NCBI GenBank assembly: GCA_030447305.1
Contig: JAUJPC010000004.1
Coordinates: 153,268-217,267 of the forward strand
DNA: 64,000 nucleotides
Direction: 5' to 3'
Source: Actinomycetota bacterium
Lineage (GTDB): Bacteria; Actinomycetota; CADDZG01; JAHWKV01
Within the stretch, counting starts at the first letter, position 1. The number at the start of each line of letters is the position of its first letter. The notes beneath the pieces are model-generated. The model saw nothing but the letters and a program-made list of their open reading frames with translations. It had not been told where the DNA came from and ran no database searches. The position numbers and the translations under genes were made by a program. This document shows, in pieces, positions 1 through 64,000 of the stretch.

Positions 1-2
1 TC

Positions 3-854
3 CTCGCCGAGCAGTCTCCGATACCCGAGGATGCCGTCCGGATACTGCACATCTCGGACCTCCACCTGAACCCGGTGGGCTACGACGTCGCCCAGCAGGT
101 GGCCACCCGCTTCAAGGTCTCGGCTGTCATCGATTCAGGGGACGTCACGGCTGAGGGCTCGCCCGCGGAGGTTGGGTTCGTCGAGCGCATCGGTGGCTTC
201 TCGATTCCGTACTTCTTCATCCGTGGCAACCACGACTCCCCGATCACCCAACAGGCGGTGGCGGCCCAGGCCGACGCCGTGGTGCTGGACGGGAATACCG
301 CGGAGGTGGAGGGCCTCACCATCTTTGGACTCGGCGACCCGCTGTTCACGCCGGACAAGACGGTGGAGCAGCCGACCAACGAGCAGCAGCGAGATGCCAA
401 GCTCGAGTTCGCCAAGGGCGCTAAAGATCGGATGGAAGCCTTGCCGGACATCCCGGACATCGTGGTGGTGCACGACAAGCTCACCGCGAGCAGGCTGCAT
501 GGCAGCGTGCCACTTGTTCTTCACGGCCACGAACACAAGTGGTCGGCCCGGGATGTGGAAGGCACCCGAATCCTCGGCGTCGGCAGCACCGGAGCCGCCG
601 GCCTCAAGTCGCTTGCTCCTGAGTCCAACAGTGCAATCGCTCTTCAGGTTCTCTACTTCGAGCGGTCCAACCAAACCCTCTTGGGATACGACCGCATAGA
701 AGTGAAGGGCTCCAGCCAGCAGTTTCTCTTGAAGCGGACGATAGTCGCGTCACAGGAGCCGGAGGAAGCCGAGTCGCCGGCGAGCCGGGGGCCGAATTCC
801 ACGACTGAGCCGCCCTTCATAGAAGTTCCGGAGGCTGCGACGCCCTCTCCGTAA
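3..854 (+). CDS. Calcineurin-like metallophosphoesterase (5' end outside window)
   Basis: The reading frame is open from the window edge, so the true start lies upstream; the GTG at 75 is internal. The metal-binding motifs of the calcineurin-like phosphoesterase fold appear in order: HISDLH (about bases 48-65), GDVTAEG, GNHDS (about 225-239), a VVVHD histidine and HGHEHKW near 530. These residues normally hold a dinuclear metal centre that hydrolyses phosphoester bonds. The C-terminal 40 residues are Pro/Ser/Glu-rich and look disordered. No partner gene suggests a substrate, so only the family can be stated. Confidence 0.85.
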   Translation, partial: LAEQSPIPEDAVRILHISDLHLNPVGYDVAQQVATRFKVSAVIDSGDVTAEGSPAEVGFVERIGGFSIPYFFIRGNHDSPITQQAVAAQADAVVLDGNTAEVEGLTIFGLGDPLFTPDKTVEQPTNEQQRDAKLEFAKGAKDRMEALPDIPDIVVVHDKLTASRLHGSVPLVLHGHEHKWSARDVEGTRILGVGSTGAAGLKSLAPESNSAIALQVLYFERSNQTLLGYDRIEVKGSSQQFLLKRTIVASQEPEEAESPASRGPNSTTEPPFIEVPEAATPSP

Positions 855-940
855 CAGCTCGAAGGTTTAGTACTGTCCCCGGTGGCGCGATCATACAGAG
901 ACAATTTCATCTGATTTAGCCAAGCCTTAAGGAGGCGTTT

Positions 941-1099
941 ATGGCCGAGTACAAATGCGACACCTGCCACCTCACTATGGACGCTGACGCGGAAGATCAC
1001 GAGTGCCCGATGTGCGGCAAGGAAATGCACACCGTCGTGCGCAAGAAGGAGTGCTCCATGCGGCCCAGCGAGCAGCTCAGGGGCATCGGGGCCAGTTAA
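941..1099 (+). CDS. Small zinc-ribbon protein (52 aa)
   Basis: This short gene starts at an ATG preceded by a strong ribosome site (AAGGAGG, 929-935). The product has two CxxC knuckles, CDTC near residue 6 and CPMC near residue 22, plus a later cysteine, which is the layout of a small zinc ribbon. No catalytic motif is present. It may be a zinc-binding accessory or nucleic-acid-binding protein. It sits alone between the phosphoesterase and another small gene on the same strand. Confidence 0.72.
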   Translation: MAEYKCDTCHLTMDADAEDHECPMCGKEMHTVVRKKECSMRPSEQLRGIGAS

Positions 1100-1191
1100 G
1101 AGCGCCTTACCGCTGCACGCTGGGTGAAGCCGGATTCACTGCCGCCCAATGAGGGCAAGTGCCGATGGCAAAGTGAACGAAAGGAGTGGCC

Positions 1192-1422
1192 ATGGATCCA
1201 GCCCTGGACGGGAACGAGGCGGAACAGCGCTCCAAGATCGCGACATCGTTGAAGCAGACCATCTTTCCGGCCGATAAGCCGACCCTGGTGCAGGACGCCC
1301 GGGACAACTATGCCGATCACTGGGTGATCTCACGGTTGGAACAGCTCCCCGACGACGGCAAGTTCGACAACGTCCAGCGGATTTGGGAAGCGCTCGGGGG
1401 CAGCGAGGAGCACCGAGTTTAA
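1192..1422 (+). CDS. DUF2795-like small protein
   Basis: About 76 residues. I prefer the ATG at 1192 over the GTG at 1186 because the GAAAGGAG ribosome site ends at 1185, too close for the GTG. The centre reads FPADKPTLV...ARDNYAD followed by LEQLPDD and FDNVQRIWEA. This resembles the DUF2795 pattern (helix, then a LxxLPD turn, then a second helix) common in actinobacteria. The function of that family is unknown. It is soluble, with no membrane segment. Confidence 0.6.
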   Translation: MDPALDGNEAEQRSKIATSLKQTIFPADKPTLVQDARDNYADHWVISRLEQLPDDGKFDNVQRIWEALGGSEEHRV

Positions 1423-1517
1423 GGACCACCCAAACCCAATCCACGGCGCAGCTGTCCTCAGGCGGGGGCCGCACGGCGAGTTGGCGGGCAAGCCCCAGGG
1501 GCCTTAGGCTGCCCTCC

Positions 1518-1793
1518 ATGCCGGAATTCGAGGAGCTCGACGCTCTGACCTCCAAGGAGCTGCACGACAAAGCCGTGCGCACCGCCCTGAAGCACCTCGA
1601 CATGCATTTTTTCTTCAACCTTCTCGCAAGCATTCCCGCCGCCGAAATTGTTGCCGGCAACGAGGACGAGGCGAACGAAGACGTGGTGAGCCTTGCCAAA
1701 CGCTTGCAAGACGCTGTTCACGCCGACGAGGGGGAGCTGGCCGATGCACTCAGACCCCTCTACGTCGATTATTTACTGAAGCACGAACCCTGA
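1518..1793 (+). CDS. Hypothetical acidic helical protein (91 aa)
   Basis: The frame is open further upstream, but the ATG at 1518 (MPEFEELDAL) begins the part with protein-like composition; the extension is arginine/threonine-rich noise. The product is acidic, apparently all-helical, with no cysteine cluster, signal or membrane segment. I do not recognise a family. A clear ribosome site is missing, which lowers confidence in the start. It shares its strand with the ligase gene that follows. Confidence 0.5.
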   Translation: MPEFEELDALTSKELHDKAVRTALKHLDMHFFFNLLASIPAAEIVAGNEDEANEDVVSLAKRLQDAVHADEGELADALRPLYVDYLLKHEP

Positions 1794-1883
1794 CCGTTTC
1801 GTGCGGCAGCACGAAGGGGGTTTGTCTGGTAGGCATCGGCGGGGATAAGTCTGAACCTGTCGAGACCAAAGGAAAAGTCGATC

Positions 1884-2966
1884 ATGTTCACTCTTGGAGT
1901 TGAAGAGGAGTTTCACCTGGTCGATCCCAAAACGCGGCAGATCGCACCGGATGCCGAGCGGGTTCTGTCCGGAGCCAAAACGAATCGGGTCGAGCCGGAG
2001 CTCCAGAAGTCTCAGATCGAAACCGGAACGGAGGTATGCGAGACGCTCGACGAGCTTCGGCAGGAGCTCAAGCGGCGCCGGGGCGAGGCTGCGGAAGCCG
2101 CCGGGGCGGTCGGAAGACGGATCGCAGCTTCGGGGACGCATCCGCTTTCGGACTGGCGAAGCACGCAGACGTTCCCGAAGGAGGCCTATGTGCTGGTGGA
2201 GCGCAACTACCAGCAGTTGGCCCGCGAACAGGTGGTGTGCGGATGTCACGTGCACGTAGGGTTCGATGATCCGGAGGAAGCCATCGAAGTGATGAACCGG
2301 GTCAGACCGTGGCTGCCGCCGATCCTGGCACTGTCGTCCAACTCCCCGTTCTGGATGGGCGAGACAACGGGGTATCGCAGCTACCGGAATCGAATCTGGC
2401 AGCGGTGGCCCATAGCCGGGATACCGGGCACCTTCCGCAACCGCCTGGAATACGACACCCTGGTGAAGACGCTGTTGAGCACCGGGAGCATCGACGATCC
2501 GGCCAGGATCTACTGGGACGTGAGGGCGTCCAACAAGTTCAACACGCTGGAGGTCCGTATAGCGGACGCATGCATGGACGTTGAAGAGTCGCTGCTCGTG
2601 GCGGTGTTGATCCGAGCCCTTTGCCAGACCTGCCACAAACAGGCTGGTGACGGTGCGCCCGCGGGCGAGCTGAGGGCCGAGCTGCTACAGGCGGCCGTGT
2701 GGCGCGCTGCCAGATACGGGGTCAGCAACGAGCTCCTCGACGTCATCGGCGAAAGATCTCTCCCGGCGTGGGAGATGTTGTCCAAGCTGCTCGAGTTCGT
2801 CGGGCCGGTGCTGGAGAGCAGGGGCGAGTGGAAGGAGGTGTCGGGCCTGATGGACCGGGTGCGGGCCCGGGGAACTGGAGCCTCACGCCAGCTCAAGGTT
2901 TACGAGCGCACCGGCCATCTGGAAGCTGTCGTTGACCTGGTGGTAGCCGAGACGGCCCAGGCCTAG
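1884..2966 (+). CDS. Glutamate-cysteine ligase family 2 (YbdK-type carboxylate-amine ligase)
   Basis: The 360-residue product begins MFTLGVEEEF, the hallmark glutamate-binding start of the GCS2/YbdK family, and has CGCHVHVG near residue 115 and NSPFWMG near 153, both conserved in the active site. Family members ligate glutamate and an amine or cysteine with ATP. Actinobacteria usually make mycothiol rather than glutathione, so the real product may not be gamma-glutamylcysteine; roles in ergothioneine-type pathways are known for relatives. No pathway partner is adjacent. Length is normal. The start follows an AAAGGA site by about 11 bases. Confidence 0.9.
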   Translation: MFTLGVEEEFHLVDPKTRQIAPDAERVLSGAKTNRVEPELQKSQIETGTEVCETLDELRQELKRRRGEAAEAAGAVGRRIAASGTHPLSDWRSTQTFPKEAYVLVERNYQQLAREQVVCGCHVHVGFDDPEEAIEVMNRVRPWLPPILALSSNSPFWMGETTGYRSYRNRIWQRWPIAGIPGTFRNRLEYDTLVKTLLSTGSIDDPARIYWDVRASNKFNTLEVRIADACMDVEESLLVAVLIRALCQTCHKQAGDGAPAGELRAELLQAAVWRAARYGVSNELLDVIGERSLPAWEMLSKLLEFVGPVLESRGEWKEVSGLMDRVRARGTGASRQLKVYERTGHLEAVVDLVVAETAQA

Positions 2967-3050
2967 CCTCCACCCCCAAAAAGACGTAGCGGTTCACCGG
3001 CATTAGTCTGTCCTCATTCGATGAAACCATTGAGCGACTAGGGGTGCACT

Positions 3051-3770
3051 TTGGTGGACAAATCCGGGCAGGACCTCATCTCTTCGGGTCACAACCCTTC
3101 TGGGAACGGGCAGGCCGTCACGTCCATCCTGGTGGAGGACCCGGAGGAGACCTCACATTGGGAGAGGTCCACGCCGAGACGAATCTCGGTTGAACAGTGG
3201 GAGCGCTACAAAGAGCACGTTGCGGAGATCTTTGAGGCTCTGGGGATGGACCTGAACACGCCCGGGACGCTTAACACGCCGGAGCGGTTTCTGAAGGCCC
3301 TTTTTGACTCAACTGTGGGATATGAAGGTGATTCCAAGCTGCTCACGGCATTTCCGACCGAGTGCCGGGGCGGTCCGGACTGCTCCATCAGTCAGATCAT
3401 CGAAGGCCCGATCTCCTTCTATGCGCTGTGCGAGCATCACTCCCTGCCCTTCTTCGGGCATGCCTACGTCGGTTACATAGCTCACGAAAACATCATCGGC
3501 ATCTCCAAGCTGACCCGGCTTGTGCGCCTGTTCGCCCGGCGGTTCACCGTCCAGGAGAGGGTCGGCCAGCAGATCGCCGACACCCTCGTTGACCTGCTCG
3601 AACCCCATGGAGTTGCGGTTCACCTGGAAGCGACCCACCTTTGCACCCAGATGAGGGGAGTTCGCGAGGAGCAGTCCAGAACCTGGACGTCGTTTTGGAG
3701 GGGAAACTATGAGACCGAGCCCTCACTGAGGGACGAATTCCTCCGCTTCTGTCGAAGCAACGGAATGTAG
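3051..3770 (+). CDS. folE: GTP cyclohydrolase I
   Basis: This enzyme opens the guanine ring of GTP to give dihydroneopterin triphosphate, the first step of folate and pterin synthesis. The 239-residue product has an N-terminal extension of about 45 residues, then the catalytic domain with the zinc ligands in CEHHSLPFFG (about residues 127-136) and HLCTQMRGV (about 200-208). The start is TTG 3051 or GTG 3054, both after AGGGGTG. The next gene begins 7 bases after the stop. Neighbouring flavin-reductase-like, glycosyltransferase and RibD-type genes raise the possibility of a dedicated pterin product rather than folate. Confidence 0.93.
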   Translation: MVDKSGQDLISSGHNPSGNGQAVTSILVEDPEETSHWERSTPRRISVEQWERYKEHVAEIFEALGMDLNTPGTLNTPERFLKALFDSTVGYEGDSKLLTAFPTECRGGPDCSISQIIEGPISFYALCEHHSLPFFGHAYVGYIAHENIIGISKLTRLVRLFARRFTVQERVGQQIADTLVDLLEPHGVAVHLEATHLCTQMRGVREEQSRTWTSFWRGNYETEPSLRDEFLRFCRSNGM

Positions 3771-3776
3771 CTGCTT

Positions 3777-4262
3777 GTGAACCTAAAGGTTGACGACTTT
3801 CTCGACAAGCTCGATTTCCCATTGTTCATCGTCACTGCCGCGGCTGGTGACAAGCGCTCCGGGTGCCTGGTTGGCTTCGTCAGCCAATGCAGTATCGACC
3901 CGGCTCGGCTGCTGGTATGCATCTCTGAGAAAAACCACACTCACGAGGTGGCCAAAATGTCGGCGGCACTGGCTGTTCACCTGATTCCCAAAGAACGGAC
4001 CGACCTCGTGGACCTGTTCGGCTCACACACTGGATACGATATCGACAAATTCTCACGATGCGAGTGGTCTGCGGGCCCTGACGGCGCTCCACTCCTCGCC
4101 GGCTGTCCGAGCCGGGTTGTCGGCAGGGTGATAGATGCACAGCCGGTGGGAGATCACACGGCTTTCCTGGTGGAGGCTGTTGAAGCCAGTGCCGGTAAGG
4201 AACCGATCTACATGTTCAGCATGGCCCTCAAGGAGCGGGTCGAACCGGGCCAGCCGCCGTGA
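3777..4262 (+). CDS. Flavin reductase-like FMN-binding protein
   Basis: The 161-residue product opens with FPLFIVTAA, then GCLVGFVSQCSIDPARLLVCISEKN (shown here only by its first motif, GCLVGF, near residue 28) and a terminal region typical of the flavin reductase-like split barrel. Such proteins bind FMN and use NAD(P)H to supply reduced flavin or to reduce a bound substrate. It starts with GTG 7 bases after folE, so the two are likely co-transcribed. Length is normal for a single-domain member. Its partner oxygenase, if any, is not visible. Confidence 0.8.
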   Translation: MNLKVDDFLDKLDFPLFIVTAAAGDKRSGCLVGFVSQCSIDPARLLVCISEKNHTHEVAKMSAALAVHLIPKERTDLVDLFGSHTGYDIDKFSRCEWSAGPDGAPLLAGCPSRVVGRVIDAQPVGDHTAFLVEAVEASAGKEPIYMFSMALKERVEPGQPP

Positions 4263-4265
4263 GAT

Positions 4266-5363
4266 TCAACTAGCGGCTCCTCCGGCCAGCAACCGGCCGT
4301 AAAGCTGCAGGTGCGCCTCGATACAGGGCCGGATGTCCAGGTTCGCCTCGGCGTGGAGGCGGCAGCGGCGCCTGTCAAAACTCAGCACCTTCGCAATGGC
4401 GCCGGCCGCTCCTTTGAGATCTCCCGGCTTTACCGCCATTCCCGTCACCCCATCTTCGATCACGTCCAACAGGGCACCTCTTCGATACCCCACCACCGGG
4501 CACCCCGCAGCTTGAGCCTCGGCTGTGACCAGGCCAAAGGGCTCCTCCCACAGAATCGGAAACAGCAGCGCCGAGGACCCCGCCATCAGCCTCCACAGCT
4601 CCGTCCGGCGCAGCGAGCCGGCAAACGAGATGCCTTCCAGCCTGCCGGCCGCGTCATCCACCTGCCGTGCGTACTCCTCGTCATAACGGGCCCCGGCGAT
4701 GGTCAGGGGCATGCCGCAGACTCCGGCGATCTCAATCGCATCCAGAACTCCCTTTTCGGGACTGATCCTTCCGGCAAACAACAGACCTCCCCAGGGCTTG
4801 TTCGACCAGGGGATTCTCGTTGTCGGGATGCCGGCCGGCAGAAGCACGTCGATCCGGTTGTGGCGCCGCCAGTCGCGCAGCTGCGACCTGGAGACCGCCG
4901 CAACGGTCGGAGCACGGGGGGCCCCCTGCGCCGACGAAACCGCCTTCGACACGGCCGGATTCGGCGGAAGGTGAAGGCTGTGGACGACCGGACAGCTGAG
5001 GCTACCCGCAAGGTCGATCGCCGCGGCGTCGAAGCTGTGATTGTGAACGACATCGAAGGACCCGCCGGCGATCATGCCGTAAACCCGTTCAAAAGCTTTG
5101 CGGGCAAGCCCGGCCCTGCTCTGCGACTGAGACTCTGAGGGCGGGGCCATAGGCCGAAACATGGTTTCGGCCAGGGTCCCGGAGTGGATTCCGGTATCCA
5201 CGATCTGCAGCCCCTCCACATACGACCCAGAAGCTGAAAACAGGTGCACGATGTGTCCGGCGTCCTGGATACCCAGCGCGAGATCGGTCAGCAGAGTTGC
5301 CACGCCCCCGATCTGCGGCTCACGAATGGGAGCTATCAAAGGTGCGACCAGCGCAATGCGCAT
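4266..5363 (-). CDS. GT4-type glycosyltransferase
   Basis: The 365-residue product starts with IALVAPLIAP and GGVATLLTDL, the N-terminal Rossmann half of GT-B enzymes. The C-terminal half has FAGRISPEKGV near residue 195 and the donor-binding EPFGLVTAEAQAAG (E-x7-E) near 275. It should transfer a sugar from an NDP-sugar with retention of configuration. It lies convergent to and 3 bases from the flavin-reductase gene, and 9 bases after the RibD-type gene with which it forms an operon. The acceptor is unknown. No membrane segment is present. Confidence 0.88.
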   Translation of the reverse strand: MRIALVAPLIAPIREPQIGGVATLLTDLALGIQDAGHIVHLFSASGSYVEGLQIVDTGIHSGTLAETMFRPMAPPSESQSQSRAGLARKAFERVYGMIAGGSFDVVHNHSFDAAAIDLAGSLSCPVVHSLHLPPNPAVSKAVSSAQGAPRAPTVAAVSRSQLRDWRRHNRIDVLLPAGIPTTRIPWSNKPWGGLLFAGRISPEKGVLDAIEIAGVCGMPLTIAGARYDEEYARQVDDAAGRLEGISFAGSLRRTELWRLMAGSSALLFPILWEEPFGLVTAEAQAAGCPVVGYRRGALLDVIEDGVTGMAVKPGDLKGAAGAIAKVLSFDRRRCRLHAEANLDIRPCIEAHLQLYGRLLAGGAAS

Positions 5364-5372
5364 TTCGCGTTG

Positions 5373-6209
5373 TCAGGCGCTGGGCCCGCGACCGTCCTCG
5401 GTGGTGCGGGAACCATATCTAAGGAACAGGTAGCTTCCGGAACGCCTGATACTCACGAGCTCCCGTGATTCCCTTCTGTCGGGCAGGATGCGTACACCCT
5501 CCAGCAGCCCCGATGCATCTCCCTTGCCCCCTCCGGCCAGCACCGGTGCGATGGTGAGAAACAGTTCATCTAGCAGGCCTGCCTGCACCAGCTGCCCGGT
5601 GATGTTCGGGCCGGCCTCGCTGAGGACATACTGCAGCCCTTGCGACCTGACGAGATCCAATGCCTTAGTCATGTCGATCGCGTGCTCGCCTGAGAGCACG
5701 TGAAGCCGGCAGCCGGAAGGCAGGGATGAACCCAGCCGTCTGGCGCCCGCGGCGGTCGTCAGCACCGTCGCCCCCGCACGAAGAGCAGGGTGGTTCACGT
5801 TGATCTTCCCGCTGGCGGTCAACAAGATGAGCTGGGGGTCGGCGGGCTTACCCAGCTTGTTTCTAAGCCGGGCGAAGCTGGACGACAACGCCGGAAACAC
5901 CGACGAGGCCGTCCAGGGCTCAGCGGTATCTCTCATGGTCCCGGCTCCCACCAGTACTGCATCGGCGCAGGAGCGCAGCAGTGCCATCACGAACCGGTCG
6001 GCGGCGGAGTGGCCGCTTATGGCAGGAGCGGGCGAGCGGACCGAACTCAGTGACACCACGCCGTCTATTGATTGCACGAAGTTGGCGTAAAGCGTCGGGC
6101 CGTTGAAGCCGAAACCTCCTCCATAGAGGGTCCGAATCTGCTCGGGGAGAGGACAGTTATCAGGCCCGTGGTCGAAGAGAACCTCCAGTGGGTTCAGGGA
6201 CGCGATCAC
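5373..6209 (-). CDS. RibD C-terminal-type pyrimidine/pterin reductase
   Basis: The 278-residue product has the dihydrofolate-reductase-like fold of the RibD C-terminal family: NFVQSIDGVVSL near residue 43, CADAVLVGAGTMRDT near 82, and a late LSEAGPNITGQL substrate loop near 195. These enzymes reduce 5-amino-6-ribosylamino-uracil phosphate or related compounds with NADPH. The deaminase half is absent, as in the stand-alone actinobacterial group. The GTG start at 6209 overlaps a full-length Shine-Dalgarno (AGGAGGTGATC, 6204-6214), so the real start may be the CTG four codons later. Confidence 0.85.
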   Translation of the reverse strand: MIASLNPLEVLFDHGPDNCPLPEQIRTLYGGGFGFNGPTLYANFVQSIDGVVSLSSVRSPAPAISGHSAADRFVMALLRSCADAVLVGAGTMRDTAEPWTASSVFPALSSSFARLRNKLGKPADPQLILLTASGKINVNHPALRAGATVLTTAAGARRLGSSLPSGCRLHVLSGEHAIDMTKALDLVRSQGLQYVLSEAGPNITGQLVQAGLLDELFLTIAPVLAGGGKGDASGLLEGVRILPDRRESRELVSIRRSGSYLFLRYGSRTTEDGRGPSA

Positions 6210-6337
6210 CTCCTGTAAGGACCCGGGCTCGTCCGTGTTGCACCTCCTGCTATGGCACCGGCTCCAATGCCGGACTTGTCTTGTGGTGGATCATCGCGCC
6301 CGAGAGCCTTCCCCGCATGAGCCTTATCGCCACCGTA

Positions 6338-6350
6338 TTGCAATAAGCAA
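6338..6350 (+). promoter_or_regulatory. Candidate operator before the metal ABC operon
   Basis: An exact inverted repeat TTGC-AATAA-GCAA lies 40 bases before the TTG start of the metal-binding protein gene, in an otherwise GC-rich leader. A metal-responsive repressor (Zur, MntR or DtxR type) would be expected there. The half-sites are short and do not match a textbook box, so this is only a candidate. Confidence 0.3.
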
Positions 6351-6390
6351 CTGGTCGCCATAGACTTCTGTCCCCAGTCAAGGAGACCCT

Positions 6391-7410
6391 TTGCTCCGTG
6401 CCCGTAAGCTGTCGAAGCCGGCGTCCTTGCTGGTGCTGGCAGTGTTTCTGACGGCGTGCGGCGGTGCCCCGGACGATGCCTCAGGCCGTCAGGCGGCCGG
6501 CCGTAAGCTCCAGATTGTTACCACGGTCTCCCCGATCACTAGCATTGCCTCCAATGTCGTCGGCGACCTCGCGGACGTTAGTGGAGTCGTCCCGGAAGGT
6601 ACCAACTCCCACACATTCGAACCTTCTCCCAACGTGGCCCAATTACTGTCGAAGGCCGACGTCGTGTTCCTCAACGGTTTGGTGCTCGAAGAGCCGACGA
6701 AGAAGCTGGCGGAGAACAACCTCAAGGAGGGGGCCGAGATCGTGGAGCTGGGGTCCATGACGATCAGCCGGGATCAGTACCTCTACGACTTCTCCTTCCC
6801 CCGCGAGGACGGAAAGCCCAACCCCCACCTCTGGACGGATCCCACGCTGGGCCGCAAGTATGCCGAGATCATCAGAGACAAGGCGTCGGAACATGACCCG
6901 AACAACGCCGAGGCCTACGCCGCTAACTTCGCTGACTTTTCCGCCAGGATCGAGAGGCTCGACAAAGCCATGAGGGCGAGCTTTGCGACAGTCCCGCAGG
7001 ACGATCGCAAGCTGTTGACCTATCACGATGCCTACGCTTACTTCGCCAAGACGTACGGCTGGACCGTCGTGGGCGCCATTCAGGTTTTGGACTTCGAGGA
7101 TCCGACCCCAAGGGAGGTGGCCGACCTGATCGACCAGGTGAGGGCCGAAAAGGTGAAGGCCATCTTCGGCTCGGAGGTTTTCCCGAGTCCGGTCCTGGAG
7201 CAGATCGGCAGGGAGGCCGGCGTCCGCTACGTCGACGTGCTCCGGGACGACGACCTCCCCGGGAAGCCCGGCGATCCTCAACATTCGTGGATGGGGCTTC
7301 TGCGCTTTGACTACGTGACCATGGTGGAGTCGTTGGGGGGCGATGCCTCAACCCTCAAAGCGCTCGACGTCACCGACGTCGCCCCGGACAGGGCCGGTTA
7401 CCCCCAATGA
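6391..7410 (+). CDS. Zinc/manganese ABC transporter, substrate-binding lipoprotein
   Basis: The 339-residue product has a lipoprotein signal ending LTAC at Cys23, so it is anchored outside the membrane. The metal ligands of the ZnuA/MntA (cluster 9) family are visible: histidines in TNSHTFEPSP near 73, PHLWTDP near 145 and TYHDAYAYFAKTYG near 210, and an acidic ligand in the DVLRDDD region. The histidine-rich loop of true ZnuA is absent, so Mn or Zn cannot be chosen. It starts at TTG after AAGGAGA and overlaps the ATPase gene by 4 bases. Confidence 0.92.
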   Translation: MLRARKLSKPASLLVLAVFLTACGGAPDDASGRQAAGRKLQIVTTVSPITSIASNVVGDLADVSGVVPEGTNSHTFEPSPNVAQLLSKADVVFLNGLVLEEPTKKLAENNLKEGAEIVELGSMTISRDQYLYDFSFPREDGKPNPHLWTDPTLGRKYAEIIRDKASEHDPNNAEAYAANFADFSARIERLDKAMRASFATVPQDDRKLLTYHDAYAYFAKTYGWTVVGAIQVLDFEDPTPREVADLIDQVRAEKVKAIFGSEVFPSPVLEQIGREAGVRYVDVLRDDDLPGKPGDPQHSWMGLLRFDYVTMVESLGGDASTLKALDVTDVAPDRAGYPQ

Positions 7411-8207
7411 GCCGCTCGACGCCCCTCATGAGCATCGACGGGATCACCTGCGCCTACGGCGGCGAGCCGGCGTTGGTTAACGTCCGCCTGGACATCCGGC
7501 GGGAGGACTTCATTGGCGTTGTCGGACCCTCGGGCTCGGGAAAGACCACCCTCCTGCGAGCGTTGCTGGGAAGCGTGGCTCCAGTCGCTGGAGCCATCAG
7601 AAGGCAAAAGGGGCTGTCGGTAGCCTATGTGCCCCAGGTAGAGGCAATTGACTGGAATTTTCCTATCACCGTTGGTGAGTGCGTCCTGGTCGGGCGGTCC
7701 GCGGGGCGGATCCTTCCCTGGCCGACCAAGCGGGAGAAGGCCGAGGTAGCTGACGTGCTCGAGCGTCTGGGAATCGCATCCCTTGAGAACCGCCACATCA
7801 GGGATCTGTCCGGAGGCCAGCAGCAAAGGGTATTCATTGCCCGGGCTCTGATCCGCCGGCCACAGCTCCTGCTGATGGACGAACCCACGTCGGGGGTGGA
7901 TCTCACCACCCGGCACGAGGTGCTTCACCTGCTTGACGAACTCAACCGAAGCGGCTTGTCGATACTGCTGACGACGCACGACCTCAACGGAATAGCCGCC
8001 CACCTGCCCACGCTTGTGTGTCTCAATCAGGAGGTGATCGGCATGGGCCCACCGGGGACGGTCCTGACCCCGGAGGTCCTCGAGCGTACCTATGGGGCCC
8101 GGATGGAGGTGCTCCAGCACGCCGGTATCCCGGTGGTGCTCGACCCTTACGACCGCCTCAATGTCGTACCCATCAAACCATCCCACGCTCATCCGAGGGG
8201 ACATTGA
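7407..8207 (+). CDS. Zinc/manganese ABC transporter, ATP-binding protein
   Basis: The 266-residue ATPase powers the importer. Visible motifs are Walker A GPSGSGKTTLL near residue 42, Q-loop VPQVEAIDW near 77, signature LSGGQQQRVF near 137, Walker B LLLMDEPTSGVD near 157 and the H-loop LLTTHDL near 190. The Q-loop followed by DWNFPI is typical of the ZnuC/MntB group. The gene overlaps both neighbours (ATGA upstream, TTGA downstream), which implies translational coupling of the three-gene operon. Confidence 0.93.
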   Translation: MSRSTPLMSIDGITCAYGGEPALVNVRLDIRREDFIGVVGPSGSGKTTLLRALLGSVAPVAGAIRRQKGLSVAYVPQVEAIDWNFPITVGECVLVGRSAGRILPWPTKREKAEVADVLERLGIASLENRHIRDLSGGQQQRVFIARALIRRPQLLLMDEPTSGVDLTTRHEVLHLLDELNRSGLSILLTTHDLNGIAAHLPTLVCLNQEVIGMGPPGTVLTPEVLERTYGARMEVLQHAGIPVVLDPYDRLNVVPIKPSHAHPRGH

Positions 8208-9067
8208 ACGAGTTCCTGAGGCCGTTTGAGTTCGAGTTTTTTCGCAACGGCCTGGTGGTCGCCACTGTAGCCGGGGCCCTGTGCGGCATGATCGGGGTGT
8301 ACGTGGTGCTGCGAGGGATGAGCTACATCGGCCACGGCCTGTCGCATGCCATCTTCGGCGGCTTCGCAGCCAGCGCTCTGATCGGTGTCAATCTCTTCGT
8401 GGGGGCCGGCATCTGGGGGCTCGCTTCGGCGCTGATGATCAGCCGGGTCACCAAGCGAGCGTCGATAGGATTCGACGCGGCCATCGGGGTGATAACCACC
8501 GCCTCGTTCGCCCTGGGGCTCGCCCTGATCCAACTTTTCGGGTCGCCGGGTCGAGATCCCGATGCTGTCCTTTTCGGCAATGTGCTTGGCGTGAGCTCCG
8601 GCGATGTCTGGATGGTCATCGCCGTCACGCTCTTTGCCGCTGGGGTGATCTTCTTCCAATACCGGCCGCTGCTGTTCTCGACCTTCGATCCCGAGGTGGC
8701 GGCTGCGTCCGGAGTGAAGACCGCCCGCATGGACGCCCTTTTGATGCTTGTCCTCGCCCTTTCCATCCTCGCCACCATGAACGTTATGGGAGTGACGCTG
8801 ATTGCGGCAGGAGTCGTGATCCCTGCGGTTGTTGCCAGGCTCGTTACCCACTCCTTTGCGAGGATGCTGCCCCTGGCCACCCTGATCGGCGCCTTTTGCG
8901 GCTTCACCGGAATGATCGCCAGCTACCACCTCGATGTTGCGTCGGGACCCACCATCGTCCTGACCGGCGCCATCCTGTTCTCGACCGTCTACGCGTTAGC
9001 GGCAAGGAGCAGGGTCAAAGCGCCGGCTACGCCAAAAAGCCCGCCGCGAAAGCTCAGTTCGGTCTAG
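8204..9067 (+). CDS. Zinc/manganese ABC transporter, permease
   Basis: Read from the TTG at 8204, which overlaps the ATPase stop and follows a GAGGGG site, this is a 287-residue ABC-3 family permease with about eight hydrophobic segments. It carries the family's MSYIGHGLSHAIFGG motif near residue 39 and a late GVTLIAAGVVIPAVVAR segment. The frame is open further upstream (from 8018) but that part lies inside the ATPase gene and is not plausible. It forms the membrane channel for the metal taken up by the two upstream products. Confidence 0.92.
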   Translation: MNEFLRPFEFEFFRNGLVVATVAGALCGMIGVYVVLRGMSYIGHGLSHAIFGGFAASALIGVNLFVGAGIWGLASALMISRVTKRASIGFDAAIGVITTASFALGLALIQLFGSPGRDPDAVLFGNVLGVSSGDVWMVIAVTLFAAGVIFFQYRPLLFSTFDPEVAAASGVKTARMDALLMLVLALSILATMNVMGVTLIAAGVVIPAVVARLVTHSFARMLPLATLIGAFCGFTGMIASYHLDVASGPTIVLTGAILFSTVYALAARSRVKAPATPKSPPRKLSSV

Positions 9068-9086
9068 CCGGCGCTTCGCCGGTTCT
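9067..9086 (+). terminator. Candidate intrinsic terminator after the metal ABC operon
   Basis: Just after the permease stop there is a hairpin, CCGGCG-CTT-CGCCGG (9068-9082), followed by TTCTTG. The stem is strong but the T-tract is short, so termination may be partial. Its position between the operon and the next independently started gene fits. Confidence 0.45.
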
Positions 9087-9168
9087 TGCCCAGTTAGCAA
9101 CAGGATGGATCGGGTACGAAAGGTTCAATCCAGTACTTTCAACGGCATCCCGTAAAGGAGCACGACAA

Positions 9169-10668
9169 GTGGGATCTCTCCATGAGGTAAACAGGTCGAT
9201 CTGGGTGGAGACCACCCCGGAGACCTCGTACCCGGCACTTACCCAAGACCTTACCGTCGACGTCGCCATCGTAGGCGGAGGGATCACGGGACTCAGCTGC
9301 GCGCTGGCTTTGATAGAGCAGGGAGCGACGGTCGGAATCGTCGAAGCGGGACACCTTGCCTCCGGTGTAACCGGGTACACGACCGCCAAACTGAGCTCAC
9401 TTCACGGACTCTCCTACGCCTCCATCGCAGAAGACCACGGCGAGGAGAACGCTCGCAGCTACGGCGAGGCCAACGAGGCCGCCATTGAAAAGGTCGCTTC
9501 CATAGTTTCGGAGGCCGGAATTGACTGCGACTTCGAACGGATGCCCGCTTACACCTACACGCAGGATGAACAACGCGTACCGGAGATCGAACACGAGGTC
9601 GAGGTCGCCCGTCGGGTGGGGCTTCCTGCGTCCTTCGTCACCGAAACCGATCTTCCCTACGAGATCGCAGCAGCCGTCCGCTTCGACAACCAGGCGATGT
9701 TTCACCCGCGCAAGTACTGCATTGGCCTGGCCCGCCTGCTAAGCGACAGGGGCGGCAAGATCTTCGAGCTCAGCCGGGCGGTCGAGGTGAAATCCGGTTC
9801 GGTGCGGACCGATTCCGCCCGGATCTCCGCCCAGCATGTGATTCAGGCGACGCAGCTTCCGATCCATGACCCGGGCGGCTTCTTCGCCAAGGCCTCCCCG
9901 GTGCGCTCCTACGCCATGGCGGTTGCCACCGACAATCCCGTAACCGGAATGTACCTCAGCGTCGATACGCCCAGCCGATCGATCCGAACCCACCGCGAGG
10001 GTGAGCAGGCCTACCTGGTGCTGGGTGGTGAGAGCCATAAGGTCGGACAGGATCCCGACACGACTCAACGGTATGCGGCGCTCGAGTCGTGGGCAGAGCA
10101 AACTTTCGGCGCCGGCGAGCCGGCGTTCCGCTGGTCGGCCCAGGATTACTCCCCCGCGGACGGCGTGCCGTACATCGGCCGGCTCGCCCCGGGCACCGAC
10201 GGACTGTGGGTCGCGACGGGCTTCAAGAAGTGGGGCATGACCACGGGAACCGCGGCCGGCATGATCCTGGCCGACCTGATCCAGGGAAGGGATAATCCCT
10301 GGGCAGCGACATTCGACGCCACCCGGGTCAAAATCAGCGTCTCCGCTAAGAAGCTGCTGAAGGAGAACGCCAACGTATTGAAGCGCTTCGTCTCCGACCG
10401 GCTCGCCAAGCTGAGCGCCCCCCAAGTCGAGAATATCCAGAGGGCCGACGGCGGCATTGTCGACGTAGGCGGCGAGAAGGTTGCCGCCTACAGGGACGAA
10501 GACGGAAACATCCACGCCGTATCGCCGGTTTGTACCCACCTTGCGTGCGTGGTCTCGTTTAACAAGGCCGAGAAGAGCTGGGATTGTCCCTGCCACGGCT
10601 CCCGGTTTGACATCGATGGCCGGGTGATCCAGGGTCCTGCGGTCGAAGACTTATCTCCGGCCGGCTAG
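9169..10668 (+). CDS. FAD-dependent oxidoreductase with C-terminal Rieske domain
   Basis: The GTG at 9169 follows AAAGGAG and gives 499 residues; the longer upstream frame lies inside the permease gene. The N-terminus has the FAD dinucleotide fold VAIVGGGITGLSCA near residue 30, followed by a DAO-type domain (GYTTAKLSSLHG). The last 90 residues are a Rieske [2Fe-2S] domain with CTHLACVV and CPCHGSRFD, the usual Cys-x-His ... Cys-x2-His ligands. Family members oxidise amine or hydroxy compounds and may pass electrons through the Rieske cluster. The substrate is unknown. Confidence 0.9.
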   Translation: MGSLHEVNRSIWVETTPETSYPALTQDLTVDVAIVGGGITGLSCALALIEQGATVGIVEAGHLASGVTGYTTAKLSSLHGLSYASIAEDHGEENARSYGEANEAAIEKVASIVSEAGIDCDFERMPAYTYTQDEQRVPEIEHEVEVARRVGLPASFVTETDLPYEIAAAVRFDNQAMFHPRKYCIGLARLLSDRGGKIFELSRAVEVKSGSVRTDSARISAQHVIQATQLPIHDPGGFFAKASPVRSYAMAVATDNPVTGMYLSVDTPSRSIRTHREGEQAYLVLGGESHKVGQDPDTTQRYAALESWAEQTFGAGEPAFRWSAQDYSPADGVPYIGRLAPGTDGLWVATGFKKWGMTTGTAAGMILADLIQGRDNPWAATFDATRVKISVSAKKLLKENANVLKRFVSDRLAKLSAPQVENIQRADGGIVDVGGEKVAAYRDEDGNIHAVSPVCTHLACVVSFNKAEKSWDCPCHGSRFDIDGRVIQGPAVEDLSPAG

Positions 10669-10762
10669 TCCCGAAGGCTCAAGCTGCACCCGCGCTCGGC
10701 ATGGGAGCCACTAACACTGGTCCGTAGGTATCCACAACTCTGACGACCCCGAGGATGATCGC

Positions 10763-11611
10763 ATGACTTCAACAGCAAGCCAGGCTACGGAAGAGCTTTA
10801 CCGGGACGGGATCATCGCGCTGAAAGGAGCGCTGCCGCCCCAGTGGGCCGACGACCTACTCCATGACTTTGAGATCCTGTACGCCGAGGCTGAAGAACGG
10901 GACAAAGCCGCCGCCGACGGCGCCGGAAGGGGGCGTGTCCCCCGTGGTCCCGGAGAAAATCCGAGGCGGTACTACATGGCTGTCCATCCGCAGCGGCTTC
11001 GAGGATTTCGGGATCTCGTTACCCATCCTTTGGTGGATGCCGTCTGCCGGGGAGTCCTCGGGGACGACTACCAGTATGTTGAGATCGGATTCGACGTTGC
11101 ACTGCCTGGTGCCGTGAAGCAGCCTTTGCACCGCGACTTCCCCACGCCGGACGAAACCAAGGCCACCGGCAAGTTGAGCTCACTCGCGATTAATGTAACC
11201 TGCGTCGATGTGACTCCTGAAATGGGCCCACTGGAGATTGTCCCGGGTACGCATTTCGATGACGGCACCGACTTCGTCAACGGGATGCGCGTGCCGTCAG
11301 AGATGTACGAGCGGTACGCCGGCCGCCTTCAAAGCCGCATGCCCAAGCGGGGCGACGTGTCCATCCGCACGGGGCTGACCCTTCATCGAGGCACCGCCAA
11401 CACGTCGTCGCGTCCTAGGCCCGTGATGATCATGGGCGTCATGGACGCCGAGTACAAAACGTTCGCCGACCACGAGCTCACGATGACGCACGACTACTTC
11501 GAAAGCCTGCCGTCCGACGTCCAGACCCACCTGCGACGTTGCGACCTGACAACAAATCTGCAGCCGATCTTTCAGGATTACGTCCTGGACTTCTTGCTGG
11601 AAGAGGGCTAG
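10763..11611 (+). CDS. Phytanoyl-CoA dioxygenase (PhyH) family protein
   Basis: The 282-residue product matches Fe(II)/2-oxoglutarate oxygenases of the PhyH type. The iron-binding HxD is in LHRDFPTP near residue 125 and the distal histidine in TLHRGTAN near 213, with the 2-oxoglutarate-binding arginine expected just after (SSRPRPV). EIVPGTH near 160 is also typical. It should hydroxylate a small molecule. The last 134 bases overlap the convergent aldo/keto reductase gene. Substrate cannot be inferred. Confidence 0.88.
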   Translation: MTSTASQATEELYRDGIIALKGALPPQWADDLLHDFEILYAEAEERDKAAADGAGRGRVPRGPGENPRRYYMAVHPQRLRGFRDLVTHPLVDAVCRGVLGDDYQYVEIGFDVALPGAVKQPLHRDFPTPDETKATGKLSSLAINVTCVDVTPEMGPLEIVPGTHFDDGTDFVNGMRVPSEMYERYAGRLQSRMPKRGDVSIRTGLTLHRGTANTSSRPRPVMIMGVMDAEYKTFADHELTMTHDYFESLPSDVQTHLRRCDLTTNLQPIFQDYVLDFLLEEG

Positions 11612-12503
11612 CCGCCGGCCCGTTGGCATTGAGGAAAGCAATCTCCTCAGGATCCAGCTTCAGGTCGGCTGCACGAAGGCTGTCGAGGATTGTCTGCGGC
11701 TTGCGTGCCCCAGGAATGGGGATGACGGTTGGTGCGGTTGCAAGCTCCCACGCCAGACAAATCTGGTGAGCCGAGACGCCGCGCCGCCGCGCGACCTCTT
11801 CGAATGCCGGATGCCGGCTGCCAAGTGTCCCGGCACCTGCCATTCCTCCGAGTGGGGCCCACGCCAGAAAGGCGACGCCCCGCGTCGCGCAGAATTCAAT
11901 CTCTTCCAGAGACGTCCGGAACGAGGGGGAGAACTCGTTTTGGACGCTGGTGACCCCCACGATCTCCATCGCCTGAGCGATCTGAGTCACGCTGGCATTC
12001 CCGATACCGACGAACCGGATCTTCCCCTCGTCCTGCAGGTCTTTGAGGGCGCCGACTGAATCCTCGTATGGCACCTTGGGATCCGGCCGGTGATGCTGAT
12101 AGAGCGTGATGACATCCACTCCGAGAGCGATCAGGCTTGCTTCGCACGCCCTGCGCAGGTGTTCCGGCCGTCCATCGAGGTGCCATCCCCCATCCGCCGA
12201 GCGGCAGTGACCTCCCTTTGTGGCGATCACAATCTCGTCGCGGGACCCACTCCACGAGTGGACCGCTTTGGCGACGAGACGCTCGTTGTGGCCGACGTCA
12301 GAGCAGTTCGTGCAGTAGGTATCGGCGGTGTCGATCAGAGTCAGGCCGGCATCGAGGGCGACGTGAAGCGTCCTGATCGCAGAACGCTCATCGGGCCCAC
12401 CCTCCCGGGACAGCAGCATGGCGCCCAGGCCGATGGCCCCGACAGAGAAGCTGCCCAGTTTTCGAGTCGGAATACCGCTGGCGCCATTGTCGGTCTGGTT
12501 CAC
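11478..12503 (-). CDS. Aldo/keto reductase
   Basis: The 341-residue product is an NADPH-dependent reductase with a TIM barrel. Visible catalytic features are LIDTADTY near residue 55, the lysine in VIATKGG near 92, and the histidine in ITLYQHHRPDP near 136; FVGIGNAS and SVQNEFSP follow. The domain should end near residue 295. The last 45 residues (rich in Pro, Arg, Ser and Gly) run antisense through the PhyH gene and look like read-on into a foreign frame, perhaps after loss of the native stop. Its start overlaps the upstream glycosidase stop by 4 bases. Confidence 0.87.
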   Translation of the reverse strand: MNQTDNGASGIPTRKLGSFSVGAIGLGAMLLSREGGPDERSAIRTLHVALDAGLTLIDTADTYCTNCSDVGHNERLVAKAVHSWSGSRDEIVIATKGGHCRSADGGWHLDGRPEHLRRACEASLIALGVDVITLYQHHRPDPKVPYEDSVGALKDLQDEGKIRFVGIGNASVTQIAQAMEIVGVTSVQNEFSPSFRTSLEEIEFCATRGVAFLAWAPLGGMAGAGTLGSRHPAFEEVARRRGVSAHQICLAWELATAPTVIPIPGARKPQTILDSLRAADLKLDPEEIAFLNANGPAASPLPARSPGRNPERSAADLLSGRNVAGGSGRRTAGFRSSRASS

Positions 12504-13840
12504 CAGATCTCGCGCTCCACCACGGCTTCCTGCCGCTCCACAATCTTCAGTTCAATGCGCAACAGCTCAGAGAGGTCAACCGAGCGGGTCTCTTCCGGCG
12601 CGGGCGGCTGCCACTCCCAATGGGACATGTCTGGAAGGTAACCCGTCAGCCAGGTGGCCACCGGTTCCTGTAGCTGGAAGGCGGGCAAGGCACTCGCCGG
12701 CGCTCCCCCAGATGCCAGCCGGAAAGAATCCGCTGCGGAAGTGGGTTGACGATTGAGGTCGCAGTCAAGGGAATAGATGCCGACCGGGTCGATATTGCCC
12801 TCGCACCGGAAAAGCAGCGAGTCCCAATCTGCTGAGTCGATGAACGGAAACCAGCAGTAGCCCTCCAGTGGGACGCCCATGTCCCGGGCGAGCTCACACT
12901 GCTCCAGGGTGTATTTCAGCCACGTCGCTCGGTCGGAGCCGGTTCCCCGGATGTTGGTCTCCCCCACGATGCACGGCAGCTTATAGCGGCTCCAGTATTC
13001 GAAGATCTGGTCGCCGAAGCTCATCGGCGTGGGCGACGGCACGATTCCCGTTTCCATCGAGGTGAACTCCCACTGGCAGTGGGCGTAGTAGTCAAGTCCC
13101 AGCACATCTATGTGGCCGGCCGGCATTGACAGCAGGTCCTCGAACCCGGCGTCTACCACCTTGCGAATGAAGGGCCGTGAGTGGTCGAGGTCGCGCCCAA
13201 GGAAGAGGTCGGCAATGAAGAACCTCCTGTCGTTGGCCAGCACGGCCATTTCCTCCCCGGCCGGTCCGGCGCCGGTATGGCGCTCACAACTGTCGACATA
13301 GACGTGCCTGGCGTTAGGCAGGACGTGGGCGTAGAAGCGGCTGGCTTGGGCAACAGCCGGGAGCACGTTGGACGTCAGGGCGAGGAAGTGGTCCAACCCA
13401 CGTCGATAAGGCGGCCAGATCGCCTCATGGCCGCACAGAAAGAGGGTCGAAAAAGGCTCGTTGAACAGGGTGTACTCCTCCATCCAGTCATACCGGAGGG
13501 CGACGGCCTTCGCATACTCAAGGTATGCGGCCGGAAAACGAGGATCCGCGAATCCCTCCGTAAGCCATCTGGGGTAGCTGGTGTGGTGCACCAGGTCCAG
13601 GATGGGGCGCATACCCCTCTCCTTTAGGCTTCCCAAAACCCGATCTGTGGAGTCCCAGTCAAAGACGCCGGGAGAAGACTCAATTCGATGCCACCGCACC
13701 GGGTACCGGATTCGGCTTATCCCGCATGATTGCAACAGATCAAGGTCATCCTCCAAGCGCTCGATGTGAAGGGTAGTCTCGGTGACATCGACGTCGTGAG
13801 CGGGCTGATAAGTCGACTCGAAGGAGCCGAGGAGCTCCAA
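12500..13840 (-). CDS. GH1-like family glycosidase
   Basis: The 446-residue product resembles family 1 beta-glycosidases. IRYPVRWHRIE near residue 43, the acid/base glutamate in TLFNEPFS near 145, and the nucleophile glutamate in IVGETNIRG near 295 are the expected elements of a (beta/alpha)8 retaining glycosidase. Such stand-alone shortened members sometimes occur with nucleotide-sugar genes. No signal peptide is seen, so it should act in the cytoplasm. It is translationally coupled (4-base overlap) to the aldo/keto reductase downstream. Confidence 0.82.
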   Translation of the reverse strand: MELLGSFESTYQPAHDVDVTETTLHIERLEDDLDLLQSCGISRIRYPVRWHRIESSPGVFDWDSTDRVLGSLKERGMRPILDLVHHTSYPRWLTEGFADPRFPAAYLEYAKAVALRYDWMEEYTLFNEPFSTLFLCGHEAIWPPYRRGLDHFLALTSNVLPAVAQASRFYAHVLPNARHVYVDSCERHTGAGPAGEEMAVLANDRRFFIADLFLGRDLDHSRPFIRKVVDAGFEDLLSMPAGHIDVLGLDYYAHCQWEFTSMETGIVPSPTPMSFGDQIFEYWSRYKLPCIVGETNIRGTGSDRATWLKYTLEQCELARDMGVPLEGYCWFPFIDSADWDSLLFRCEGNIDPVGIYSLDCDLNRQPTSAADSFRLASGGAPASALPAFQLQEPVATWLTGYLPDMSHWEWQPPAPEETRSVDLSELLRIELKIVERQEAVVEREIW

Positions 13841-14060
13841 TGGGCGTTGCGGAGCCGCATGGTTGGCGCTCAGCGGGCGACGTCCAAAAACAAATCAGTT
13901 CTCCAGATCGCGTGCAATGTGAAGAGGCCGTCTTCCGCGCACGCCTCGTATAACTTCCTTACACACTTTCAACATATCGAACCGCACCCGGGGGAAATAG
14001 GGACACGACGGAGCTTTTTCGCCGCATCCCTTGTGGGCCCGAGCTTCTCGAAGATCACCT

Positions 14061-15539
14061 TCAATGAATTAGATCCGACACAGCGACCCCCGCGAACCGG
14101 CTGAATGTGTTGGACCAAAGGCCCACTGCGCCGGGGGGGAGGAGGTCCGGCGCCGGCTTGAGGGTCACTCCGTCCAACGTCACTTCCGTCCTTCCCGCCC
14201 CGCGCTGCACCAACAGCCGGTGGTAGGCGGCCGCCTCGAAGTCCCTCGACAGCTCACCCAGGACCGTATCGCCGGCTGCACCGTTGAACATGCATCGCGA
14301 GATCACTCGCCGGCCGGCGGGATCGACCAGCACTGCGCTGTAGGTGTCGTCGTCTATGTAGGACGTCAACGCACCGCAGACTGCTCCGCTCGAAGCGCCA
14401 CCGGCAAAAGCAAGGTTGACCTCCAGCAGGTAGGACAACGGCGGACTAAGAACGGCGATCATGCTCCCCCACCCATGGCCGGCGTGAACCGCGGCGCCTT
14501 CTCGAACCTCCCACCGCCCATTGGTTCGCCACCGGGCCGGATCCGGTCCCCGACCGTCTTCGCATCCAAACAGCTCACGAAACGGTGGCTCCGGCGGGTA
14601 AGGCTGAGGGTCCAGGCGAGGGCCGGGTGACGCCGGCTCGCCGCCCACCCACATCAAACGGTCGGCGAACATGCGCCTCCCACGCAAATGGGGGTCCCAC
14701 GCGTGGTAGACGAGGTATTCACTGATGTTGTCCGGCCCAACCACGACGCAGGCGTGACCGGGGCCGATTACGCGGCCGGGTAATGTCCGAAGCACGCTCG
14801 CTCCGTCCGCGGCGCCGACCGGTTCGTAAGGACCAAGGGGGCGGTCGGCAACCGCACAACCGACACCATAATTCTCCGCCCGCCAGGCGCCACCGCTGTA
14901 GAAGCACCAGTACCTTCCCTCGTGCTTGCGCACGAAAGGGCCTTCCACGGTAAACCAGTCCCAAACCCCGTCGTACCAGCACCGGTCGCGCTCGAAGATC
15001 TGCCATTCGGCATGGGGGCGGAGGACCGTAGCCCACTTACCGGCAAGGCGTGACATGTTGACCAGCCGGTCTACGACGATGCCCGTCCCGACCCGGGGCC
15101 CGTCAAAGAAGTCGCGGCAGTAAAACAGGTACCACTGGCCGTCGTTATCTCGAAAGGGGTGTGCGTCGATGGTGAATGGGTCATCGGGGTCTAAAAGCTC
15201 GTGCGATTCCTCGAACGGCCCGGTCGGAGTACCGGAAACCGCCACCCGCAGCTGGTGCCCCTCCCCCTCGGAGCCCCCGGTTGAGTAGTAGAGGAAGAAG
15301 CGACCGTTCTGATACGCCACTTCAGGGGCCCAATGACACTCGTGCTCGGGCGCCGGTCCCGTCACCTCGCCGGCCGGTTCCCAGTTCGCGAGGTCCGGCG
15401 ATCGGAGCACCGGAATACCTCCGGAATCGGGCGTGCCGTACGCGTAGTAGAGGCCGTTGAACTTCAGTACGAAAGGGTCGCCGAGCACCATCGGATGCAG
15501 CGGGTTATGAAAGGTCTTTTCCGGCACCATTTGAGCCAT
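14061..15539 (-). CDS. Glycoside hydrolase family 43-like protein
   Basis: The 492-residue product begins as a five-bladed beta-propeller: the base aspartate in LGDPFVLKFNG near residue 20, the second aspartate in TIDAHPFRD near 123, and the acid glutamate in TVEGPFVRK near 197 match GH43. GH43 enzymes cleave arabinose- or xylose-containing glycans. The last 150 residues form a beta-rich domain like the accessory domain of larger members. No export signal is visible. About 220 bases separate it from the GH1-like gene on the same strand; no gene is seen in that gap. Confidence 0.85.
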   Translation of the reverse strand: MAQMVPEKTFHNPLHPMVLGDPFVLKFNGLYYAYGTPDSGGIPVLRSPDLANWEPAGEVTGPAPEHECHWAPEVAYQNGRFFLYYSTGGSEGEGHQLRVAVSGTPTGPFEESHELLDPDDPFTIDAHPFRDNDGQWYLFYCRDFFDGPRVGTGIVVDRLVNMSRLAGKWATVLRPHAEWQIFERDRCWYDGVWDWFTVEGPFVRKHEGRYWCFYSGGAWRAENYGVGCAVADRPLGPYEPVGAADGASVLRTLPGRVIGPGHACVVVGPDNISEYLVYHAWDPHLRGRRMFADRLMWVGGEPASPGPRLDPQPYPPEPPFRELFGCEDGRGPDPARWRTNGRWEVREGAAVHAGHGWGSMIAVLSPPLSYLLEVNLAFAGGASSGAVCGALTSYIDDDTYSAVLVDPAGRRVISRCMFNGAAGDTVLGELSRDFEAAAYHRLLVQRGAGRTEVTLDGVTLKPAPDLLPPGAVGLWSNTFSRFAGVAVSDLIH

Positions 15540-15582
15540 CGGGTGGCCCTCCGCACACCCGTCGAAGCTTCCCCGGTGATGT

Positions 15583-16533
15583 CTATGCGCTCTTGGCGCT
15601 CATTTGTTCCATCGTCGGACACTTCACGTTGTAGGCCAGGCCAAGTTTGCGCAAGCCGGCGATGAACCATGCGCTCGGGTCGAATTGGAAACGGCCCAAG
15701 CCGTGCCGGTACGACGTCGGAAAGGCGTGATGGGAGTTGTGCCAGCCCTCACCGAAAGAAAGCAACGCCATCACCCAGTTGTTCGTGCTCAGGTCCTTGC
15801 TTTTGAAGGGACGCTTCCCGTAAAAGTGGCAGATCGAGTTAATACTCCACGTGATGTGGTGCAGGAAGAAAATTCTCGCCAGGCCGCCCCAAATCAGTGC
15901 GGTCAAAGCGCCCATCCAACTGCGGGTGACGGCTAATCCGATAAGACCCGGGAGAACCACCGAGATGACTGCGATTATGGGAAAGCTCTTGTTCACCTTG
16001 CGGATGGATCCGTCGGCAATCAGATCGGGTGCGAACCTTTTGACGTTGGTTCTCTCGGCGTCGAAGAACCATCCGGTGTGGGCATGCCAAAGGCCGGTCA
16101 GGACACCCTTTATGCCCTCGGCCTCCTCCAGATGGGGCGAGTGGGGATCTCCGGGCTTGTCGGTGAAGGCGTGATGGCGCCGGTGATCCGCCACCCAACT
16201 TATTACTGCTCCCTGCAGAGCCATAGACCCGGCGATGGCCAGCGCCACCTTGATTGGCTTTACCGTTTCAAAGCTGCGGTGCGTAAGCATCCGGTGAAAG
16301 CCGACCGTGATGCCCATTCCCGTCAAGACGTAGAAGATGAGGAACAGGCTGAGGTCCAATGCCTTGACCCCACGGTTCCAAAGAAGCGGGATCCCGATTG
16401 CTGCGCCCAGGAAGGGCAAGATCGTTACGGCTAGCGTGAGCCCTCGCTCGAGCCTAAGTGTCCGGCCGGGCGGCCGTACGGTTGTGAGCTTCTTGGCGGG
16501 AGATGGGGCTGGGGCTGTATCGACTTGGGGCAT
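15583..16533 (-). CDS. Acyl-CoA / acyl-lipid delta-9-type fatty acid desaturase
   Basis: This 316-residue membrane enzyme has the three histidine boxes of di-iron desaturases: HRMLTHRSF near residue 80, HRRHHAFTD near 118 and HNSHHAFP near 257, with paired hydrophobic segments between them. It introduces a double bond into saturated acyl chains and adjusts membrane fluidity. An AAAGGA site precedes the ATG. A promoter-like sequence with a repeated GTAACCT lies just upstream. The protein ends close to the last box plus a normal tail, so it is full length. Confidence 0.93.
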   Translation of the reverse strand: MPQVDTAPAPSPAKKLTTVRPPGRTLRLERGLTLAVTILPFLGAAIGIPLLWNRGVKALDLSLFLIFYVLTGMGITVGFHRMLTHRSFETVKPIKVALAIAGSMALQGAVISWVADHRRHHAFTDKPGDPHSPHLEEAEGIKGVLTGLWHAHTGWFFDAERTNVKRFAPDLIADGSIRKVNKSFPIIAVISVVLPGLIGLAVTRSWMGALTALIWGGLARIFFLHHITWSINSICHFYGKRPFKSKDLSTNNWVMALLSFGEGWHNSHHAFPTSYRHGLGRFQFDPSAWFIAGLRKLGLAYNVKCPTMEQMSAKSA

Positions 16534-16585
16534 TCGACCGTCCTTTTCTTGGCGGGTTCTGGCTTACGCATCCGTAACCTACGAT

Positions 16586-16615
16586 ATAGTAACCTTTAAC
16601 TCGATTAAGATTCAA
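16586..16615 (-). promoter_or_regulatory. Candidate promoter of the desaturase gene
   Basis: Read on the minus strand, TTGAAT and TACTAT are 18 bases apart, close to a vegetative promoter, in an AT-rich island 53 bases before the desaturase start. Two copies of GTAACCT on the plus strand (16574 and 16589) overlap the -10 side and could be a regulator site. Confidence 0.42.
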
Positions 16616-16648
16616 CGTGTGGCCGAGGTGAGCATGGAAAGTCCGCAC

Positions 16649-17293
16649 TCACTGCCGTCTGAATCGAGCCACCACCCAGGTGAAAGGCTGCAGCTTCCCG
16701 GACGGCGTCACGTGAGTCTGTCGACCGCTTTCGATCACCTCGAACATGGGACCCAACGCTGAAGTCAGGTCCTCCACGGCATACCGGGCGACCGGCAGAC
16801 CCGAGCATCTCTCCGGGCCATCCTGTGCGAATGTAGCCATGATCACGTATCCTCCATCCGCCACGGTGCCGGCCAGCAGATCCAGATATCTTTTCTGATC
16901 CGCCGGCTCGGTGAGGAAGTGGTACACCGCCCGGTCGTGCCAAAGATCGTATTTGCGTTCCGGGACCCAGGTCAGCAGATCTTCGTTGAGCCAATGAACG
17001 GCGGCATTGGGACCCAGCCGATCACGTGCCGCCTGAATCGCTGCACCGGACAAGTCGAGCACGGACACATCCGAATAGCCTCCCGTGAGCAGCCCGTCCA
17101 CAAAAGTCGAGGCGCCGCCGCCGACATCGAGGATTGGAGCATCCGGCGGCAGGTTCAATGCTCCCACCAGAGCCAGAGAGAGTGAGGCCTCGGGCTCGTA
17201 CCAACTGACACCCTCAGGCTTCAGGCGTTGGTACATGACGTCCCAATGGGACCCTCCGGACCCGTTCGCCGATTCGTTTTCCGCCGCCTTCAC
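16649..17293 (-). CDS. Class I SAM-dependent methyltransferase
   Basis: The 214-residue product has a Rossmann methyltransferase fold. The SAM-binding motif is ILDVGGGASTFVDGL near residue 54, followed by VSVLDLSGAAIQAAR near 76 and the post-motif WLNEDLLTW near 101. KYDLWHDRAVYHFL resembles the thiopurine/tellurite-type small-molecule methyltransferases. It lies before the desaturase on the same strand with a 115-base gap that holds the desaturase promoter candidate, so the two may be separately controlled. Confidence 0.86.
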   Translation of the reverse strand: MKAAENESANGSGGSHWDVMYQRLKPEGVSWYEPEASLSLALVGALNLPPDAPILDVGGGASTFVDGLLTGGYSDVSVLDLSGAAIQAARDRLGPNAAVHWLNEDLLTWVPERKYDLWHDRAVYHFLTEPADQKRYLDLLAGTVADGGYVIMATFAQDGPERCSGLPVARYAVEDLTSALGPMFEVIESGRQTHVTPSGKLQPFTWVVARFRRQ

Positions 17294-17509
17294 ATCATGA
17301 GTTTCGTCCCATCACGAAGCCGCAACAATCCCCCAAAATTGGCTGATACTGCGCATAAAGCGCCCCACCAAAGGGAGCACGCGACCGCACCCCCGCGTTG
17401 TCGGCCGGGGATGCGGTGGGTCATTTCTTGCGGTTTGTTTTTCGAGCCCTCCCGGAGTTTGCTGAAGTTCGGTTACTTAATGGACTTGCTCGTTCCGTCG
17501 GCAATCTGC

Positions 17510-17725
17510 CTAGTTGCCGCCCTCAGGAACGACGCCGACAACGCCGCCCGGGGTGTCCTCTTCTACGGTCGTGGTTGTGACTGGCTCTTCGCCGGCAGGG
17601 GGGAGATCCTCCACGGTGCCCTCGTCGCTCGTGGGTATGACGGCCTCTCCACTGTCATTTTCAATTTCGTCGGTATCTGGCATCGGTTGTCTCCCGTCTT
17701 GTTCGCCATTAGCTGGTCTGCTCAT
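17510..17725 (-). CDS. Small acidic hypothetical protein (71 aa)
   Basis: The product is strongly acidic and rich in Thr, Glu, Pro and Gly (PPAGEEP, TTTTVEED), with no hydrophobic segment, and is probably disordered. I recognise no family. The composition is unlike random frames in this GC-rich DNA, which favours a real gene, but the ribosome site (GAAAG) is weak. Confidence 0.4.
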   Translation of the reverse strand: MSRPANGEQDGRQPMPDTDEIENDSGEAVIPTSDEGTVEDLPPAGEEPVTTTTVEEDTPGGVVGVVPEGGN

Positions 17726-18204
17726 TCTTGAACTTTCATGCGATGCTACCCAGCGAGGCTACCCTCGGCCCCCCACTTCAAACCCTGGATGGCATGCCAT
17801 GGTGACCGGACATCCACCGATCACGGCTCCGCCCATGTGCGCCAGGCCTCGGTCTGGGAGATGCTTGGCAAACCAATGCGACCGGGATTGCTCGGTCAAA
17901 TCCGGAGCGGCGGTACGATCGAACAACAGCTGATCCAATGGAGGAATAAGGGCGGTGGTCACGAGTCGGGAGGCAGCCGTCCGGCAAGGACCATGGCGGC
18001 GGCCGACTATCGCAGAAATGTGTTTCTTTCAGGTTTATCTCATAGCTGCCTCAGGTAGTCCTAAGGTCCGGCTGCTCCCATGAAAAGGCGCCGCGTGGCG
18101 CTCACTCTCAAGTAGCGGCATAGAGAAAGGGCATATGCAACCTCTTCAGGACCACGCCGCTGACTCCCGATTCGACGCCGGCCACGACCCGCTAGGAGAG
18201 AAAG
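17726..18204. other. Gene-free stretch before the MoxR operon
   Basis: About 480 bases without a convincing gene on either strand. Open frames here are short and Arg/Pro-rich. The last part should hold the promoter of the MoxR operon, but I see no clear box. Confidence 0.5.
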
Positions 18205-19347
18205 ATGAGCTCGCATAGCTGGAGACCTCCGATCACGGTTAACGCCACTACCGTTGATGAATCGGGCCTTCCATTTCAAGGACCACCGGCTTCAGTGGAG
18301 GAGGTCGCGCGCATCTTGGAACTGGCCCGCTTCGAAATAAAGAGAGTTCTTGCCGGGCAGGACCAGATGCTGGAGAAAGTGATGACCGCGCTGATTGCCC
18401 GGGGCCATGTCCTGCTGGAGGGGGTACCCGGTCTTGCGAAGACTCTGACCGTCCGCACGGTCGCCCAGGTCTTCGGTGGCGTTTTCAAGCGTATTCAATT
18501 CACTCCGGACCTCGTGCCGGCCGACCTCGTTGGAACGAGAGTCTTAGAGCCCGGGAATGCCACATTCCGCGTCGAGCTGGGTCCCGTGTTTGCCAATTTC
18601 CTTCTAGCTGATGAGATCAACAGGGCTCCGGCCAAGGTCCAGTCGGCGCTCCTGGAAGTTATGCAGGAGCGCCAGGTCACGATCGGCGGCACCTCGTTTC
18701 AGGTACCCGAGCCGTTCCTCACACTCGCCACCCAGAATCCAATCGAATCGGAGGGCACCTACCCTCTCCCGGAAGCACAGCTGGACCGGTTCATGCTTAA
18801 GGTCCTGGTTGACTATCCCGAGTATCACGACGAGCTGACGGTGGTAGACAGGGCGATGCAACCTCCACCTCCGCCCAGGCAGGTGCTTGAACCCCAGGTT
18901 CTGCGAGGCGCTCAAGAGCTGACCAGGAGGGTTTACGTTGACTGGCGCCTGCGGGACTATTCGGTCAAGCTGGCCTCCGCGACACGCCGCCCCAAAGACT
19001 ACGGCGTCGAGGAAGTCGAGCCCTACATCCAGTACGGTGCGAGCCCGCGGGCCCCGATCAACCTCATCCTCGCGGCAAGGGCCTTGTCGGTAATCCGAGG
19101 TCGCGACTACGTGCTACCGGCGGATGTGGAAATGCTGGTGCCCGACGTACTGCGGCACAGGATCGTGCCTTCGTACCGAGCACTGGCCGAAGGCGTCTCA
19201 GCCGACGACATTCTCAGCCGGGTGCTGGAAAAGCTTCCGGTACCTCGCATAGACACGGTTACCTGGAACCGGCCGGCCTGGGCCATCATCGCCTCGTCTA
19301 TACCCGGCGGGCCGGAGGGACCTATTATCACCCCCCCGAAGGACTGA
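18205..19347 (+). CDS. MoxR-type AAA+ ATPase
   Basis: The 380-residue product has Walker A GVPGLAKT near residue 74, Walker B LLADEINRAPAKVQSALLE near 133 (given in part), sensor LATQNPIE near 173 and the PLPEAQLDRF motif of the MoxR clade near 188. MoxR ATPases act as chaperones that mature partner proteins bearing VWA domains. A strong AGGAGAG site precedes the ATG. The DUF58 and VWA genes follow with a 9-base gap and a 4-base overlap, the classic operon order. Confidence 0.93.
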   Translation: MSSHSWRPPITVNATTVDESGLPFQGPPASVEEVARILELARFEIKRVLAGQDQMLEKVMTALIARGHVLLEGVPGLAKTLTVRTVAQVFGGVFKRIQFTPDLVPADLVGTRVLEPGNATFRVELGPVFANFLLADEINRAPAKVQSALLEVMQERQVTIGGTSFQVPEPFLTLATQNPIESEGTYPLPEAQLDRFMLKVLVDYPEYHDELTVVDRAMQPPPPPRQVLEPQVLRGAQELTRRVYVDWRLRDYSVKLASATRRPKDYGVEEVEPYIQYGASPRAPINLILAARALSVIRGRDYVLPADVEMLVPDVLRHRIVPSYRALAEGVSADDILSRVLEKLPVPRIDTVTWNRPAWAIIASSIPGGPEGPIITPPKD

Positions 19348-19356
19348 TCGGCCGGC

Positions 19357-20397
19357 ATGAAATCGGCAAATGAGCGGCTTCGGCGTGTGGGTGCGCTAAT
19401 CCGGAACGCTCCCACGGCACCGGTCGTTCCTGCGCAGTCTCCAGCGCAGTCTCCAGCGCAGTCTCCAGCGCAGTCTCCAGTAAAGCTTCCGACGGCTGAG
19501 CGCATATTGAGAGAGATGGAGTTGCAGATCATCAAGCGCCTGAATGGTTTGAACACCGGGGTGCATCGCAGTCCGTTCCTGGGTGATGGGACCGAGTTCG
19601 CCGAGATTCGGGAGTACCTGCCTGGTGACGACGTCCGATCTATCGACTGGAACGTAACCGCCCGTACCGGACATCCGCATGTGCGGACCTATGAGTCCGA
19701 ACGTGACACGAGCGCATTCTTTCTGGTCGATCGGTCTGCCTCTATGGGGTTTGGCACCGCGGCGCAAACCAAGGAAGAGCTTCTTCAGCAGGTGGTCGCA
19801 GGGGTCTCGGCCATGATGCTGCGCCGGGGAGACCGGATTGGGGGAATGCTCTTCGGCGACACACGCCTCGCCGAGCTGAACTTCTCCTCCGGCCGCAAAG
19901 CGGCTCTTCGGCTTCTCGAGCTCCTGAGTCAGGTCAAGCCCCAGGAAGGCAGGGGGAGCCGGCTGGACCTTGCACTGGACGAGGTCAACATGGTGGTTCG
20001 CCGCCCTTCGGTGATAGTCGTGGTCACAGACTGGCTGGGCGGAGGGTCCTGGAGGGAGCCGCTCATGCGCCTTGCTCACCGGCACGAAGTGATTGCCGTT
20101 GAGATCGGGGATCCGAGGGAGGCGTTTCTGCCATCGGTGGGTCCGTTGATCCTGCAGGATCCGGAAACCGGTCATCAGCTTGAGCTGGACACCTCGCGGC
20201 CCGAGCTGATGCAGGCGTATCAGGCGGCTGCTGAGAACCAGATAAAGCTGCGAGAAGAGTGGATCGCTGCTTCCGGCGCCCGTCATCTGGTGGTCTCCAC
20301 GGATCGAGACTGGCTCTCGGATATCACCGCCTTTCTCGCAAAAAAACGGCACCACAGGCCCCCGTCCACCTCAGCGGCATCAAGACAGGCAAAATGA
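19357..20397 (+). CDS. DUF58 domain protein with VWA-like core
   Basis: The 346-residue product carries a short tandem (AQSP)x4 linker near residues 26-41, then the DUF58 signature GDGTEFAEIREYLPGDD near 70 and SIDWNVTARTG near 90, then a VWA-like fold starting FFLVDRSASMGFG near 125. DUF58 proteins are usual partners of MoxR ATPases. No membrane segment is visible, unlike longer relatives. The stop overlaps the next start (ATGA). Confidence 0.9.
   Translation: MKSANERLRRVGALIRNAPTAPVVPAQSPAQSPAQSPAQSPVKLPTAERILREMELQIIKRLNGLNTGVHRSPFLGDGTEFAEIREYLPGDDVRSIDWNVTARTGHPHVRTYESERDTSAFFLVDRSASMGFGTAAQTKEELLQQVVAGVSAMMLRRGDRIGGMLFGDTRLAELNFSSGRKAALRLLELLSQVKPQEGRGSRLDLALDEVNMVVRRPSVIVVVTDWLGGGSWREPLMRLAHRHEVIAVEIGDPREAFLPSVGPLILQDPETGHQLELDTSRPELMQAYQAAAENQIKLREEWIAASGARHLVVSTDRDWLSDITAFLAKKRHHRPPSTSAASRQAK
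19433..19480 (+). repeat. 12-bp tandem repeat, four exact copies
   Basis: CGCAGTCTCCAG is repeated four times without mismatch inside the DUF58 gene and encodes AQSP four times. The unit keeps the frame, so copy number can change linker length without breaking the protein. Confidence 0.9.
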
Positions 20398-21338
20398 GCT
20401 TCATCAATCCCTGGGTTCTGTGGCTGCTTCTGCTGGCGCCGGCCCTCGGGGCGATGTACCTCCTCATGCAGCAGCGCCGCAAGTCCTACGCAGTTCGCTT
20501 CACCAACCTCGAGTTGCTGGAAACCGTTGCTCCACGAAGCCCCGGGTGGCGCCGCCACGTTGCCCCGGTGTTGTTCCTCGTGACTTTGATCCTGCTCATT
20601 GGAGCCGCTGCCCGTCCCGTGGCAACTCTGAGAATTCCCAGGGAGCAGGCGTCCATCATGCTCGTCATGGATATCAGCGGGTCCATGGCGGCAACTGACC
20701 TGGAACCCAATCGGATCGTCGCCGCCAAAGACGCCGCAAGGGAGTTCCTTGACTCTCTCCCCGAACGGATGCGTGTAGGACTGGTCGCGTTCAGCGACTA
20801 CGCCAGCTTGGTCGCTCCGCTTACTGCAGACAAAGAGGTGGTGGATGAAGCGCTGAGCAAGTTGCGCGTCCAGGGTGGTACCGCCATGGGGGATGGTCTT
20901 GCGGTCGCTTTGGATCAAATCGAGGTCGAGCGCCAAACAGGCCAGCGTGTGCCGGCGTCGATTCTTGTCTTGTCCGACGGAGCGTCGAACCGCGGGGTCC
21001 CGCCGGATCAGGTTGCCGAAGCTGCCAGGGCCGCACAAGTGCCCGTGTACTTAATCGGCGTTGGCACCGAAGCGGGAGTGGTTCAGCGAAACGGCAACCA
21101 GCTGATTCGCGTTCAACTAAACCGGGCGGAGCTGGAATCGGTTGCACAAGCCACGGGTGGACGTTACTTCCAATCGACAACCTCGGAATCTTTGGAGGAA
21201 ATCTACCGGAGCGTCGGCTCCTCCCTCGGATTCCGGGAGGAGCGAAAGGAGCTCACGCCGCAGGTCGTGGGGCTGGCCGCCGTGTTTCTGGTTGCGACCG
21301 CCGCCTTGAGCCTGTTGTGGTTCCAGCGACTCCCATAG
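20394..21338 (+). CDS. VWA domain membrane protein (BatA-like)
   Basis: Read from the ATG at 20394 that overlaps the DUF58 stop, the product has 314 residues. It has N-terminal hydrophobic segments near residues 6-22 and 57-75, a VWA domain with the MIDAS motif VMDISGSMAA near 90, the threonine in GTAMGDGL near 160 and ASILVLSDG near 180, and a C-terminal membrane segment near 295. This is the layout of BatA-type proteins encoded with MoxR. Its role is probably in envelope stability or complex assembly. Confidence 0.9.
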   Translation: MSFINPWVLWLLLLAPALGAMYLLMQQRRKSYAVRFTNLELLETVAPRSPGWRRHVAPVLFLVTLILLIGAAARPVATLRIPREQASIMLVMDISGSMAATDLEPNRIVAAKDAAREFLDSLPERMRVGLVAFSDYASLVAPLTADKEVVDEALSKLRVQGGTAMGDGLAVALDQIEVERQTGQRVPASILVLSDGASNRGVPPDQVAEAARAAQVPVYLIGVGTEAGVVQRNGNQLIRVQLNRAELESVAQATGGRYFQSTTSESLEEIYRSVGSSLGFREERKELTPQVVGLAAVFLVATAALSLLWFQRLP

Positions 21339-21353
21339 CCTGATGGCATCGCC

Positions 21354-22106
21354 CTAGCGCCGGTTCAGTCGCTCATAGGGCAGCGGATTAGCCGGAGTCT
21401 CCACATTGATTTCAGAGTTGGGCTCGGCCAGTTTTAGCTGGAGGGTGAAGTTCACTCCGGAGATGCCTTCCAGGGCCTTGCGAAAGGCCTCCGGAGGGTC
21501 TCCGCCAAAATCCACGGTGACCAGCAGGCTGCGCAAGATGCGGTCGTCCTTGCCGGTGACCATCCGCAGGTTGGCCTGCTTGACCGCCCCCCTCAGCAAC
21601 TCGGCGTCGTCCCCCTCGATCTCAGGACGGTCGATGCCACCGTAATCTCTGGCGATGCCCAGCAGATCGTTTATCGCGGCGACAACATCAAGCTCCCCGG
21701 ACACCGTTTCCGTATTGGAGCCGTCCTCGCTGGTCACCACCTCCGAGTCGGGGACCCAGTCGTCAAGGTCGAGCCCCGAGAAGGGCCCTCGGTTTCCTGC
21801 GTCGTCCGATCCCCGCATCGACTGCACCTTCTCATTGGGCAGGCAGTACGTGCGCTGCCCGACCCTGATGAAGGCCGCATCCCCGGTCGACACAAAGCCA
21901 AAGACGTCCTCCGCTTTTCCGGCAAACCTGGTGTAGGTGAGATCGGCTTCAGGAAGGCCCTGCCCCTCAGGCATCGAGAAGGGACCCTTCAGCTCGAAGC
22001 CGGTCTTCTGGCCGGCAGGCGTGCTGGCCACCAGGCGCATCTCCATATTGCCGCTGCGGATGTCGCCGAGCTTGGCGGCGGTCTTCTCCAGCGGTCCGGC
22101 GAACAT
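21354..22106 (-). CDS. Lipoprotein, LppX/LprG-like, start codon unclear
   Basis: The product (250 residues from the first ATG) has two halves of beta-strand-rich sequence like mycobacterial LppX/LprAFG lipoproteins, which bind lipids or hold a curved sheet; the match is by general pattern only. In frame just upstream of that ATG the DNA encodes a hydrophobic stretch ending LLAAGCG, a clean lipobox (about 22107-22160). No ATG, GTG or TTG exists upstream before a stop at about 22190, so the signal peptide has no standard start. Either an ATT start, a small indel, or an assembly error is involved. Confidence 0.72.
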   Translation of the reverse strand: MFAGPLEKTAAKLGDIRSGNMEMRLVASTPAGQKTGFELKGPFSMPEGQGLPEADLTYTRFAGKAEDVFGFVSTGDAAFIRVGQRTYCLPNEKVQSMRGSDDAGNRGPFSGLDLDDWVPDSEVVTSEDGSNTETVSGELDVVAAINDLLGIARDYGGIDRPEIEGDDAELLRGAVKQANLRMVTGKDDRILRSLLVTVDFGGDPPEAFRKALEGISGVNFTLQLKLAEPNSEINVETPANPLPYERLNRR

Positions 22107-22580
22107 GCCGCATCCCGCTGCCAGCAGGGCGAGGACAGCTAACGCAATTCGCCCCGGAAATACGGAGCTGGATAGGAGGGAAAGGAACCGTCATTAGCAT
22201 GACCGTCATCCACAGCGTCAAAGACACATGCCGGAGGTCCCGCGCGTCAGATGTGCTCTTGGGGTATAGATGGACTCATCGACGGCACTCTACGGACTCG
22301 TCGAGCAGAACTGACACTCGGCCGAGCGCGCTCGCAGAGCCGGTCAGCGTTACGCAGCACACGATCTCCCGTAGGGAGAACGAAGTCGTACCGGCACCAA
22401 ATCTACTGCCAAGAGGTGGGCACTGGTTCTGGTTCGGGTGCATGGCCACGAAGGCTACTTGCAGCAAGCTACCGCCTGGTCGAGCGGGCGCCACAGGAGG
22501 TTCCGACGAGGATCATTAGGGCCGTAAGCCTAACCATCAAGCGTTGCTGATAACCAATCGAGCTCGGAGCGCGCTCCTTG

Positions 22581-22907
22581 TCAGGGAGTGTCCATCTTTT
22601 CAGCGTCTCGCTTGCCCTCTCCGCTTTTCTGCACTGTGAGCCAGGACCCATCCCGGGCCACGATGTGGTCGCCTGGCGATTCATGGCCAACGACCACCAG
22701 GAAGTAAGAATCGCCCTTACGGATCTGCCGGTACTGATCCGCCGTTACTTGGATCACTTCCTCGCAGTCGCTGTTCGTGCACTCGCAAACGAGCCACATC
22801 TTTCTGGTCTGCTGTGGACCCATTCGTAAGTTGATGCGATTGTTGATCTTGCGGCCGAGGTCCTGATTTGTCGTGTCGGCGTATACCCTTGGCTCGCCAT
22901 CTTGCAT
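22581..22907 (-). CDS. Conserved actinobacterial hypothetical protein with CxC...C motif
   Basis: The 108-residue product has WLVCECTNSDCEE near residue 38 followed by a conserved-looking FLVVVGHESPGDHIV near 70 and a terminal WLTVQKSGE. Small proteins with this C-x-C-x4-C plus GHE pattern recur in actinobacterial genomes; their function is not known. The cysteines could bind zinc. A GGGGAAA site lies before the ATG. It is isolated in a poor-coding stretch. Confidence 0.65.
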   Translation of the reverse strand: MQDGEPRVYADTTNQDLGRKINNRINLRMGPQQTRKMWLVCECTNSDCEEVIQVTADQYRQIRKGDSYFLVVVGHESPGDHIVARDGSWLTVQKSGEGKRDAEKMDTP

Positions 22908-23542
22908 TGATTTCCCCGCAGCGTTGATGGAGTTTCAACTCTAATTATGCCAAAACCAGGTGCCCGTGCGCGCCCTGTGTGGTGGCATACCGCTGCATGT
23001 GTTCTAAGCCATCCGAACTCGGCAACGAACATCGCCGCGTTCGCTGGTTACATTGAGAGGCGACGCCTGTGGCAGCACGTCAGAGCAGGCAAGCTCGTTC
23101 GGTCGCGGAGCTTGATTACGACGCGAGTCGAGACCCTCCGGTCGCCGCCTGGCGATCATCCCCTTAACTGCGCCCGACGCAACGACCCAAGATCCCCCTA
23201 GTGGCTGGCGGAGCCCATCAGCTATTGTCACCGAGGGCCTGCAGAGCCTGTCGATTCACGTTTCTGAGTCCTGGGCAAATCGACCCCATCTTTCGTTGTC
23301 GGGCACATCCACCATCACCTCCGGGTTCAGTACCTGAACCATGGTGACGTCGTCCTCGCTCCTTACAACACTTTGCATGGACGAAGAAGCCCGAGCGCTT
23401 ACGCAGCGCACTCAACCAAGCGCCTTTAGAGGCGAGCCACAAAGCCTGATGAGGTCAGAAGACGAACTAAACAAAACGTTCGGGGGTCCAATCTCCACCA
23501 AACGTCCGGCGCTCATATGCCAGACTACATCGGCGGATTGAA
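22908..23542. other. Gene-poor stretch
   Basis: No convincing intact gene. A 40-codon minus-strand frame at 23256-23378 (MQSVVRSEDD...) has acidic, protein-like composition but no ribosome site and may be a remnant. The rest looks non-coding or decayed. Confidence 0.45.
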
Positions 23543-23864
23543 TCAGCTCCCGCCGTGGCTGGCCAACAGCACGGTTCCGTGGTGTTCGGCCACGATACGC
23601 TCGACCAGTTTGGCGGCAGCCGGATCCATGTTGGCATCGCTTCGTCGAGCATCAGGATCGAAGGATTTCCGAGCAGCGCCCTGGCCAGCGCCAGGCGCTG
23701 CCGCTAATGGCAACGGTATGTCCCGGTTCGGCTGTGGCGCTGAGCCCATGAATTGCTCCCTCCAGATGTATGTTTTCGAAGGTGAGTCGGCCGGGCCCGC
23801 CGGGTAGTGTTGGGACGCCTTCAAGGACGCTCAAGCGGGTGAGGCGGGCCAGAAACTCCTCCAC
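23543..23864 (-). pseudogene. Remnant of an ABC transporter ATPase domain
   Basis: Read on the minus strand, one frame gives LTFENIHLEGAIHGLSA and HTVAISG, the start of an ABC ATPase up to the edge of Walker A. At about 23698 this joins directly, in another frame, to QRLALARALLGNPSILMLDEA (start given only), i.e. the end of the signature and Walker B. A further 1- or 2-base shift leads to MDPAAAKLVERIV and LLASHGG, the D-loop and H-loop. Walker A lysine and most of the signature region are deleted. It cannot make a working ATPase. The sequence looks like an ABC exporter. Confidence 0.75.
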
Positions 23865-24113
23865 CTTCTGCGTACTGACTCGGCCGTTGTGCCAGTAATC
23901 CTGAACGCGCCCCAGATCCCGATGAGTTCAGGATGAGCGGCGAATGAGAAGTCTCTACCAAGAGGTTGCGGAGCAGCCGCACCGCGGGGAACGCGTCAGG
24001 ATGCCAGATTGTCGGGTCGCCCGTGTGTCGCTGAAGCGTGAGGCTCAACAGAGATGAGAGGATTCTCATCCCCGTCTCACGAAAGTAAGGGGACAGTTGC
24101 CGATGATTGGCTT

Positions 24114-24662
24114 ATGAGTGCCCGAAGGACCGCGTCGATTGTCTTGTTCAGCTTCATACTGGGCGGAGCCCTGATTGCGGCTGGCGTCGAGTACCTTCGC
24201 CCGCCGCGGCCCTCGACGGTGTCGCCGATAGAGCTCCAAGCCTTCCCCCCCGGAGGTGGTGGACCGGAGCCGAGCCCTGCTGTGTCCGGGGATGCCTCCT
24301 CAGATTCCAATTCGCCGGGCTCGGGCTCAACGTCCACGGCGGGACGCCCAAGCAGCCTGTCTGGAGGAGCTGAGGGTCCCCAGGATTCTGTTGTTCGGGT
24401 TCCGGGTGCTCTCCCGCCGGCGCCACCGGCTCCAGCCGGATCAGGATCGGCGCCACCGGCTCCAGCCGGATCAAGATCGGCGCCACCGGCTCCGGCCCGG
24501 CCAAGATCCGCTCCGCCTGCGGACCCGGATGGGGGTCAGACGAACGGCGGCGCCCGTCCCGTCGCACCGCCACCACCGCCGTTAGCGGGAGACGACGATA
24601 CGGGGACCGATGATGGAGGCGGAGATGACGACGCCGGCGGCGACGATCGCGGTGAGGATTGA
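24114..24662 (+). CDS. Membrane-anchored Pro/Ser-rich protein with Asp-rich tail
   Basis: From the ATG at 24114 the product has about 182 residues: one membrane segment (IVLFSFILGGALIAAGV, near residues 9-25), then a long low-complexity exterior of Pro, Ala, Ser and Gly containing three copies of a ten-residue repeat, ending in a tail of Asp and Gly (GDDDTG, GGGDDDAGGDD). It is probably an extended cell-surface protein; the acidic tail could bind cations. It lies 24 bases before the two-component system genes and could be their partner or target. No known domain. Confidence 0.62.
   Translation: MSARRTASIVLFSFILGGALIAAGVEYLRPPRPSTVSPIELQAFPPGGGGPEPSPAVSGDASSDSNSPGSGSTSTAGRPSSLSGGAEGPQDSVVRVPGALPPAPPAPAGSGSAPPAPAGSRSAPPAPARPRSAPPADPDGGQTNGGARPVAPPPPPLAGDDDTGTDDGGGDDDAGGDDRGED
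24421..24510 (+). repeat. 30-bp tandem repeat, three copies
   Basis: Three adjacent 30-base units beginning CGCCACCGGCTCC encode a repeated APPAPAG-type segment in the surface protein. The first two differ at one base; the third is more diverged. The unit is a multiple of three, so length can vary in frame. Confidence 0.85.
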
Positions 24663-24686
24663 ACAGGGCTAAGCGGTTCTTCCGAC

Positions 24687-26137
24687 GTGCTCAGCAGCGC
24701 CCCCGCTCGCCGGGGACCGATACTCACTAGCATCCGAACCCGGGTTGTGGCATGGTTCGTGTTCCTTTTGGCCTTGGCTACGGTGGGCTCGGTGCTGGTC
24801 GCCCGGCAGATACTCCTGAACCGTCTCGACCAGAGGATAGATCAAGAGCTCGTGCGGGAGAGCCGTGAGCTAAGGATCCTTGCCAGGGACGAGATCCCGA
24901 GACCGGAGAGCCCTTCGGTGGTGCTGTCGAGAGAGTCTTCCAAGTCTTCCTGGAACGAAATATCCCCTCACAGAACGAGGCGATGATCACCTTTGTCGGC
25001 GGCCGGGCATATCTCAGAAGTGCTCAGCGAGTGCCTTACCGGCTCGACCGCGATCCTAGGCTAGTCGCTCGTTGGGCAAACCTGGATCAAACGGAGCGAG
25101 ACTCGGTAACCACCGACGCCGGCCGTGTCGAGTTCCTGGCCGTTCCTGTAAAGCACCTCGGCGAAACCAAAGGCGTGTTCGTAATGGCCACTTTTCGAGA
25201 TAGAGAGCTAGCTGCAACCAATTCCGCAATCGCCGGGATCGCCGCAACCGGTGGTGCAGTTCTGATCATCGGCTCCGTGTTGGCCTGGCTCGTGGCGGAG
25301 CGGATCCTGGGGCCGGTGAGAAACATCAGCCGGACCGCCAGATCAATATCGGTGACGGACCTTACCCGGCGTATCGAGGTCACCGGCCGGGATGAGCTGG
25401 CGATGCTGGCATCAACCTTCAACGAGATGCTCGACCGACTCGAGGAGACCTTCAGGTCCGAGAAGCAGTTCTTCGACGATGTGGGGCACGAGCTGAAGAC
25501 GCCGATCACGATCATCCGAGGACATCTCGAAACCGTGGGGCCTGACGGGCATGATCTGCAGAAGGTAGTGCCTCTGGTGATGGAGGAGCTCGGCCGGATG
25601 GGCCGGTTCGTGGACGACCTACTTTTGCTGGCCCGGTCGGAGCTGCCCGATTTCCTTCAACTGGAGATGGTTGACGTGCAAGCGTTGACCGAAGGTCTCT
25701 ATGCCAAGGCCGTAGCCCTTGGTCCGCGCAGTTGGTCCCTGGAAGAGGTCGGGCAGGGGCGGCTCGAGGCAGACCGGGAGAGACTGACCCAGGCACTGTT
25801 GGAGCTGGCGCGAAATGCGACAAAGCACACTACAAGCGATGACTCTATATTCATCGGATCGAGCGTGAACAATGGAGAGGCGCGCTTTTGGGTCAGAGAC
25901 ACCGGCCCGGGAGTTAACCGCAAGGATAGGGAGCGGATCTTTGAACGATCCCAAAGAGCCTACAACGGTCAAGTGAGAAAAGGCGGAGCAGGGCTTGGTC
26001 TGACAATCGTCTCTACGATCGCGAAGGCGCACCACGGAACCGTTGAGCTGGAGAGCGAGCCGGGTATGGGCGCCATGTTCTGCCTGGTACTTCCAATGGA
26101 TCAACCTGTGACCGCGGTGGAGGTAGCGGACCGATGA
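24687..26137 (+). pseudogene. Sensor histidine kinase, broken by one frameshift
   Basis: Two frames together give one HAMP-HisKA-HATPase kinase. The first (24687-24986) has a membrane helix VVAWFVFLLALATVGSVLV near residue 20. The second (from 24983) has the rest of the sensor domain, a second membrane helix, HAMP, the phospho-acceptor in FDDVGHELKTPI, and ATP-binding boxes NATKHT, DTGPGV and GAGLGLTIV. The proper continuation, DPETGEPFGGAVERVFQVF, is readable in the second frame from about 24893, so one base has been lost near 24885-24897. The response regulator overlaps by 4 bases. It could be real inactivation or a sequencing error. Confidence 0.8.
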
Positions 26138-26796
26138 CGAGAATACTGATCGTGGAGGACGAGGAGCGGATCTGTTCCTTCCTTCAAAAGGGGCTGCGCT
26201 CCAACGGATACGCGGCGTCGGTCGCGCGGTTGGGACAAGAGGCTCTCACCTTATGCTCGACAACCAACTTCGATCTGATCCTCCTCGACATCGGACTGCC
26301 GGATGTCAACGGCTTCGAGGTTCTGAGGCGCCTGAGGGCTCAAAAGCGCCGAGCCGCGGTAATTATGTTGACGGCCAGGGATGCAGTGGGAGATCGGGTC
26401 GCCGGCCTAGAGGGCGGAGCCGACGACTATTTGACCAAGCCGTTCAGCTTCGACGAGCTGCTCGCCCGGATAAGGCTGCGGCTGCGACCCGACAGGAGCG
26501 AAGAGCCGACAATCATAAAGGTAGGGGAAGCGGTCCTCGATCTTCGCACCCGGACGCTTTCGGTTGGGGGCAAGACGGTGGAGCTCAGCGCCCGGGAATT
26601 CGCCCTGGCGGAGCTGTTCTTTCGCCATCCGAGACAGGTCCTCTCACGAGAACAGGTACTCAGCAATGTTTGGGGATATGACTACGACCCCGGATCCAAC
26701 GTTGTGGATGTCTATGTCGGCTACTTGAGAAAGAAGCTGGGCAAAGAGCGGATCAAGGCAATGAGGGGTATGGGTTACCGCCTGGAGATGGGGTAA
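26134..26796 (+). CDS. OmpR/PhoB-type response regulator
   Basis: The 220-residue product has a receiver domain with the phospho-acceptor Asp52 (LILLDIGLPD), the conserved threonine in VIMLTARD near 80 and the lysine in YLTKPF near 102, followed by a winged-helix DNA-binding domain ending VVDVYVGYLRKKL and GMGYRLE. It is translationally coupled to the upstream kinase (ATGA overlap), which is frameshifted, so it may now be uncoupled from its sensor. Target genes are not evident. Confidence 0.94.
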   Translation: MTRILIVEDEERICSFLQKGLRSNGYAASVARLGQEALTLCSTTNFDLILLDIGLPDVNGFEVLRRLRAQKRRAAVIMLTARDAVGDRVAGLEGGADDYLTKPFSFDELLARIRLRLRPDRSEEPTIIKVGEAVLDLRTRTLSVGGKTVELSAREFALAELFFRHPRQVLSREQVLSNVWGYDYDPGSNVVDVYVGYLRKKLGKERIKAMRGMGYRLEMG

Positions 26797-26805
26797 AGCG
26801 GTCGC

Positions 26806-27588
26806 CTACTCCCCGCCGGCGGATCTCAGTGCAAAACGATCGCTTGATCGATACGCCGCGTAGGGGCGGCTGATACGCACATCTACACCGGTCGAGAAAT
26901 GGACCAGCGGATCTGTCTTCGGGGTGGGAAGCCCGACGCTGGACAGCAGATTCTCCTCTAGATTCCTTATGCCGGCTCGGGCGAGAGGCCATCGGCGATG
27001 TTCAGCGAAGACTTTAGCGGCCACAGGCCCGTATAAGGTGTACAGGACAAACCGGGCGGTGAGGAAGTGATCCAGATCCGACAACTGCTCATCGGTGAAG
27101 GGTGCTCCGGGCTCAACTGTTATGTCGTATTCGGCACCCCCCTTAGGCCACCGCCGCCGACCTGTATAGCGAATTGTCTGACCTTCGCTCTCGACGAGCA
27201 TCCCGGCCCACATGTACGGCAGAAAATACACCCCACGCCCGAACAGTGCGGCGGACATACGTGCGATGTCCAACGAGAAGAACCAGATGCCGCGCTCTCC
27301 ATTCTTCCCGCGCACGTAGGTACGGACGTTGGTCTCCGGGCTCGTGGATATCCAGGGCATCGGAGGCACATGCGCAGGGTGAAGATTGGCCAGCACAAAC
27401 GGTGTCAGGCTCACCCACGCGGCGCCCTCAAAAGTGTCCACTTCGAGTTCTTTGGGCAGTAGCCTGCTGATTGTCTCGGCATCGTAACTCCAGTGGAGGA
27501 AGGTTTGATCGCTCCAGCTCTGGAGCATGACCGGGTGCCGGACTTGCTTTTGCGGATCGGGACAGAAGCCCATGTCAGGCGAGTTCAA
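26806..27588 (-). CDS. DUF2071 (YqjF-like) family protein
   Basis: The 260-residue product matches the DUF2071 pattern: MLQSWSDQTFLHWSYD near residue 21, then LLPKELEVDTFEGAAWVSLTPF (start given) and a central NVRTYVRGKNGERGIWFFSLD region, with the TARFVLYT and VEHRRWPL type blocks late. The family is related to the acetoacetate decarboxylase-like fold, but its reaction is unknown. No membrane segment. It converges on the response regulator gene with a 9-base gap and shows no operon partner. Confidence 0.82.
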   Translation of the reverse strand: MNSPDMGFCPDPQKQVRHPVMLQSWSDQTFLHWSYDAETISRLLPKELEVDTFEGAAWVSLTPFVLANLHPAHVPPMPWISTSPETNVRTYVRGKNGERGIWFFSLDIARMSAALFGRGVYFLPYMWAGMLVESEGQTIRYTGRRRWPKGGAEYDITVEPGAPFTDEQLSDLDHFLTARFVLYTLYGPVAAKVFAEHRRWPLARAGIRNLEENLLSSVGLPTPKTDPLVHFSTGVDVRISRPYAAYRSSDRFALRSAGGE

Positions 27589-27801
27589 ACATCGAGTGAC
27601 AATCTAAGCGCTTGCACCGGCGATTTACGACCGGAGGCCGATATCTGCCCTGCACGGTTCACCGGGAGGGATATTCGACCCGTATGGGTCTCTGCGCGTG
27701 TAGGAATGCTGGGCTCGTCTGCTGAAGTCCGTTTCTGGACGTAGATTCGGCTGGTCCCTACCGTCCGCGAGCCTCTGCTTGTGCGCCAGCCCAACCCCTG
27801 A

Positions 27802-28230
27802 TCACTCGGCTTTCGGCGGGGATGGGACATTGACTTGCGACGCCGGGTCGCCATGCCGGTGAACGATCTTCCACTCACCGTCTTCCCGCCGATAAAGATG
27901 CGTGACACGCAACTTGTACGTCTGAGGCACACCCTCGACGGAAGCCTTGGTGTGTTCGAAGCCAACCGTATACGCGAGGTCGCCGCTGGCACCAGCCGCG
28001 ACGATCTGGAGTTCATAGGATTCGCAATTTGAGAAGACCGTGCCCAGCCACTCGAAGAGGCGGCTCACCTCCTCCCACCCGCTCGCGTTCGCCGCAGCGC
28101 CGAACACCGTGACCGGGTCGTTCCTCGACCACATCGCCATCCGGGGCGCAATGTCGCCGTTGTGGAGCGCTGTCTCGGCCTCGATCTGCCGCGGGATCGT
28201 CACGGCAAGAAGATCGTCTAATTCGCTCAT
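27802..28230 (-). CDS. SnoaL/NTF2-like domain protein
   Basis: About 142 residues from the ATG at 28230, which follows AAAGGG by 8 bases. The pattern ALHNGDIAPRMAMWSRNDPVTVFGA (start given), EEVSRLFEWLG and a terminal THLYRREDGEWKIVHRHGDP is characteristic of NTF2-like proteins that bind small molecules in a cone-shaped pocket. WKIVHRH near the end is the usual closing strand. It may be an enzyme or a stress protein; no context decides. Confidence 0.8.
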   Translation of the reverse strand: MSELDDLLAVTIPRQIEAETALHNGDIAPRMAMWSRNDPVTVFGAAANASGWEEVSRLFEWLGTVFSNCESYELQIVAAGASGDLAYTVGFEHTKASVEGVPQTYKLRVTHLYRREDGEWKIVHRHGDPASQVNVPSPPKAE

Positions 28231-28386
28231 GCGCGTACCCTTTCGGTTCAAGGCATCTTATAGGCGTAGCGTGGCACAGCACACTTGAAGGCAGCCGAGA
28301 AGGCGGCTGCACAGTGTTGAGTGAGCGCCACAAGGCTCGCTGCTTTGGCATCCGGAACGAGACCTGGCTAATCTCGGCGGCGATCG

Positions 28387-29466
28387 CTATGAAAATGTAG
28401 CCGTCGCCAGTGCACCTAAGGCTTGCAAGCCGTTTTCATAGGGCTCCCTCAACCCCAAGGTCGCGTTGGCAAAGTCCTCACGTCCTTCGGCTCTTGCTTC
28501 AGGATCCATTCGGACCGTCACCCGCGTCCGACCCTTTTCCAGCGGGGCAAACTCGATGGTTCCCACCAGTGGCCCAAAAGGGCCCAGCCACCGAAGGCTA
28601 TAGTACCGGTAGGGCTTCCAATCAACAATCTCCTCCCGTACGGAGTAGCTGCCATGGACACAGTGGTTCACAGTTCCCACTCCCACCTCATCATTTGTGT
28701 CCATACGATCGATACGAAGCACATCCGGCTGCCACAGTGGCCGCTGGGTGGGTGAGGTTGCGATCTCCCAGATGAGTTCGGGTGAAGCTGGCAGGTCGGC
28801 CGAAACTTCGAATCCGGCCTCTCCGGGTCCGACATAGAAGGCGCGCTGCTCAATCTCCTCCCGCCAACGCGCCTCCAAATCCTGCGCAAAGGCGTCTACC
28901 TTACCCACGTCGTCATATGTCTCACTGTGAGGACGCATACGGTGGGTGCGCCAGTCGATCTCGAATCTTTCAATGCAGGCGCCGCTGTAGAGGGCGTAGC
29001 CTTGAAGTCGGGTGGTCTCCTTCACAGAGTTCTTCAACATGCGATGGACGACGATGACGTCCGATCCGACTAATTCGGGTCGTCCAACGACCTGATGGAC
29101 GACGAACGACCCATGGTGAACCACAAACTTTAAGCTGAGCTGTGGAACGCTCACGCACGCATTACAGTCGCAGGTTGAAAGGTGTGAGATGTTTCGCAGT
29201 CGGCGTTGAAAAGCGAAATAGCATTCCTCGAGCATATGAACCAGCTTGTTGCCGTCTTGCTCCCCCGATTCGACCAGGTAACAAAAGACCGCATCTCCCT
29301 CTAGCTTGGCCAACTGAAACGGTCCCGCCACCTGGGACACCACTGTGGTGAGGAGATCGGCCAAGATATCGTGCGAATGCTCCAGCTCCACGGCAGCGAG
29401 GTACTTGCTGTACCCGCTGATGTCCGCCAGCAAGAGGCAACCCCGCTGAACCTGCATGATCTGCAA
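28387..29466 (-). CDS. DUF2652 cyclase-like domain fused to SRPBCC domain
   Basis: The 359-residue product starts with RGCLLLADISGYSKYL, the DUF2652 version of the class III cyclase fold, and continues with GDAVFCYL near residue 58. Several canonical cyclase metal and base-binding residues cannot be confirmed, so cyclase activity is doubtful. From about residue 210 a polyketide-cyclase/SRPBCC domain follows (FEVSADLPASPELIWEIATS, start of domain; FAPLEKGRTRVTVRM near the end) that would bind a hydrophobic ligand. The combination suggests ligand sensing or membrane-lipid handling. It is transcribed alone. Confidence 0.82.
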   Translation of the reverse strand: MQIMQVQRGCLLLADISGYSKYLAAVELEHSHDILADLLTTVVSQVAGPFQLAKLEGDAVFCYLVESGEQDGNKLVHMLEECYFAFQRRLRNISHLSTCDCNACVSVPQLSLKFVVHHGSFVVHQVVGRPELVGSDVIVVHRMLKNSVKETTRLQGYALYSGACIERFEIDWRTHRMRPHSETYDDVGKVDAFAQDLEARWREEIEQRAFYVGPGEAGFEVSADLPASPELIWEIATSPTQRPLWQPDVLRIDRMDTNDEVGVGTVNHCVHGSYSVREEIVDWKPYRYYSLRWLGPFGPLVGTIEFAPLEKGRTRVTVRMDPEARAEGREDFANATLGLREPYENGLQALGALATATFS

Positions 29467-29512
29467 ATCCTATTGGATTGGCCGTAGAGGCTCCGACCCT
29501 GCGCGGAACGAT

Positions 29513-30037
29513 TTAGCCGCGCCCAGGACTACCTGAACAATTTGCCTCGCCCGCCAAAGGTTCTCGAGCCACCAGGATGCAAAGCCCGCACATCACCGCT
29601 GCAACAGGGGCGAACACGAACAGGGCCTGCAAAGTATTGTCCCCAAGCAGGTTCTGCAGCGCCACACCGCCGAAAGCGGCAGCCATCCCCCAGATACCCC
29701 AACGCAATATCCAACCCGGCAAAGGGGTTCTCAAAATCCCGGCCCGTCCGAGCACGATAACGATTCCGCAGAAAATAAGTGCCTGCTGAATCCAGATAAG
29801 GGCCAGCGGGATGCAGTCGTCGCATCCGCCAATCATCCAGGCCACTCCCCATTTGCCGCCGAATCCCCAGTAGACGTTTAGAGGCGTGAACAAGGCGAGA
29901 AAGCCGGCCACGATCCACGCCGCTCGCCGAGCTCCCCCATCGCTGCGTGCCCCTCCCGACGAGGCAGGTCTTCCTCCCCCGACCTGCTCGCCGCTTGCGC
30001 CTTCCTTCCCCACTAGCGGCTTTTCATTCGATCTCAT
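29513..30037 (-). CDS. DUF3995-like integral membrane protein
   Basis: The ATG at 30037 follows AGGAGG by 6 bases, giving about 174 residues; the open frame continues upstream without a site. A Gly/Ser-rich N-terminus of about 40 residues is followed by four hydrophobic segments. FTPLNVYWGFGGKWGV resembles the first helix of DUF3995 proteins. Function is unknown. A frameshifted membrane protein gene of a type often found beside DUF3995 genes lies just upstream. Confidence 0.7.
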   Translation of the reverse strand: MRSNEKPLVGKEGASGEQVGGGRPASSGGARSDGGARRAAWIVAGFLALFTPLNVYWGFGGKWGVAWMIGGCDDCIPLALIWIQQALIFCGIVIVLGRAGILRTPLPGWILRWGIWGMAAAFGGVALQNLLGDNTLQALFVFAPVAAVMCGLCILVAREPLAGEANCSGSPGRG

Positions 30038-30160
30038 CCGGATCCTCCTAACGATCATCTCGCTGCACTCTCTCTCTGTGAACGCTGCTCTTGCGTCGCT
30101 GATTACCCGGGTCAAGAGGCCGGGTTCCGCATGCTACGGGGTCCGCGTGCCGGCTACCCA

Positions 30161-30633
30161 TTAACAACGCTCCGGTTCCGGGCCATCGAGCCCTCCCCGC
30201 CGCCGCACACCATGCAATGTCCGCGAGTTCGATAGGAAGGCTAGAGCAGCGAGGCCAAGCGTCACTCCCCAGGCGAAGAACCAGGGATACTCAATCAGGA
30301 ACACCCAGGGCTCCAGAGCAATCCCGTTCTGTGAGGTCGACGAGGCCGATAGGTTTCCCAGAATGCCCGGCAGTTCCCATGATGCCCACCGGAATGAGCA
30401 TCATGCGCCCAGCCCGGCCCCGCGATCGGCATCCAGTGAGGTATTCGAGTCCCCCATGGCCGAGCCAGCGCTAGCGCAATGACGGGCCCAGTCAACGCTA
30501 GCAGGGCTGTGTCTCCCAACCCGGGAGTCCACAATTGGATGTCTCCAAAGGCATCTTTGTCTGCCAGCCCGAGCGTGCCCATGATAACGATCAAACTCAC
30601 CGGAACTCCCTGAGTGTTCATTGACTGGGGCAT
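30161..30633 (-). pseudogene. Frameshifted multi-pass membrane protein
   Basis: Three frames must be joined on the minus strand to read one membrane protein: GVPVSLIVIMGTLGLADKD and ALTGPVIALALARPWGTRIPHW (frame one), then GRMMLIPVGIMGT (frame two, near 30400), then ILGNLSASSTSQNGIALE and EYPWFFAWGVTLGLAALAF ending at a stop at 30161. At least two indels are needed. Composition across all three pieces is hydrophobic and consistent. It cannot be made whole as written. Segments were quoted in part only. Confidence 0.6.
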
Positions 30634-30718
30634 CAGAAATAACAGTCTTTCCGGCCATGGCTTGAGTGTCGCGGTCGTAGACTGGGTATCGTCAAGGGAA
30701 GCCGACTGAAGGAAGCAA

Positions 30719-30976
30719 ATGAAGCTCTTGATACTCCTCGTGGTCGTCGTTCTGGCCTGCATAGTGCTGTTCGTGGCAGGCGCCCTCTCGCCCGCGAAGT
30801 CTCGTCGTCTGCAGAAGTCAGTTGACAACAAGTCGAGGAAAGCGGAAAAGAAGGGTTATGAGAAGGCTGGCTCCCTGGGTGACATGTCCAGCGACGCATT
30901 GAAGAAGGGACGCCACGCCGCCGACCACAGCGCAGAGAAGGGTCGCCAGATTCACGACGAAATTGCGCCGGATTAG
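30719..30976 (+). CDS. Small membrane-anchored, lysine-rich protein (85 aa)
   Basis: One N-terminal membrane segment (LLILLVVVVLACIVLFVAGAL start given, residues 3-22) is followed by a highly charged, basic helical tail with AEKKGYEKAG and KKGRHAADHSAEKG. It should sit in the membrane with the tail in the cytoplasm. No family recognised. An AAGGAA site precedes the ATG. Similar small proteins are often stress-induced, but nothing here shows that. Confidence 0.65.
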   Translation: MKLLILLVVVVLACIVLFVAGALSPAKSRRLQKSVDNKSRKAEKKGYEKAGSLGDMSSDALKKGRHAADHSAEKGRQIHDEIAPD

Positions 30977-31062
30977 CGAATCACGCGCCAGTTCCTGAGG
31001 ACACCAACCTAGAGCCGATCACCCAACCGGCCCACGCACATTGCCGCGTGAGTAACTTCCCC

Positions 31063-31205
31063 TCAGTCCTTCGGCATAACGATCCACAGAACAATGTAGG
31101 CAACTTCCCCTGCACCAAACAGACCGAATAGCAGGAACAGAAATCGAACCAGGCCAACACTCCATCCATAGTGCTCAGCAATGCCGCACTCCGGCGGCCA
31201 TCCGG
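31063..31205 (-). pseudogene. PspC-domain remnant
   Basis: The minus-strand frame reads CGIAEHYGWSVGLVRFLF and GAGEVAYIVLWIVMPKD before the stop, a good match to the C-terminal two-thirds of PspC domains. In front of it, RMAAGV is readable one frame off, so about 2-5 bases are missing, and no start codon exists in the main frame. PspC proteins usually pair with NarL-type sensor kinases, and such a pair lies immediately upstream on the same strand, so the remnant was probably part of that operon. Confidence 0.6.
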
Positions 31206-31242
31206 TAGGTCCCCGAAGGTCGCAGTCGAGGCAAGGTCGTCA

Positions 31243-31899
31243 TCAGCGTGTAAGGGGATTCACGCCAATCTCGTAGGCGAAGATGACAATCTGAATGCGA
31301 TCTCGCAGATCGAGCTTCATCAGGATCCGCTTGACGTGAGTCTTGATCGTGGATTCTTCGATAGTGAGGACTTCGGCAATCTCGCGGTTGGAGAGGCCGC
31401 GGGCGGTTAGGTCAAACACCTCTCTTTCGCGCGGAGTGAGTCCGGCGAGCTTGGACTGATTGCCAAGCTCGGGCGTGGGCTGTTGAGCCATTCGATCGAT
31501 CACGCGCCGGGTGATGGAAGGCGAAAGCAGCGAATCACCGCCGGCGATCGTGTGCACAGCGGCGATCAGCTCTTCGGGTCGCGCTCGCTTGAGCAAAAAG
31601 CCCGAAGCTCCGGCACGCAGAGCGCCGAAGATGTAGTCGTCCTGCTCGAAGGTTGTGAGGATCAGGACGCGTATGTCAGGCGCTGCGCGGGTCAGCTCGC
31701 GGGTTGCTTCGATTCCGTCGAGATCGGGCATCCGAACGTCCATTAAGACGACATCCGGGCAGACGCGGCAGGCCAGCTCAACAGCCTGCCGTCCAGTCAC
31801 TGCCTCGCCGGCGATCTCGATCTCCGGGTCGGCGGTGAGGAGCTCGACGAGCCCGGCGCGCATGAGATGGTCGTCGTCTGCTACCAGTACTCGGGTCAA
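31243..31899 (-). CDS. NarL/LuxR-type response regulator
   Basis: I start at the TTG at 31899, which overlaps the kinase stop (TTGA), giving 218 residues beginning LTRVLVADDD. The receiver has Asp54 in VVLMDVRMPD and the lysine in FLLKRARPEE; the C-terminal HTH has LTPREREVFDLTARGLSNREIAEVL (start given) typical of LuxR-family DNA binding. It is the output of the adjacent kinase. The usual target in this family with a nearby PspC would be envelope stress genes; here that is only inference. Confidence 0.92.
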   Translation of the reverse strand: MTRVLVADDDHLMRAGLVELLTADPEIEIAGEAVTGRQAVELACRVCPDVVLMDVRMPDLDGIEATRELTRAAPDIRVLILTTFEQDDYIFGALRAGASGFLLKRARPEELIAAVHTIAGGDSLLSPSITRRVIDRMAQQPTPELGNQSKLAGLTPREREVFDLTARGLSNREIAEVLTIEESTIKTHVKRILMKLDLRDRIQIVIFAYEIGVNPLTR

Positions 31900-33110
31900 G
31901 GGGGTGGACCGTCGTAGAAGAGGCGTGCGCAAACCCGAAAGGCGCCATTGGCGCATTGCTCCTGAAGGCTGCCGCCGACAAGTCTAGCGCGCTCTCGCAT
32001 ACCGATTAGCCCGTGGCCGCCGTCCGGCCTTGTCTCGGCTAGTGGCGGTACAGGATTGGTGACGGTAAGTTCCAACGCCCTCTCACCGAACGCAATGTCG
32101 ATGCAGGCCGTGCCTACCCCGTGACGTGAGGCGTTCGTCAGCGCCTCCTGAAGGATCCGGTAGGCGGCCTGATCTACTGCGACGTTAAGTTCTCGCGCGG
32201 TTCCCACGGTGCCTACCCTCACATGGAGCCCCGCCGCTGAATGCTGAGCAACGAGCGTTTCGAGCGAGGCGAGCCCGGGCGGCGTCTCGACGGTCCCGTT
32301 CGAGTTTCGGTCTCGAAGAGTACCGACGATTTGATCAATGTCAGCCGCAGTCTGCCGCGCCACCTCCTCGATCGTCTCGAGAGCAGCGCGGGAGCGCTCG
32401 GAATCCTGGTCGTGCCGCATGCGGGCTGCTCCCGCCCGGACCGCGATCACGTTGATCGCGTGACCCGCCGAGTCGTGGAGGTCTCGGGCGATCCGGTTAC
32501 GCTCCTCGGCCAAAACGAGGCGACGCTCGCGCTCAGCCTCGCGTTCGATGCCCAGCGCGCGCTCCTCTAGATCGGCTATCTGCTCACGCCGCAAGCGGGT
32601 GCGTTCCCCTGCGAACCAGGCCACGGCCCAGGCGAGGCTCGTGTGCAAGAGCTCGGTTCCGGGGAAGATGCTCTGGGCGAAGGCGCTCGCGGACACATAC
32701 GCAACGAGCAACCCCATCACGGCAAGACTGGTGCGCATCTTCCAACGACTCAGCTGGTCACTACTCGACGCAAGCAGGTAGAGCGCTGCGGTTGGACCGA
32801 GCGGCAGGCCGAAGGGCAGGCCTAGCGAATAGCCCAAACCAGCGAGCATGGTGCTCGCTATGGTCGTCATGAAGAAGACACCGAGCGGAGCGCGGCGCCA
32901 GGCAAGGATCGGTAGTGACGAGCAGGCTACAAGGAGCCCGCTTACCCAGTTGAGCTCACCGAACCAAGTTCCTGAATGATCCATACCCCGGTGGGACAGC
33001 AAGGCCAATGAGCCGATTAGAACGACGGTTGCGATCGCGGCGTCGATCAGCGCTCCCGGCATTGGCCCGGATGTCAGCACCCCCTGCGCCCTGGCGGTTC
33101 TTAACTGCAT
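31896..33110 (-). CDS. NarL-type sensor histidine kinase (HisKA_3)
   Basis: The 404-residue product has four to five membrane segments in the first 170 residues, a coiled stretch (LRREQIADLEERALG), then the phospho-acceptor motif RIARDLHDSAGHAINV near residue 210 and a HATPase domain with NASRHG near 330 and GGHGLIGMRERA near 370. It phosphorylates the regulator encoded next. The absence of a large external domain suggests it senses membrane state. A Met near residue 17 is an alternative start. Confidence 0.93.
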   Translation of the reverse strand: MQLRTARAQGVLTSGPMPGALIDAAIATVVLIGSLALLSHRGMDHSGTWFGELNWVSGLLVACSSLPILAWRRAPLGVFFMTTIASTMLAGLGYSLGLPFGLPLGPTAALYLLASSSDQLSRWKMRTSLAVMGLLVAYVSASAFAQSIFPGTELLHTSLAWAVAWFAGERTRLRREQIADLEERALGIEREAERERRLVLAEERNRIARDLHDSAGHAINVIAVRAGAARMRHDQDSERSRAALETIEEVARQTAADIDQIVGTLRDRNSNGTVETPPGLASLETLVAQHSAAGLHVRVGTVGTARELNVAVDQAAYRILQEALTNASRHGVGTACIDIAFGERALELTVTNPVPPLAETRPDGGHGLIGMRERARLVGGSLQEQCANGAFRVCARLFYDGPPP

Positions 33111-33294
33111 GTAGGACGAGCATAGCGGTGCAATCGCGCGGGCGAATCCTCCGCAAGGATGACTTTGCTACACCCAAGGAGGACACAGAAGTTCCCCTCG
33201 CGGGGCGTTTCCCATGGCCGGACTCCACCTTAGATTCATGACTACGTCCTGGTAGAAAGCCGGGGCTCTCCAAACGAGAGAGGAGAACACCCAC

Positions 33295-33480
33295 ATGACC
33301 GACTTGCCCAAGTCCCGCGACTCCGAACCTCACACCACGGCACGCTGGGTGAAGGTGTTCGGGCTCGTCGCCCTTGTGGCAGTACTGCTGGTAGTCGTGA
33401 TGATGCTTGCCGGCCGCGGCGAGCACGGCCCTGGTCGCCACACACCAGGGGGTAACACGTCGGAAGGTTCCACTCATTGA
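33295..33480 (+). CDS. Small single-span membrane protein (61 aa)
   Basis: The ATG follows AGAGGAGAAC, a good ribosome site. One membrane segment (VFGLVALVAVLLVVVMMLAG, residues 21-40) is followed by a Gly/His-rich tail (GRGEHGPGRHTPGG). No family recognised. It may be co-transcribed with the DUF2269-like gene 195 bases downstream, a pairing seen in other actinobacteria. Confidence 0.62.
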   Translation: MTDLPKSRDSEPHTTARWVKVFGLVALVAVLLVVVMMLAGRGEHGPGRHTPGGNTSEGSTH

Positions 33481-33674
33481 CATCTGGGATGCAGGTCAGC
33501 GATCTCCTGGAGGCATACCCCTTGAGCACTGGCGAACTCACCCGCGCCTCCCGGCTCACCGTCGGCGAAGCCCTCGCCTACCTTTGAGCATCATGAGGCG
33601 GTTAGACGCTCGGCGAGGATTGTGAATCCCTTCCGGCTCCAGCGGCATCCTCGCAGCGAGCCGGTGGGCTCGAA

Positions 33675-34238
33675 ATGCACCACCGGTGCCCGCCCATGAT
33701 CATGGGACCGCGCCTGCGAAAGTTTGCGCTGACAGCTCACGTCACCTCCTCTGTCGGTTGGCTCGGCGCGGTCGGATGCTCGCTGGCTCTCGCCATCGCC
33801 GGACTGGTCAGCGAGGATGCTCATGTTGTACGGAGCGCCTATCTGACATTGGAGCTGGTCGGCAAGTTCGTCCTCGTCCCCCTTAGCTTCGCCTCGCTGT
33901 TAACCGGGCTTATCCAGTCACTAGGCACCAAGTGGGGCTTGTTTCAACACTATTGGGTCCTGTTCAAGCTCCTCATAAACGTCGTTTCGACCCTCATTTT
34001 GCTTACCTATGTGCAGACCTTCAACTACCTGGCAGGCATAGCAACAGACACCACCTTGTCGGATGCCGAAGTCCTCGGGCTGAGGAGCCCATCCCCCCTT
34101 ATCCATGCCGGTGCCGCGGTAGTGGTCTTGCTCGTGGCCACAATCCTGTCGGTGTACAAGCCTCCTGCCCTAACCCGATACGGCCTGCAAAAGCTGAGCC
34201 AGCGGCATGAGCAGAGGCGGGCAGTATCGCAGAAATAG
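33675..34238 (+). CDS. DUF2269/CopD-like membrane protein
   Basis: About 187 residues with four membrane segments. KFALTAHVTSSVGWLGAV near residue 16 with its histidine, and LLKLLINVVSTLILLTYVQ (part) later, resemble the DUF2269 and CopD-like four-helix proteins. Function is unknown; relatives are sometimes haem or copper linked. The start could be the ATG at 33675, 33696 or 33702; no clear ribosome site decides. Confidence 0.65.
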   Translation: MHHRCPPMIMGPRLRKFALTAHVTSSVGWLGAVGCSLALAIAGLVSEDAHVVRSAYLTLELVGKFVLVPLSFASLLTGLIQSLGTKWGLFQHYWVLFKLLINVVSTLILLTYVQTFNYLAGIATDTTLSDAEVLGLRSPSPLIHAGAAVVVLLVATILSVYKPPALTRYGLQKLSQRHEQRRAVSQK

Positions 34239-34341
34239 ATGCAGCGAACTTTCCGAGATTGAAGGTCAGAAAGCGAAGAAGGCTGGCCGCTTACTCTCTA
34301 GCGGCTGACGTCGAAGCACTTAGATGTGCTCGCGGGCCGCA

Positions 34342-36558
34342 TCATTTGCGTTTCAGGGCCGAGATCGCGTCGTCGAGGGTTTGGACTCCCGTTAAATTGA
34401 GGTCCGTTGAACCCACCGCTCCAACCTCTTCGGCAGGAACTAGCAGGACCTGCGCCCCGGCGGCTTCGGCCGCCGCCGCCTTTTGACTTAACCCTCCGAC
34501 GAGACCGACCTCCCCGTCGACCTGAACGGTTCCTGAAGCGCCGATGGTTCTGCCCTCAGCCAGGTCCTTGGGGTCGAGTAGGTCCGCGATGGCGAGGGCG
34601 TAAGCCAGACCCGCAGAAGGGCCACCCACCTCATGCTCCTCGAATGCGATCTCAAAGGGAAGATCGATGTTGAAGTCCCGGGTCTCTATCACAACCCCTA
34701 TGCCAGGACGCCCGGGACGCTGACGGTCCAGTAACGCGCTTTTGACCTGCACCTGACGGTCCTTGTCTCCACGATGCACCGTCAACGAAAACCGGGTACC
34801 CGGTGGGCGGGCCGTGATGAGGTCGCCCAGTTCGGGTGCAAGACTGACATTGGTGCCGTCAACGGCCGTAATGACGTCCCCCCGCCTCAGCTCTCCGTCA
34901 GCGGGAGACCCTGGAAGAACCCCCAGCACTGTTGCTCCGGTCCCCTCCAAGGTAACTTCAAGTCCTGCGGCCTTGGCGGCCGCGGCGGCCGCCAACATCC
35001 GGCTCTGCATGAAGAGATTTCTCTGACGCTTTACGTACTGCTGGTCACCAAGGCCTTCCGGAGCCACCGCGGAAAGAGGAATGACATCACGCTCTGGATG
35101 AAGGGTGGCGTAAAGGGCGCCCAGCGCGCTGGGCTGGTGGATCCGTACGGCAAGCAGCAGGTATTTGCCGCTGAGCTTGTCGACTGGCGCCCCTTCGATA
35201 GAGATGTCGTCGGAGACGTCGACGGCGGCGGCGGGAGATAGGACGGCTAATGGCGGCCGATAGAACGCCGATGCCGCCAGAGCAATCGCAAGCGTTACCA
35301 CGACCCAGACCGCCGCACCCGCGCCTCGGGAAGCGCGATCGGCGGCAGCGCCTCGGGCCTCCTCCAACTCCAAAGCCGTGGCGACGTCGGACACCGACAG
35401 GATCCCTACTATTTGGTCCTGCTCAAGCACGACTGCCCGGCCCAGGCCAACCCGCAGAGAGGACAACGCATCCATGATCGGGGTGTCGCCCCGCAATGTG
35501 GTTACCTGGTCCGCCGGAATCATCACGTCCCTAACCAGAGTGCGGTCGCGCTCGTCGGGCACGACACGGCCGGCAAGCCGGAGAGAGATGAGCCCCAGCA
35601 AGCGCCCGTCGTCGCTGACGGGGTAAGTGGAGTGGCCTCTGACGTCGACGAACCGTCCCAAGAACTCCCCCACTGAAGAATGCGGGGATGCCAGGACCGG
35701 GTTTTGGGTCATCAGGTCCCGAACCCGCAAACCCCTTAAGGCTCGTCTTAGCAGAACGTAGCGCGCCTCGGCCTCAGCGGCTTGTAGGAGGAACAAGCCG
35801 AGGAAGACGAACCATATTCCGCCCGTTACTGCGCTGGTGAAGAAACCTAGAAAGCCTATTGCCATCAGAACATAAGCAAACGCTTTGCCGGCCTTAGCTG
35901 CAGTAATCGTGGCGGCGGTAAAGCTTTTTTGGTGGTGCCAAAGCCATGAGCGGAGTACGCGGCCTCCGTCGAGCGGCAGCGCGGGAACCATATTGAAAGC
36001 AAGGACGATCCCGTTGATCCTTGCAAGGTATTCGCTGACGCCAACTACCGGCTCGGGAAACTGCAGCACGCGGCCCACAAAGGCCGCCCCTCCGAATGCC
36101 ACCGCAAGCAACAGGGAGACCGCGGGGCCAGCGATAGCAATGCGAAACTCGGCTGCGGCGGAGGGAAACATTCCTTCGAATCTCGCCACCCCTCCGAACA
36201 GCCACAAGGTGATGTCACCTACCCTCATGCCTTCCTTGACCGCTCTGAACGAATGCCCCAGCTCGTGCAGCAGGATGCATGCGAAAAACATCACGGCGGA
36301 AGCCGCTCCCATTAGCAGATACGAGCGGTCGGCCAGACCCGGAAATGTGCGGGGGAACAGCTGAGTCGAAAGCGACCATGCCACCAGGGCAAAGACCAAA
36401 AGCCAAGACCAGTGTGCGCCAATTGAGATCCCGCGCACCCTCAAGAGGCGAAAGCTTGGAGAAAGAAGTCCGTCGTCTTTTGAGTCGCGCTCCCCGTAGT
36501 CCGGTCGGGAACCTCTTTCGTTCGTCGACGTGGCCCCGTCTTTGGCTGTCTTTCTCAT
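34342..36558 (-). CDS. Fused site-2 protease / CBS pair / PDZ / Lon-type serine protease
   Basis: The 738-residue product joins two proteases. Residues 55-265 are an M50 intramembrane metalloprotease: zinc motif HELGH at 98-102 and NMVPALPLDGG ending at 199. Residues 275-395 are two CBS repeats (VRDLMTQNPV, VRDVMIPADQV). A single membrane helix (about 417-432) leads to an exterior part with a PDZ domain (about 540-605, GVLPGSPADG) and a Lon C-terminal protease domain with catalytic Ser648 (GGPSAG) and Lys693 (LSQKAA). Separately, the front half resembles Rip3-type and the back half YlbL-type proteins. A stop or indel between them is absent. The longer TTG start at 36603 is possible. Confidence 0.88.
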   Translation of the reverse strand: MRKTAKDGATSTNERGSRPDYGERDSKDDGLLSPSFRLLRVRGISIGAHWSWLLVFALVAWSLSTQLFPRTFPGLADRSYLLMGAASAVMFFACILLHELGHSFRAVKEGMRVGDITLWLFGGVARFEGMFPSAAAEFRIAIAGPAVSLLLAVAFGGAAFVGRVLQFPEPVVGVSEYLARINGIVLAFNMVPALPLDGGRVLRSWLWHHQKSFTAATITAAKAGKAFAYVLMAIGFLGFFTSAVTGGIWFVFLGLFLLQAAEAEARYVLLRRALRGLRVRDLMTQNPVLASPHSSVGEFLGRFVDVRGHSTYPVSDDGRLLGLISLRLAGRVVPDERDRTLVRDVMIPADQVTTLRGDTPIMDALSSLRVGLGRAVVLEQDQIVGILSVSDVATALELEEARGAAADRASRGAGAAVWVVVTLAIALAASAFYRPPLAVLSPAAAVDVSDDISIEGAPVDKLSGKYLLLAVRIHQPSALGALYATLHPERDVIPLSAVAPEGLGDQQYVKRQRNLFMQSRMLAAAAAAKAAGLEVTLEGTGATVLGVLPGSPADGELRRGDVITAVDGTNVSLAPELGDLITARPPGTRFSLTVHRGDKDRQVQVKSALLDRQRPGRPGIGVVIETRDFNIDLPFEIAFEEHEVGGPSAGLAYALAIADLLDPKDLAEGRTIGASGTVQVDGEVGLVGGLSQKAAAAEAAGAQVLLVPAEEVGAVGSTDLNLTGVQTLDDAISALKRK

Positions 36559-36689
36559 ATCGTCTTGTCTCTCAACTTCCCGCTTCGCGCAGCTCGGCGT
36601 CAACCTAGACCGTTCAGGACGCCGATTTCAGGTCTCGACGAAACTCTGCTGCATCTGTCTATCCATGCAGAGGTGGAGATCAGCAAACA

Positions 36690-36705
36690 TGTCGGCTACT
36701 CGACA
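36690..36705. promoter_or_regulatory. Crp/Fnr-like operator copy 1
   Basis: TGTCGGCTACTCGACA, an exact TGTCG-N6-CGACA palindrome, lies 132 bases before the start of the fused protease gene. It is one of nine copies between 36.6 and 51.1 kb. Confidence 0.65.
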
Positions 36706-36883
36706 GTTCTCTTATCCGTCCCTTCTGGAGCAGGCTTGGTCGTCACGCGGCAAGGTCGCCGCAGGACCAAACGACGCTTGCTCAGTGATGGAGGGGGCGG
36801 TGCAGGCCACTGGCCGATCCGCCCTCCGCCCTCGACAGTGCGGGGCGAGAAGCTAAAAGAGCCCCTCGAAGCACTCCATGCCG

Positions 36884-37594
36884 TTATGGCCGCGCAGGTA
36901 GACCTTCCGCTAAACGCTTCAACCCGTCCTTGTCGAGGACCTCTATGCAGCGATAAGAGACTGCGATAAGACCCAATGCTTCGAACTCGCTCACGATCTG
37001 ATTAACGGACGAACGGTGAACTCCAAGCATGGCCGCAATAGTGCCCTGGGAATGACGGAAAGCGCCATCGACGCTCTCATGCAACAGAAACTGGGCAACT
37101 CGGTCCCGCAACGCCGTGGTCAATAGCTCCACAACGCGGTTGTGGTTTTTGCACACCTGGAGGGACAGCTTGGCCAGCCAACGGCGAGCCACCGAAGGAC
37201 GCGTGGCAAGTAGTACCTCGAAATCGGTCCGATCGATAAATAAGCACGTACTCGGCTCGGCCGCCCGGGCTTTGAATTGAGATGGAACTCTCCTCAAGAT
37301 CTGGATATCCCCCACAGCCCCGCCCGGATTGATCATCCTGATAAGCGCACGATGCACCCCTGTGCCGTAGATCTGTTCTATGGCTCCCGCTTGTAGGATC
37401 CACACCCCACCGGGATGCTCCCCCTCGTGGAAGAGAACCTCTCCCGACTCGACAACCTTAGGAGTCAAGAACCGAGATAGCTCCAGGAGGTCATCACTCG
37501 AGAACGGGGCTGCCTCGGCTTCGGCGAAGTTGGCCGCCACCCAAGCTGCACCCAGGGCGGCCGTATCCGGCACCCGGTCTGTTCCCCACGACAC
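36884..37594 (-). CDS. Crp/Fnr-family transcriptional regulator (paralogue 1)
   Basis: The 236-residue product has a cyclic-nucleotide-binding-type jelly roll (GEVLFHEGEHPGGVWIL near residue 55, GGAVGDIQIL near 90), a long dimer helix and a winged HTH with AAMLGVHRSSVNQIVSEFE (recognition helix RSSVNQ). The effector-pocket Arg/Ser pattern of true cAMP-binding Crp is not present, and there is no FNR cysteine cluster. More than half the residues match paralogue 2 at 40.9-41.6 kb. The recognition helix has Ser where Crp has Glu181, which fits a non-TGTGA operator. Confidence 0.92.
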   Translation of the reverse strand: MSWGTDRVPDTAALGAAWVAANFAEAEAAPFSSDDLLELSRFLTPKVVESGEVLFHEGEHPGGVWILQAGAIEQIYGTGVHRALIRMINPGGAVGDIQILRRVPSQFKARAAEPSTCLFIDRTDFEVLLATRPSVARRWLAKLSLQVCKNHNRVVELLTTALRDRVAQFLLHESVDGAFRHSQGTIAAMLGVHRSSVNQIVSEFEALGLIAVSYRCIEVLDKDGLKRLAEGLPARP

Positions 37595-37841
37595 CTGATA
37601 GTCCTTAGGCTTCAGGAAATTTTCCTCTTATCCAACAAAGCAGGCGCAGAGGAGGCTTCTCGGCTCACCGGCTTCATCCTACCCGAGTCACGCTCCACCG
37701 GGTCCGCGGATGGTCGGAGTTGCATCAACTGGTTAGCCATGAACGAACCAGGTGCTGGCTACCTGGCGGCACCTGGTTCGCGTCAAACCGACGGGATTCG
37801 AGTCGATGGCTAGACGATCAATCGAGAGTCCATTTGCACAC

Positions 37842-38132
37842 TCAAAGCTCCAAAAGAACTTCCGTAAGCTCGGCACAGCAGAAGTTGACGAATATCTGCA
37901 ACTGAGTCCTTTTCCTCCGTGCGTCCCTGCATATACCGGCCAGTAACTTGATCGCCTTTGGATGTATGAGGTCCACGTCTCTTAGGTCGATTACGACGGG
38001 AAGCGACGAAAAGTTTGTGGTATCCAGAAGCGCGCGGCCAAAGGCTTCGGCAGTCGACTCATCTAGAGCCCCAGAAACCTTGAGCAAAGAGCAGTCCGGC
38101 AACCTAGTGATTGACATCGGAACCTGCGACAT
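37842..38132 (-). CDS. STAS-domain protein without phosphorylatable serine (96 aa)
   Basis: The product fits the anti-sigma-factor antagonist (STAS) fold: LLKVSGALDESTAEAF near residue 16, then VVIDLRDVDLIHPKAIKLL near 47. In SpoIIAA-type proteins the segment after the third strand is DSSG, with the first serine phosphorylated by the anti-sigma kinase. Here it is HPKA, so regulation by phosphorylation is unlikely. AGGAGGGAC precedes the ATG by 5-6 bases. No anti-sigma kinase gene is adjacent. Confidence 0.8.
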   Translation of the reverse strand: MSQVPMSITRLPDCSLLKVSGALDESTAEAFGRALLDTTNFSSLPVVIDLRDVDLIHPKAIKLLAGICRDARRKRTQLQIFVNFCCAELTEVLLEL

Positions 38133-38386
38133 CGAAGTCCCTCCTCCGTTAGTTCACCTAGTCGATCTCCAGAGGTCCTCGCAGACCGATTCGGCGACTG
38201 CTCAATGTCCCGACATACGATCGAACCCGACAAATCGTCGTACCGCCAACATTGGTGGCTGCCATTCGTTCCCCCGCTATATGGAGGAGACAGGGAGCGG
38301 CGTCCAGGGAGAAAGCTGGGACGCCACTCCTTGCCATCGGCCGACTTGGGCACCAGCAGGGTCGACTTCATCAAGCCGGTACCCGC

Positions 38387-39061
38387 CTACCGAATGACGC
38401 TCGGGAGCTGATCATTCTCCAGCTTGGTGTGCCACTTCGCGCCTACTCGCCCCCCTATCAGGCCGCCAAGCAACATGGATGCCAGGATGGCTATCCCGGC
38501 TGCTGTGGCTACCTCGCTCGCATCACCCAATGGCGAAGGGAGGTTCTCAAAACCGGTCGGAGCCGCTTCGGGGGCAGAGCCGGCCAGTCCGACTACAACC
38601 GCCCCGAGAACCGCAACGATCACGATGGCTCCCACCGTCACGAGCAGCCCATTCATCCAGCCTGAGCCACGAGCCATCCGACCGGAGGTGTATCCGCCCC
38701 AGAAGTACGCAAGGAACTGAACAACCACCAGCGCAATCACCGCGCCGATTCCTGCCGTCCTTAGCTCGTCCGGCCTCAGACCGCCGTCGGTAAGGCCGGA
38801 CGCGGCAAGGATGGCGCCGACGAAAGCATTGAGCAGCACAAAGGCCCCGAATGCGACCAATATGCCGCTCAAGACAGACCAAGCCGACAGTCCCCCACGC
38901 GCTCGTACAGCCTCAGCGAGCGACGTCCGTTCCTCATTGCCGATCGGTCGCGCCGCCACTGTTGTGGATTTCCTGATCCGCCATACTTCGGGATCGTTAT
39001 CTCCCCCACCCCTTCGCGCACTCGAGCCCCTCTTATCTTTCTCCACCTCATCCACCTCCAT
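38387..39061 (-). CDS. Four-span membrane protein, TIGR04086/YrzE-like
   Basis: The 224-residue product has a charged cytoplasmic N-terminus of about 60 residues, then hydrophobic segments at about 60-85, 102-122, 135-158 and 188-205, with glycine-rich helices (GGYTSGRMARGSGWMNGLL, MLLGGLIGGRVGAKWH). Glycine-zipper helices of this sort occur in TIGR04086-like proteins of unknown function. It is in the stress region, with palindrome copy 2 lying 150 bases upstream. Confidence 0.68.
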   Translation of the reverse strand: MEVDEVEKDKRGSSARRGGGDNDPEVWRIRKSTTVAARPIGNEERTSLAEAVRARGGLSAWSVLSGILVAFGAFVLLNAFVGAILAASGLTDGGLRPDELRTAGIGAVIALVVVQFLAYFWGGYTSGRMARGSGWMNGLLVTVGAIVIVAVLGAVVVGLAGSAPEAAPTGFENLPSPLGDASEVATAAGIAILASMLLGGLIGGRVGAKWHTKLENDQLPSVIR

Positions 39062-39212
39062 TCGAATCGGCCGAAAGCGGTTCCTCCGTTCTCGGACTCA
39101 CGGTGTGCTTGCTTTGCCGTCTTCGCCTCGGTTCCTCAGCCGCACGGCAAGGTCTGCACGCGGTACTACGTCTAAAGGTTTTGGCCTAAGGCGCGACGTT
39201 TGCTCAGCGCAT

Positions 39213-39228
39213 TGTCGGCGACCCGACA
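39213..39228. promoter_or_regulatory. Crp/Fnr-like operator copy 2
   Basis: TGTCGGCGACCCGACA. The symmetry extends to ATTGTCGG-N4-CCGACAAT (39211-39230). It lies in the 435-base gap between the divergent membrane protein gene (38387-39061) and the GlsB-like gene (39497), so it could serve either. No gene is seen in the rest of that gap. Confidence 0.68.
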
Positions 39229-39496
39229 ATGGTCAATGCGTCGGAGGCTGGAGTAAGGCCAAACGGCCCGGCCGCCAGGGCCGCATGCTGCCCCGAAGCG
39301 TCCTCGATCAAACGCGATCGAGTGGCTTCCTCAAGTGTTTTCTTCCCGGTTCCAGAAGTGTTGCCCTAACGACAGGTTGGGATGCGCTGTGTTCGGATCG
39401 GGAAATGGATCATTGGGGACCCTGAAGAAAGGAGCCGGTCGTGCATGGAACCGCCAAGGAACTACGGGGCGGGCATCTGAGTGAAAGGAGATAAGA

Positions 39497-39763
39497 ATGG
39501 AGTGGATTTGGTTCATCTTGACCCTGCTTCTTTCAGGGCTGATCGTTGGAGGACTGGGACGTCTGGTGGTACCGGGACGGGAGACACTTGGTATTTTCGG
39601 GACGGCTCTGGCCGGAGTGGGTGGATCATTCCTTGGGGGATTTATCGGACGGCTACTCTTCGGGCCCCTTGAGTGGTGGGCCGCGCTCCTGTTTGCAATC
39701 GCTGGCGCCGCCCTGCTGGTGGCCCCGTTCAGCGTGCGGGGTAGAAGGACCATCACCTATTGA
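39497..39763 (+). CDS. GlsB/YeaQ/YmgE-family small membrane protein
   Basis: The 88-residue product has three hydrophobic segments with the family's GLIVGGLGRLVVPGRE near residue 14 and GFIGRLLFGP near 48. The family was named after a transglycosylase-associated protein and is commonly stress-induced; its biochemical role is unknown. A GAAAGGAG site precedes the ATG. Its stop overlaps the next start (TTGA). Confidence 0.88.
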   Translation: MEWIWFILTLLLSGLIVGGLGRLVVPGRETLGIFGTALAGVGGSFLGGFIGRLLFGPLEWWAALLFAIAGAALLVAPFSVRGRRTITY

Positions 39764-40011
39764 GCAAGGAGCGAAGTTCAGCAAGCCTCAACCTAACGAC
39801 CGGAGGAATCACCCTGCTCGGAGTTCTGGTCAGCGTTGGGTTCACCGTGGGCTTCGGCATCAAGGGCGAGTGGTGGTTCCGGCTTCTGGCGGGAGCCGGA
39901 ACCACTATCGCGTTGGTGGTGATTGTCAAAGTGGGCACCAAGTCCGGTACGGGATCGGTGGCTCGTCTGGCGAACTGGGTGATCGGCTCGGAGGACGAAG
40001 GTAAGCGCTAG
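39760..40011 (+). CDS. Small two-span membrane protein (83 aa)
   Basis: It starts at a TTG overlapping the GlsB-like stop, so the two are translated together. It has two membrane segments (residues about 14-32 and 40-58) and a charged C-terminus ending SEDEGKR. No family recognised. Its coupling suggests a joint role with the GlsB-like protein in the membrane. Confidence 0.68.
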   Translation: MSKERSSASLNLTTGGITLLGVLVSVGFTVGFGIKGEWWFRLLAGAGTTIALVVIVKVGTKSGTGSVARLANWVIGSEDEGKR

Positions 40012-40193
40012 TGGTCCTTCCTCCGTCTCCGGAAAGGTGGAGGCAGGTATCCACTGCCAATGAGCCACAGCGTAAAGCGGTTAGTCGACCGGTCCGTTCT
40101 CGTCACGGTGAACCAGTGCCAGCCAGGTGGCCGGATGTCGGGTTTCGCTGCGGCCGAGCCGTCAAGACTTCCGACGCATGTAACGATCTTTGG

Positions 40194-40568
40194 TCACTGC
40201 GCTTCTAGTCGTCCGGTCATCTGTACAGGGTGGACATCGCAGCGGAAGAAGTAGCTGCCCGGCTCCTCCGGTGTTTCGAACCGATAATCCTTGGACCTGT
40301 CGGGACCAGTGAAGATCTCTCCAACGAAAATCTTGTCTGTCGCAGCCTCTGAGCGATATAGGGATAAGTTGTGCGGATCAGCGTCCTGGTTGACCAGCGT
40401 CAGCTTCACCGGATCCCCGGCCGGCACGAGGATCGTTTCAACCTTGCCGGCAGATCGCCTGCTAGGACCAGGTGTGCTAAATGGCCAGGGGCCTTTCGCC
40501 GCAACTGAGGGAAAGACCCCAGATCCGACGACCAGCGGCGACAGTGTCTGCGCTCTCGACTTGTCCAT
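40194..40568 (-). CDS. Cupredoxin-like copper-binding protein
   Basis: About 124 residues from the ATG at 40568; the frame is open upstream to 40721 but that part looks non-coding. The type-1 copper ligands are all present: histidine in DADPHNLSLY, then cysteine, histidine and methionine in YFFRCDVHPVQMTG near the C-terminus. Such proteins carry electrons or store copper outside the cytoplasm. A clear signal peptide is lacking with this start, which leaves location uncertain. Confidence 0.8.
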   Translation of the reverse strand: MDKSRAQTLSPLVVGSGVFPSVAAKGPWPFSTPGPSRRSAGKVETILVPAGDPVKLTLVNQDADPHNLSLYRSEAATDKIFVGEIFTGPDRSKDYRFETPEEPGSYFFRCDVHPVQMTGRLEAQ

Positions 40569-40721
40569 GGTCTCGCCTTCGTTTCGGTAGCAAAGGTTGG
40601 CTTTTGCCACCCCTAGTTGTGTCCGTGCTCCGGCCATAGATTCGCTGAACCACCGGTCGGCGCTAAGGTCGTAAGCCTGCGTGGATGTCCCTAACCCAAT
40701 AGCGGAAGGGTCGTCGCGCAT

Positions 40722-40737
40722 TGTCGGCGCGCAGACA
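40722..40737. promoter_or_regulatory. Crp/Fnr-like operator copy 3 (one mismatch)
   Basis: TGTCGGCGCGCAGACA differs from the palindrome at one base of the right half. It lies 154 bases before the cupredoxin start. Confidence 0.5.
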
Positions 40738-40863
40738 AAGTTCCAGGTGAATAGCAGCTAGAACTGTCTTGTAGGACTAAAGGTGCTCAACGGATGTCGG
40801 GCCGACTGACAGACCAAGTCGTTAAGATGGAAGATCGCAACGGGTCGACTTAGGTGGAGTGGT

Positions 40864-41625
40864 TCATTGTGCGAGCTGCCCGCCCACGATGTCGCTACCC
40901 AAGCTCTGTGCCGTTGAAGAGTACTTAAGAAGAGTCGTAGACGGTGACTTAGCGGGGTAGCACCCTTCCGCCATCCTCGTGAGCCCTGCTTCATCTTGTA
41001 TCTCGATACACCTGTAGCTCAGTCCTACCAGACCAAGTTCCTCAAACTCGCCAAGAATCTGATTAATTGAAGACCGGTGAACGCCCAGCATGGAGCCAAT
41101 CGTTAGCTGAGAATGGCGGAAAGCCCCCTCCACGGACTCGTGCAATAGAAAACGGGCAACCCGCTCCCGCAAGCCGTTGGTTAACAGGTCGACTATTCGA
41201 TTGTGATTCAGGCTTACCTGCAGAGCAAGCTTTGCGAACCAGCGGCGCGCGATCGACGGACAGGTCAGCAGCAGCGAATCAAACTTTGACCGTTCGATGA
41301 ACAAGCAGGCACTCGGTTCGGCTGCTCGGGCCTTGAAAGCCGACTTAATACCTCTCAGGATCTGGATATCACCCACTGCTTCGCCAGGGCGAATAATCCT
41401 TACAAGAGCGCGGCAAGACCCAGTTCCGTAGATCAGTTCAATGGCTCCGCACTGGAGTATCCAAACCCCGGGGGGATATTCACCCTCGTTGAACAAGACT
41501 TCCCCCCATTCCAGAACCTTCGGCTCTAAATGAAGAGAGAGCTCGCTGAGATCGGCCCGGGAAAAGGGGGCAGCGTCAGCTTCCCCAAAGTTGGCGGCTA
41601 CCCAAGCCGCATCCATGCTGCTCAC
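40864..41625 (-). CDS. Crp/Fnr-family transcriptional regulator (paralogue 2)
   Basis: The 253-residue product matches paralogue 1 along almost its whole length: AAWVAANF start, GEVLFNEGEYPPGVWIL sensor loop, FLLHESVEGAFRHSQ and a recognition helix HRSSINQIL differing by only conservative changes. It has an extra C-terminal tail of about 20 residues after EGCYPAKSP. The near-identical HTH implies both bind the same operator. A perfect copy of the 16-base palindrome lies 246 bases upstream, so autoregulation is possible. Confidence 0.92.
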   Translation of the reverse strand: MSSMDAAWVAANFGEADAAPFSRADLSELSLHLEPKVLEWGEVLFNEGEYPPGVWILQCGAIELIYGTGSCRALVRIIRPGEAVGDIQILRGIKSAFKARAAEPSACLFIERSKFDSLLLTCPSIARRWFAKLALQVSLNHNRIVDLLTNGLRERVARFLLHESVEGAFRHSQLTIGSMLGVHRSSINQILGEFEELGLVGLSYRCIEIQDEAGLTRMAEGCYPAKSPSTTLLKYSSTAQSLGSDIVGGQLAQ

Positions 41626-41870
41626 GGTAGTCGAGTTCGGACCGGCGGATTACCCGAATGCGGATGTTGCACGAAAGGATCGGTGACCAGCTCCTCCTGT
41701 ACTCGAAAGCTCCTCCGGAGGTAATGCGAAGCGCTCCTCATTGGTTCTCCCTGTGCCACGGATGATTGGTATAACCATCCCCCTGTAGTCAGAGGCCCTA
41801 ATGACGGATGGTTGCTTCGGCGGAAGGCCGACTGAATTGTGATCCAGCATCGGCTCATCGAATAGCGAAT

Positions 41871-41886
41871 TGTCGGTTGGACGACA
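41871..41886. promoter_or_regulatory. Crp/Fnr-like operator copy 4
   Basis: TGTCGGTTGGACGACA, an exact match, lies between the minus-strand Crp paralogue 2 (start 41625) and the plus-strand PRC-barrel gene (start 42157). It could control both. Confidence 0.65.
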
Positions 41887-41940
41887 GTTATTTATTGCCA
41901 GGGTGCAAAGCTGTCGAGTTCTATATGCACTAGAGCGCTC

Positions 41941-42011
41941 GGCGTAGCTCAGTTTGACCGTACCCGACGGTATCGATAGAGCGCGACGTTCACTGCTTCG
42001 TCACCGGTGCG
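41941..42011 (+). other. tRNA-like relic
   Basis: The segment opens GGCGTAGCTCAGTTTGA, as a tRNA 5' half does, and later has TAGAGCGC...TTCAC...GTCACCGGT, which resembles the D-stem end, the CAC anticodon loop and the T-arm start of a valine tRNA. About 19 extra bases sit in the D-loop and the anticodon stem does not pair. It cannot fold as a working tRNA. Chance resemblance is not excluded. Confidence 0.25.
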
Positions 42012-42156
42012 GTCGTCCCCCGACTGCCAATGCGATTGGTCGCTGGCAAAGACGAGTCCCAACTTGCAAAAAAGAGTGTTGTCCGCGAGACAGCTCGGCC
42101 CGCGTTGAGCGCAAAACGGATATGCCGCTGCAAGCAGACGAGAGAGAAAGGAGTAA

Positions 42157-42896
42157 ATGATGCTTCGCAGTGGAAATGACTTGATCGGGCACGAGCTTGA
42201 GGCGATCGACGGCGATATCGGCAAGGTAGAGGACGTTTACTTTGACGACTCCGAGTGGACCGTCCGGTATCTGGTCGTCAACACCGGCAGTTGGCTGGCG
42301 GGCCGGCGGGTGTTGATTTCGCCCATCGCACTGGGTTCGGCGCCGGCAAATACCAGGGGGATCCACGTGGCTCTCACCACGGAGCAGATCAAAAACAGCC
42401 CCGACATTGACACCGATCAGCCGGTCTCCAAGCAAACGGAGATCGATTACTACACCTATTACGGCTGGCCATACTGGGGCTTGGGAAGCGGGCTTTGGGG
42501 CATCGGTCCATATCCGGTAGCCGACTCCCCAGATGCTGAGATGTCTCCCGACGAGCAAGGTAAGGATTATCACCTTCGAAGCCTCGAAGAGGTGACGGGC
42601 TATCACATTGAGGCCACCGACCACGAGCTCGGGCACGTCGAGGACTTCATCGTAGCGACGCCAGCTGGCAGATCCGATACATGGTGGTCGACACCAAAGC
42701 ACTATGGCTCGGCAAGAAGGCCCTTGTCTCACCCCAGTCAATCAAGCGTGTCGACTGGAGCCAGCGCGCCGTCGCGGTTGCCCTGTCCCGCAATGAGATC
42801 GAACACGCTCCCGAGTGGGATGGGAAAGTCCCGTTAGACCCGGACTACGACACGAACCTACGGACCCACTATCGCCACTCGACGTACCTGGTCTGA
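42157..42896 (+). pseudogene. Two-repeat PRC-barrel protein, one-base frameshift
   Basis: The first frame encodes a PRC-barrel domain (LIGHELEAIDGDIGKVEDVYFDD start given, near residue 8), a WPYWGLGSGLWG linker and the start of a second barrel (VTGYHIEATDHELGHVEDFIV). The second barrel then continues one frame off as DASWQIRYMVVDTKALWLG and on to a stop at 42896. One base is missing near 42650-42658. PRC-barrel proteins of this kind are common soluble stress proteins. With the base restored it would be about 246 residues. Confidence 0.8.
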
Positions 42897-42975
42897 GCGC
42901 CAGATTGGACGGAAGACCTGGTCGAGGCTTTTCCATATCCTGCGTCTCCTCCTATTCACCTGGGATGCTTAGCCA

Positions 42976-44271
42976 ATGAGCGCTTCAGGCCAGGTTTCGG
43001 CGAGCCGTCACCTCAGGCAGGGTCGGGGAAAAGCGCGCCGTCTTGCGTCCAATCTGTTGTCGGGATACTGGTTCATTCCTGCGACCACTGTGCTGGTCGC
43101 CGCCGCCCTGGGCCTGTGGCTGCTAGAGGTGGACGAAAGGCTCCGGGCTGAGGGCAGCGCCCCGGGCTTCACCGGAGGTCCGGAGAGCGCCCGGGAATTA
43201 CTGTCCACGATCGCCCAGTCAACGCTGACGCTGACGGCTCTGGTCTTCTCCGTCACGATCGTCGTCCTGCAACTGGTGAGCAGCCAGTTCTCTCCACGGG
43301 TGTTACGTACATTTCTGCGTGATCCCCGCACTCAGCTAACACTCGGGGTCTTCCTGGCCACCTTTGTCTACGCACTGCTGGTTCTGAGAGAAGTTCGAAG
43401 TGGAAACGGGGCCGAACCTCGGCAGGTGCCGGGAATCTCGGTTGCTGTGTCCTTCGGGTTCGTCATCGCCTCGGTGGGCTTCTTCGTCGAATACATCCAT
43501 AACATCGCTAACTCCATTCGAGTTATCGAGATCATCAACCGAATTAGCGACGGGACCATCGAAGCGGTCAACCGGGTTCACCCGGAACATGAATCACATC
43601 ACAACGAAGCTTCACCCGCCAAGGAAACTGTGAGCCGCACCATCCCGGCCGCGACCAGCGGTGTGGTCGTCTCGGTAAACCTGGAACGCCTGTCCCGGAC
43701 GGCCCAAAAAGCCGATTCGGTTCTGCAGGTTCTGCTCTCTCCGGGAGAGTTTGTGGCGGAGGGCATGCCCATTGTCGCGATTCACGGCACGGGGGAGGTC
43801 GACGACCGGCGCGTGCGAGGGGCGGTGGTTCTCCATAAAGAACGGGATCTTGACGAGGACCCGGCGTTCGGCTTCCGCCAGCTAATCGACATCGCGGAAC
43901 GAGCCTTGTCACCGGCGGTCAACGATCCGACCACGGCGACCCAATGCCTCGATCACTTGCATCGCCTTCTGCGATACATGGTCACCCGTCCCTTGTTGGC
44001 GCGCATAGGTTACGGCACGGACGGAGCGGTACGGGCCGTCGCCCCACAGCTGGGATGGGACGACTACGTGCGATTGGCTCTTGACGAGATCCGCCAGTGG
44101 GGATCCGACTCAATTCAGGTCCATCAACGCATTGGCACACTTCTGGGCGATCTTATGAGCGTTGCTCCACCCGAACGAACTCCGGTGCTGAAAGAGCAAC
44201 AGCGCTTTCATGAAAGCGCAGTGGCCGATTCCGACCCCAGTGGCGCTCTGAAAAACCGTCGCACCATTTGA
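42976..44271 (+). CDS. DUF2254 membrane protein
   Basis: The 431-residue product has four membrane segments in the first 185 residues (ATTVLVAAALGLWLLEV near 35, LVFSVTIVVLQLVSSQFSPR near 92) and a cytoplasmic C-terminal domain with FGFRQLIDIAERALSPAVNDPTT near 295 (given in part), the hallmark of DUF2254. Function is unknown. It lies 79 bases after the PRC-barrel gene on the same strand and converges on the STAS gene. Confidence 0.9.
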   Translation: MSASGQVSASRHLRQGRGKARRLASNLLSGYWFIPATTVLVAAALGLWLLEVDERLRAEGSAPGFTGGPESARELLSTIAQSTLTLTALVFSVTIVVLQLVSSQFSPRVLRTFLRDPRTQLTLGVFLATFVYALLVLREVRSGNGAEPRQVPGISVAVSFGFVIASVGFFVEYIHNIANSIRVIEIINRISDGTIEAVNRVHPEHESHHNEASPAKETVSRTIPAATSGVVVSVNLERLSRTAQKADSVLQVLLSPGEFVAEGMPIVAIHGTGEVDDRRVRGAVVLHKERDLDEDPAFGFRQLIDIAERALSPAVNDPTTATQCLDHLHRLLRYMVTRPLLARIGYGTDGAVRAVAPQLGWDDYVRLALDEIRQWGSDSIQVHQRIGTLLGDLMSVAPPERTPVLKEQQRFHESAVADSDPSGALKNRRTI

Positions 44272-44277
44272 GCCGTA

Positions 44278-44676
44278 TTATTCAGTGGCGACTGGCTTGG
44301 TAGATTGCCAATGTTGGATCACGGCCTCCATATCGGTGATGTCGAAGACCCTCCGCACCATGCCCCGTGTATTTTCAACGCGAAGCTTCCAGGCGCCCCT
44401 GCCGGCACGCCGAGCAGCTCTTGCCAGGACCTTCAAACCGCCGGCGTCGAGAAACGCAGTTTGCGCCAGGTCGATAATTACTTCGGCGGGACCCGACATT
44501 TCCTCCCGGTGAATACTTCGTTCAAGGACATGCGCGGAAGCGAAATCCACCTCTCCGCCCACCAGCAGACGGACCGTGGAGCCACTCCTGAGTGGAGTAA
44601 CCACCACCTGGTCCGGAGCCGTCAATTCGGGCGGTGACAATGATTCGATCTTGACCTCAACTTCGCGTGTCGGCAT
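44278..44676 (-). CDS. STAS-domain protein with Ser-to-Ala change (132 aa)
   Basis: Residues 28-130 form a STAS domain: VRLLVGGEVDFASAHVLER near 35 and VIIDLAQTAFLDAGGLKVLARA near 66 (in part). The phospho-acceptor position of SpoIIAA-type proteins (DSSG) reads DAGG here, so it cannot be phosphorylated there. It may act as a constitutively active antagonist or in another STAS role. It is the second such protein in the region. The adjacent DUF2254 gene converges on it, 6 bases away. Confidence 0.85.
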   Translation of the reverse strand: MPTREVEVKIESLSPPELTAPDQVVVTPLRSGSTVRLLVGGEVDFASAHVLERSIHREEMSGPAEVIIDLAQTAFLDAGGLKVLARAARRAGRGAWKLRVENTRGMVRRVFDITDMEAVIQHWQSTKPVATE

Positions 44677-44889
44677 CCGGTGCTCCTCTCAGCCGTGGCG
44701 ATACGACTGTATGCCTCTTTTCGCCTCTTGCATCCTCAACTGTTGCTCGGCCGACAGAGCTACTTGGTGAACCCATGACAGCGCGCGCGGCCTAAGCCCC
44801 GTAGATAACCGCGATTTCTCGTCCGACACCATCTCGGCCCTTCGCCTCCTCACCAACAGCGTTTATGTGTAATAGAAGCCATGGAGGTG

Positions 44890-44905
44890 TGTCTGCAAGA
44901 CGACA
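44890..44905. promoter_or_regulatory. Crp/Fnr-like operator copy 5 (one mismatch)
   Basis: TGTCTGCAAGACGACA has a perfect right half and one change in the left half. It lies 120 bases before a small membrane-protein gene at 45026 and 214 bases before the divergent STAS gene. Confidence 0.5.
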
Positions 44906-45025
44906 ATGTCTTCCGGGTCGAGGTTGACCAGGGTAGTTGCCTAATCGTTGGTGCGTTGAACGTCAACTCTGATGTCGTAACGGCCTTGTGCGGGTGGCCC
45001 ACATCAGTAAATGCGAGGAGTAAGC

Positions 45026-45184
45026 ATGATCTGCAGAAGGGACTTTCCGTGGGAGCACAAGCTGTACCTCAGGAGAGGCTTAGCCCAGGAAGACGGCGTC
45101 GTTGGATGGCTAGTGATTCTCATCATCCTAGGAGTCATCTTCGTCATCTGGCTCGTTGTTCAGCTCTTGCAAGCCATTTTTTGA
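45026..45184 (+). CDS. Tiny single-span membrane protein (52 aa)
   Basis: The ATG is preceded by GCGAGGAG with 5 bases spacing. The product begins MICRRDFPWEHKLYLRRG, a basic cytoplasmic head, then one membrane helix (VVGWLVILIILGVIFVIWLV, residues 25-44) and ends QLLQAIF. The positive-inside head, clean helix and good ribosome site favour a real gene. No family recognised. Palindrome copy 5 lies upstream. Confidence 0.6.
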   Translation: MICRRDFPWEHKLYLRRGLAQEDGVVGWLVILIILGVIFVIWLVVQLLQAIF

Positions 45185-45379
45185 CGACTTCATGCATGGC
45201 AGCTAACCCGTCCGACTCCCCCACGACCATCTTGAAATCCCCTTGCCGACTCCGTCATCCGGACAATCCAATCTGCAAGGTCCCCCGCTGGCCGGGGAGT
45301 ACTTTGCTCACCTCGAGCAAGTCATCCGACAGCCACCGCTGCTCCGACTCTAAAGCGCCGATTCGGTACGAGACCATGA

Positions 45380-45500
45380 ATGGTCCCGTGGATCATTTAT
45401 CTAGGAACAGCTCTAAGGGTCGTTCCTGGCAACGGCGGTGGCCACGGCACTGCTCGTCGCCCCGATCGCTTCCACCGGCTCCGCTGGCACAAGCCGATAA
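45380..45500 (+). other. Possible small membrane ORF broken by a frameshift
   Basis: MVPWIIYLGTAL is followed, one frame off, by FLATAVATALLVAPIAST and a stop at 45500. Joined, these would be a one-helix protein of about 40 residues. No ribosome site is clear. The rest of 45185-45750 shows nothing convincing. Confidence 0.25.
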
Positions 45501-45752
45501 GGCCAAGATGCTGGAGTAAACAAGAGGATGCCGCTGACCGGGCTGGCTGCTTGGCACTGTCCCTCTCGCCCGCTCTCGGTGTCCTCCTTATCTTCCCTTG
45601 GTTCGCCCGACCGCTCGGCGGAAGCTGGAGGACGAGAGTTGATGTGACCCGTTCCCTACGGGCGTTCAAATCAAATGCCGATTTCAACTTTCCTAGGTAG
45701 CGGGCCTTGAAACTGAAAGCCGAATGCATGTCTGCCCTTATCTCTAAGAAAA

Positions 45753-45768
45753 TGTCGTCTCTGCGACA
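45753..45768. promoter_or_regulatory. Crp/Fnr-like operator copy 6
   Basis: TGTCGTCTCTGCGACA, an exact match, lies 73 bases before the lipoprotein start at 45841. A -10-like GATAAC at 45795-45800 is 37 bases from the palindrome centre, near the position expected for activation. Confidence 0.68.
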
Positions 45769-45840
45769 AACGGCCCCTGACTGCTGCCTTCTTGGATAAC
45801 GAAGTAGACACCACGCTTAACACAACCCATGGAGGCTTTG

Positions 45841-46347
45841 ATGAAAGGTGCTCGGGTCCACCGCTCATTGAGTGATAGTCAAATGATCAGGCCGTCGAGC
45901 ACGTCTGGAGGGGGACGACTGCGCGCACCGAAGAGGCTGATCTTTCCGACTGTTTGCTGTCTACTGCTGGCTGCGTGCGCCGGCCCGACCGTCGACGACT
46001 CGACGACGGAAGAAGCGATACCTCCATGGATTGTGAGTGTCGAACCTCGCCCCGGGCAGGATAGCGCCCCCCTTAGCCGGGTGGAGGTAAAACATCGCGT
46101 GCAATCAGGCGGTGAATCGGTGCGCTTGGAGATCGACGGAACCGACGTCACGGCCTACTCCGACTTCGGCCGCGCCGACAACACCGGGGGCCCCGGGCGG
46201 CTGGTCTATGATCCTGAGACACCTCGAGTCCTCGTCCCGCTGGACCCGGGCGAGCACGAAGCCACTCTGAAGCGGGTCCAACTCATCGACGCGGGAGAGC
46301 GACACAGGGTGCTCGATACCTTTACCTGGTCCTTCACCATTCAGTGA
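45841..46347 (+). CDS. Small lipoprotein
   Basis: From the ATG at 45841 (GGAGG six bases before) the product has 168 residues. After a long basic N-region (about 33 residues), the lipoprotein signal reads FPTVCCLLLAAC with the lipid-bearing cysteine just before AGPTVDD. The mature part looks like one immunoglobulin-like beta sandwich (VEPRPGQDSAPLSRVEV, VRLEIDGTDVT, LDPGEHEATLKRV). It should be outside the membrane. Function is unknown. Its end overlaps the convergent channel-like gene by 7 bases. Confidence 0.75.
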   Translation: MKGARVHRSLSDSQMIRPSSTSGGGRLRAPKRLIFPTVCCLLLAACAGPTVDDSTTEEAIPPWIVSVEPRPGQDSAPLSRVEVKHRVQSGGESVRLEIDGTDVTAYSDFGRADNTGGPGRLVYDPETPRVLVPLDPGEHEATLKRVQLIDAGERHRVLDTFTWSFTIQ

Positions 46348-47039
46348 ACATTATTTCCCGGGTCTTCGGCCGCCTTGGATGACTTCCGTTCCATGTCGCC
46401 TTCAACGAAAAATGCCCCTAGAGTTGCGGCCAGAGCGGCGAAAACAATGACCGAGTACAGCCCCAATGCGACATTTATCAGCAGCACCACTGGAGAACGG
46501 CTGCCAACTGGTTCTCCGACGATGGTGGCGATTGCGACGTCGTACAAAGCTCTACCGTAATCTGGAAAGTCTCCAAACTCGAACGCAATCTGGCTGACCG
46601 CCAAGATGACAATCAGCGTCACCGCCGCCAACCATCCCAGCCGGCTGGAGAGGTTGGCGCGTGCTCCCCGGCCTGAGCGAACGCTGGAGGAGACAACCCG
46701 TCCAAGCCGTCCAATCTTAAGACGGGCAAGAACGCGAGCGAACCGAAGGAACGGTAACAGCAAAAACAGGAGCTGCCACCAGTTGCGCTTGAGGAACGCG
46801 GTGGTCGAGGGAGCGACCGTTGCCCTTACGACAAATTCGGCCGCGAAAGCCAACCACAGTATCCAGCTCGCGGCGGTGAATGCTAGACCCAGGGCTCCCC
46901 TGGGCTGGATCAACGTCTCTGCGAGGACGAGGAGCAGAAAGATCAGGCCGAGTGCAGTCATCGGCCCGTCCATGTGTTCAGCGATCCGCTGAGCTAGTGC
47001 CTCACGGTCGGTTGCCGGCTTATCGCGCAGGTTCAGCAT
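46341..47039 (-). CDS. Ion-channel-like membrane protein without a K+ filter
   Basis: The ATG at 47039 follows AGAGGAGG, giving about 232 residues. It has a voltage-gated-channel-like layout: several membrane helices, an arginine-rich stretch (LLPFLRFARVLARLKIGRLGR start given) and a last helix pair. Where potassium channels have TVGYGD the sequence reads ATIVGEPVGS. Such actinobacterial relatives are known but unstudied. It probably conducts another ion or none. It shares a divergent promoter region with the AI-2E-family gene, with palindrome copy 7 between. Confidence 0.75.
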   Translation of the reverse strand: MLNLRDKPATDREALAQRIAEHMDGPMTALGLIFLLLVLAETLIQPRGALGLAFTAASWILWLAFAAEFVVRATVAPSTTAFLKRNWWQLLFLLLPFLRFARVLARLKIGRLGRVVSSSVRSGRGARANLSSRLGWLAAVTLIVILAVSQIAFEFGDFPDYGRALYDVAIATIVGEPVGSRSPVVLLINVALGLYSVIVFAALAATLGAFFVEGDMERKSSKAAEDPGNNVH

Positions 47040-47095
47040 TCGACCTCCTCTAACCAGTCCGGCCCTTCTTGCAAACTGATCAGCTTTCTCGGGAC

Positions 47096-47111
47096 TGTCG
47101 TCTGGACGACA
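47096..47111. promoter_or_regulatory. Crp/Fnr-like operator copy 7, divergent promoter
   Basis: TGTCGTCTGGACGACA, an exact match (symmetry extends to TGTCGTC-N2-GACGACA), lies 57 bases before the channel-like gene on the minus strand and 42 bases before the AI-2E-family gene on the plus strand. Confidence 0.7.
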
Positions 47112-47152
47112 TTCGGGCATCCCTAGAGTGATCGCCCGGGAAGAGCAGGGCC

Positions 47153-48394
47153 ATGTCGCCTCGAGAGTTCACCGCCTTGGCGCCTCGAGACGGTCCAACG
47201 GAGCGCCACCAAACTAAATCCATCAAAGAAGCCGCGGCTCAGTATGACGGTGAGCCGCGTGCACGCCGCGGTGGTCAACATCCCGTTCCGGCTTGGCTCG
47301 ACGCGGCTGCCCAGTACACCTGGCGCTGGCTGCTCATCTCTGTGGCCGTACTGTGCGCTCTGTGGCTAGTAGGTAGGTTGCGACTGGTCCTCATACCGTG
47401 CCTGGCGGCGCTCTTGATCTCGACTTTGCTCGTTCCTCCCTTTCGATTTCTAAGATCCAAAGGGCTCCCCCGCCTGCCGTCCGCGCTTGTAGTCTTCTTT
47501 CTGCCTTCGTTGCTGATGTTCTTGCTCATCAAGACGGCGGGCCCAGGGCTGATAGACCAGTTCAATCAACTCGGCCCGGCGCTGGGGAAAGCGATCGATG
47601 CGGCACAGAGCTGGGTTTCCGAGCGACTTCCCGATCTACAGGGTGAGTCTGCGAGATTGGGAGGTCGCCTACGGGAGCAGCTCACTAAGAATGCGTCCCA
47701 GATAACGGCCAGCCTGATTGCCGGCGCTTCCATGGCGGTTGAGGTGGTCGCCGGAATCCTGCTCACCCTCACACTGCTGTTCTTCTTCGTCAAGGACGGT
47801 GACACCCTGGCCAGAGCGATCGTACGTCCCCTTCCGCCCGAGTTGGGCGCACAGGCACGAACCGTAGGCGCGATCATCTGGTCCACCCTTACTGCCTACG
47901 TTCGAGGAGTCGCAGTCATAGGAGCGGTCAACGGCCTGGCGGTCGGCATAGCTCTGATGATCCTGGACGTTCCCCTTGCCGGTCCCCTGATGGTCCTTAC
48001 CTTCCTTGGGGCGTTCTTCCCTCTGGTCGGCGCCGTTCTTGCCGGCGTGGTCGCCGTGCTGATCGCGCTGGTGTCGGAGGGTGCAACCGATGCTCTTATC
48101 GTTGCCGGCGTCGTGCTGGTGGTGCAGCAACTGGAGGGTGACCTGGTCGCTCCTTTGGTCTTTTCCAAAGCGGTCAACCTGGACCCGGTGGCTGTGTTGG
48201 TAGCTCTCACGACGGGGGCTATTCTCGCCGGTGTAGTGGGCGCAGTGCTGGCGGTCCCCGTCGCAGCCTCGATAATGTCAAGCTTCGTCGCGTTGAGGAG
48301 GCAGGCTACCGAATCCAAAGCAACAACATTGGAACGACGAAAAGACCAGAATGCCGTTCGGGAGGGGAGTGGCCTGCCCGAGGCGAGCGCATAG
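47153..48394 (+). CDS. AI-2E family transporter-like membrane protein
   Basis: The 413-residue product has about eight membrane segments and the family's late motifs (VIGAVNGLAVGIALMILDVPLA near residue 265 in part, GAFFPLVGAVLAG near 290, and QQLEGDLVAPLVFSKAVNLDP near 327 in part). Members include TqsA/YdiK and sodium-proton antiporters, so the name does not prove autoinducer export. It ends 3 bases before mscS, so the two form an operon, possibly for osmotic or ion stress. Confidence 0.9.
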   Translation: MSPREFTALAPRDGPTERHQTKSIKEAAAQYDGEPRARRGGQHPVPAWLDAAAQYTWRWLLISVAVLCALWLVGRLRLVLIPCLAALLISTLLVPPFRFLRSKGLPRLPSALVVFFLPSLLMFLLIKTAGPGLIDQFNQLGPALGKAIDAAQSWVSERLPDLQGESARLGGRLREQLTKNASQITASLIAGASMAVEVVAGILLTLTLLFFFVKDGDTLARAIVRPLPPELGAQARTVGAIIWSTLTAYVRGVAVIGAVNGLAVGIALMILDVPLAGPLMVLTFLGAFFPLVGAVLAGVVAVLIALVSEGATDALIVAGVVLVVQQLEGDLVAPLVFSKAVNLDPVAVLVALTTGAILAGVVGAVLAVPVAASIMSSFVALRRQATESKATTLERRKDQNAVREGSGLPEASA

Positions 48395-48397
48395 CGC

Positions 48398-49300
48398 ATG
48401 CGCCGTTTCGTGGATTTATTGATAGACAACCAAACCGTTACGGGGCGCCTGGTAACGAGCGGCGTAATCGTGATCATTGCGATTCTCGTGGCGGCCGGCA
48501 TGCAGCGAGTTGTCTCTAGAAGACTTGACGATGCGCATAGTCGCTACTACTCGCGCAAAGCCGCACGCTTCACCGTTGCCATCAGCACGTTGCTTGCGCT
48601 TGCCATTCTTTGGAGGCCGTTCGCCGGTCGGGTGGCGGTGATACTCGGCTTTGCAGCCGCCGGGTTGACCTTTGCGATGCAGGAACTCATCGGCGCGTTG
48701 GCCGGGTGGTTCAACATCATCTCCGGACGAATATTCCGCGTCGGGGACCGCATACAAATGGGAGGTGTACGGGGAGACGTGATAGACGTCACTCCCCTTA
48801 GGACCAAGATCATAGAGATGGGCTCCGGTGAGCCGGACCAAAGCTGGGTCAAGGGCCGCCAGTACACCGGGAGGATCGTGACCGTATCCAATAAGGCGAC
48901 CTTCACTGAGCCGGTGTTCAACTACAGCGCGATGTTCGAGTTCATCTGGGAGGAGCTCACCCTTCCGATTCCGCACTGGAGTGACTGGGGCGTCGCCGAG
49001 GGGATCCTCCTTGAGGAGGCGCAAAAGACATCGCAGGCTGAAGGCGCCGAATCCATGATGAATCAGATGAGCCGCAAGTATCCGGTCCCTCGGGCGGAGG
49101 TCGAGCCCCGAGTATTTGTCAGAGCGACCGACAACTGGATGGAACTATCAGCTCGTTTCGTGATCCCGGTGCGCACGGCTCGAACGGTGAAGGACGAGAT
49201 GACTCGGAAGGTCATTCAAAGGCTGCGCGACGCAGGGATCGAGGTGGCTTCACAGACACAACATCTGACTGTGGAGATGGACGCACGGCGAGATCCCTAG
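48398..49300 (+). CDS. Small-conductance mechanosensitive channel (MscS family)
   Basis: The 300-residue product has two to three N-terminal membrane helices, the pore-lining TM3 (VILGFAAAGLTFAMQELIGALAGWFNI, near residue 78, in part) and the beta domain GRIFRVGDRIQMGGVRGDVIDVTPLRTKI (start given). MscS channels open under membrane tension to release solutes. The C-terminal domain is present but short. It follows the AI-2E-family gene by 3 bases and so shares palindrome copy 7 as likely control. Confidence 0.92.
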   Translation: MRRFVDLLIDNQTVTGRLVTSGVIVIIAILVAAGMQRVVSRRLDDAHSRYYSRKAARFTVAISTLLALAILWRPFAGRVAVILGFAAAGLTFAMQELIGALAGWFNIISGRIFRVGDRIQMGGVRGDVIDVTPLRTKIIEMGSGEPDQSWVKGRQYTGRIVTVSNKATFTEPVFNYSAMFEFIWEELTLPIPHWSDWGVAEGILLEEAQKTSQAEGAESMMNQMSRKYPVPRAEVEPRVFVRATDNWMELSARFVIPVRTARTVKDEMTRKVIQRLRDAGIEVASQTQHLTVEMDARRDP

Positions 49301-49439
49301 TCGATTCCGTCTCAACCACAGGGGCAACAAGCAAATGTGACTTCGCTCAACAAGCGGGAGAAAGAAAGGATAAGGCGGCGCGGGAGCACGCCGCCAAATC
49401 CCTTCAGTCCCTCATTGACTACTTCTTATCTGGGTGCTC

Positions 49440-50045
49440 TCACCTGGCATTGCCGAAGACACGACTTCCATCGGTCCACTCGGACCTCGTCACCTTGCCG
49501 TCGTTGTCACTGTCATAGAGCTCGAAGTACGCGGTCTTGAACGTCTCCCTATCCAGGGTCTCGGCACTCCATGATTCGCCTAGAAGCGAGGTGTCAAATG
49601 ACTCCGATACCTCGTCGGCATCGAGCTCCGAGTCTCCATCGTTGTCCCAATCACCAAAGACGCCAAAGTCGGCGTTGGTCGGATACCAAAGCTCCGTGGA
49701 GTCCTCCCATTCCTTCTCAGAAACCTTCCCGTTGTCGTCCATGTCCCAACTCTTGAAGGCGTTTCCGGCTATTTCGTCTTTGTCGAGTTCGGAGTCCCGG
49801 TCGATGTCTCAAGCAGTAAAGACGCCGGCATCGTCCTGCCACTCTGCAACCTCGTCGGCGTCCAGATAGGAATCACCGTTGGCATCCATGTTCGCAAAAT
49901 CGTCGTCCCCGGAGGTTTCGGCAGCCTCCGGCTGACCGGCACCAGCAGCGCTGTCGTCATCATCGTTCTCGTCCTCTCCGCACGCCGACAGAACCGTGGC
50001 CATCACCAGCGCTCCGACCAACATGACGGCGCGCGCCCGGCGCAT
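49440..50045 (-). pseudogene. EF-hand lipoprotein interrupted by an in-frame TGA
   Basis: One frame codes a lipoprotein (VMATVLSACGED lipobox) with five EF-hand-like loops: DANGDSYLDADE, DIDRDSELDKDE, DMDDNGKVSEKE, DNDGDSELDADE and DSDNDGKVTRSE. A TGA at 49809-49811 splits it after GVFTA, just before DIDRDS. The second half repeats this pattern as GVFGDWDNDG, so the stop most likely replaced a TGG tryptophan codon by one base. No frameshift is involved. Whole length would be 201 residues. Either a nonsense mutation, readthrough or base-call error. Confidence 0.8.
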
Positions 50046-50147
50046 CCGTCGATCGCTGGAGAGCGCGCGGAGCGGCCAAGAGTTCCAGCAGTTTCGTCGT
50101 TTTTTACGTGCGGTTCATACCCCGGTGGCGCTGTGGTAACTGTGAAC

Positions 50148-50163
50148 AGTCGGGCAACCGACA
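50148..50163. promoter_or_regulatory. Crp/Fnr-like operator copy 8 (one mismatch)
   Basis: AGTCGGGCAACCGACA differs only at the first base. It lies 103 bases before the EF-hand lipoprotein start on the minus strand. The surrounding 325-base gap (50046-50369) has no gene. Confidence 0.55.
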
Positions 50164-50369
50164 CTCAAAGATGGCGGTACGAGACACACCCTCCGTTGGC
50201 GGCCGCCGCTTTGAAGGCAGACCCGGGGAGCCGCTTTCGTAGCGGCGGACGCAGATTCACCAGCGGGGATGGACTAAAGACTCGTACTGGACTTTGTAAC
50301 AGAAAGAGTCGGTGCGAGCGATCCGGTGCAGGGCAATGCCAGCCGCCCGCTGGGGCGATCGGAAAGGTG

Positions 50370-50946
50370 TTACTCAGTCTTCTGAAACAGAATCCAATCG
50401 CCGTCTGAAGTGATAACGGTGCGGTACTTGGCCCACTCCGGGGGCACGTTGGGCCCCGGCCAGGCGTAGTAAGTGTCGTCGGAGCCGGTCCCGGGTCCTT
50501 CCGGCTCCGTCACAGGCTGTACTGCTGGATCGGTAAGGCGATCTCGACGAGGTTTGCCAAGATTCTGTCGCCGGCTCGCTCGCGCGCCTTCCAGTATTTT
50601 GCCGGTTGAGCGCCGGGCCCGGCTGACTCCTCGGTATGGCTGTATTGAAAAGATCCATCCGAGCCCAGAGCAATATGCTCGAGCAAGGCGTAGTCACAAT
50701 CCAGGGCTGCATCGATAATGCTGTTGCGGGTTCTAGCGACCTGCTCTGGAACCTTGGCGGCTGGCGGTACCTCCACCGAAATCCTGGAGGCTGAGCAGTC
50801 TTCGACCGCGTTGCTGACCTTTTCCTCTGGAGTCAATCCATCGTTTTGGCTATCTGCCGCCACTTCATCGGAGGGCGCCTGACGCAGGCCCCCGTCAGGA
50901 GAAATGGCAGCGAGCAAAGCCGGATGGATTTACGGAAATGAGTCAT
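50370..50946 (-). pseudogene. Lipoprotein gene with two frameshifts
   Basis: The ATG at 50946 opens MTHFRKSIRL and a lipobox FLLTGAC. Just after, in a GGGGG run near 50895, the frame must change to read RQAPSDEVAADSQNDGL, VEVPPAAKVPEQVARTRNS and KYWKARERAGDRIL. Near 50530 it must change again to read DPAVQPVTEPEG, DDTYYAWPGPNVPPEWAKY and GDWILFQKTE before a stop at 50370. Composition is consistent across the pieces. I do not recognise the family; it would be an exported lipoprotein of about 190 residues. Confidence 0.65.
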
Positions 50947-51016
50947 AAGCCTCCCACCGTTCGAAATCGAGTTCTATCTCCTCGGATTCCCAATAGGTAT
51001 GGAACCGCCGGAACTT

Positions 51017-51032
51017 AGTCGATCAGACGACA
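51017..51032. promoter_or_regulatory. Crp/Fnr-like operator copy 9 (one mismatch)
   Basis: AGTCGATCAGACGACA differs only at the first base. It lies 71 bases before the broken lipoprotein gene (start 50946), a distance like that of copy 6 to its gene. Confidence 0.55.
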
Positions 51033-51208
51033 ATCACAAGAGCATGTTGTCGGAAAGTGAACTCGCACAACCAGTGGGTTCCAAAAACTCAGCGAGGCTG
51101 GCCCGATTCGATCATGTCGCCAGGTCCTCCCTCGACTCGAAAGAACTTTTGCCGGTTCGTAAGCAACCTTCGACGGCGTTGGGCAAGTCCGAGAGCCTCA
51201 CAAACTGG

Positions 51209-51745
51209 TCACTCAACCAAATTCCCGTCGTAGGCCAAAAGCCCTTGCTCGTCGACCCGGGCGATCTCCGTGAAGCGGTGCGGACGCGGGTCGCCCATCC
51301 CGAGGTGTATGACCTGCCACCCCTCCGCCACGAGGGCATCGGCGATGAGACGGCGGTGACACCTCCACCAGAGCGTTTCGGCACACATGATGGCCGCGTG
51401 GCGATCCCTGGAGATGTCCATCAAGAGCCGAAGTGCCTGACGGAATTCGGGACTGTCCATGTGCGACGCATAGGCACGGAAGGCTTCGTTCTCCCAAGCG
51501 CCGTGGCGCACGACCGACGCCTCGTCCGCTTTCCGGCGCCCTCCCATGCTTGGCCCCCACCACTCATAACCGATGCCATGCAGCCGGAGCATCGCGGCAA
51601 GCGTCTCTTTTGCGAAATGAGGATGGCGCCTGGACCCAGGGTACCGGCGGACGTCCACGAGCAACTGGACACCCGCCTCGGACAGGACTGCCAGGAACTC
51701 CTCGCGGGAGCGAGCCCCGTGGCCCAGGGTTGAAATCGTATGCAT
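51209..51745 (-). CDS. DUF488 family protein
   Basis: From the ATG at 51745 the product has 178 residues. ISTLGHGARSREEF near the start, LLVDVRRYPGSRRHPHF near residue 28 and CAETLWWRCHRRLIAD near 120 are diagnostic of DUF488, a family of unknown function often next to DNA-repair or stress genes. The open frame continues upstream to 51904 without a clear ribosome site, so a longer start cannot be ruled out. Confidence 0.85.
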   Translation of the reverse strand: MHTISTLGHGARSREEFLAVLSEAGVQLLVDVRRYPGSRRHPHFAKETLAAMLRLHGIGYEWWGPSMGGRRKADEASVVRHGAWENEAFRAYASHMDSPEFRQALRLLMDISRDRHAAIMCAETLWWRCHRRLIADALVAEGWQVIHLGMGDPRPHRFTEIARVDEQGLLAYDGNLVE

Positions 51746-51908
51746 TGCTGATGGTTCCCGTTCGGTTCGAAGCACTCCGTCATGCCGTGCTGAACAAGTC
51801 AATTTAGCCGTTGTTTCTGAACTCTCGGCCTTCCTAAGCGTTGCGTCGGCTCCTGCCGTCACTAGGGTGCCATTTATTCGAAGGACCTCCGCAGCGAGCT
51901 CCAAGTAA

Positions 51909-52103
51909 ATGTCGTGGGAAACTGAGTTGGACCATAGTCACCCCACTCAGCGTGCCTGCAAGGAGTGCGGAGGTCGACTTCCGCTCCACTCTTTTCAAAG
52001 GCTCTATCGAGTAGCTGTATGCACCGGATCGTTGACATGCCCGTGGCTAAAAGCACGCCATATCCCCGGCGAGCAGCAAAGCAGTCATGCGAAGCCTCGA
52101 TAG
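51909..52103 (+). CDS. Doubtful small Cys-rich protein (64 aa)
   Basis: The frame has CKEC near residue 17 and two later cysteines (VCTGSLTCPW), which could form a zinc knuckle, but there is no ribosome site and the tail looks random. It may not be a gene. Confidence 0.22.
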   Translation: MSWETELDHSHPTQRACKECGGRLPLHSFQRLYRVAVCTGSLTCPWLKARHIPGEQQSSHAKPR

Positions 52104-52217
52104 GCTCAGCGCTCACATGATGAGCTCCGTCCTGCCGTAGACTCCGCTGGGCCTCTCCCCAAAAAGGGCGACGAGGTTTTTGGCTCCGACCGCCTCAAGG
52201 TTGGGACGGTCGAGGAG

Positions 52218-52520
52218 GTGGTCCAAAGCAATGGCGAGACGCCCGCGTACATGGTGGTGCCTCGGGGCCTGGTGTTTGAGCGGGACACTTTCATCCCGCT
52301 CGATGCAGTCGTAAAGGTGAGCGAGGGCCAGCTCTTCATCAACGTCCCCAGGCTTTTCGTCGGCAACATGCCGTGGGACGAACCACCCACGAGTGCCACC
52401 CGGCAGGAAAAGCTCGGTCCGCCGCCGGAGCAGGTGTCCAATCTCTACATGTCACGTTCGCCGTCGCTCGAGTTGAGCCAGCCGGACCTGCGCCCGGTAG
52501 ATAAAGAGCATGGTGAATAA
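52218..52520 (+). CDS. PRC-barrel / DUF2171-like protein, 5' end uncertain
   Basis: The reading frame is protein-like from at least 52167 (GDEVFGSDRLKVGTVEEVV), upstream of the first start codon (GTG 52218), so the annotated start probably cuts the domain. Downstream are AYMVVPRGLVFERDTF and FIPLDAVVKV, the PRC/DUF2171 pattern of strands. An ATG two frames away at 52120-52125 leads to a stop after six codons, so an indel in the first 40 bases is likely. The C-terminal 35 residues look disordered. Confidence 0.5.
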   Translation: MVQSNGETPAYMVVPRGLVFERDTFIPLDAVVKVSEGQLFINVPRLFVGNMPWDEPPTSATRQEKLGPPPEQVSNLYMSRSPSLELSQPDLRPVDKEHGE

Positions 52521-52771
52521 AGCGGGAGCACATCAGGAGGCGGCACGGACATCAATCTAGTCATCCTCGGAGCTCGAACGATCATCCTCGGATAGGGCCC
52601 AGGGTGCCGATCATGCAAGACGAGGGTAGGACCGACAACCTTGAAGCCTCGAGGAGTCCTCGCTGCGGAAGGAGATGCCGACGAAACGACGGCCATAGAC
52701 GGGTCGGTCATGCGTGGACTCGCGCGATGCCACCCCATGACGTGTGCATTCCATTCTTCTCGTCCATCGAG

Positions 52772-54118
52772 TTACTCTTGGGTCCGGCGAGTCAGGGCGC
52801 TCAGCGGGAGGTGCATCAGCCCTTCTGCCCCTGTTCGGCGTAGGGCATCCATCAGCCTATAGGTGATGAGCCCCGCGACCGGCGGAAAAACCAACAGCAG
52901 CACCCGGTAAGCGTTGGTAATGCTCTCAACCGGAATCTTCAGCCATTTGGAAAGAAGGTCGTTGCTGGCCGCGGCAAACAGCACCAGGTAAAAGGCCAGG
53001 CCGGCTATCCCGAGGGCGGTACGCACCGGGTGGTCTCGTGCCCTCTCCAGCAGATGATGCGGTTCCCTGTCCCCGGTCAACTTGGCTTCGAGGAAAGGCC
53101 AGAGGTAGAGCAGGTTGAAGGTGATCCCTGGAAGAAGGATGGCCGGATAAAACGGGTTGGGCAGCTCAAAGCCGAACGCCCGGATCTCCCAGGGCGGGAA
53201 GAGGCGCAGAGCACCTTCCAGCCATCCCAGGTACCAGTCGGGCTGTGCCGGAGAGGGTATCTGCTCCGCTCGGAACGGCCCGTACAGCCACACCGGATTG
53301 ATCTGAACCAGGCCTCCCAGGATGGCGACTACCGCAGACACACCAAAGAAAAGTGCCATGGACTTCGTCATGTATGTGGGCCACAGCTTTTCGCCCACCA
53401 CGTTGCCCTCAGTCCGTCCAGGGCCCGGAAACTGGGTGTGCTTTTGGCGCCATACGATCGCAAGGTGCGCCGTCATGAGGCCGGCAATTGCCACCGGCAC
53501 GATAAAGATGTGGACGACAAACAGCCGCTCGATGATCTGCTCGGCCGGGAACTCTCCTCCGAAGACCAGAAACGCCATCCACGTCCCAATCACAGGTATG
53601 GAGAGCACGACCGAGTACGCGATCCGAAGTCCGGTGCCCGAAAGCAGGTCATCGGGCAGCGAGTAGCCGCTGAACCCATTGAGCAAGCCGAGGATGAGCA
53701 ACGTGAGTCCGATCAGCCAGTTGATCTCCCTCGGCCGCCTGAACGCGCCTGTGAAGAAGATCCTCAGCATGTGCACAAACATCGCCGCAATGAAGATCAA
53801 AGCCGCCCAGTGATGCATTTGGCGCATTACCAGGCCGGCACGGACCTCGAAGCTGAGGTCGAGCACGGACTTGTAGGCGTTGGAGACGTGAACCCCGTTC
53901 AGCGGCTCGTACTCTCCCCGGTACACCGATTCGCTCACGCTCGGATCAAAGAAGAAGCTCAAAAAGACCCCGGTGAGCACCAGTATCAAAAAGCAGTAAA
54001 GGGCAAGTTCCCCGAGAAGGAACGACCAATGGTCCGGAAAGACCTTGTTGAGCGCTTGCTTGGCAAAGCTGGACGCGCCGAGACGGTCATCGATCCACTG
54101 CGTCAGCCGCTTAATCAT
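52772..54118 (-). CDS. qcrB: Cytochrome bc1 complex cytochrome b subunit
   Basis: I start at the ATG at 54118, overlapping the qcrA stop by 8 bases, giving 448 residues. Haem-ligating histidines are in MHHWAALIFIAAMFVHMLRIF near residue 100 (in part) and around VVHIFIVPVAIAGLMTAHL near 200. PDWYLGWLEGALRLFPP near 300 is the quinol-oxidation side typical of actinobacterial QcrB. Cytochrome b carries electrons from menaquinol across the membrane. It is the last gene of the respiratory operon. Confidence 0.93.
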   Translation of the reverse strand: MIKRLTQWIDDRLGASSFAKQALNKVFPDHWSFLLGELALYCFLILVLTGVFLSFFFDPSVSESVYRGEYEPLNGVHVSNAYKSVLDLSFEVRAGLVMRQMHHWAALIFIAAMFVHMLRIFFTGAFRRPREINWLIGLTLLILGLLNGFSGYSLPDDLLSGTGLRIAYSVVLSIPVIGTWMAFLVFGGEFPAEQIIERLFVVHIFIVPVAIAGLMTAHLAIVWRQKHTQFPGPGRTEGNVVGEKLWPTYMTKSMALFFGVSAVVAILGGLVQINPVWLYGPFRAEQIPSPAQPDWYLGWLEGALRLFPPWEIRAFGFELPNPFYPAILLPGITFNLLYLWPFLEAKLTGDREPHHLLERARDHPVRTALGIAGLAFYLVLFAAASNDLLSKWLKIPVESITNAYRVLLLVFPPVAGLITYRLMDALRRTGAEGLMHLPLSALTRRTQE

Positions 54119-54959
54119 CACGCCCCCTGTTCCAGAAGCCTGGTCCGACGGGTTCCTCGAAATCACCCTGTGCCACCAGGAAACCCGAATCGTCGATGGA
54201 AAGGGGAAGCTGCGGAAGGGGCCGGGTGGCCGGGCCTTCGGTGGGCTTCGCCCCGTCTACGACATCGAAGACCGACTGATGACAGGGGCAGAACAGCTTC
54301 TTGCTCTCGGCCTCGTAGAGGCCTACCGGGCACCCGGCGTGGGTGCATATCTTCGAGAAAGCGACAAATCCCTCCGGCACCCAACCGGGCGGCCCGGGCG
54401 GTTGGACATCCTCCGGCAGGTGAATGAGCAGCGTCTGCGAGTCGGCGGCCTCGGTATGCGTCTCCGGAAAAACTGTGAGGATGCCGTCCACGGCCAGCTC
54501 TTCGGGCCGAACCGGGGATCCGTCGGCTCGCACCACCCGCGATCCGGGGCGCCAAGCCGTCCGAAAGAGGGCCCGCCCCGGGGCCCCTCCAAGTGACCGT
54601 ATGGGGAACAGAAGCGCGATGCCGAACGCGGCGAAAGCGGCACCCAGCATCTTGGCGAGGAATGTCCTGCGTTCTATTGGTTCGGCTCCAGCTTGCAGCG
54701 TTTCCTCCACCTCGGCTTGCGCCTCGGCCACCTCAGGGCGGATCTCCCGCTCCTGTACCTCCGGTCCGCCCGGCATGAGGTGCTTCGCCCAGAGCACCAA
54801 GCCCACTGAAATGCCTCCCAAGGCGGCGCCGAGAAGGGCGCCCTCCGCCTGAGGCTGGCCTCCCAGCAGGTAGACGACCGCAAGCCCCAGAGAAGCAACG
54901 ATGCTCACGCCGAAGGCAGTAGCGATCCAGCGGATGCTTCGTTCGCCTTGGTTTTCCAT
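54111..54959 (-). CDS. qcrA: Cytochrome bc1 complex Rieske iron-sulfur subunit
   Basis: The 282-residue product has two or three N-terminal membrane segments (actinobacterial QcrA has extra ones), ERRTFLAKMLGAAFAAFG near residue 98, and a C-terminal Rieske domain with CTHAGCPVGLY and CPCHQSVFDVVDG holding the [2Fe-2S] cluster. It accepts electrons from quinol and passes them to QcrC. It lies 6 bases after qcrC and overlaps qcrB. Confidence 0.93.
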   Translation of the reverse strand: MENQGERSIRWIATAFGVSIVASLGLAVVYLLGGQPQAEGALLGAALGGISVGLVLWAKHLMPGGPEVQEREIRPEVAEAQAEVEETLQAGAEPIERRTFLAKMLGAAFAAFGIALLFPIRSLGGAPGRALFRTAWRPGSRVVRADGSPVRPEELAVDGILTVFPETHTEAADSQTLLIHLPEDVQPPGPPGWVPEGFVAFSKICTHAGCPVGLYEAESKKLFCPCHQSVFDVVDGAKPTEGPATRPLPQLPLSIDDSGFLVAQGDFEEPVGPGFWNRGRDD

Positions 54960-54965
54960 CGTTTA

Positions 54966-55742
54966 CTAGACCTTCCTTCCGATCCAGACTATGAGCAGCA
55001 TGAGGGGGCCCAGACCAAGGATCCAGGCTGCCGCTCCCTCTGACCAGGGTCCGATTCTGCCCATCGGCAGCCCGCCTCTGTTATTGGGATCTCGCAAGTA
55101 CTCGACGTACGCCAGAATCGAGTTCACTTCGTGTTCCGTGAAGGTTTCCGGGCCAAAAACCGGCATCGTACCGGGTCCGACCAGCATCGCCTCCGCCACC
55201 TCTTGAGGTGTCGACGAGTTCAGCGGCGGCGCCACCGCGGTTGCTTGCTCGGGGGAGCCCCCGACGCTGAGAGCCCCGCCGATACCGGTTGAGGCATGGC
55301 AGGCGGCACAGTTGTCCTGGTAGAGCTCCGCACCCTCTCCGATGTCCCCGCGCGCCGGATCTACACTAGGGATATCCGGTCCAGGTGCTTCGAAAGTTTC
55401 CATGTAGTCGATGATCGCCTCGATATCACGGGGGGTGTAGATGGAGGCATGCCTCTGGACGCGCTGGTCGGGATGATTTATCGGCATGCGCCCGGTGGAA
55501 AGGACGAAATCGGTCATTGCCGGCCCGTTTGTCCCGGTGGTCAGGCTGGGCCCGTTTTCCGTACCCTGGCCCTCGTTACCGTGGCACCAGGCGCAGTCCC
55601 TCATGTAAAGCGTCTTTCCGTCCGTAACGGTGTCGACCTCCACGACTCCAGGAGCACGATACGGGGCAGTTTGGTCGCCGAAGTAGGCGCAGCCGGCAAG
55701 CAGTACCGAGACAAGGAGATATCCGAATACGGCACGCCTCAC
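54966..55742 (-). CDS. qcrC: Cytochrome bc1 complex dihaem cytochrome c subunit
   Basis: The 258-residue product has a lipoprotein-like signal (LLVSVLLAGC) and two haem-attachment motifs, CAWCHG near residue 53 and CAACHA near 148, plus a C-terminal membrane helix (GPLMLLIVWIGRKV). It is the dihaem c of the menaquinol-cytochrome c reductase and wires electrons directly to the oxidase in actinobacterial supercomplexes. It starts at GTG overlapping the ctaG stop by 4 bases. Confidence 0.92.
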   Translation of the reverse strand: MRRAVFGYLLVSVLLAGCAYFGDQTAPYRAPGVVEVDTVTDGKTLYMRDCAWCHGNEGQGTENGPSLTTGTNGPAMTDFVLSTGRMPINHPDQRVQRHASIYTPRDIEAIIDYMETFEAPGPDIPSVDPARGDIGEGAELYQDNCAACHASTGIGGALSVGGSPEQATAVAPPLNSSTPQEVAEAMLVGPGTMPVFGPETFTEHEVNSILAYVEYLRDPNNRGGLPMGRIGPWSEGAAAWILGLGPLMLLIVWIGRKV

Positions 55743-56629
55743 GGCTGGCCGCCCAATGCCGCGGCCGCAGCGTCCCTCTCAGCGGCTTCACGCCGGAGTA
55801 CCCGAGCCTCCACCTCGGCGAATGTCAGCCAAAGCAACACCGCCATGGCCGCCAGGTAGACGAGCCCCTGGGGAATCCACATGATGGCTCCGGCGAACTG
55901 CTGATCCTCCAGGGGTGTCAGCCCCCAAGCGGCGGCCCCCGCCCGATGGATGGGGTAGAGCTGGGTGCCGGCGAAGGTCAGAATCGCCCCAAGGGCTCCG
56001 CTTTGCAGCGAGGTGGCCAGCACGACAAGGACGGCCGGGCCATACCCCAACCTTCTTTCCCTCCCCCAGCCGATGATCAGAAGCCAGAGCAAGATCGCCG
56101 TGGCGAGGAAGCTTAGGTGCTCGGCGATGTGCAGTGCATCGTTGCCCAAAGCCGCCTGATACGCGGTCGGGAGGTGCCAGACCCAAAGCGCCACAGCATG
56201 CAGAGCTACAACCAGGACCGGATTCAGCAGGATGGACGCCGCTGGTTTCGCTGCGTCAAGGTCCTCGGCCAAATCACGCAGCCTGCGCCGTAAGAAGCCC
56301 GGCAACGCGTGGATAAAAGGGAGACTGGGCCGGCCGTACACGAGCAGCGGAGCAGCGATCGATATGAACATGAGGTGCTGGATCATGTGCCCTGAAAAGA
56401 TGGTGTGGGCCACCTGGTCGAGCGGTGAAACCAACGCCACAGCGAGTGCCGCCAGACCTGCGTAGAAAGCCGCCACATGGCGGCGCCGCACAGCCCCCGG
56501 TCCGCCCTCACTGCGCAGAATTCGAAGCCCTCTTCCGTATGCGATGGCGGCGAGGGCAAGGAGCGCAACAACCGGCGGATGCAGGCTCCAGGAATGCCAG
56601 ATCTCTGCCGGCAAGACGATGGCTTTCAT
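55739..56629 (-). CDS. ctaG: Cytochrome c oxidase assembly protein CtaG (caa3 type)
   Basis: From the ATG at 56629, overlapping the previous stop (ATGA), the product has 296 residues and about seven membrane segments. The family's HMIQHLMFISIAAPLL near residue 95 and AEHLSFLATAILLW near 175 are present, with conserved histidines. CtaG helps insert copper into cytochrome oxidase. A longer upstream frame is not plausible. Confidence 0.9.
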   Translation of the reverse strand: MKAIVLPAEIWHSWSLHPPVVALLALAAIAYGRGLRILRSEGGPGAVRRRHVAAFYAGLAALAVALVSPLDQVAHTIFSGHMIQHLMFISIAAPLLVYGRPSLPFIHALPGFLRRRLRDLAEDLDAAKPAASILLNPVLVVALHAVALWVWHLPTAYQAALGNDALHIAEHLSFLATAILLWLLIIGWGRERRLGYGPAVLVVLATSLQSGALGAILTFAGTQLYPIHRAGAAAWGLTPLEDQQFAGAIMWIPQGLVYLAAMAVLLWLTFAEVEARVLRREAAERDAAAAALGGQP

Positions 56630-57024
56630 AAGGGTGCCTGACAGACGCCGATCAACAACGGCGGAGCCACCTTGATCAAGATGATCAGCAGGAACAAGAT
56701 GCTGCTCATGACTCCGGCCAGTGCCATCCATCTGGCACGGCCCCCCTCATCGGCCGTTGCTCTCATACCGCGCCACATCCGCCATGAGATCAAGCCAGCA
56801 ACCGCGGTCGGCACAGCCAAAACAACCGTGATTAGCAGCGCGAGAGGTCTCACTCCCAAGCCGAGAATGAGTCCGGGAGTCTGGGAACCGGGAGTACAGG
56901 AGATGAAATCCTCGAGCATGTAAAGAGCGAACAACTGGATCATCCAGGCGGTGGCCGGCAGGATTATGCCGACCAACAGGAGCAGGTTCTGCATCGGCCG
57001 TCCGGAAACCTCACGTGTGCTCAT
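56626..57024 (-). CDS. Small membrane protein of the cta operon (132 aa)
   Basis: From MSTREVSG the product has four membrane segments and a GAWMIQLFALYMLEDFISCT-like second helix with an FISC cysteine, unknown to me. It sits between ctaE and ctaG, with a 16-base gap to ctaE upstream and a 4-base overlap into ctaG. Context implies oxidase assembly or stability; the function is not shown. Confidence 0.7.
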   Translation of the reverse strand: MSTREVSGRPMQNLLLLVGIILPATAWMIQLFALYMLEDFISCTPGSQTPGLILGLGVRPLALLITVVLAVPTAVAGLISWRMWRGMRATADEGGRARWMALAGVMSSILFLLIILIKVAPPLLIGVCQAPL

Positions 57025-57040
57025 CTCGCCGTCCGCATCT

Positions 57041-57673
57041 CTAGAAGTTCGGCGATAGATAAATCGTTGCCAGCACAAACACCCAGACCACATCCACGAA
57101 ATGCCAGTACATCGTGAACATTTGGACGGTGAGGTGGCGCTCCGCGTCGAACGCGCCCATCCAGGATCTGGTCTGCGTCCAGGCGTTCATGATCAGGCCG
57201 ACCACCAGGTGCAGGCTGTGGAAGCCGGTGATCGTGAAGAAAAGGGACCCGTAGGTGTTGGTCGTGGGAGTGAACTCATGCAGCTTCTCCGGCCATTCCA
57301 CTCCCCAGGTCATCCCCAGGAAGATCGCGCCCAACAGGAAGCCCAGCGCCAAGCCCACCCTCAGCCCCATCTGATTTCCCTTCTTGATAGCCGCGTCGGC
57401 CATGTGAACCGGGATGCTCGAGGAAAGAAGGATCGCGGTCATAATCAGGGGAAGCGCCAAAGTGGGCTTTTCGATACCCTCCGGCGGCCACTCCGGCCCG
57501 GACTGAAAGCGAAGGTAGAAGTAGCTCGCCAGCAGGGCTGCAAAAAGGGTCGCCTCGGTTGCGATGAGCAATACCATCCCCCACCAGGCAAACGACTGGG
57601 GGCCTGAGGTGTGGTGCGGCAGGTCCTCTCCGGGCTGCCGGGTGGGCGTCGAGACCGCCTCTTCGACCTTCAT
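57041..57673 (-). CDS. ctaE: Cytochrome c oxidase subunit III
   Basis: From the ATG at 57673 that overlaps the ctaD stop (ATGA) the product has 210 residues and five membrane segments. SFAWWGMVLLIATEATLFAALLASYFYLR near residue 27 (in part), the HSLHLVVGL motif near 152 and YWHFVDVVWVFV near 190 are the subunit III hallmarks. It stabilises the catalytic core. The upstream open frame to 58030 is not real. Confidence 0.93.
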   Translation of the reverse strand: MKVEEAVSTPTRQPGEDLPHHTSGPQSFAWWGMVLLIATEATLFAALLASYFYLRFQSGPEWPPEGIEKPTLALPLIMTAILLSSSIPVHMADAAIKKGNQMGLRVGLALGFLLGAIFLGMTWGVEWPEKLHEFTPTTNTYGSLFFTITGFHSLHLVVGLIMNAWTQTRSWMGAFDAERHLTVQMFTMYWHFVDVVWVFVLATIYLSPNF

Positions 57674-59553
57674 GTCTCCTGGGTCTCTCCGCTGGGCCAG
57701 AACCATCCCAACACTCCGCCCAAAGAAGCAACGACGCCGATGGCTGCAAGCGGCCAGGCTTCGATGAGGATCCCGTAGAACATGACCATCAAGGCAACCG
57801 TCAAAAGGAACGGCCACGGAGTCTCGTGGGCCATGTGGACCACCGCCTCCGGCTGGGCGTCGAGCACACTGGTCGACAGCGTTACGTGGCCTTTGTCCAA
57901 TGTGTAACCGCCCAGCTCGGGAGGCTGAGGGCCCTCCCGCAACTCCGGCTGAGCCCACACCGGCTCCCTGCTCCGAACGGTGGGGATGGCCTCGAAGTTG
58001 TAATCCGGCGGCGGGGACGTCGTGGCCCATTCCAGGGTCTCGCCGTTCCAGGGGTCCGGTCCCGCCGGCTCTCCGTTGCGGGCGCTCCTTGCCCAGTTGA
58101 TGAAGGTCAACAGGATTCCGAAGGCGAGGATGAAGGCGCCGACGGTGGAAAGGAAGTTGTGGATCTCCCAGCCGAGTCCCTCTCCATAGGTGTAGACCCT
58201 ACGCGGCTTGCCGAGGAGCCCTAAGATGTGCAGAGGAAACATGTTCAGGTTGAACCCGACGAAGATCAGCCAAAAGCTCAGCTTCCCAAGCCGCTCGTCG
58301 AGCAGCTTCCCGGTCATCTTCGGCAGCCAGTAATACAGTCCGGCGAACATCGGGAAAACCGCGCCTCCAAAGAGCACGTAGTGGAGGTGAGCGACCACGA
58401 AGTCGGAATCGGTGGTGGCCTGATCGAAAGGTATCGCCGAGAACATCGCCCCGGTGAGCCCGCCTATCACGAAGGTGAAGATGAATCCAAAGATAAAGAG
58501 CATCGGGGTGCGCATCACCGGCCTTCCTGCCACGAGCGTGGCCAGCCAGGCAAAGACCTGCACCCCGCTCGGAATCGCAACCATGAAGCTTGCTGCTGAG
58601 ATGAAGCTCATCGACATCTGAGGCAGCCCCGTTGCGAACATGTGGTGAACCCACACGCCGAACCCGATTATCGCGACGGCCAGCTCGGCCAGGACGATGT
58701 AGGTATAGCCGATCATCCGGTGGCGGGCGAAGGTCGGGATGATCGCCGATGCCAGCCCAAAGGCCGGCAGCACCACGATGTAGACCTCCGGATGGCCGAA
58801 GATCCAGAACAGGTGCTGCCACAAGATTGGATCTCCTCCTCGATCGGGGTTGTAAAAGACGAAGTCGAACTTTCGCTCGAGCACCAGCAGCACGCTGGCG
58901 AGGGTAAGCAACGGCAGGGCGAAGATGACCTGGAAGGCAAAGGCGATCTCGCCCCAGACAAAGATGGGAATCCGGTTCAACGACATGCCGGGTGCCCGCA
59001 TCTTGAAGGCGGTCACGATGAAGTTGATCGCGCCACCGGTGGTCGAGACGCCGAGGAAGATCAATCCCAAGGCGTAGAAGTCGATGTTCAGGCCCGGAGC
59101 GAAGTCCTCATTGGCCAGGGGCACATAGTTGAACCAGCCGGCGTTGGGCGCCTCCCCGATCAGGAAAGACGAGTACAAGAAGATGCCGGCCGCAAGAAAC
59201 ACCCAGTAGCCGAAAGCATTGAGCCGCGGGAAAGCCATATCCCGGGCGCCGATCATCAGGGGGACGAAGTAGTTGCCGAAGCCGGAGAGGACCGGGGTGG
59301 CGAACAAGAACATCATCGTCACCCCGTGCATGGTGAAGAGCTGGTTGTAGGTTTCGGGCTCCAGCAGGTTCAGGTTGGCGCGCATCAGCTGCGCTCGCAT
59401 GAGCAGGCTCTCGATGCCCCCGATGACGAAGAAGATGAAGCCGGTGTAGAGGTACTTCATGCCCAGCTTCTTGTGGTCGACGGTTGACACCCAGGTCGCC
59501 AGACCGGGCTTTTCTCCCCAGATCTCTTCCAGACGTTCTGCGACCGTTGCCAT
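57670..59553 (-). CDS. ctaD: Cytochrome c oxidase subunit I
   Basis: The 627-residue product has twelve core helices with the haem- and copper-binding histidines: HGVTMMFLFATPV near residue 75, HPEVYIVVLPAFG near 253 (with the Tyr that crosslinks), the HHMF pair near 303 and HLHYVLFGG near 390. It reduces oxygen to water and pumps protons. About 90 extra C-terminal residues add two membrane helices, like a fused small subunit. It lies 7 bases after ctaC. Confidence 0.95.
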   Translation of the reverse strand: MATVAERLEEIWGEKPGLATWVSTVDHKKLGMKYLYTGFIFFVIGGIESLLMRAQLMRANLNLLEPETYNQLFTMHGVTMMFLFATPVLSGFGNYFVPLMIGARDMAFPRLNAFGYWVFLAAGIFLYSSFLIGEAPNAGWFNYVPLANEDFAPGLNIDFYALGLIFLGVSTTGGAINFIVTAFKMRAPGMSLNRIPIFVWGEIAFAFQVIFALPLLTLASVLLVLERKFDFVFYNPDRGGDPILWQHLFWIFGHPEVYIVVLPAFGLASAIIPTFARHRMIGYTYIVLAELAVAIIGFGVWVHHMFATGLPQMSMSFISAASFMVAIPSGVQVFAWLATLVAGRPVMRTPMLFIFGFIFTFVIGGLTGAMFSAIPFDQATTDSDFVVAHLHYVLFGGAVFPMFAGLYYWLPKMTGKLLDERLGKLSFWLIFVGFNLNMFPLHILGLLGKPRRVYTYGEGLGWEIHNFLSTVGAFILAFGILLTFINWARSARNGEPAGPDPWNGETLEWATTSPPPDYNFEAIPTVRSREPVWAQPELREGPQPPELGGYTLDKGHVTLSTSVLDAQPEAVVHMAHETPWPFLLTVALMVMFYGILIEAWPLAAIGVVASLGGVLGWFWPSGETQET

Positions 59554-59560
59554 ACCCCTC

Positions 59561-60565
59561 CTAAGTTAGTTGTTGCAGGAAGTCGAGCAGATCATTGAGC
59601 TCATCGCTGCTGAGAGACGTCGGCGGCATGGTCACCCCGGGCTTCACGCTCTGGGGATCGGTGATCAAGCGCGCCAGGTTTTCCCGGGTGTTCGGAAGGA
59701 TGGCCGAACCGAGGGTGGAGCGGCTCGCGAGGTGGGTTAGATCGGGACCGAGTTCGGCGCCCGCCTCTGTCCCTCGCACGGCGTGACAGCCGACGCAGGA
59801 GTTGTCCATGAAAACGTCCCTGCCTCGAAGGGCGCTGCCGGCCGCCGTGACTGTGGGCTTGGCCTCGTTGGCCACCCAGGCGTCGAACTCCGCCCGCGGC
59901 TCGGCGATTACGGTGAAGATCATGTTGGCATGCTGAAGGCCACAGTACTCGGCGCACTGACCCCGATAACGCCCCGGCTTGTTGGCCTGGAGTGACAGTT
60001 CGTTCACTCTACCGGGGACCTGGTCGAGCTTCACCTGAAGCTCCGGGACCCAGAAGCTGTGGATCACGTCGGCGCTGGTCAGCTTGATTCGAACCCGCTC
60101 CCCAACCGGGATATGGATCTCGGTTGCGGTGACCGCCCCATTCGGGTACCTCACCTCCCACCACCACATTCGCCCTTCGACCTCTATGGTCAGATCCTCG
60201 CTCTCCTCAGCGGTCGCGAGCTCTTTCATGACTCCCAGCGAGATGATGAAGGCGACGGTGAGAATGATCCATGGCACGACCACTCCGGCCAGCGCTACAA
60301 ACGGCTCTCCCCAGCGAACCTCCGAGTCGTCGACTGCGTCCTCGATCCGGCCTCGGCCTCGCAGGGCTCGGACCATGAGAGCAAGGACTATGAGGAAAAC
60401 CACGAAGGAGATCCAGAACAGCAACCACCACAGCCGCTCGACGCTGGCGGCGGCCGGACCGGCTGGTTCCAGCACCGAGGGGGCATCGGAGGCACAGGCG
60501 CCGAGCATAGCTAAAGGAAGAACGCTAAGGGATATTGCTAACTCTGGTCGGAGACGCTTCCGCAT
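59561..60565 (-). CDS. ctaC: Cytochrome c oxidase subunit II with fused cytochrome c
   Basis: The ATG at 60565 follows GAGAGGGGA, giving 334 residues. A lipoprotein signal (PLAMLGAC, Cys24) and two membrane helices lead to the CuA cupredoxin domain with IHSFWVPEL and GQCAEYCGLQHANM ligands. The C-terminus adds a class I cytochrome c (CVGCH near residue 255; Met ligand in VTMPP). This is the caa3-type layout. It is first in the operon and should set its expression. The longer frame upstream to 60763 is not plausible. Confidence 0.93.
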   Translation of the reverse strand: MRKRLRPELAISLSVLPLAMLGACASDAPSVLEPAGPAAASVERLWWLLFWISFVVFLIVLALMVRALRGRGRIEDAVDDSEVRWGEPFVALAGVVVPWIILTVAFIISLGVMKELATAEESEDLTIEVEGRMWWWEVRYPNGAVTATEIHIPVGERVRIKLTSADVIHSFWVPELQVKLDQVPGRVNELSLQANKPGRYRGQCAEYCGLQHANMIFTVIAEPRAEFDAWVANEAKPTVTAAGSALRGRDVFMDNSCVGCHAVRGTEAGAELGPDLTHLASRSTLGSAILPNTRENLARLITDPQSVKPGVTMPPTSLSSDELNDLLDFLQQLT

Positions 60566-60808
60566 TCCCCTCTCCCCTACCCCGCAACCCAGTTTGGAAC
60601 GGCTATACCCTCGCACTTTCTCATGACAGAAATCTAGTCGGACAATCGCCTTGCCGATCCTCTGACAGTGGCGGTGAAACGGGGCCGAACGGAGCGAAGG
60701 GTTGCCTACGCTACATCCTGCCTCGGAAAACAGCTCTTTGTAAGGCTCGGGGTGTCGTTTCACAAACTCGCGGGCCGGGCCTTTGTGACTCAGCGGTCGC
60801 CACCCTGC

Positions 60809-61378
60809 TTAGTTGCGGAGCTTTTTCAGGAGGGCTGCGATATCCCGGGCCTGATAGTGGGCATTCAGTCCGCTTGGGTTGGGTAAGACCCAGACAGGGA
60901 CGCCATGGATTACCTGTTCTTGTAGGCCGATCTTCGCACCCTCTTGACCGAAGGCCCGGCGATATGCCGTGACCCCGAGGATGGCGAGCAGGTCCGGCCG
61001 GAAGTTGCGAATCTTCTCAGCCAGTTCTCGGGCACCAGCCCCAAGCTCCTCGCAAGAGAGCTCAGCCGCCGACGCCGTACTTCGCGGCACCAAATTGGTG
61101 AGCCCCAAGCCGAAGAGTGGCAGCTCTGTGTCCTCAAATGGGGAGAAGTGTCGATTCGTAAGACTTGAGGCGTGTAGGGCCGGCCAAAACCGGTTGCCTG
61201 GACGCGCGAAGTGGTGACCCACCGCAGCGGAATAGAGTCCTGGGTTGATACCGCAAAACAAGATATCGAGGCCCGGCACGAGCACGTCAGGAATGGTTCG
61301 CCCCTTCGCATCCTCCAACTCCGCCTTGCTGGGCTTCCAGCTGGTTGGCTTGGTTCCCTCGGTCCGACCGCGCATCAT
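60809..61378 (-). CDS. mug: G/U mismatch-specific DNA glycosylase (Mug family)
   Basis: The 189-residue product has the Mug active-site motif ILFCGINPGLYSA near residue 38, FARPGNRFWPAL near 57 and the DNA-intercalating loop NPSGLNAHY near 165. It removes uracil or ethenocytosine from mismatched DNA. It is transcribed alone between the respiratory operon and unrelated small membrane genes. Two adjacent Met codons open the frame; either may start it. Confidence 0.9.
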   Translation of the reverse strand: MMRGRTEGTKPTSWKPSKAELEDAKGRTIPDVLVPGLDILFCGINPGLYSAAVGHHFARPGNRFWPALHASSLTNRHFSPFEDTELPLFGLGLTNLVPRSTASAAELSCEELGAGARELAEKIRNFRPDLLAILGVTAYRRAFGQEGAKIGLQEQVIHGVPVWVLPNPSGLNAHYQARDIAALLKKLRN

Positions 61379-61565
61379 GAGCAGTCTTCCACGTTTACCG
61401 CACCAAGAGTTGCTTCCGCTGACATGTGGGACTCGCCAAGGAGAGTCAGCGCTGGGGTTACATGAGGATCGAGGGTGAGCTGCAAATGCTCGAGATCAAG
61501 GTGGTGCCACCACGATCCGACGGGTTCTTAGAGGTGAGGCTGCCGTAGACCAGACGTCCAGTCTC

Positions 61566-62000
61566 ATGCTCGCCTTCTGGGCCTCCCTCCGACGGCGCCT
61601 TACCGAACCCGGGCGTCTCGGAGTCTTAGGTTGGGGGCTGGTGCTGGTCGGACTCGGCGTCCATCTCGGCGGTAACGTCACCGAATTCTCGGGTGTCCTG
61701 CTACAAGACAGGCCCGCCGCTTACGCCGCGTCGGCACGGGGTTCCGAACCCTGGGTCGGGTCGCAGGTAGGGTTCATGATCTTTGGCCTCGGTTTAGGTG
61801 CACTGCTAATCACCATGGGATCCGTGCTTCTCGGTATCTGGGGGCGTCGCCACGGAGCAGAAAAACGGTGGCTTCCGGCGCTTGTGGCAGGGGTAGCCGG
61901 ACTGCCGTGGGGAGTCCTCATCTTTCCGCTCATCGCCGGAACCGCTTGGGCTAGCTTGGCACCTCACTACGCCGAAGCGACGGCGATGAGTAACTCATGA
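61566..62000 (+). CDS. Hypothetical four-span membrane protein (144 aa)
   Basis: Hydrophobic segments lie near residues 18-40, 68-92, 105-125 and overlapping the end. LGWGLVLVGLGVHLGGN near residue 20 is Gly-rich. I recognise no family. Its stop overlaps the start of the next, frameshifted membrane gene (ATGA), so they were one operon. Confidence 0.6.
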   Translation: MLAFWASLRRRLTEPGRLGVLGWGLVLVGLGVHLGGNVTEFSGVLLQDRPAAYAASARGSEPWVGSQVGFMIFGLGLGALLITMGSVLLGIWGRRHGAEKRWLPALVAGVAGLPWGVLIFPLIAGTAWASLAPHYAEATAMSNS

Positions 62001-62546
62001 CTGCGTCTGGCCGATGGAGTGGAGCCGCAGCTTTTCTTGGAGGGCTGTTCTGGGTGAGCAAGGCAGCGTTGATCATGTCCGTGGGAGATCAGCCCGAATA
62101 CCTCTTCGAGATTGCTCCGCTGTTGTTTGCTTCCGGATTGATCGGGCTCCACCGGGGCCTTCAAGGCACGGGCGGGCAAATCGGTCGGGTGGGGGCTTGT
62201 TTGCTTACTTGAGTCTTGTCCTGTCATTCGCCAACCTCGTGTTCAACACAACCGAGTGAGGACGTACGAAGAAGGCTTCAACCCGCTTATCCTTGCCTCG
62301 TCTCTCAGCGTCTTCATCTCCCTGCTTCTTCTTGGTATGGCACACCGCAAGAGCAGGACCGGGGACCTTCGATGGCCGTCACTGCCCTTCATCCTCGGCG
62401 TCTCAGTATTCCCATTGATCATGGTTGGTGGCCTCCTAGAGGCAGTCAGCGAACGGCTACTTGAGGTGCCCATCCTCCTAATCGGCCTTGGATGGATGAC
62501 GATCGGGGTATCGATTTGGTTTCCGCTTCCAGAAGAAGCCCTGTAG
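61997..62546 (+). pseudogene. Membrane protein with two frameshifts
   Basis: The first frame gives FLGGLFWVSKAALIMSV and LFEIAPLLFASGLIGLHRGL. In a GGGGG run near 62190 it shifts to GGGLFAYLSLVLSFANLVFNTTE, then near 62255 to RTYEEGFNPLILASSLSVF, ISLLLLGM and GGLLEAVSERLLEVPILLIGLGWM, ending at 62546. Joined, it is one multi-span protein. Short segments only are quoted. It overlaps the upstream gene by 4 bases. Confidence 0.6.
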
Positions 62547-62682
62547 CGATCCAAGGCAATTGCCATCGCAGATTCGCGGGCGGCCGAAGCGGAAGTGAGG
62601 GGTGAGCGAGAGCCCGGGGGTCCGATGTTGACCGTGGCGGATGGTACAGTGGGACGGTTAGTGGGACTTAGGAGGTGACCGG

Positions 62683-62937
62683 TTGGCGAGGACGCATGTC
62701 GTTGTCTCCGATGAGGTGATGCAGGCCATTGACGCTCGGGTGGGCCAGCGGGGCCGGAGCCGGTTCCTCGAGCAGGCGGCTCGGGAGAAGCTTGAGCGCC
62801 TGGCGCTGGAGGAGTCGCTGAGGGAGACCTCGGGGATGCTTGGCGAGGGGCTGCATCCGGAGTGGGCGGACCGGGACTCGAGCCGGCAATGGGTGCGGGC
62901 GACCCGCCGGTCGGAGTCTGAGTCCGCGGCCGGTTGA
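62683..62937 (+). CDS. Ribbon-helix-helix antitoxin (VapB-like)
   Basis: The TTG at 62683 follows AGGAGGTGA. The 84-residue product starts ARTHVVVSDEVMQAIDARVG, a ribbon-helix-helix beginning, followed by RSRFLEQAAREKLERL. Such proteins bind DNA as dimers and neutralise a partner toxin through the C-terminal tail (WADRDSSRQWVRATR). It overlaps the PIN-domain gene downstream (TTGA), the typical type II toxin-antitoxin layout. Confidence 0.8.
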   Translation: MARTHVVVSDEVMQAIDARVGQRGRSRFLEQAAREKLERLALEESLRETSGMLGEGLHPEWADRDSSRQWVRATRRSESESAAG

Positions 62938-63328
62938 GCGGCTATCTGCTCGACACCACGGTACTGATAGCCCACCTTCGAGGAGACGCCGGCGTAAGTC
63001 AGCTGCTGCTAGACCTGTTGTCGGACGGCCACCGGCTGGGGATCTGCTGCATCAACGTGGCGGAGGTTGAACGGGGACTAAGGCCTGCGGAACGCAAGAA
63101 GGCCAAGGTGCTGATCGACCGCCTGGAGTACTTCGACACCACCGGGAAGCGGCGGGACGAGCAGGCCGGTACCAGGCGGACCTTCAGCGCAGGGGGCGGA
63201 CGCTACATGCGGCCGACGCCATCGTTGCCGGGACGGCGAGGACGCATGGGGCGGTGCTTGTCACCGACAACCTGAGCGATTTTCCGATGACGGATCTGGT
63301 GGTTCAAGGCTTGCCGGACGGCTATTGA
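62934..63328 (+). pseudogene. PIN-domain toxin (VapC-like), one frameshift
   Basis: The start frame has LLDTTVLIAHLRGD (first acidic residue of the PIN active site) and INVAEVERGLRP (second). After FDTT near 63140 the match continues one frame off as REAAGRAGRYQADL, GRTLHAADAIVAGTA and LVTDNLSDFPM (third and fourth acidic residues) to a stop at 63328. One base has been gained or lost near 63140-63150. PIN toxins cleave RNA. As written the toxin is inactive, while the antitoxin gene is intact. Confidence 0.78.
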
Positions 63329-63339
63329 CCGGTGCCTTA

Positions 63340-63958
63340 CTGAAAGGTCGGTAGAGCCTCGGAGTAGTGGGAGCTTCGACCGAGAGGCCAGTCTTAATCC
63401 TGCGGTTATTAGACCCAGCATGACCAGTGAGAAGGCGATCGGGATATGGCCAAGCATCGCCACCAACACGGGCCCCTGGAAGGAAGGACAATGCCAGGAA
63501 GATGGCGAGTGCCGGCCTGATAATTCTTCTTCGGCTGAAGCGATGCCGAAAAGCACTCCCCCGACCAGCGTAATGAGCGTCCCGGGAAGAGTGAGAACAT
63601 GAAGGCTTGCTCAAGAAGGGGCGTGTAGTACTCCGCAATGGCTCCGGCTGCAAGCAGGGCATATCCAACCGCGAACACGCGAAAGGCCCAACGCTCAAAG
63701 GTCGCCTCCTGCCGTCGTTGTAGCCGGTGCAGCGCCACCAATCCCAGGAGTGCCCCGACCAGCAGGATGCTCGTCACTCTCCCGTAGGCGAGGTAGACAG
63801 TCTGTGGATCACTCCAATTCCAAAGTCCCGTGGTGCAAGGCGGAGGCGCTCGGAGCCCAATTGATGGCTCCAGCTTCCCCGACGGGAGTACGCAGGTAAG
63901 CGACCGCGTGAAGAGGAGCGGTTATCAATAGCAAGAAGGCAGAACTGTCGGCGATCAC
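63340..63958 (-). pseudogene. Membrane protein gene with several frameshifts
   Basis: From a GTG near 63958, minus-strand pieces read LLLITAPLHAVAYLRTPVGE, then (after a shift near 63815) WNWSDPQTVYLAYGRV and LLVGALLGLVALHRLQRRQE, then (after a CCCGGGA near 63588) GTLITLVGGVLFGIASAEEE, and later LVAMLGHIPIAFSLVMLGL. All are hydrophobic and consistent with one multi-span protein. Three or more indels are required. The 3' end is uncertain; the toxin gene comes from the other side. Confidence 0.5.
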
Positions 63959-64000
63959 TGAATCTCGCGAAACATGATCATCGAATCTCGCGGTGATCTG

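Follow-up and report, generated by a model that had tools for sequence, protein, structure and literature searches.

A cluster of TGTCG-N6-CGACA palindromes surrounds two Cmr-like Crp/Fnr regulators in an actinobacterial genome

Two genes of the Crp/Fnr superfamily lie within the 64-kb stretch of actinobacterial DNA that we analysed (the window), and the palindrome TGTCG-N6-CGACA recurs around them. Which protein reads this palindrome, and how far does the regulon extend? The exact word occurred five times in the window (36690, 39213, 41871, 45753, and 47096), compared to a mean of 0.09 and a maximum of one in 100 dinucleotide shuffles. Six further copies carried a single mismatch (39359, 40722, 44741, 44890, 50148, and 51017), giving 11 sites with at most one mismatch, where shuffles gave a mean of 2.40 and a maximum of seven. 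The initial annotation had listed nine of these sites, all of which are present where it placed them; it had missed the two at 39359 and 44741. Its claim that the rest of the window is free of copies held, as all 11 are confined to positions 36690-51032. When all 1,024 half-site 5-mers were ranked across positions 31001-53000, TGTCG came first.

All 11 sites fall outside the genes predicted by a codon-usage script, whose uncurated calls make up 77% of the window, in agreement with the intergenic placement described earlier. Some coincide with long ORFs discarded or trimmed by the script, such as 47096 in ORF 46341-47120, 44890 in 44881-45519, 50148 in 50133-50408, and 51017 in 50999-51733. A scan of the cluster for sigma-70-like promoters found one, where 4.1 were expected, and Rfam and tRNA scans of the whole window gave no matches.

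The candidate operators precede genes of several kinds. An exact site (36690..36705) lies before a predicted target encoding a protease with Peptidase_M50, CBS, PDZ, and Lon_C domains (34342..36603, minus strand). The first regulator gene, crp1 (36884..37594, minus strand), has a STAS-domain gene upstream (37842..38132, minus strand), and a weak candidate operator with two mismatches (38236..38251) lies 104 bp before the latter. This site, which was kept out of the matrix training set, scored 13.5 with the matrix (p 0.003), and the corresponding position in G001, a genome of the same genus, holds an exact copy. Another exact site (39213..39228) separates two predicted targets, a membrane-protein gene (38387..39061, minus strand; DUF3792-like, under the cut-off) and a gene for a GlsB-like small membrane protein (39497..39763, plus strand; Transgly_assoc under the cut-off), which is followed by 39760-40011; a single-mismatch site (39359..39374) is 123 bp before the GlsB-like gene. 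The single-mismatch site at 40722..40737 precedes a predicted target encoding a cupredoxin-like protein (40194..40721, minus strand; under the cut-off). Between the second regulator gene, crp2 (40864..41625, minus strand), and a PRC-barrel gene (42157..42837, plus strand), a predicted target, are an exact site (41871..41886) and a weak candidate with two mismatches (42077..42092), the latter 65 bp before the PRC gene.

Further right, single-mismatch sites lie 65 bp before a second STAS-domain gene (site 44741..44756; gene 44278..44676, minus strand; predicted target) and 121 bp before a small membrane-protein ORF (site 44890..44905; ORF 45026-45184). Exact sites lie 61 bp before a lipoprotein-like ORF without a family match (site 45753..45768; ORF 45829..46347, plus strand; predicted target) and in a divergent promoter (47096..47111) between two more predicted targets, a membrane-protein gene (46341..47039, minus strand) and an AI-2E family transporter gene (47153..48394, plus strand). 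We could not confirm the initial description of the 46341-47039 product as a channel, as sequence comparisons with Pfam, NCBIfam, and the PDB gave nothing for this predicted membrane protein. The gene for an MscS-like channel (48398..49300, plus strand) begins 4 bp after the AI-2E gene and has no site of its own, and the two are probably on one transcript. The last two single-mismatch sites are 103 bp before the first ORF of a predicted target encoding an EF-hand lipoprotein (site 50148..50163; 49440..50045, minus strand, as two ORFs, 49809-50045 and 49440-49742) and before a leftward lipoprotein-like gene (site 51017..51032; ORF 50510-50917).

Measured to start codons that were partly picked by eye, sites lie roughly 40-270 bp upstream. 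By matrix, six of 20 window promoters had no site: those of crp1 itself, DUF2254, MscS, DUF488, the kinase, and 33675. Most window promoters are also the training data of this matrix, and its null of two-base-block shuffles is rough, with 300 per promoter setting a floor of p = 0.003.

Palindromes of this size might instead be small hairpins or repeats, such as terminators or REP-like elements. Terminator-like matches were found over three sites (41868-41889, 36690-36705, and 45768-45753), but the other eight of 11 are absent from the terminator-like list, spacers and flanks are dissimilar, and the same layout occurs beside Cmr-type genes elsewhere. Mean pairwise identities of the 60-bp site flanks were 25.5% and 26.2%, compared to 25.6% for random 60-mers, indicating that the copies are not parts of a longer repeat. 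We consider a hairpin or repeat origin very improbable and treat the palindromes as candidate protein-binding sites.

Across the whole genome (2.88 Mb) there were six exact copies, five of them in the window, and none of a reversed-pattern control. The sixth lies at the head of a small satellite locus on contig C2. When six sites were placed at random in 2,000,000 trials, five never fell within 10,422 bp. Allowing up to one mismatch raised the genome count to 87 and that of the control to 81, so that only the local cluster stands out. Approximately 74 of these sites lie beyond the cluster and the satellite; nine of them were assigned to loci, five inside genes and four not. Five further TGTCR-N6-YGACA sites were found in the genome, two intergenic and three within genes. 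The regulon proposed in the initial annotation is thus local or mostly local, with one satellite on C2; a genome-wide regulon was rejected on the match to the control.

Which regulator, then, would read the sites? Crp1 and Crp2 both scored above the cut-offs for PF00027 and PF13545, which places them in the Crp/Fnr superfamily. The AlphaFold model (pLDDT 91.8) shows the order expected of Crp/Fnr proteins, with a cNMP_binding domain first and a Crp-type helix-turn-helix (HTH_Crp_2) after it. Against the CRP and Fnr models, Crp1 reached 18.1 and 16.7 bits, below the cut-offs of 266 and 228. A profile of four close Crps matched the Cmr structures 5w5a/5w5b best (4e-53; next match, 4e-11), and the same structures took ranks 1-3 in Foldseek. 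Cmr-type proteins, at 40-45% identity, come after the window clade, which includes about 30 metagenomic proteins, in the homologue listing. In a tree of 60 rows, the window clade (34 rows) forms one side of a branch with 100/100 support and the Cmr-type rows a separate group (97/92), so that the window regulators are a clade beside Cmr and not inside the Cmr-type clade. Profile, fold, and tree therefore support the two paralogues named earlier as likely readers but move them from Crp and Fnr to a place beside Cmr; they are Cmr-like, and not Cmr, CRP, or Fnr in the strict sense.

A DosR-like LuxR-type response regulator (31243-31956) could also read the sites, leaving the Crp proteins as bystanders. 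Its gene (Response_reg plus GerE) and a HisKA_3 kinase gene (31896-33110) adjoin the cluster, the first site coming 3.6 kb after the kinase gene, and palindromic sites are also known for response regulators of this class. However, the 16-bp 5-6-5 layout with terminal TGT is of the Crp/Cmr type; the initial annotation had recognised a Crp/Fnr layout. In addition, the kinase had no tblastn match in the Crp-bearing contigs examined from G001, G002 (also of the same genus), and class-mates; the kinase gene has no upstream site; and the annotated locus on a Mycolicibacterium vanbaalenii plasmid described below has neither response regulator nor kinase. We regard this alternative as improbable. The case for the window-clade regulators as readers is well supported, with binding itself a prediction.

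Crp1 and Crp2, at approximately 70% identity, are old paralogues, as Crp2 groups with the protein P0021 (100/100), apart from Crp1. This separation, and the finding of a single Crp copy in each of G001 and G002 at E <= 0.001, would fit a model in which these sites serve a single paralogue or a heterodimer, the remaining paralogue having taken on a different function. The recognition helix is common to both proteins save for a V to I change, which argues against such a split, and we consider it less likely than not, though well ahead of the response regulator. Shared reading by Crp1 and Crp2 is our preferred model.

The closest known system is Cmr (Rv1675c). M. tuberculosis Cmr binds TGTCA-N6-TGACA without cAMP; its published site, TGTCAGCGTGCTGACA, was established by EMSA and mutation; Cmr both activates and represses at one divergent promoter; and it responds to oxidation/nitrosation and has two redox cysteines, Cys36 and Cys131 (PMC5499769). 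The window regulators share with Cmr the domain build, the best profile and fold match, a 5-6-5 operator with TGTC/GACA ends, a site in a divergent promoter, and the Cys131 position, which is Cys in 28 of 32 window-clade proteins. They differ in clade, half-site, recognition helix, and target genes. They also differ at the Cys36 position, which is Cys in none of 31 window-clade proteins and in 52 of 52 on the Cmr side; a Cys36-Cys131 disulfide switch as in Cmr therefore cannot form. The Cmr consensus reportedly comes from an M. bovis ChIP-seq study.

Differences in the half-site and the helix run in parallel. The window word keeps the layout of the Cmr operator but has G as the fifth base: with TGTC/GACA alone fixed, 14 half-sites in the window had 12 G, two T, and no A. 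The recognition helix is HRSS[VI]NQ in 27 of 31 window-clade proteins and RPS-x-NK in 47 of 52 on the Cmr side, with the end residue split as Q in 27/31 and K in 48/52; some window-clade members have a helix ending in NE or NR instead. Thus, helix type and fifth base differ together between the clades, G with the window type and A on the Cmr side. The window proteins resemble CRP and Fnr in superfamily, HTH_Crp_2 domain, and 5-6-5 spacing, but their half-site differs from that of CRP (TGTGA-N6-TCACA). In E. coli CRP, Arg180 contacts G2, and Glu181 and Arg185 contact G4:C4 (PMC11253593). In the window clade the Arg at the 180 place is kept, as is G2, whereas the Glu181 and Arg185 places are Ser and Gln. 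A Crp site in PMC7739888, TGTCG-N6-TCACC, is different and asymmetric, and we found no description of TGTCG-N6-CGACA as an operator in the open-licence literature searched.

A comparable cluster occurs on the M. vanbaalenii plasmid NZ_CP126902.1 (183 kb). Its seven TGTCR-N6-YGACA sites (control, 0) all lie within 130733-144779 and surround a Cmr-type gene (helix RPSLNK) at 141688; in the 12.6 kb examined, six of six exact sites are outside annotated genes. As in the window, a regulator gene sits amid dense operators of its own type that precede several gene starts. The plasmid locus differs in its word, as TGTCA ranks first of 1,024 5-mers and the fifth base, with TGTC/GACA alone fixed, was A in 11 half-sites, G in two, and T in one, and in its redox and transport neighbours (glutaredoxin, peroxiredoxin-like, NrtS, and MFS).

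One explanation is that a change from the RPS-x-NK helix of Cmr to HRSS[VI]NQ moved the preferred fifth base from A to G, as the few loci available would suggest. The difference could also reflect base composition, with the cluster still a Cmr-like regulon. The window is 61% GC, and the comparison consists of one window cluster, one plasmid cluster, and single promoters. In favour of the helix, TGTCATCTCGCTGACA marks the start of the cmr-like gene in G010, another genome, whose helix is of the RPSLNK type; against it, G010 also has four exact TGTCG-N6-CGACA sites elsewhere (two intergenic, two in predicted genes). At locus L131, an exact TGTCG-type site lies upstream, yet the helix ends in NE, not NQ. 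Composition alone, however, does not readily account for TGTCA rather than TGTCG topping the 5-mers of the plasmid stretch, from a GC-rich genus, or for the clean split in helix types. We lean away from base composition but give it appreciable weight. Tentatively, and with somewhat less than even confidence, we propose that Cmr-family regulators occur in self-contained, operator-packed islands and that helix changes (CRP-181 Pro to Ser and CRP-185 Lys to Gln) may have switched TGTCA-N6-TGACA to TGTCG-N6-CGACA, a natural, clade-wide switch readable from both protein and DNA.

Relatives retain part of the arrangement. The sole exact site in G001 lies approximately 0.8 kb from its crp, and one of two in G002 approximately 2.2 kb from its crp; counts genome-wide showed no excess over the control (one and one in G001, two and two in G002). 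On the 7.7-kb contig where the G001 orthologue lies, TGTCG ranks first of 1,024 5-mers; in a 20-kb stretch of G002 it is outside the top five. The window-trained matrix found sites at p <= 0.033 before eight of 12 promoters examined in these two genomes, including all three PRC copies, where they lie approximately 64-66 bp upstream, like the site at 42077. A third genome of the genus, G003, lacks both this Crp and PRC. Conservation before orthologues, which the initial annotation had made a check of its proposal, was therefore found for the PRC-barrel and STAS genes, in both G001 and G002, but not for AI-2E and protease homologues: L164 and L166 had nearly no upstream DNA, and of the ten loci that could be scanned, with orientation taken from stop counts (or from the listed strand for L156, L160, and L166), none had a convincing site.

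No such cluster was found in the class-mates G014, G015, G018, and G023, whose Crp helices are of other types; G014 has an exact site 9 kb from its crp pair, inside a predicted gene. Contig C120 of G018 carries a different palindrome cluster, distant from its cmr-like gene. Across the phylum, an exact TGTCR-N6-YGACA site lay within 400 bp upstream at only two of 30 Cmr-like loci, L131 among them (30 of 38 matches were examined), leaving unsupported a rule that such genes carry sites in their own promoters, and palindrome scans around 20 more Cmr-like genes gave no clear operator word.

Overall, Crp1 and Crp2 likely act as dimers that bind the 11 intergenic palindromes and regulate the genes around them. 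The two recognition helices of a dimer would each contact one TGTCG half-site, in the manner of Crp on TGTGA-N6-TCACA and of Cmr on TGTCA-N6-TGACA. With sites approximately 40-270 bp before starts, activation, repression, or both are possible. Autoregulation may occur through 41871, in front of crp2, and through 38236, the weak site preceding the STAS gene that lies upstream of crp1. The two regulators are encoded amid what are probably their own operators, and one satellite lies on C2. A signal of envelope or osmotic stress would loosely suit the mechanosensitive channel, the membrane proteins, the protease, and the lipoproteins, while the oxidation/nitrosation response of Cmr, the nearest characterised relative, makes redox/NO stress another candidate.

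Cmr, known mainly from work on tuberculosis, thus gains a sister clade among environmental actinobacteria, for which an operator and a set of targets are predicted. The matched differences in helix and operator offer a compact case in which to examine how Crp-type specificity evolves. Where a regulator gene is ringed by its operators, one contig suffices to read the binding word, and the same approach might serve many uncharacterised Crp/Fnr proteins.

Five exact copies of TGTCG-N6-CGACA lie in the window (start positions 36690, 39213, 41871, 45753, and 47096), compared with 0.09 in shuffled sequence. With at most one mismatch allowed, there were 11 copies, against 2.40 in 100 shuffles (largest, 7). 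These included all nine copies of the initial annotation and two further one-mismatch copies, at 39359 and 44741, confirming that the palindromes are clustered. All 11 fall outside genes called with a codon-usage script, which make up 77% of the window. TGTCG ranked first of 1,024 half-site words in the cluster region, and aligning the sites revealed a wider consensus, A-N-TGTCG-N6-CGACA-N-T (A in 8 of 11, T in 7 of 11).

A scan of the 2.88-Mb source genome found six exact sites, five of them within 10.4 kb, and no match to a reversed control pattern. Since the count with one mismatch (87) equals that of the control (81), the excess is local; the scan bore out the cluster, but not a genome-wide excess of one-mismatch sites. 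The sixth exact site (position 511611 of contig C2) and a one-mismatch site 451 bp from it are both intergenic by the codon-usage gene calls. A DUF3096 small membrane protein and a lipoprotein-like ORF are situated between and after these sites, and an MscS-like fragment (C2:512981-513127) shares 94% identity across 49 residues with the C-terminal portion of the MscS-like protein in the window. This satellite (G000:C2:511611-513127, equivalent to 11612-13127 of locus L056) looks like a detached part of the window regulon.

The cluster encodes Crp1 (36884-37594) and Crp2 (40864-41625), each with cNMP_binding and HTH_Crp_2 domains. A perfect-looking inverted repeat (37741-37780), possibly a terminator or attenuator, lies between a STAS gene and crp1. 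When run on Crp1, the CRP and Fnr models did not reach their cut-offs. A profile from four close members matched M. tuberculosis Cmr (Rv1675c) at ~4e-53 and the next structure at 4e-11. In a Foldseek search with an AlphaFold model (pLDDT 91.8), Cmr occupied ranks 1-3 by E-value, with TM-scores (0.70-0.73) no higher than those for other Crp structures. A database search returned 89 homologues, comprising a close, mostly metagenomic group (53-82% identity) and a Cmr-type group (around 35-45%). A 60-row tree combined 50 of these homologues with 10 proteins obtained by translating loci; there, the close group, including Crp1 and Crp2, forms one side of a branch with support 100/100, and the Cmr-type group stands beside it (97/92). 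Crp1 and Crp2 are paralogues of long standing. The proposed regulon of Crp/Fnr paralogues is partly supported: the data point to a locally confined regulon in which Cmr-like regulators use a variant operator, but not to CRP or Fnr proper, whose cut-offs Crp1 missed, or to a genome-wide regulon.

Cmr binds TGTCAGCGTGCTGACA within its own promoter region, and changing four bases of the site abolishes binding (PMC5499769). Its binding and transcriptional effects are described as cAMP independent; it represses one cmr promoter and activates another, together with the divergent rv1676, and oxidizing and nitrosating Cys36 and Cys131 weakens it (PMC5499769). The window motif shares the 5-6-5 layout of the published Cmr site, but its fifth base is G rather than A. 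The Cys131 position is kept in 28 of 32 window-clade proteins, whereas the Cys36 position is Cys in 0 of 31, compared with 52 of 52 Cmr-type proteins. Therefore, the window clade cannot be taken to have the two-cysteine switch published for Cmr.

A parallel cluster occurs on the 183-kb Mycolicibacterium vanbaalenii plasmid NZ_CP126902.1, which encodes a Cmr-type gene (helix RPSLNK) at 141688. The plasmid contains seven TGTCR-N6-YGACA sites (control, none), all around this gene at 130733-144779. Within a 12.6-kb stretch (NZ_CP126902.1:135745-148383, locus L135), TGTCA is the top-ranked of 1,024 words, and the six of the seven sites that it contains lie outside annotated genes, 12-245 bp from the nearest start codon. 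Sites occupy the promoters of the Cmr-type gene itself and of genes for glutaredoxin and a peroxiredoxin-like protein; the cluster combines TGTCA-N6-TGACA sites with redox and transport genes. Two of five one-mismatch sites in the stretch are intergenic and three are inside genes. When only TGTC/GACA was held constant, the window had G 12 times, T twice, and A never at the fifth base, and the plasmid stretch had A 11 times, G twice, and T once.

The recognition helix is HRSS[VI]NQ in 27 of 31 window-clade proteins and RPS-x-NK in 47 of 52 Cmr-type proteins. In the E. coli CRP helix (R180-E-T-V-G-R185), Arg180 recognizes G2, and the G4:C4 pair is read by Glu181 together with Arg185 (PMC11253593). 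Relative to this published scheme, Arg180 and G2 are conserved in the window clade and its site, while the Glu181 and Arg185 residues and bases 4 and 5 are changed. The cmr-like gene of G010, a class-mate whose helix is RPSLNK, carries TGTCATCTCGCTGACA at its start. A switch of operator word linked to the helix change is a hypothesis drawn from few loci, because three results oppose a simple rule. Four exact TGTCG sites occur elsewhere in G010, and two of these are intergenic; in L131, a locus whose helix ends in NE, an exact TGTCG site lies 204 bp upstream; and in 28 of 30 Cmr-like loci the 400 bp upstream contain no exact site. In another class-mate, G018, palindromes with GTCGAC cores cluster at 5424-19498 of locus L089 (G018:C120), distant from the cmr-like gene.

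Two same-genus genomes, G001 and G002, each have one Crp orthologue (73-74% identity); neither a Crp orthologue nor PRC was found in G003. Exact-site counts in G001 and G002 were no higher than in controls. G001 has just one exact site, ~0.8 kb from crp and before the STAS gene preceding crp; one of two in G002 is ~2.2 kb from crp. Of 12 promoters examined in these genomes with a matrix trained on the sites of the window, 8 had a match at p <= 0.033: those of crp, the two STAS genes, and the two PRC copies in G001 (one site being common to a STAS gene and a PRC copy), and those of two STAS genes and PRC in G002. No match preceded G001 GlsB or G002 crp, TetR, or STASa. Across orthologous promoters, conservation held for PRC and STAS but not for AI-2E and protease homologues, which had no convincing matrix site upstream in G001-G005.

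Several cluster genes look broken, or reflect assembly errors. An in-frame stop splits the EF-hand lipoprotein gene (49440-50045) into two ORFs in one frame, and the second PRC domain (42648-42881) of the PRC gene (42157-42881) is in another frame; a G001 relative is open through both PRC domains. Within 50510-50950, a lipoprotein-like start that carries a lipobox-like stretch differs in frame from the downstream ORF (50510-50917). A two-component pair, a HisKA_3 kinase and a LuxR-type response regulator, adjoins the cluster (31243-33110); in M. tuberculosis, dosR-dosS is linked to Cmr.

The sites lie upstream of genes encoding an M50-CBS-PDZ-Lon protease, two membrane proteins, GlsB-like and cupredoxin-like proteins, a small membrane protein, and lipoproteins, as well as the PRC-barrel gene, crp2, two STAS genes (one by a weak site), and the AI-2E gene, which MscS follows. 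The GlsB, cupredoxin, and DUF3792 matches were all under their respective cut-offs, and the neighbor previously called a channel had no family match. We take Rv2625c of M. tuberculosis to be an M50-CBS protease. Rv2625c is among the genes listed as DosR-regulated (PMC4082495). The putative targets read as a cell-envelope and stress set, and a redox or NO theme may be common to the window regulon and Cmr.
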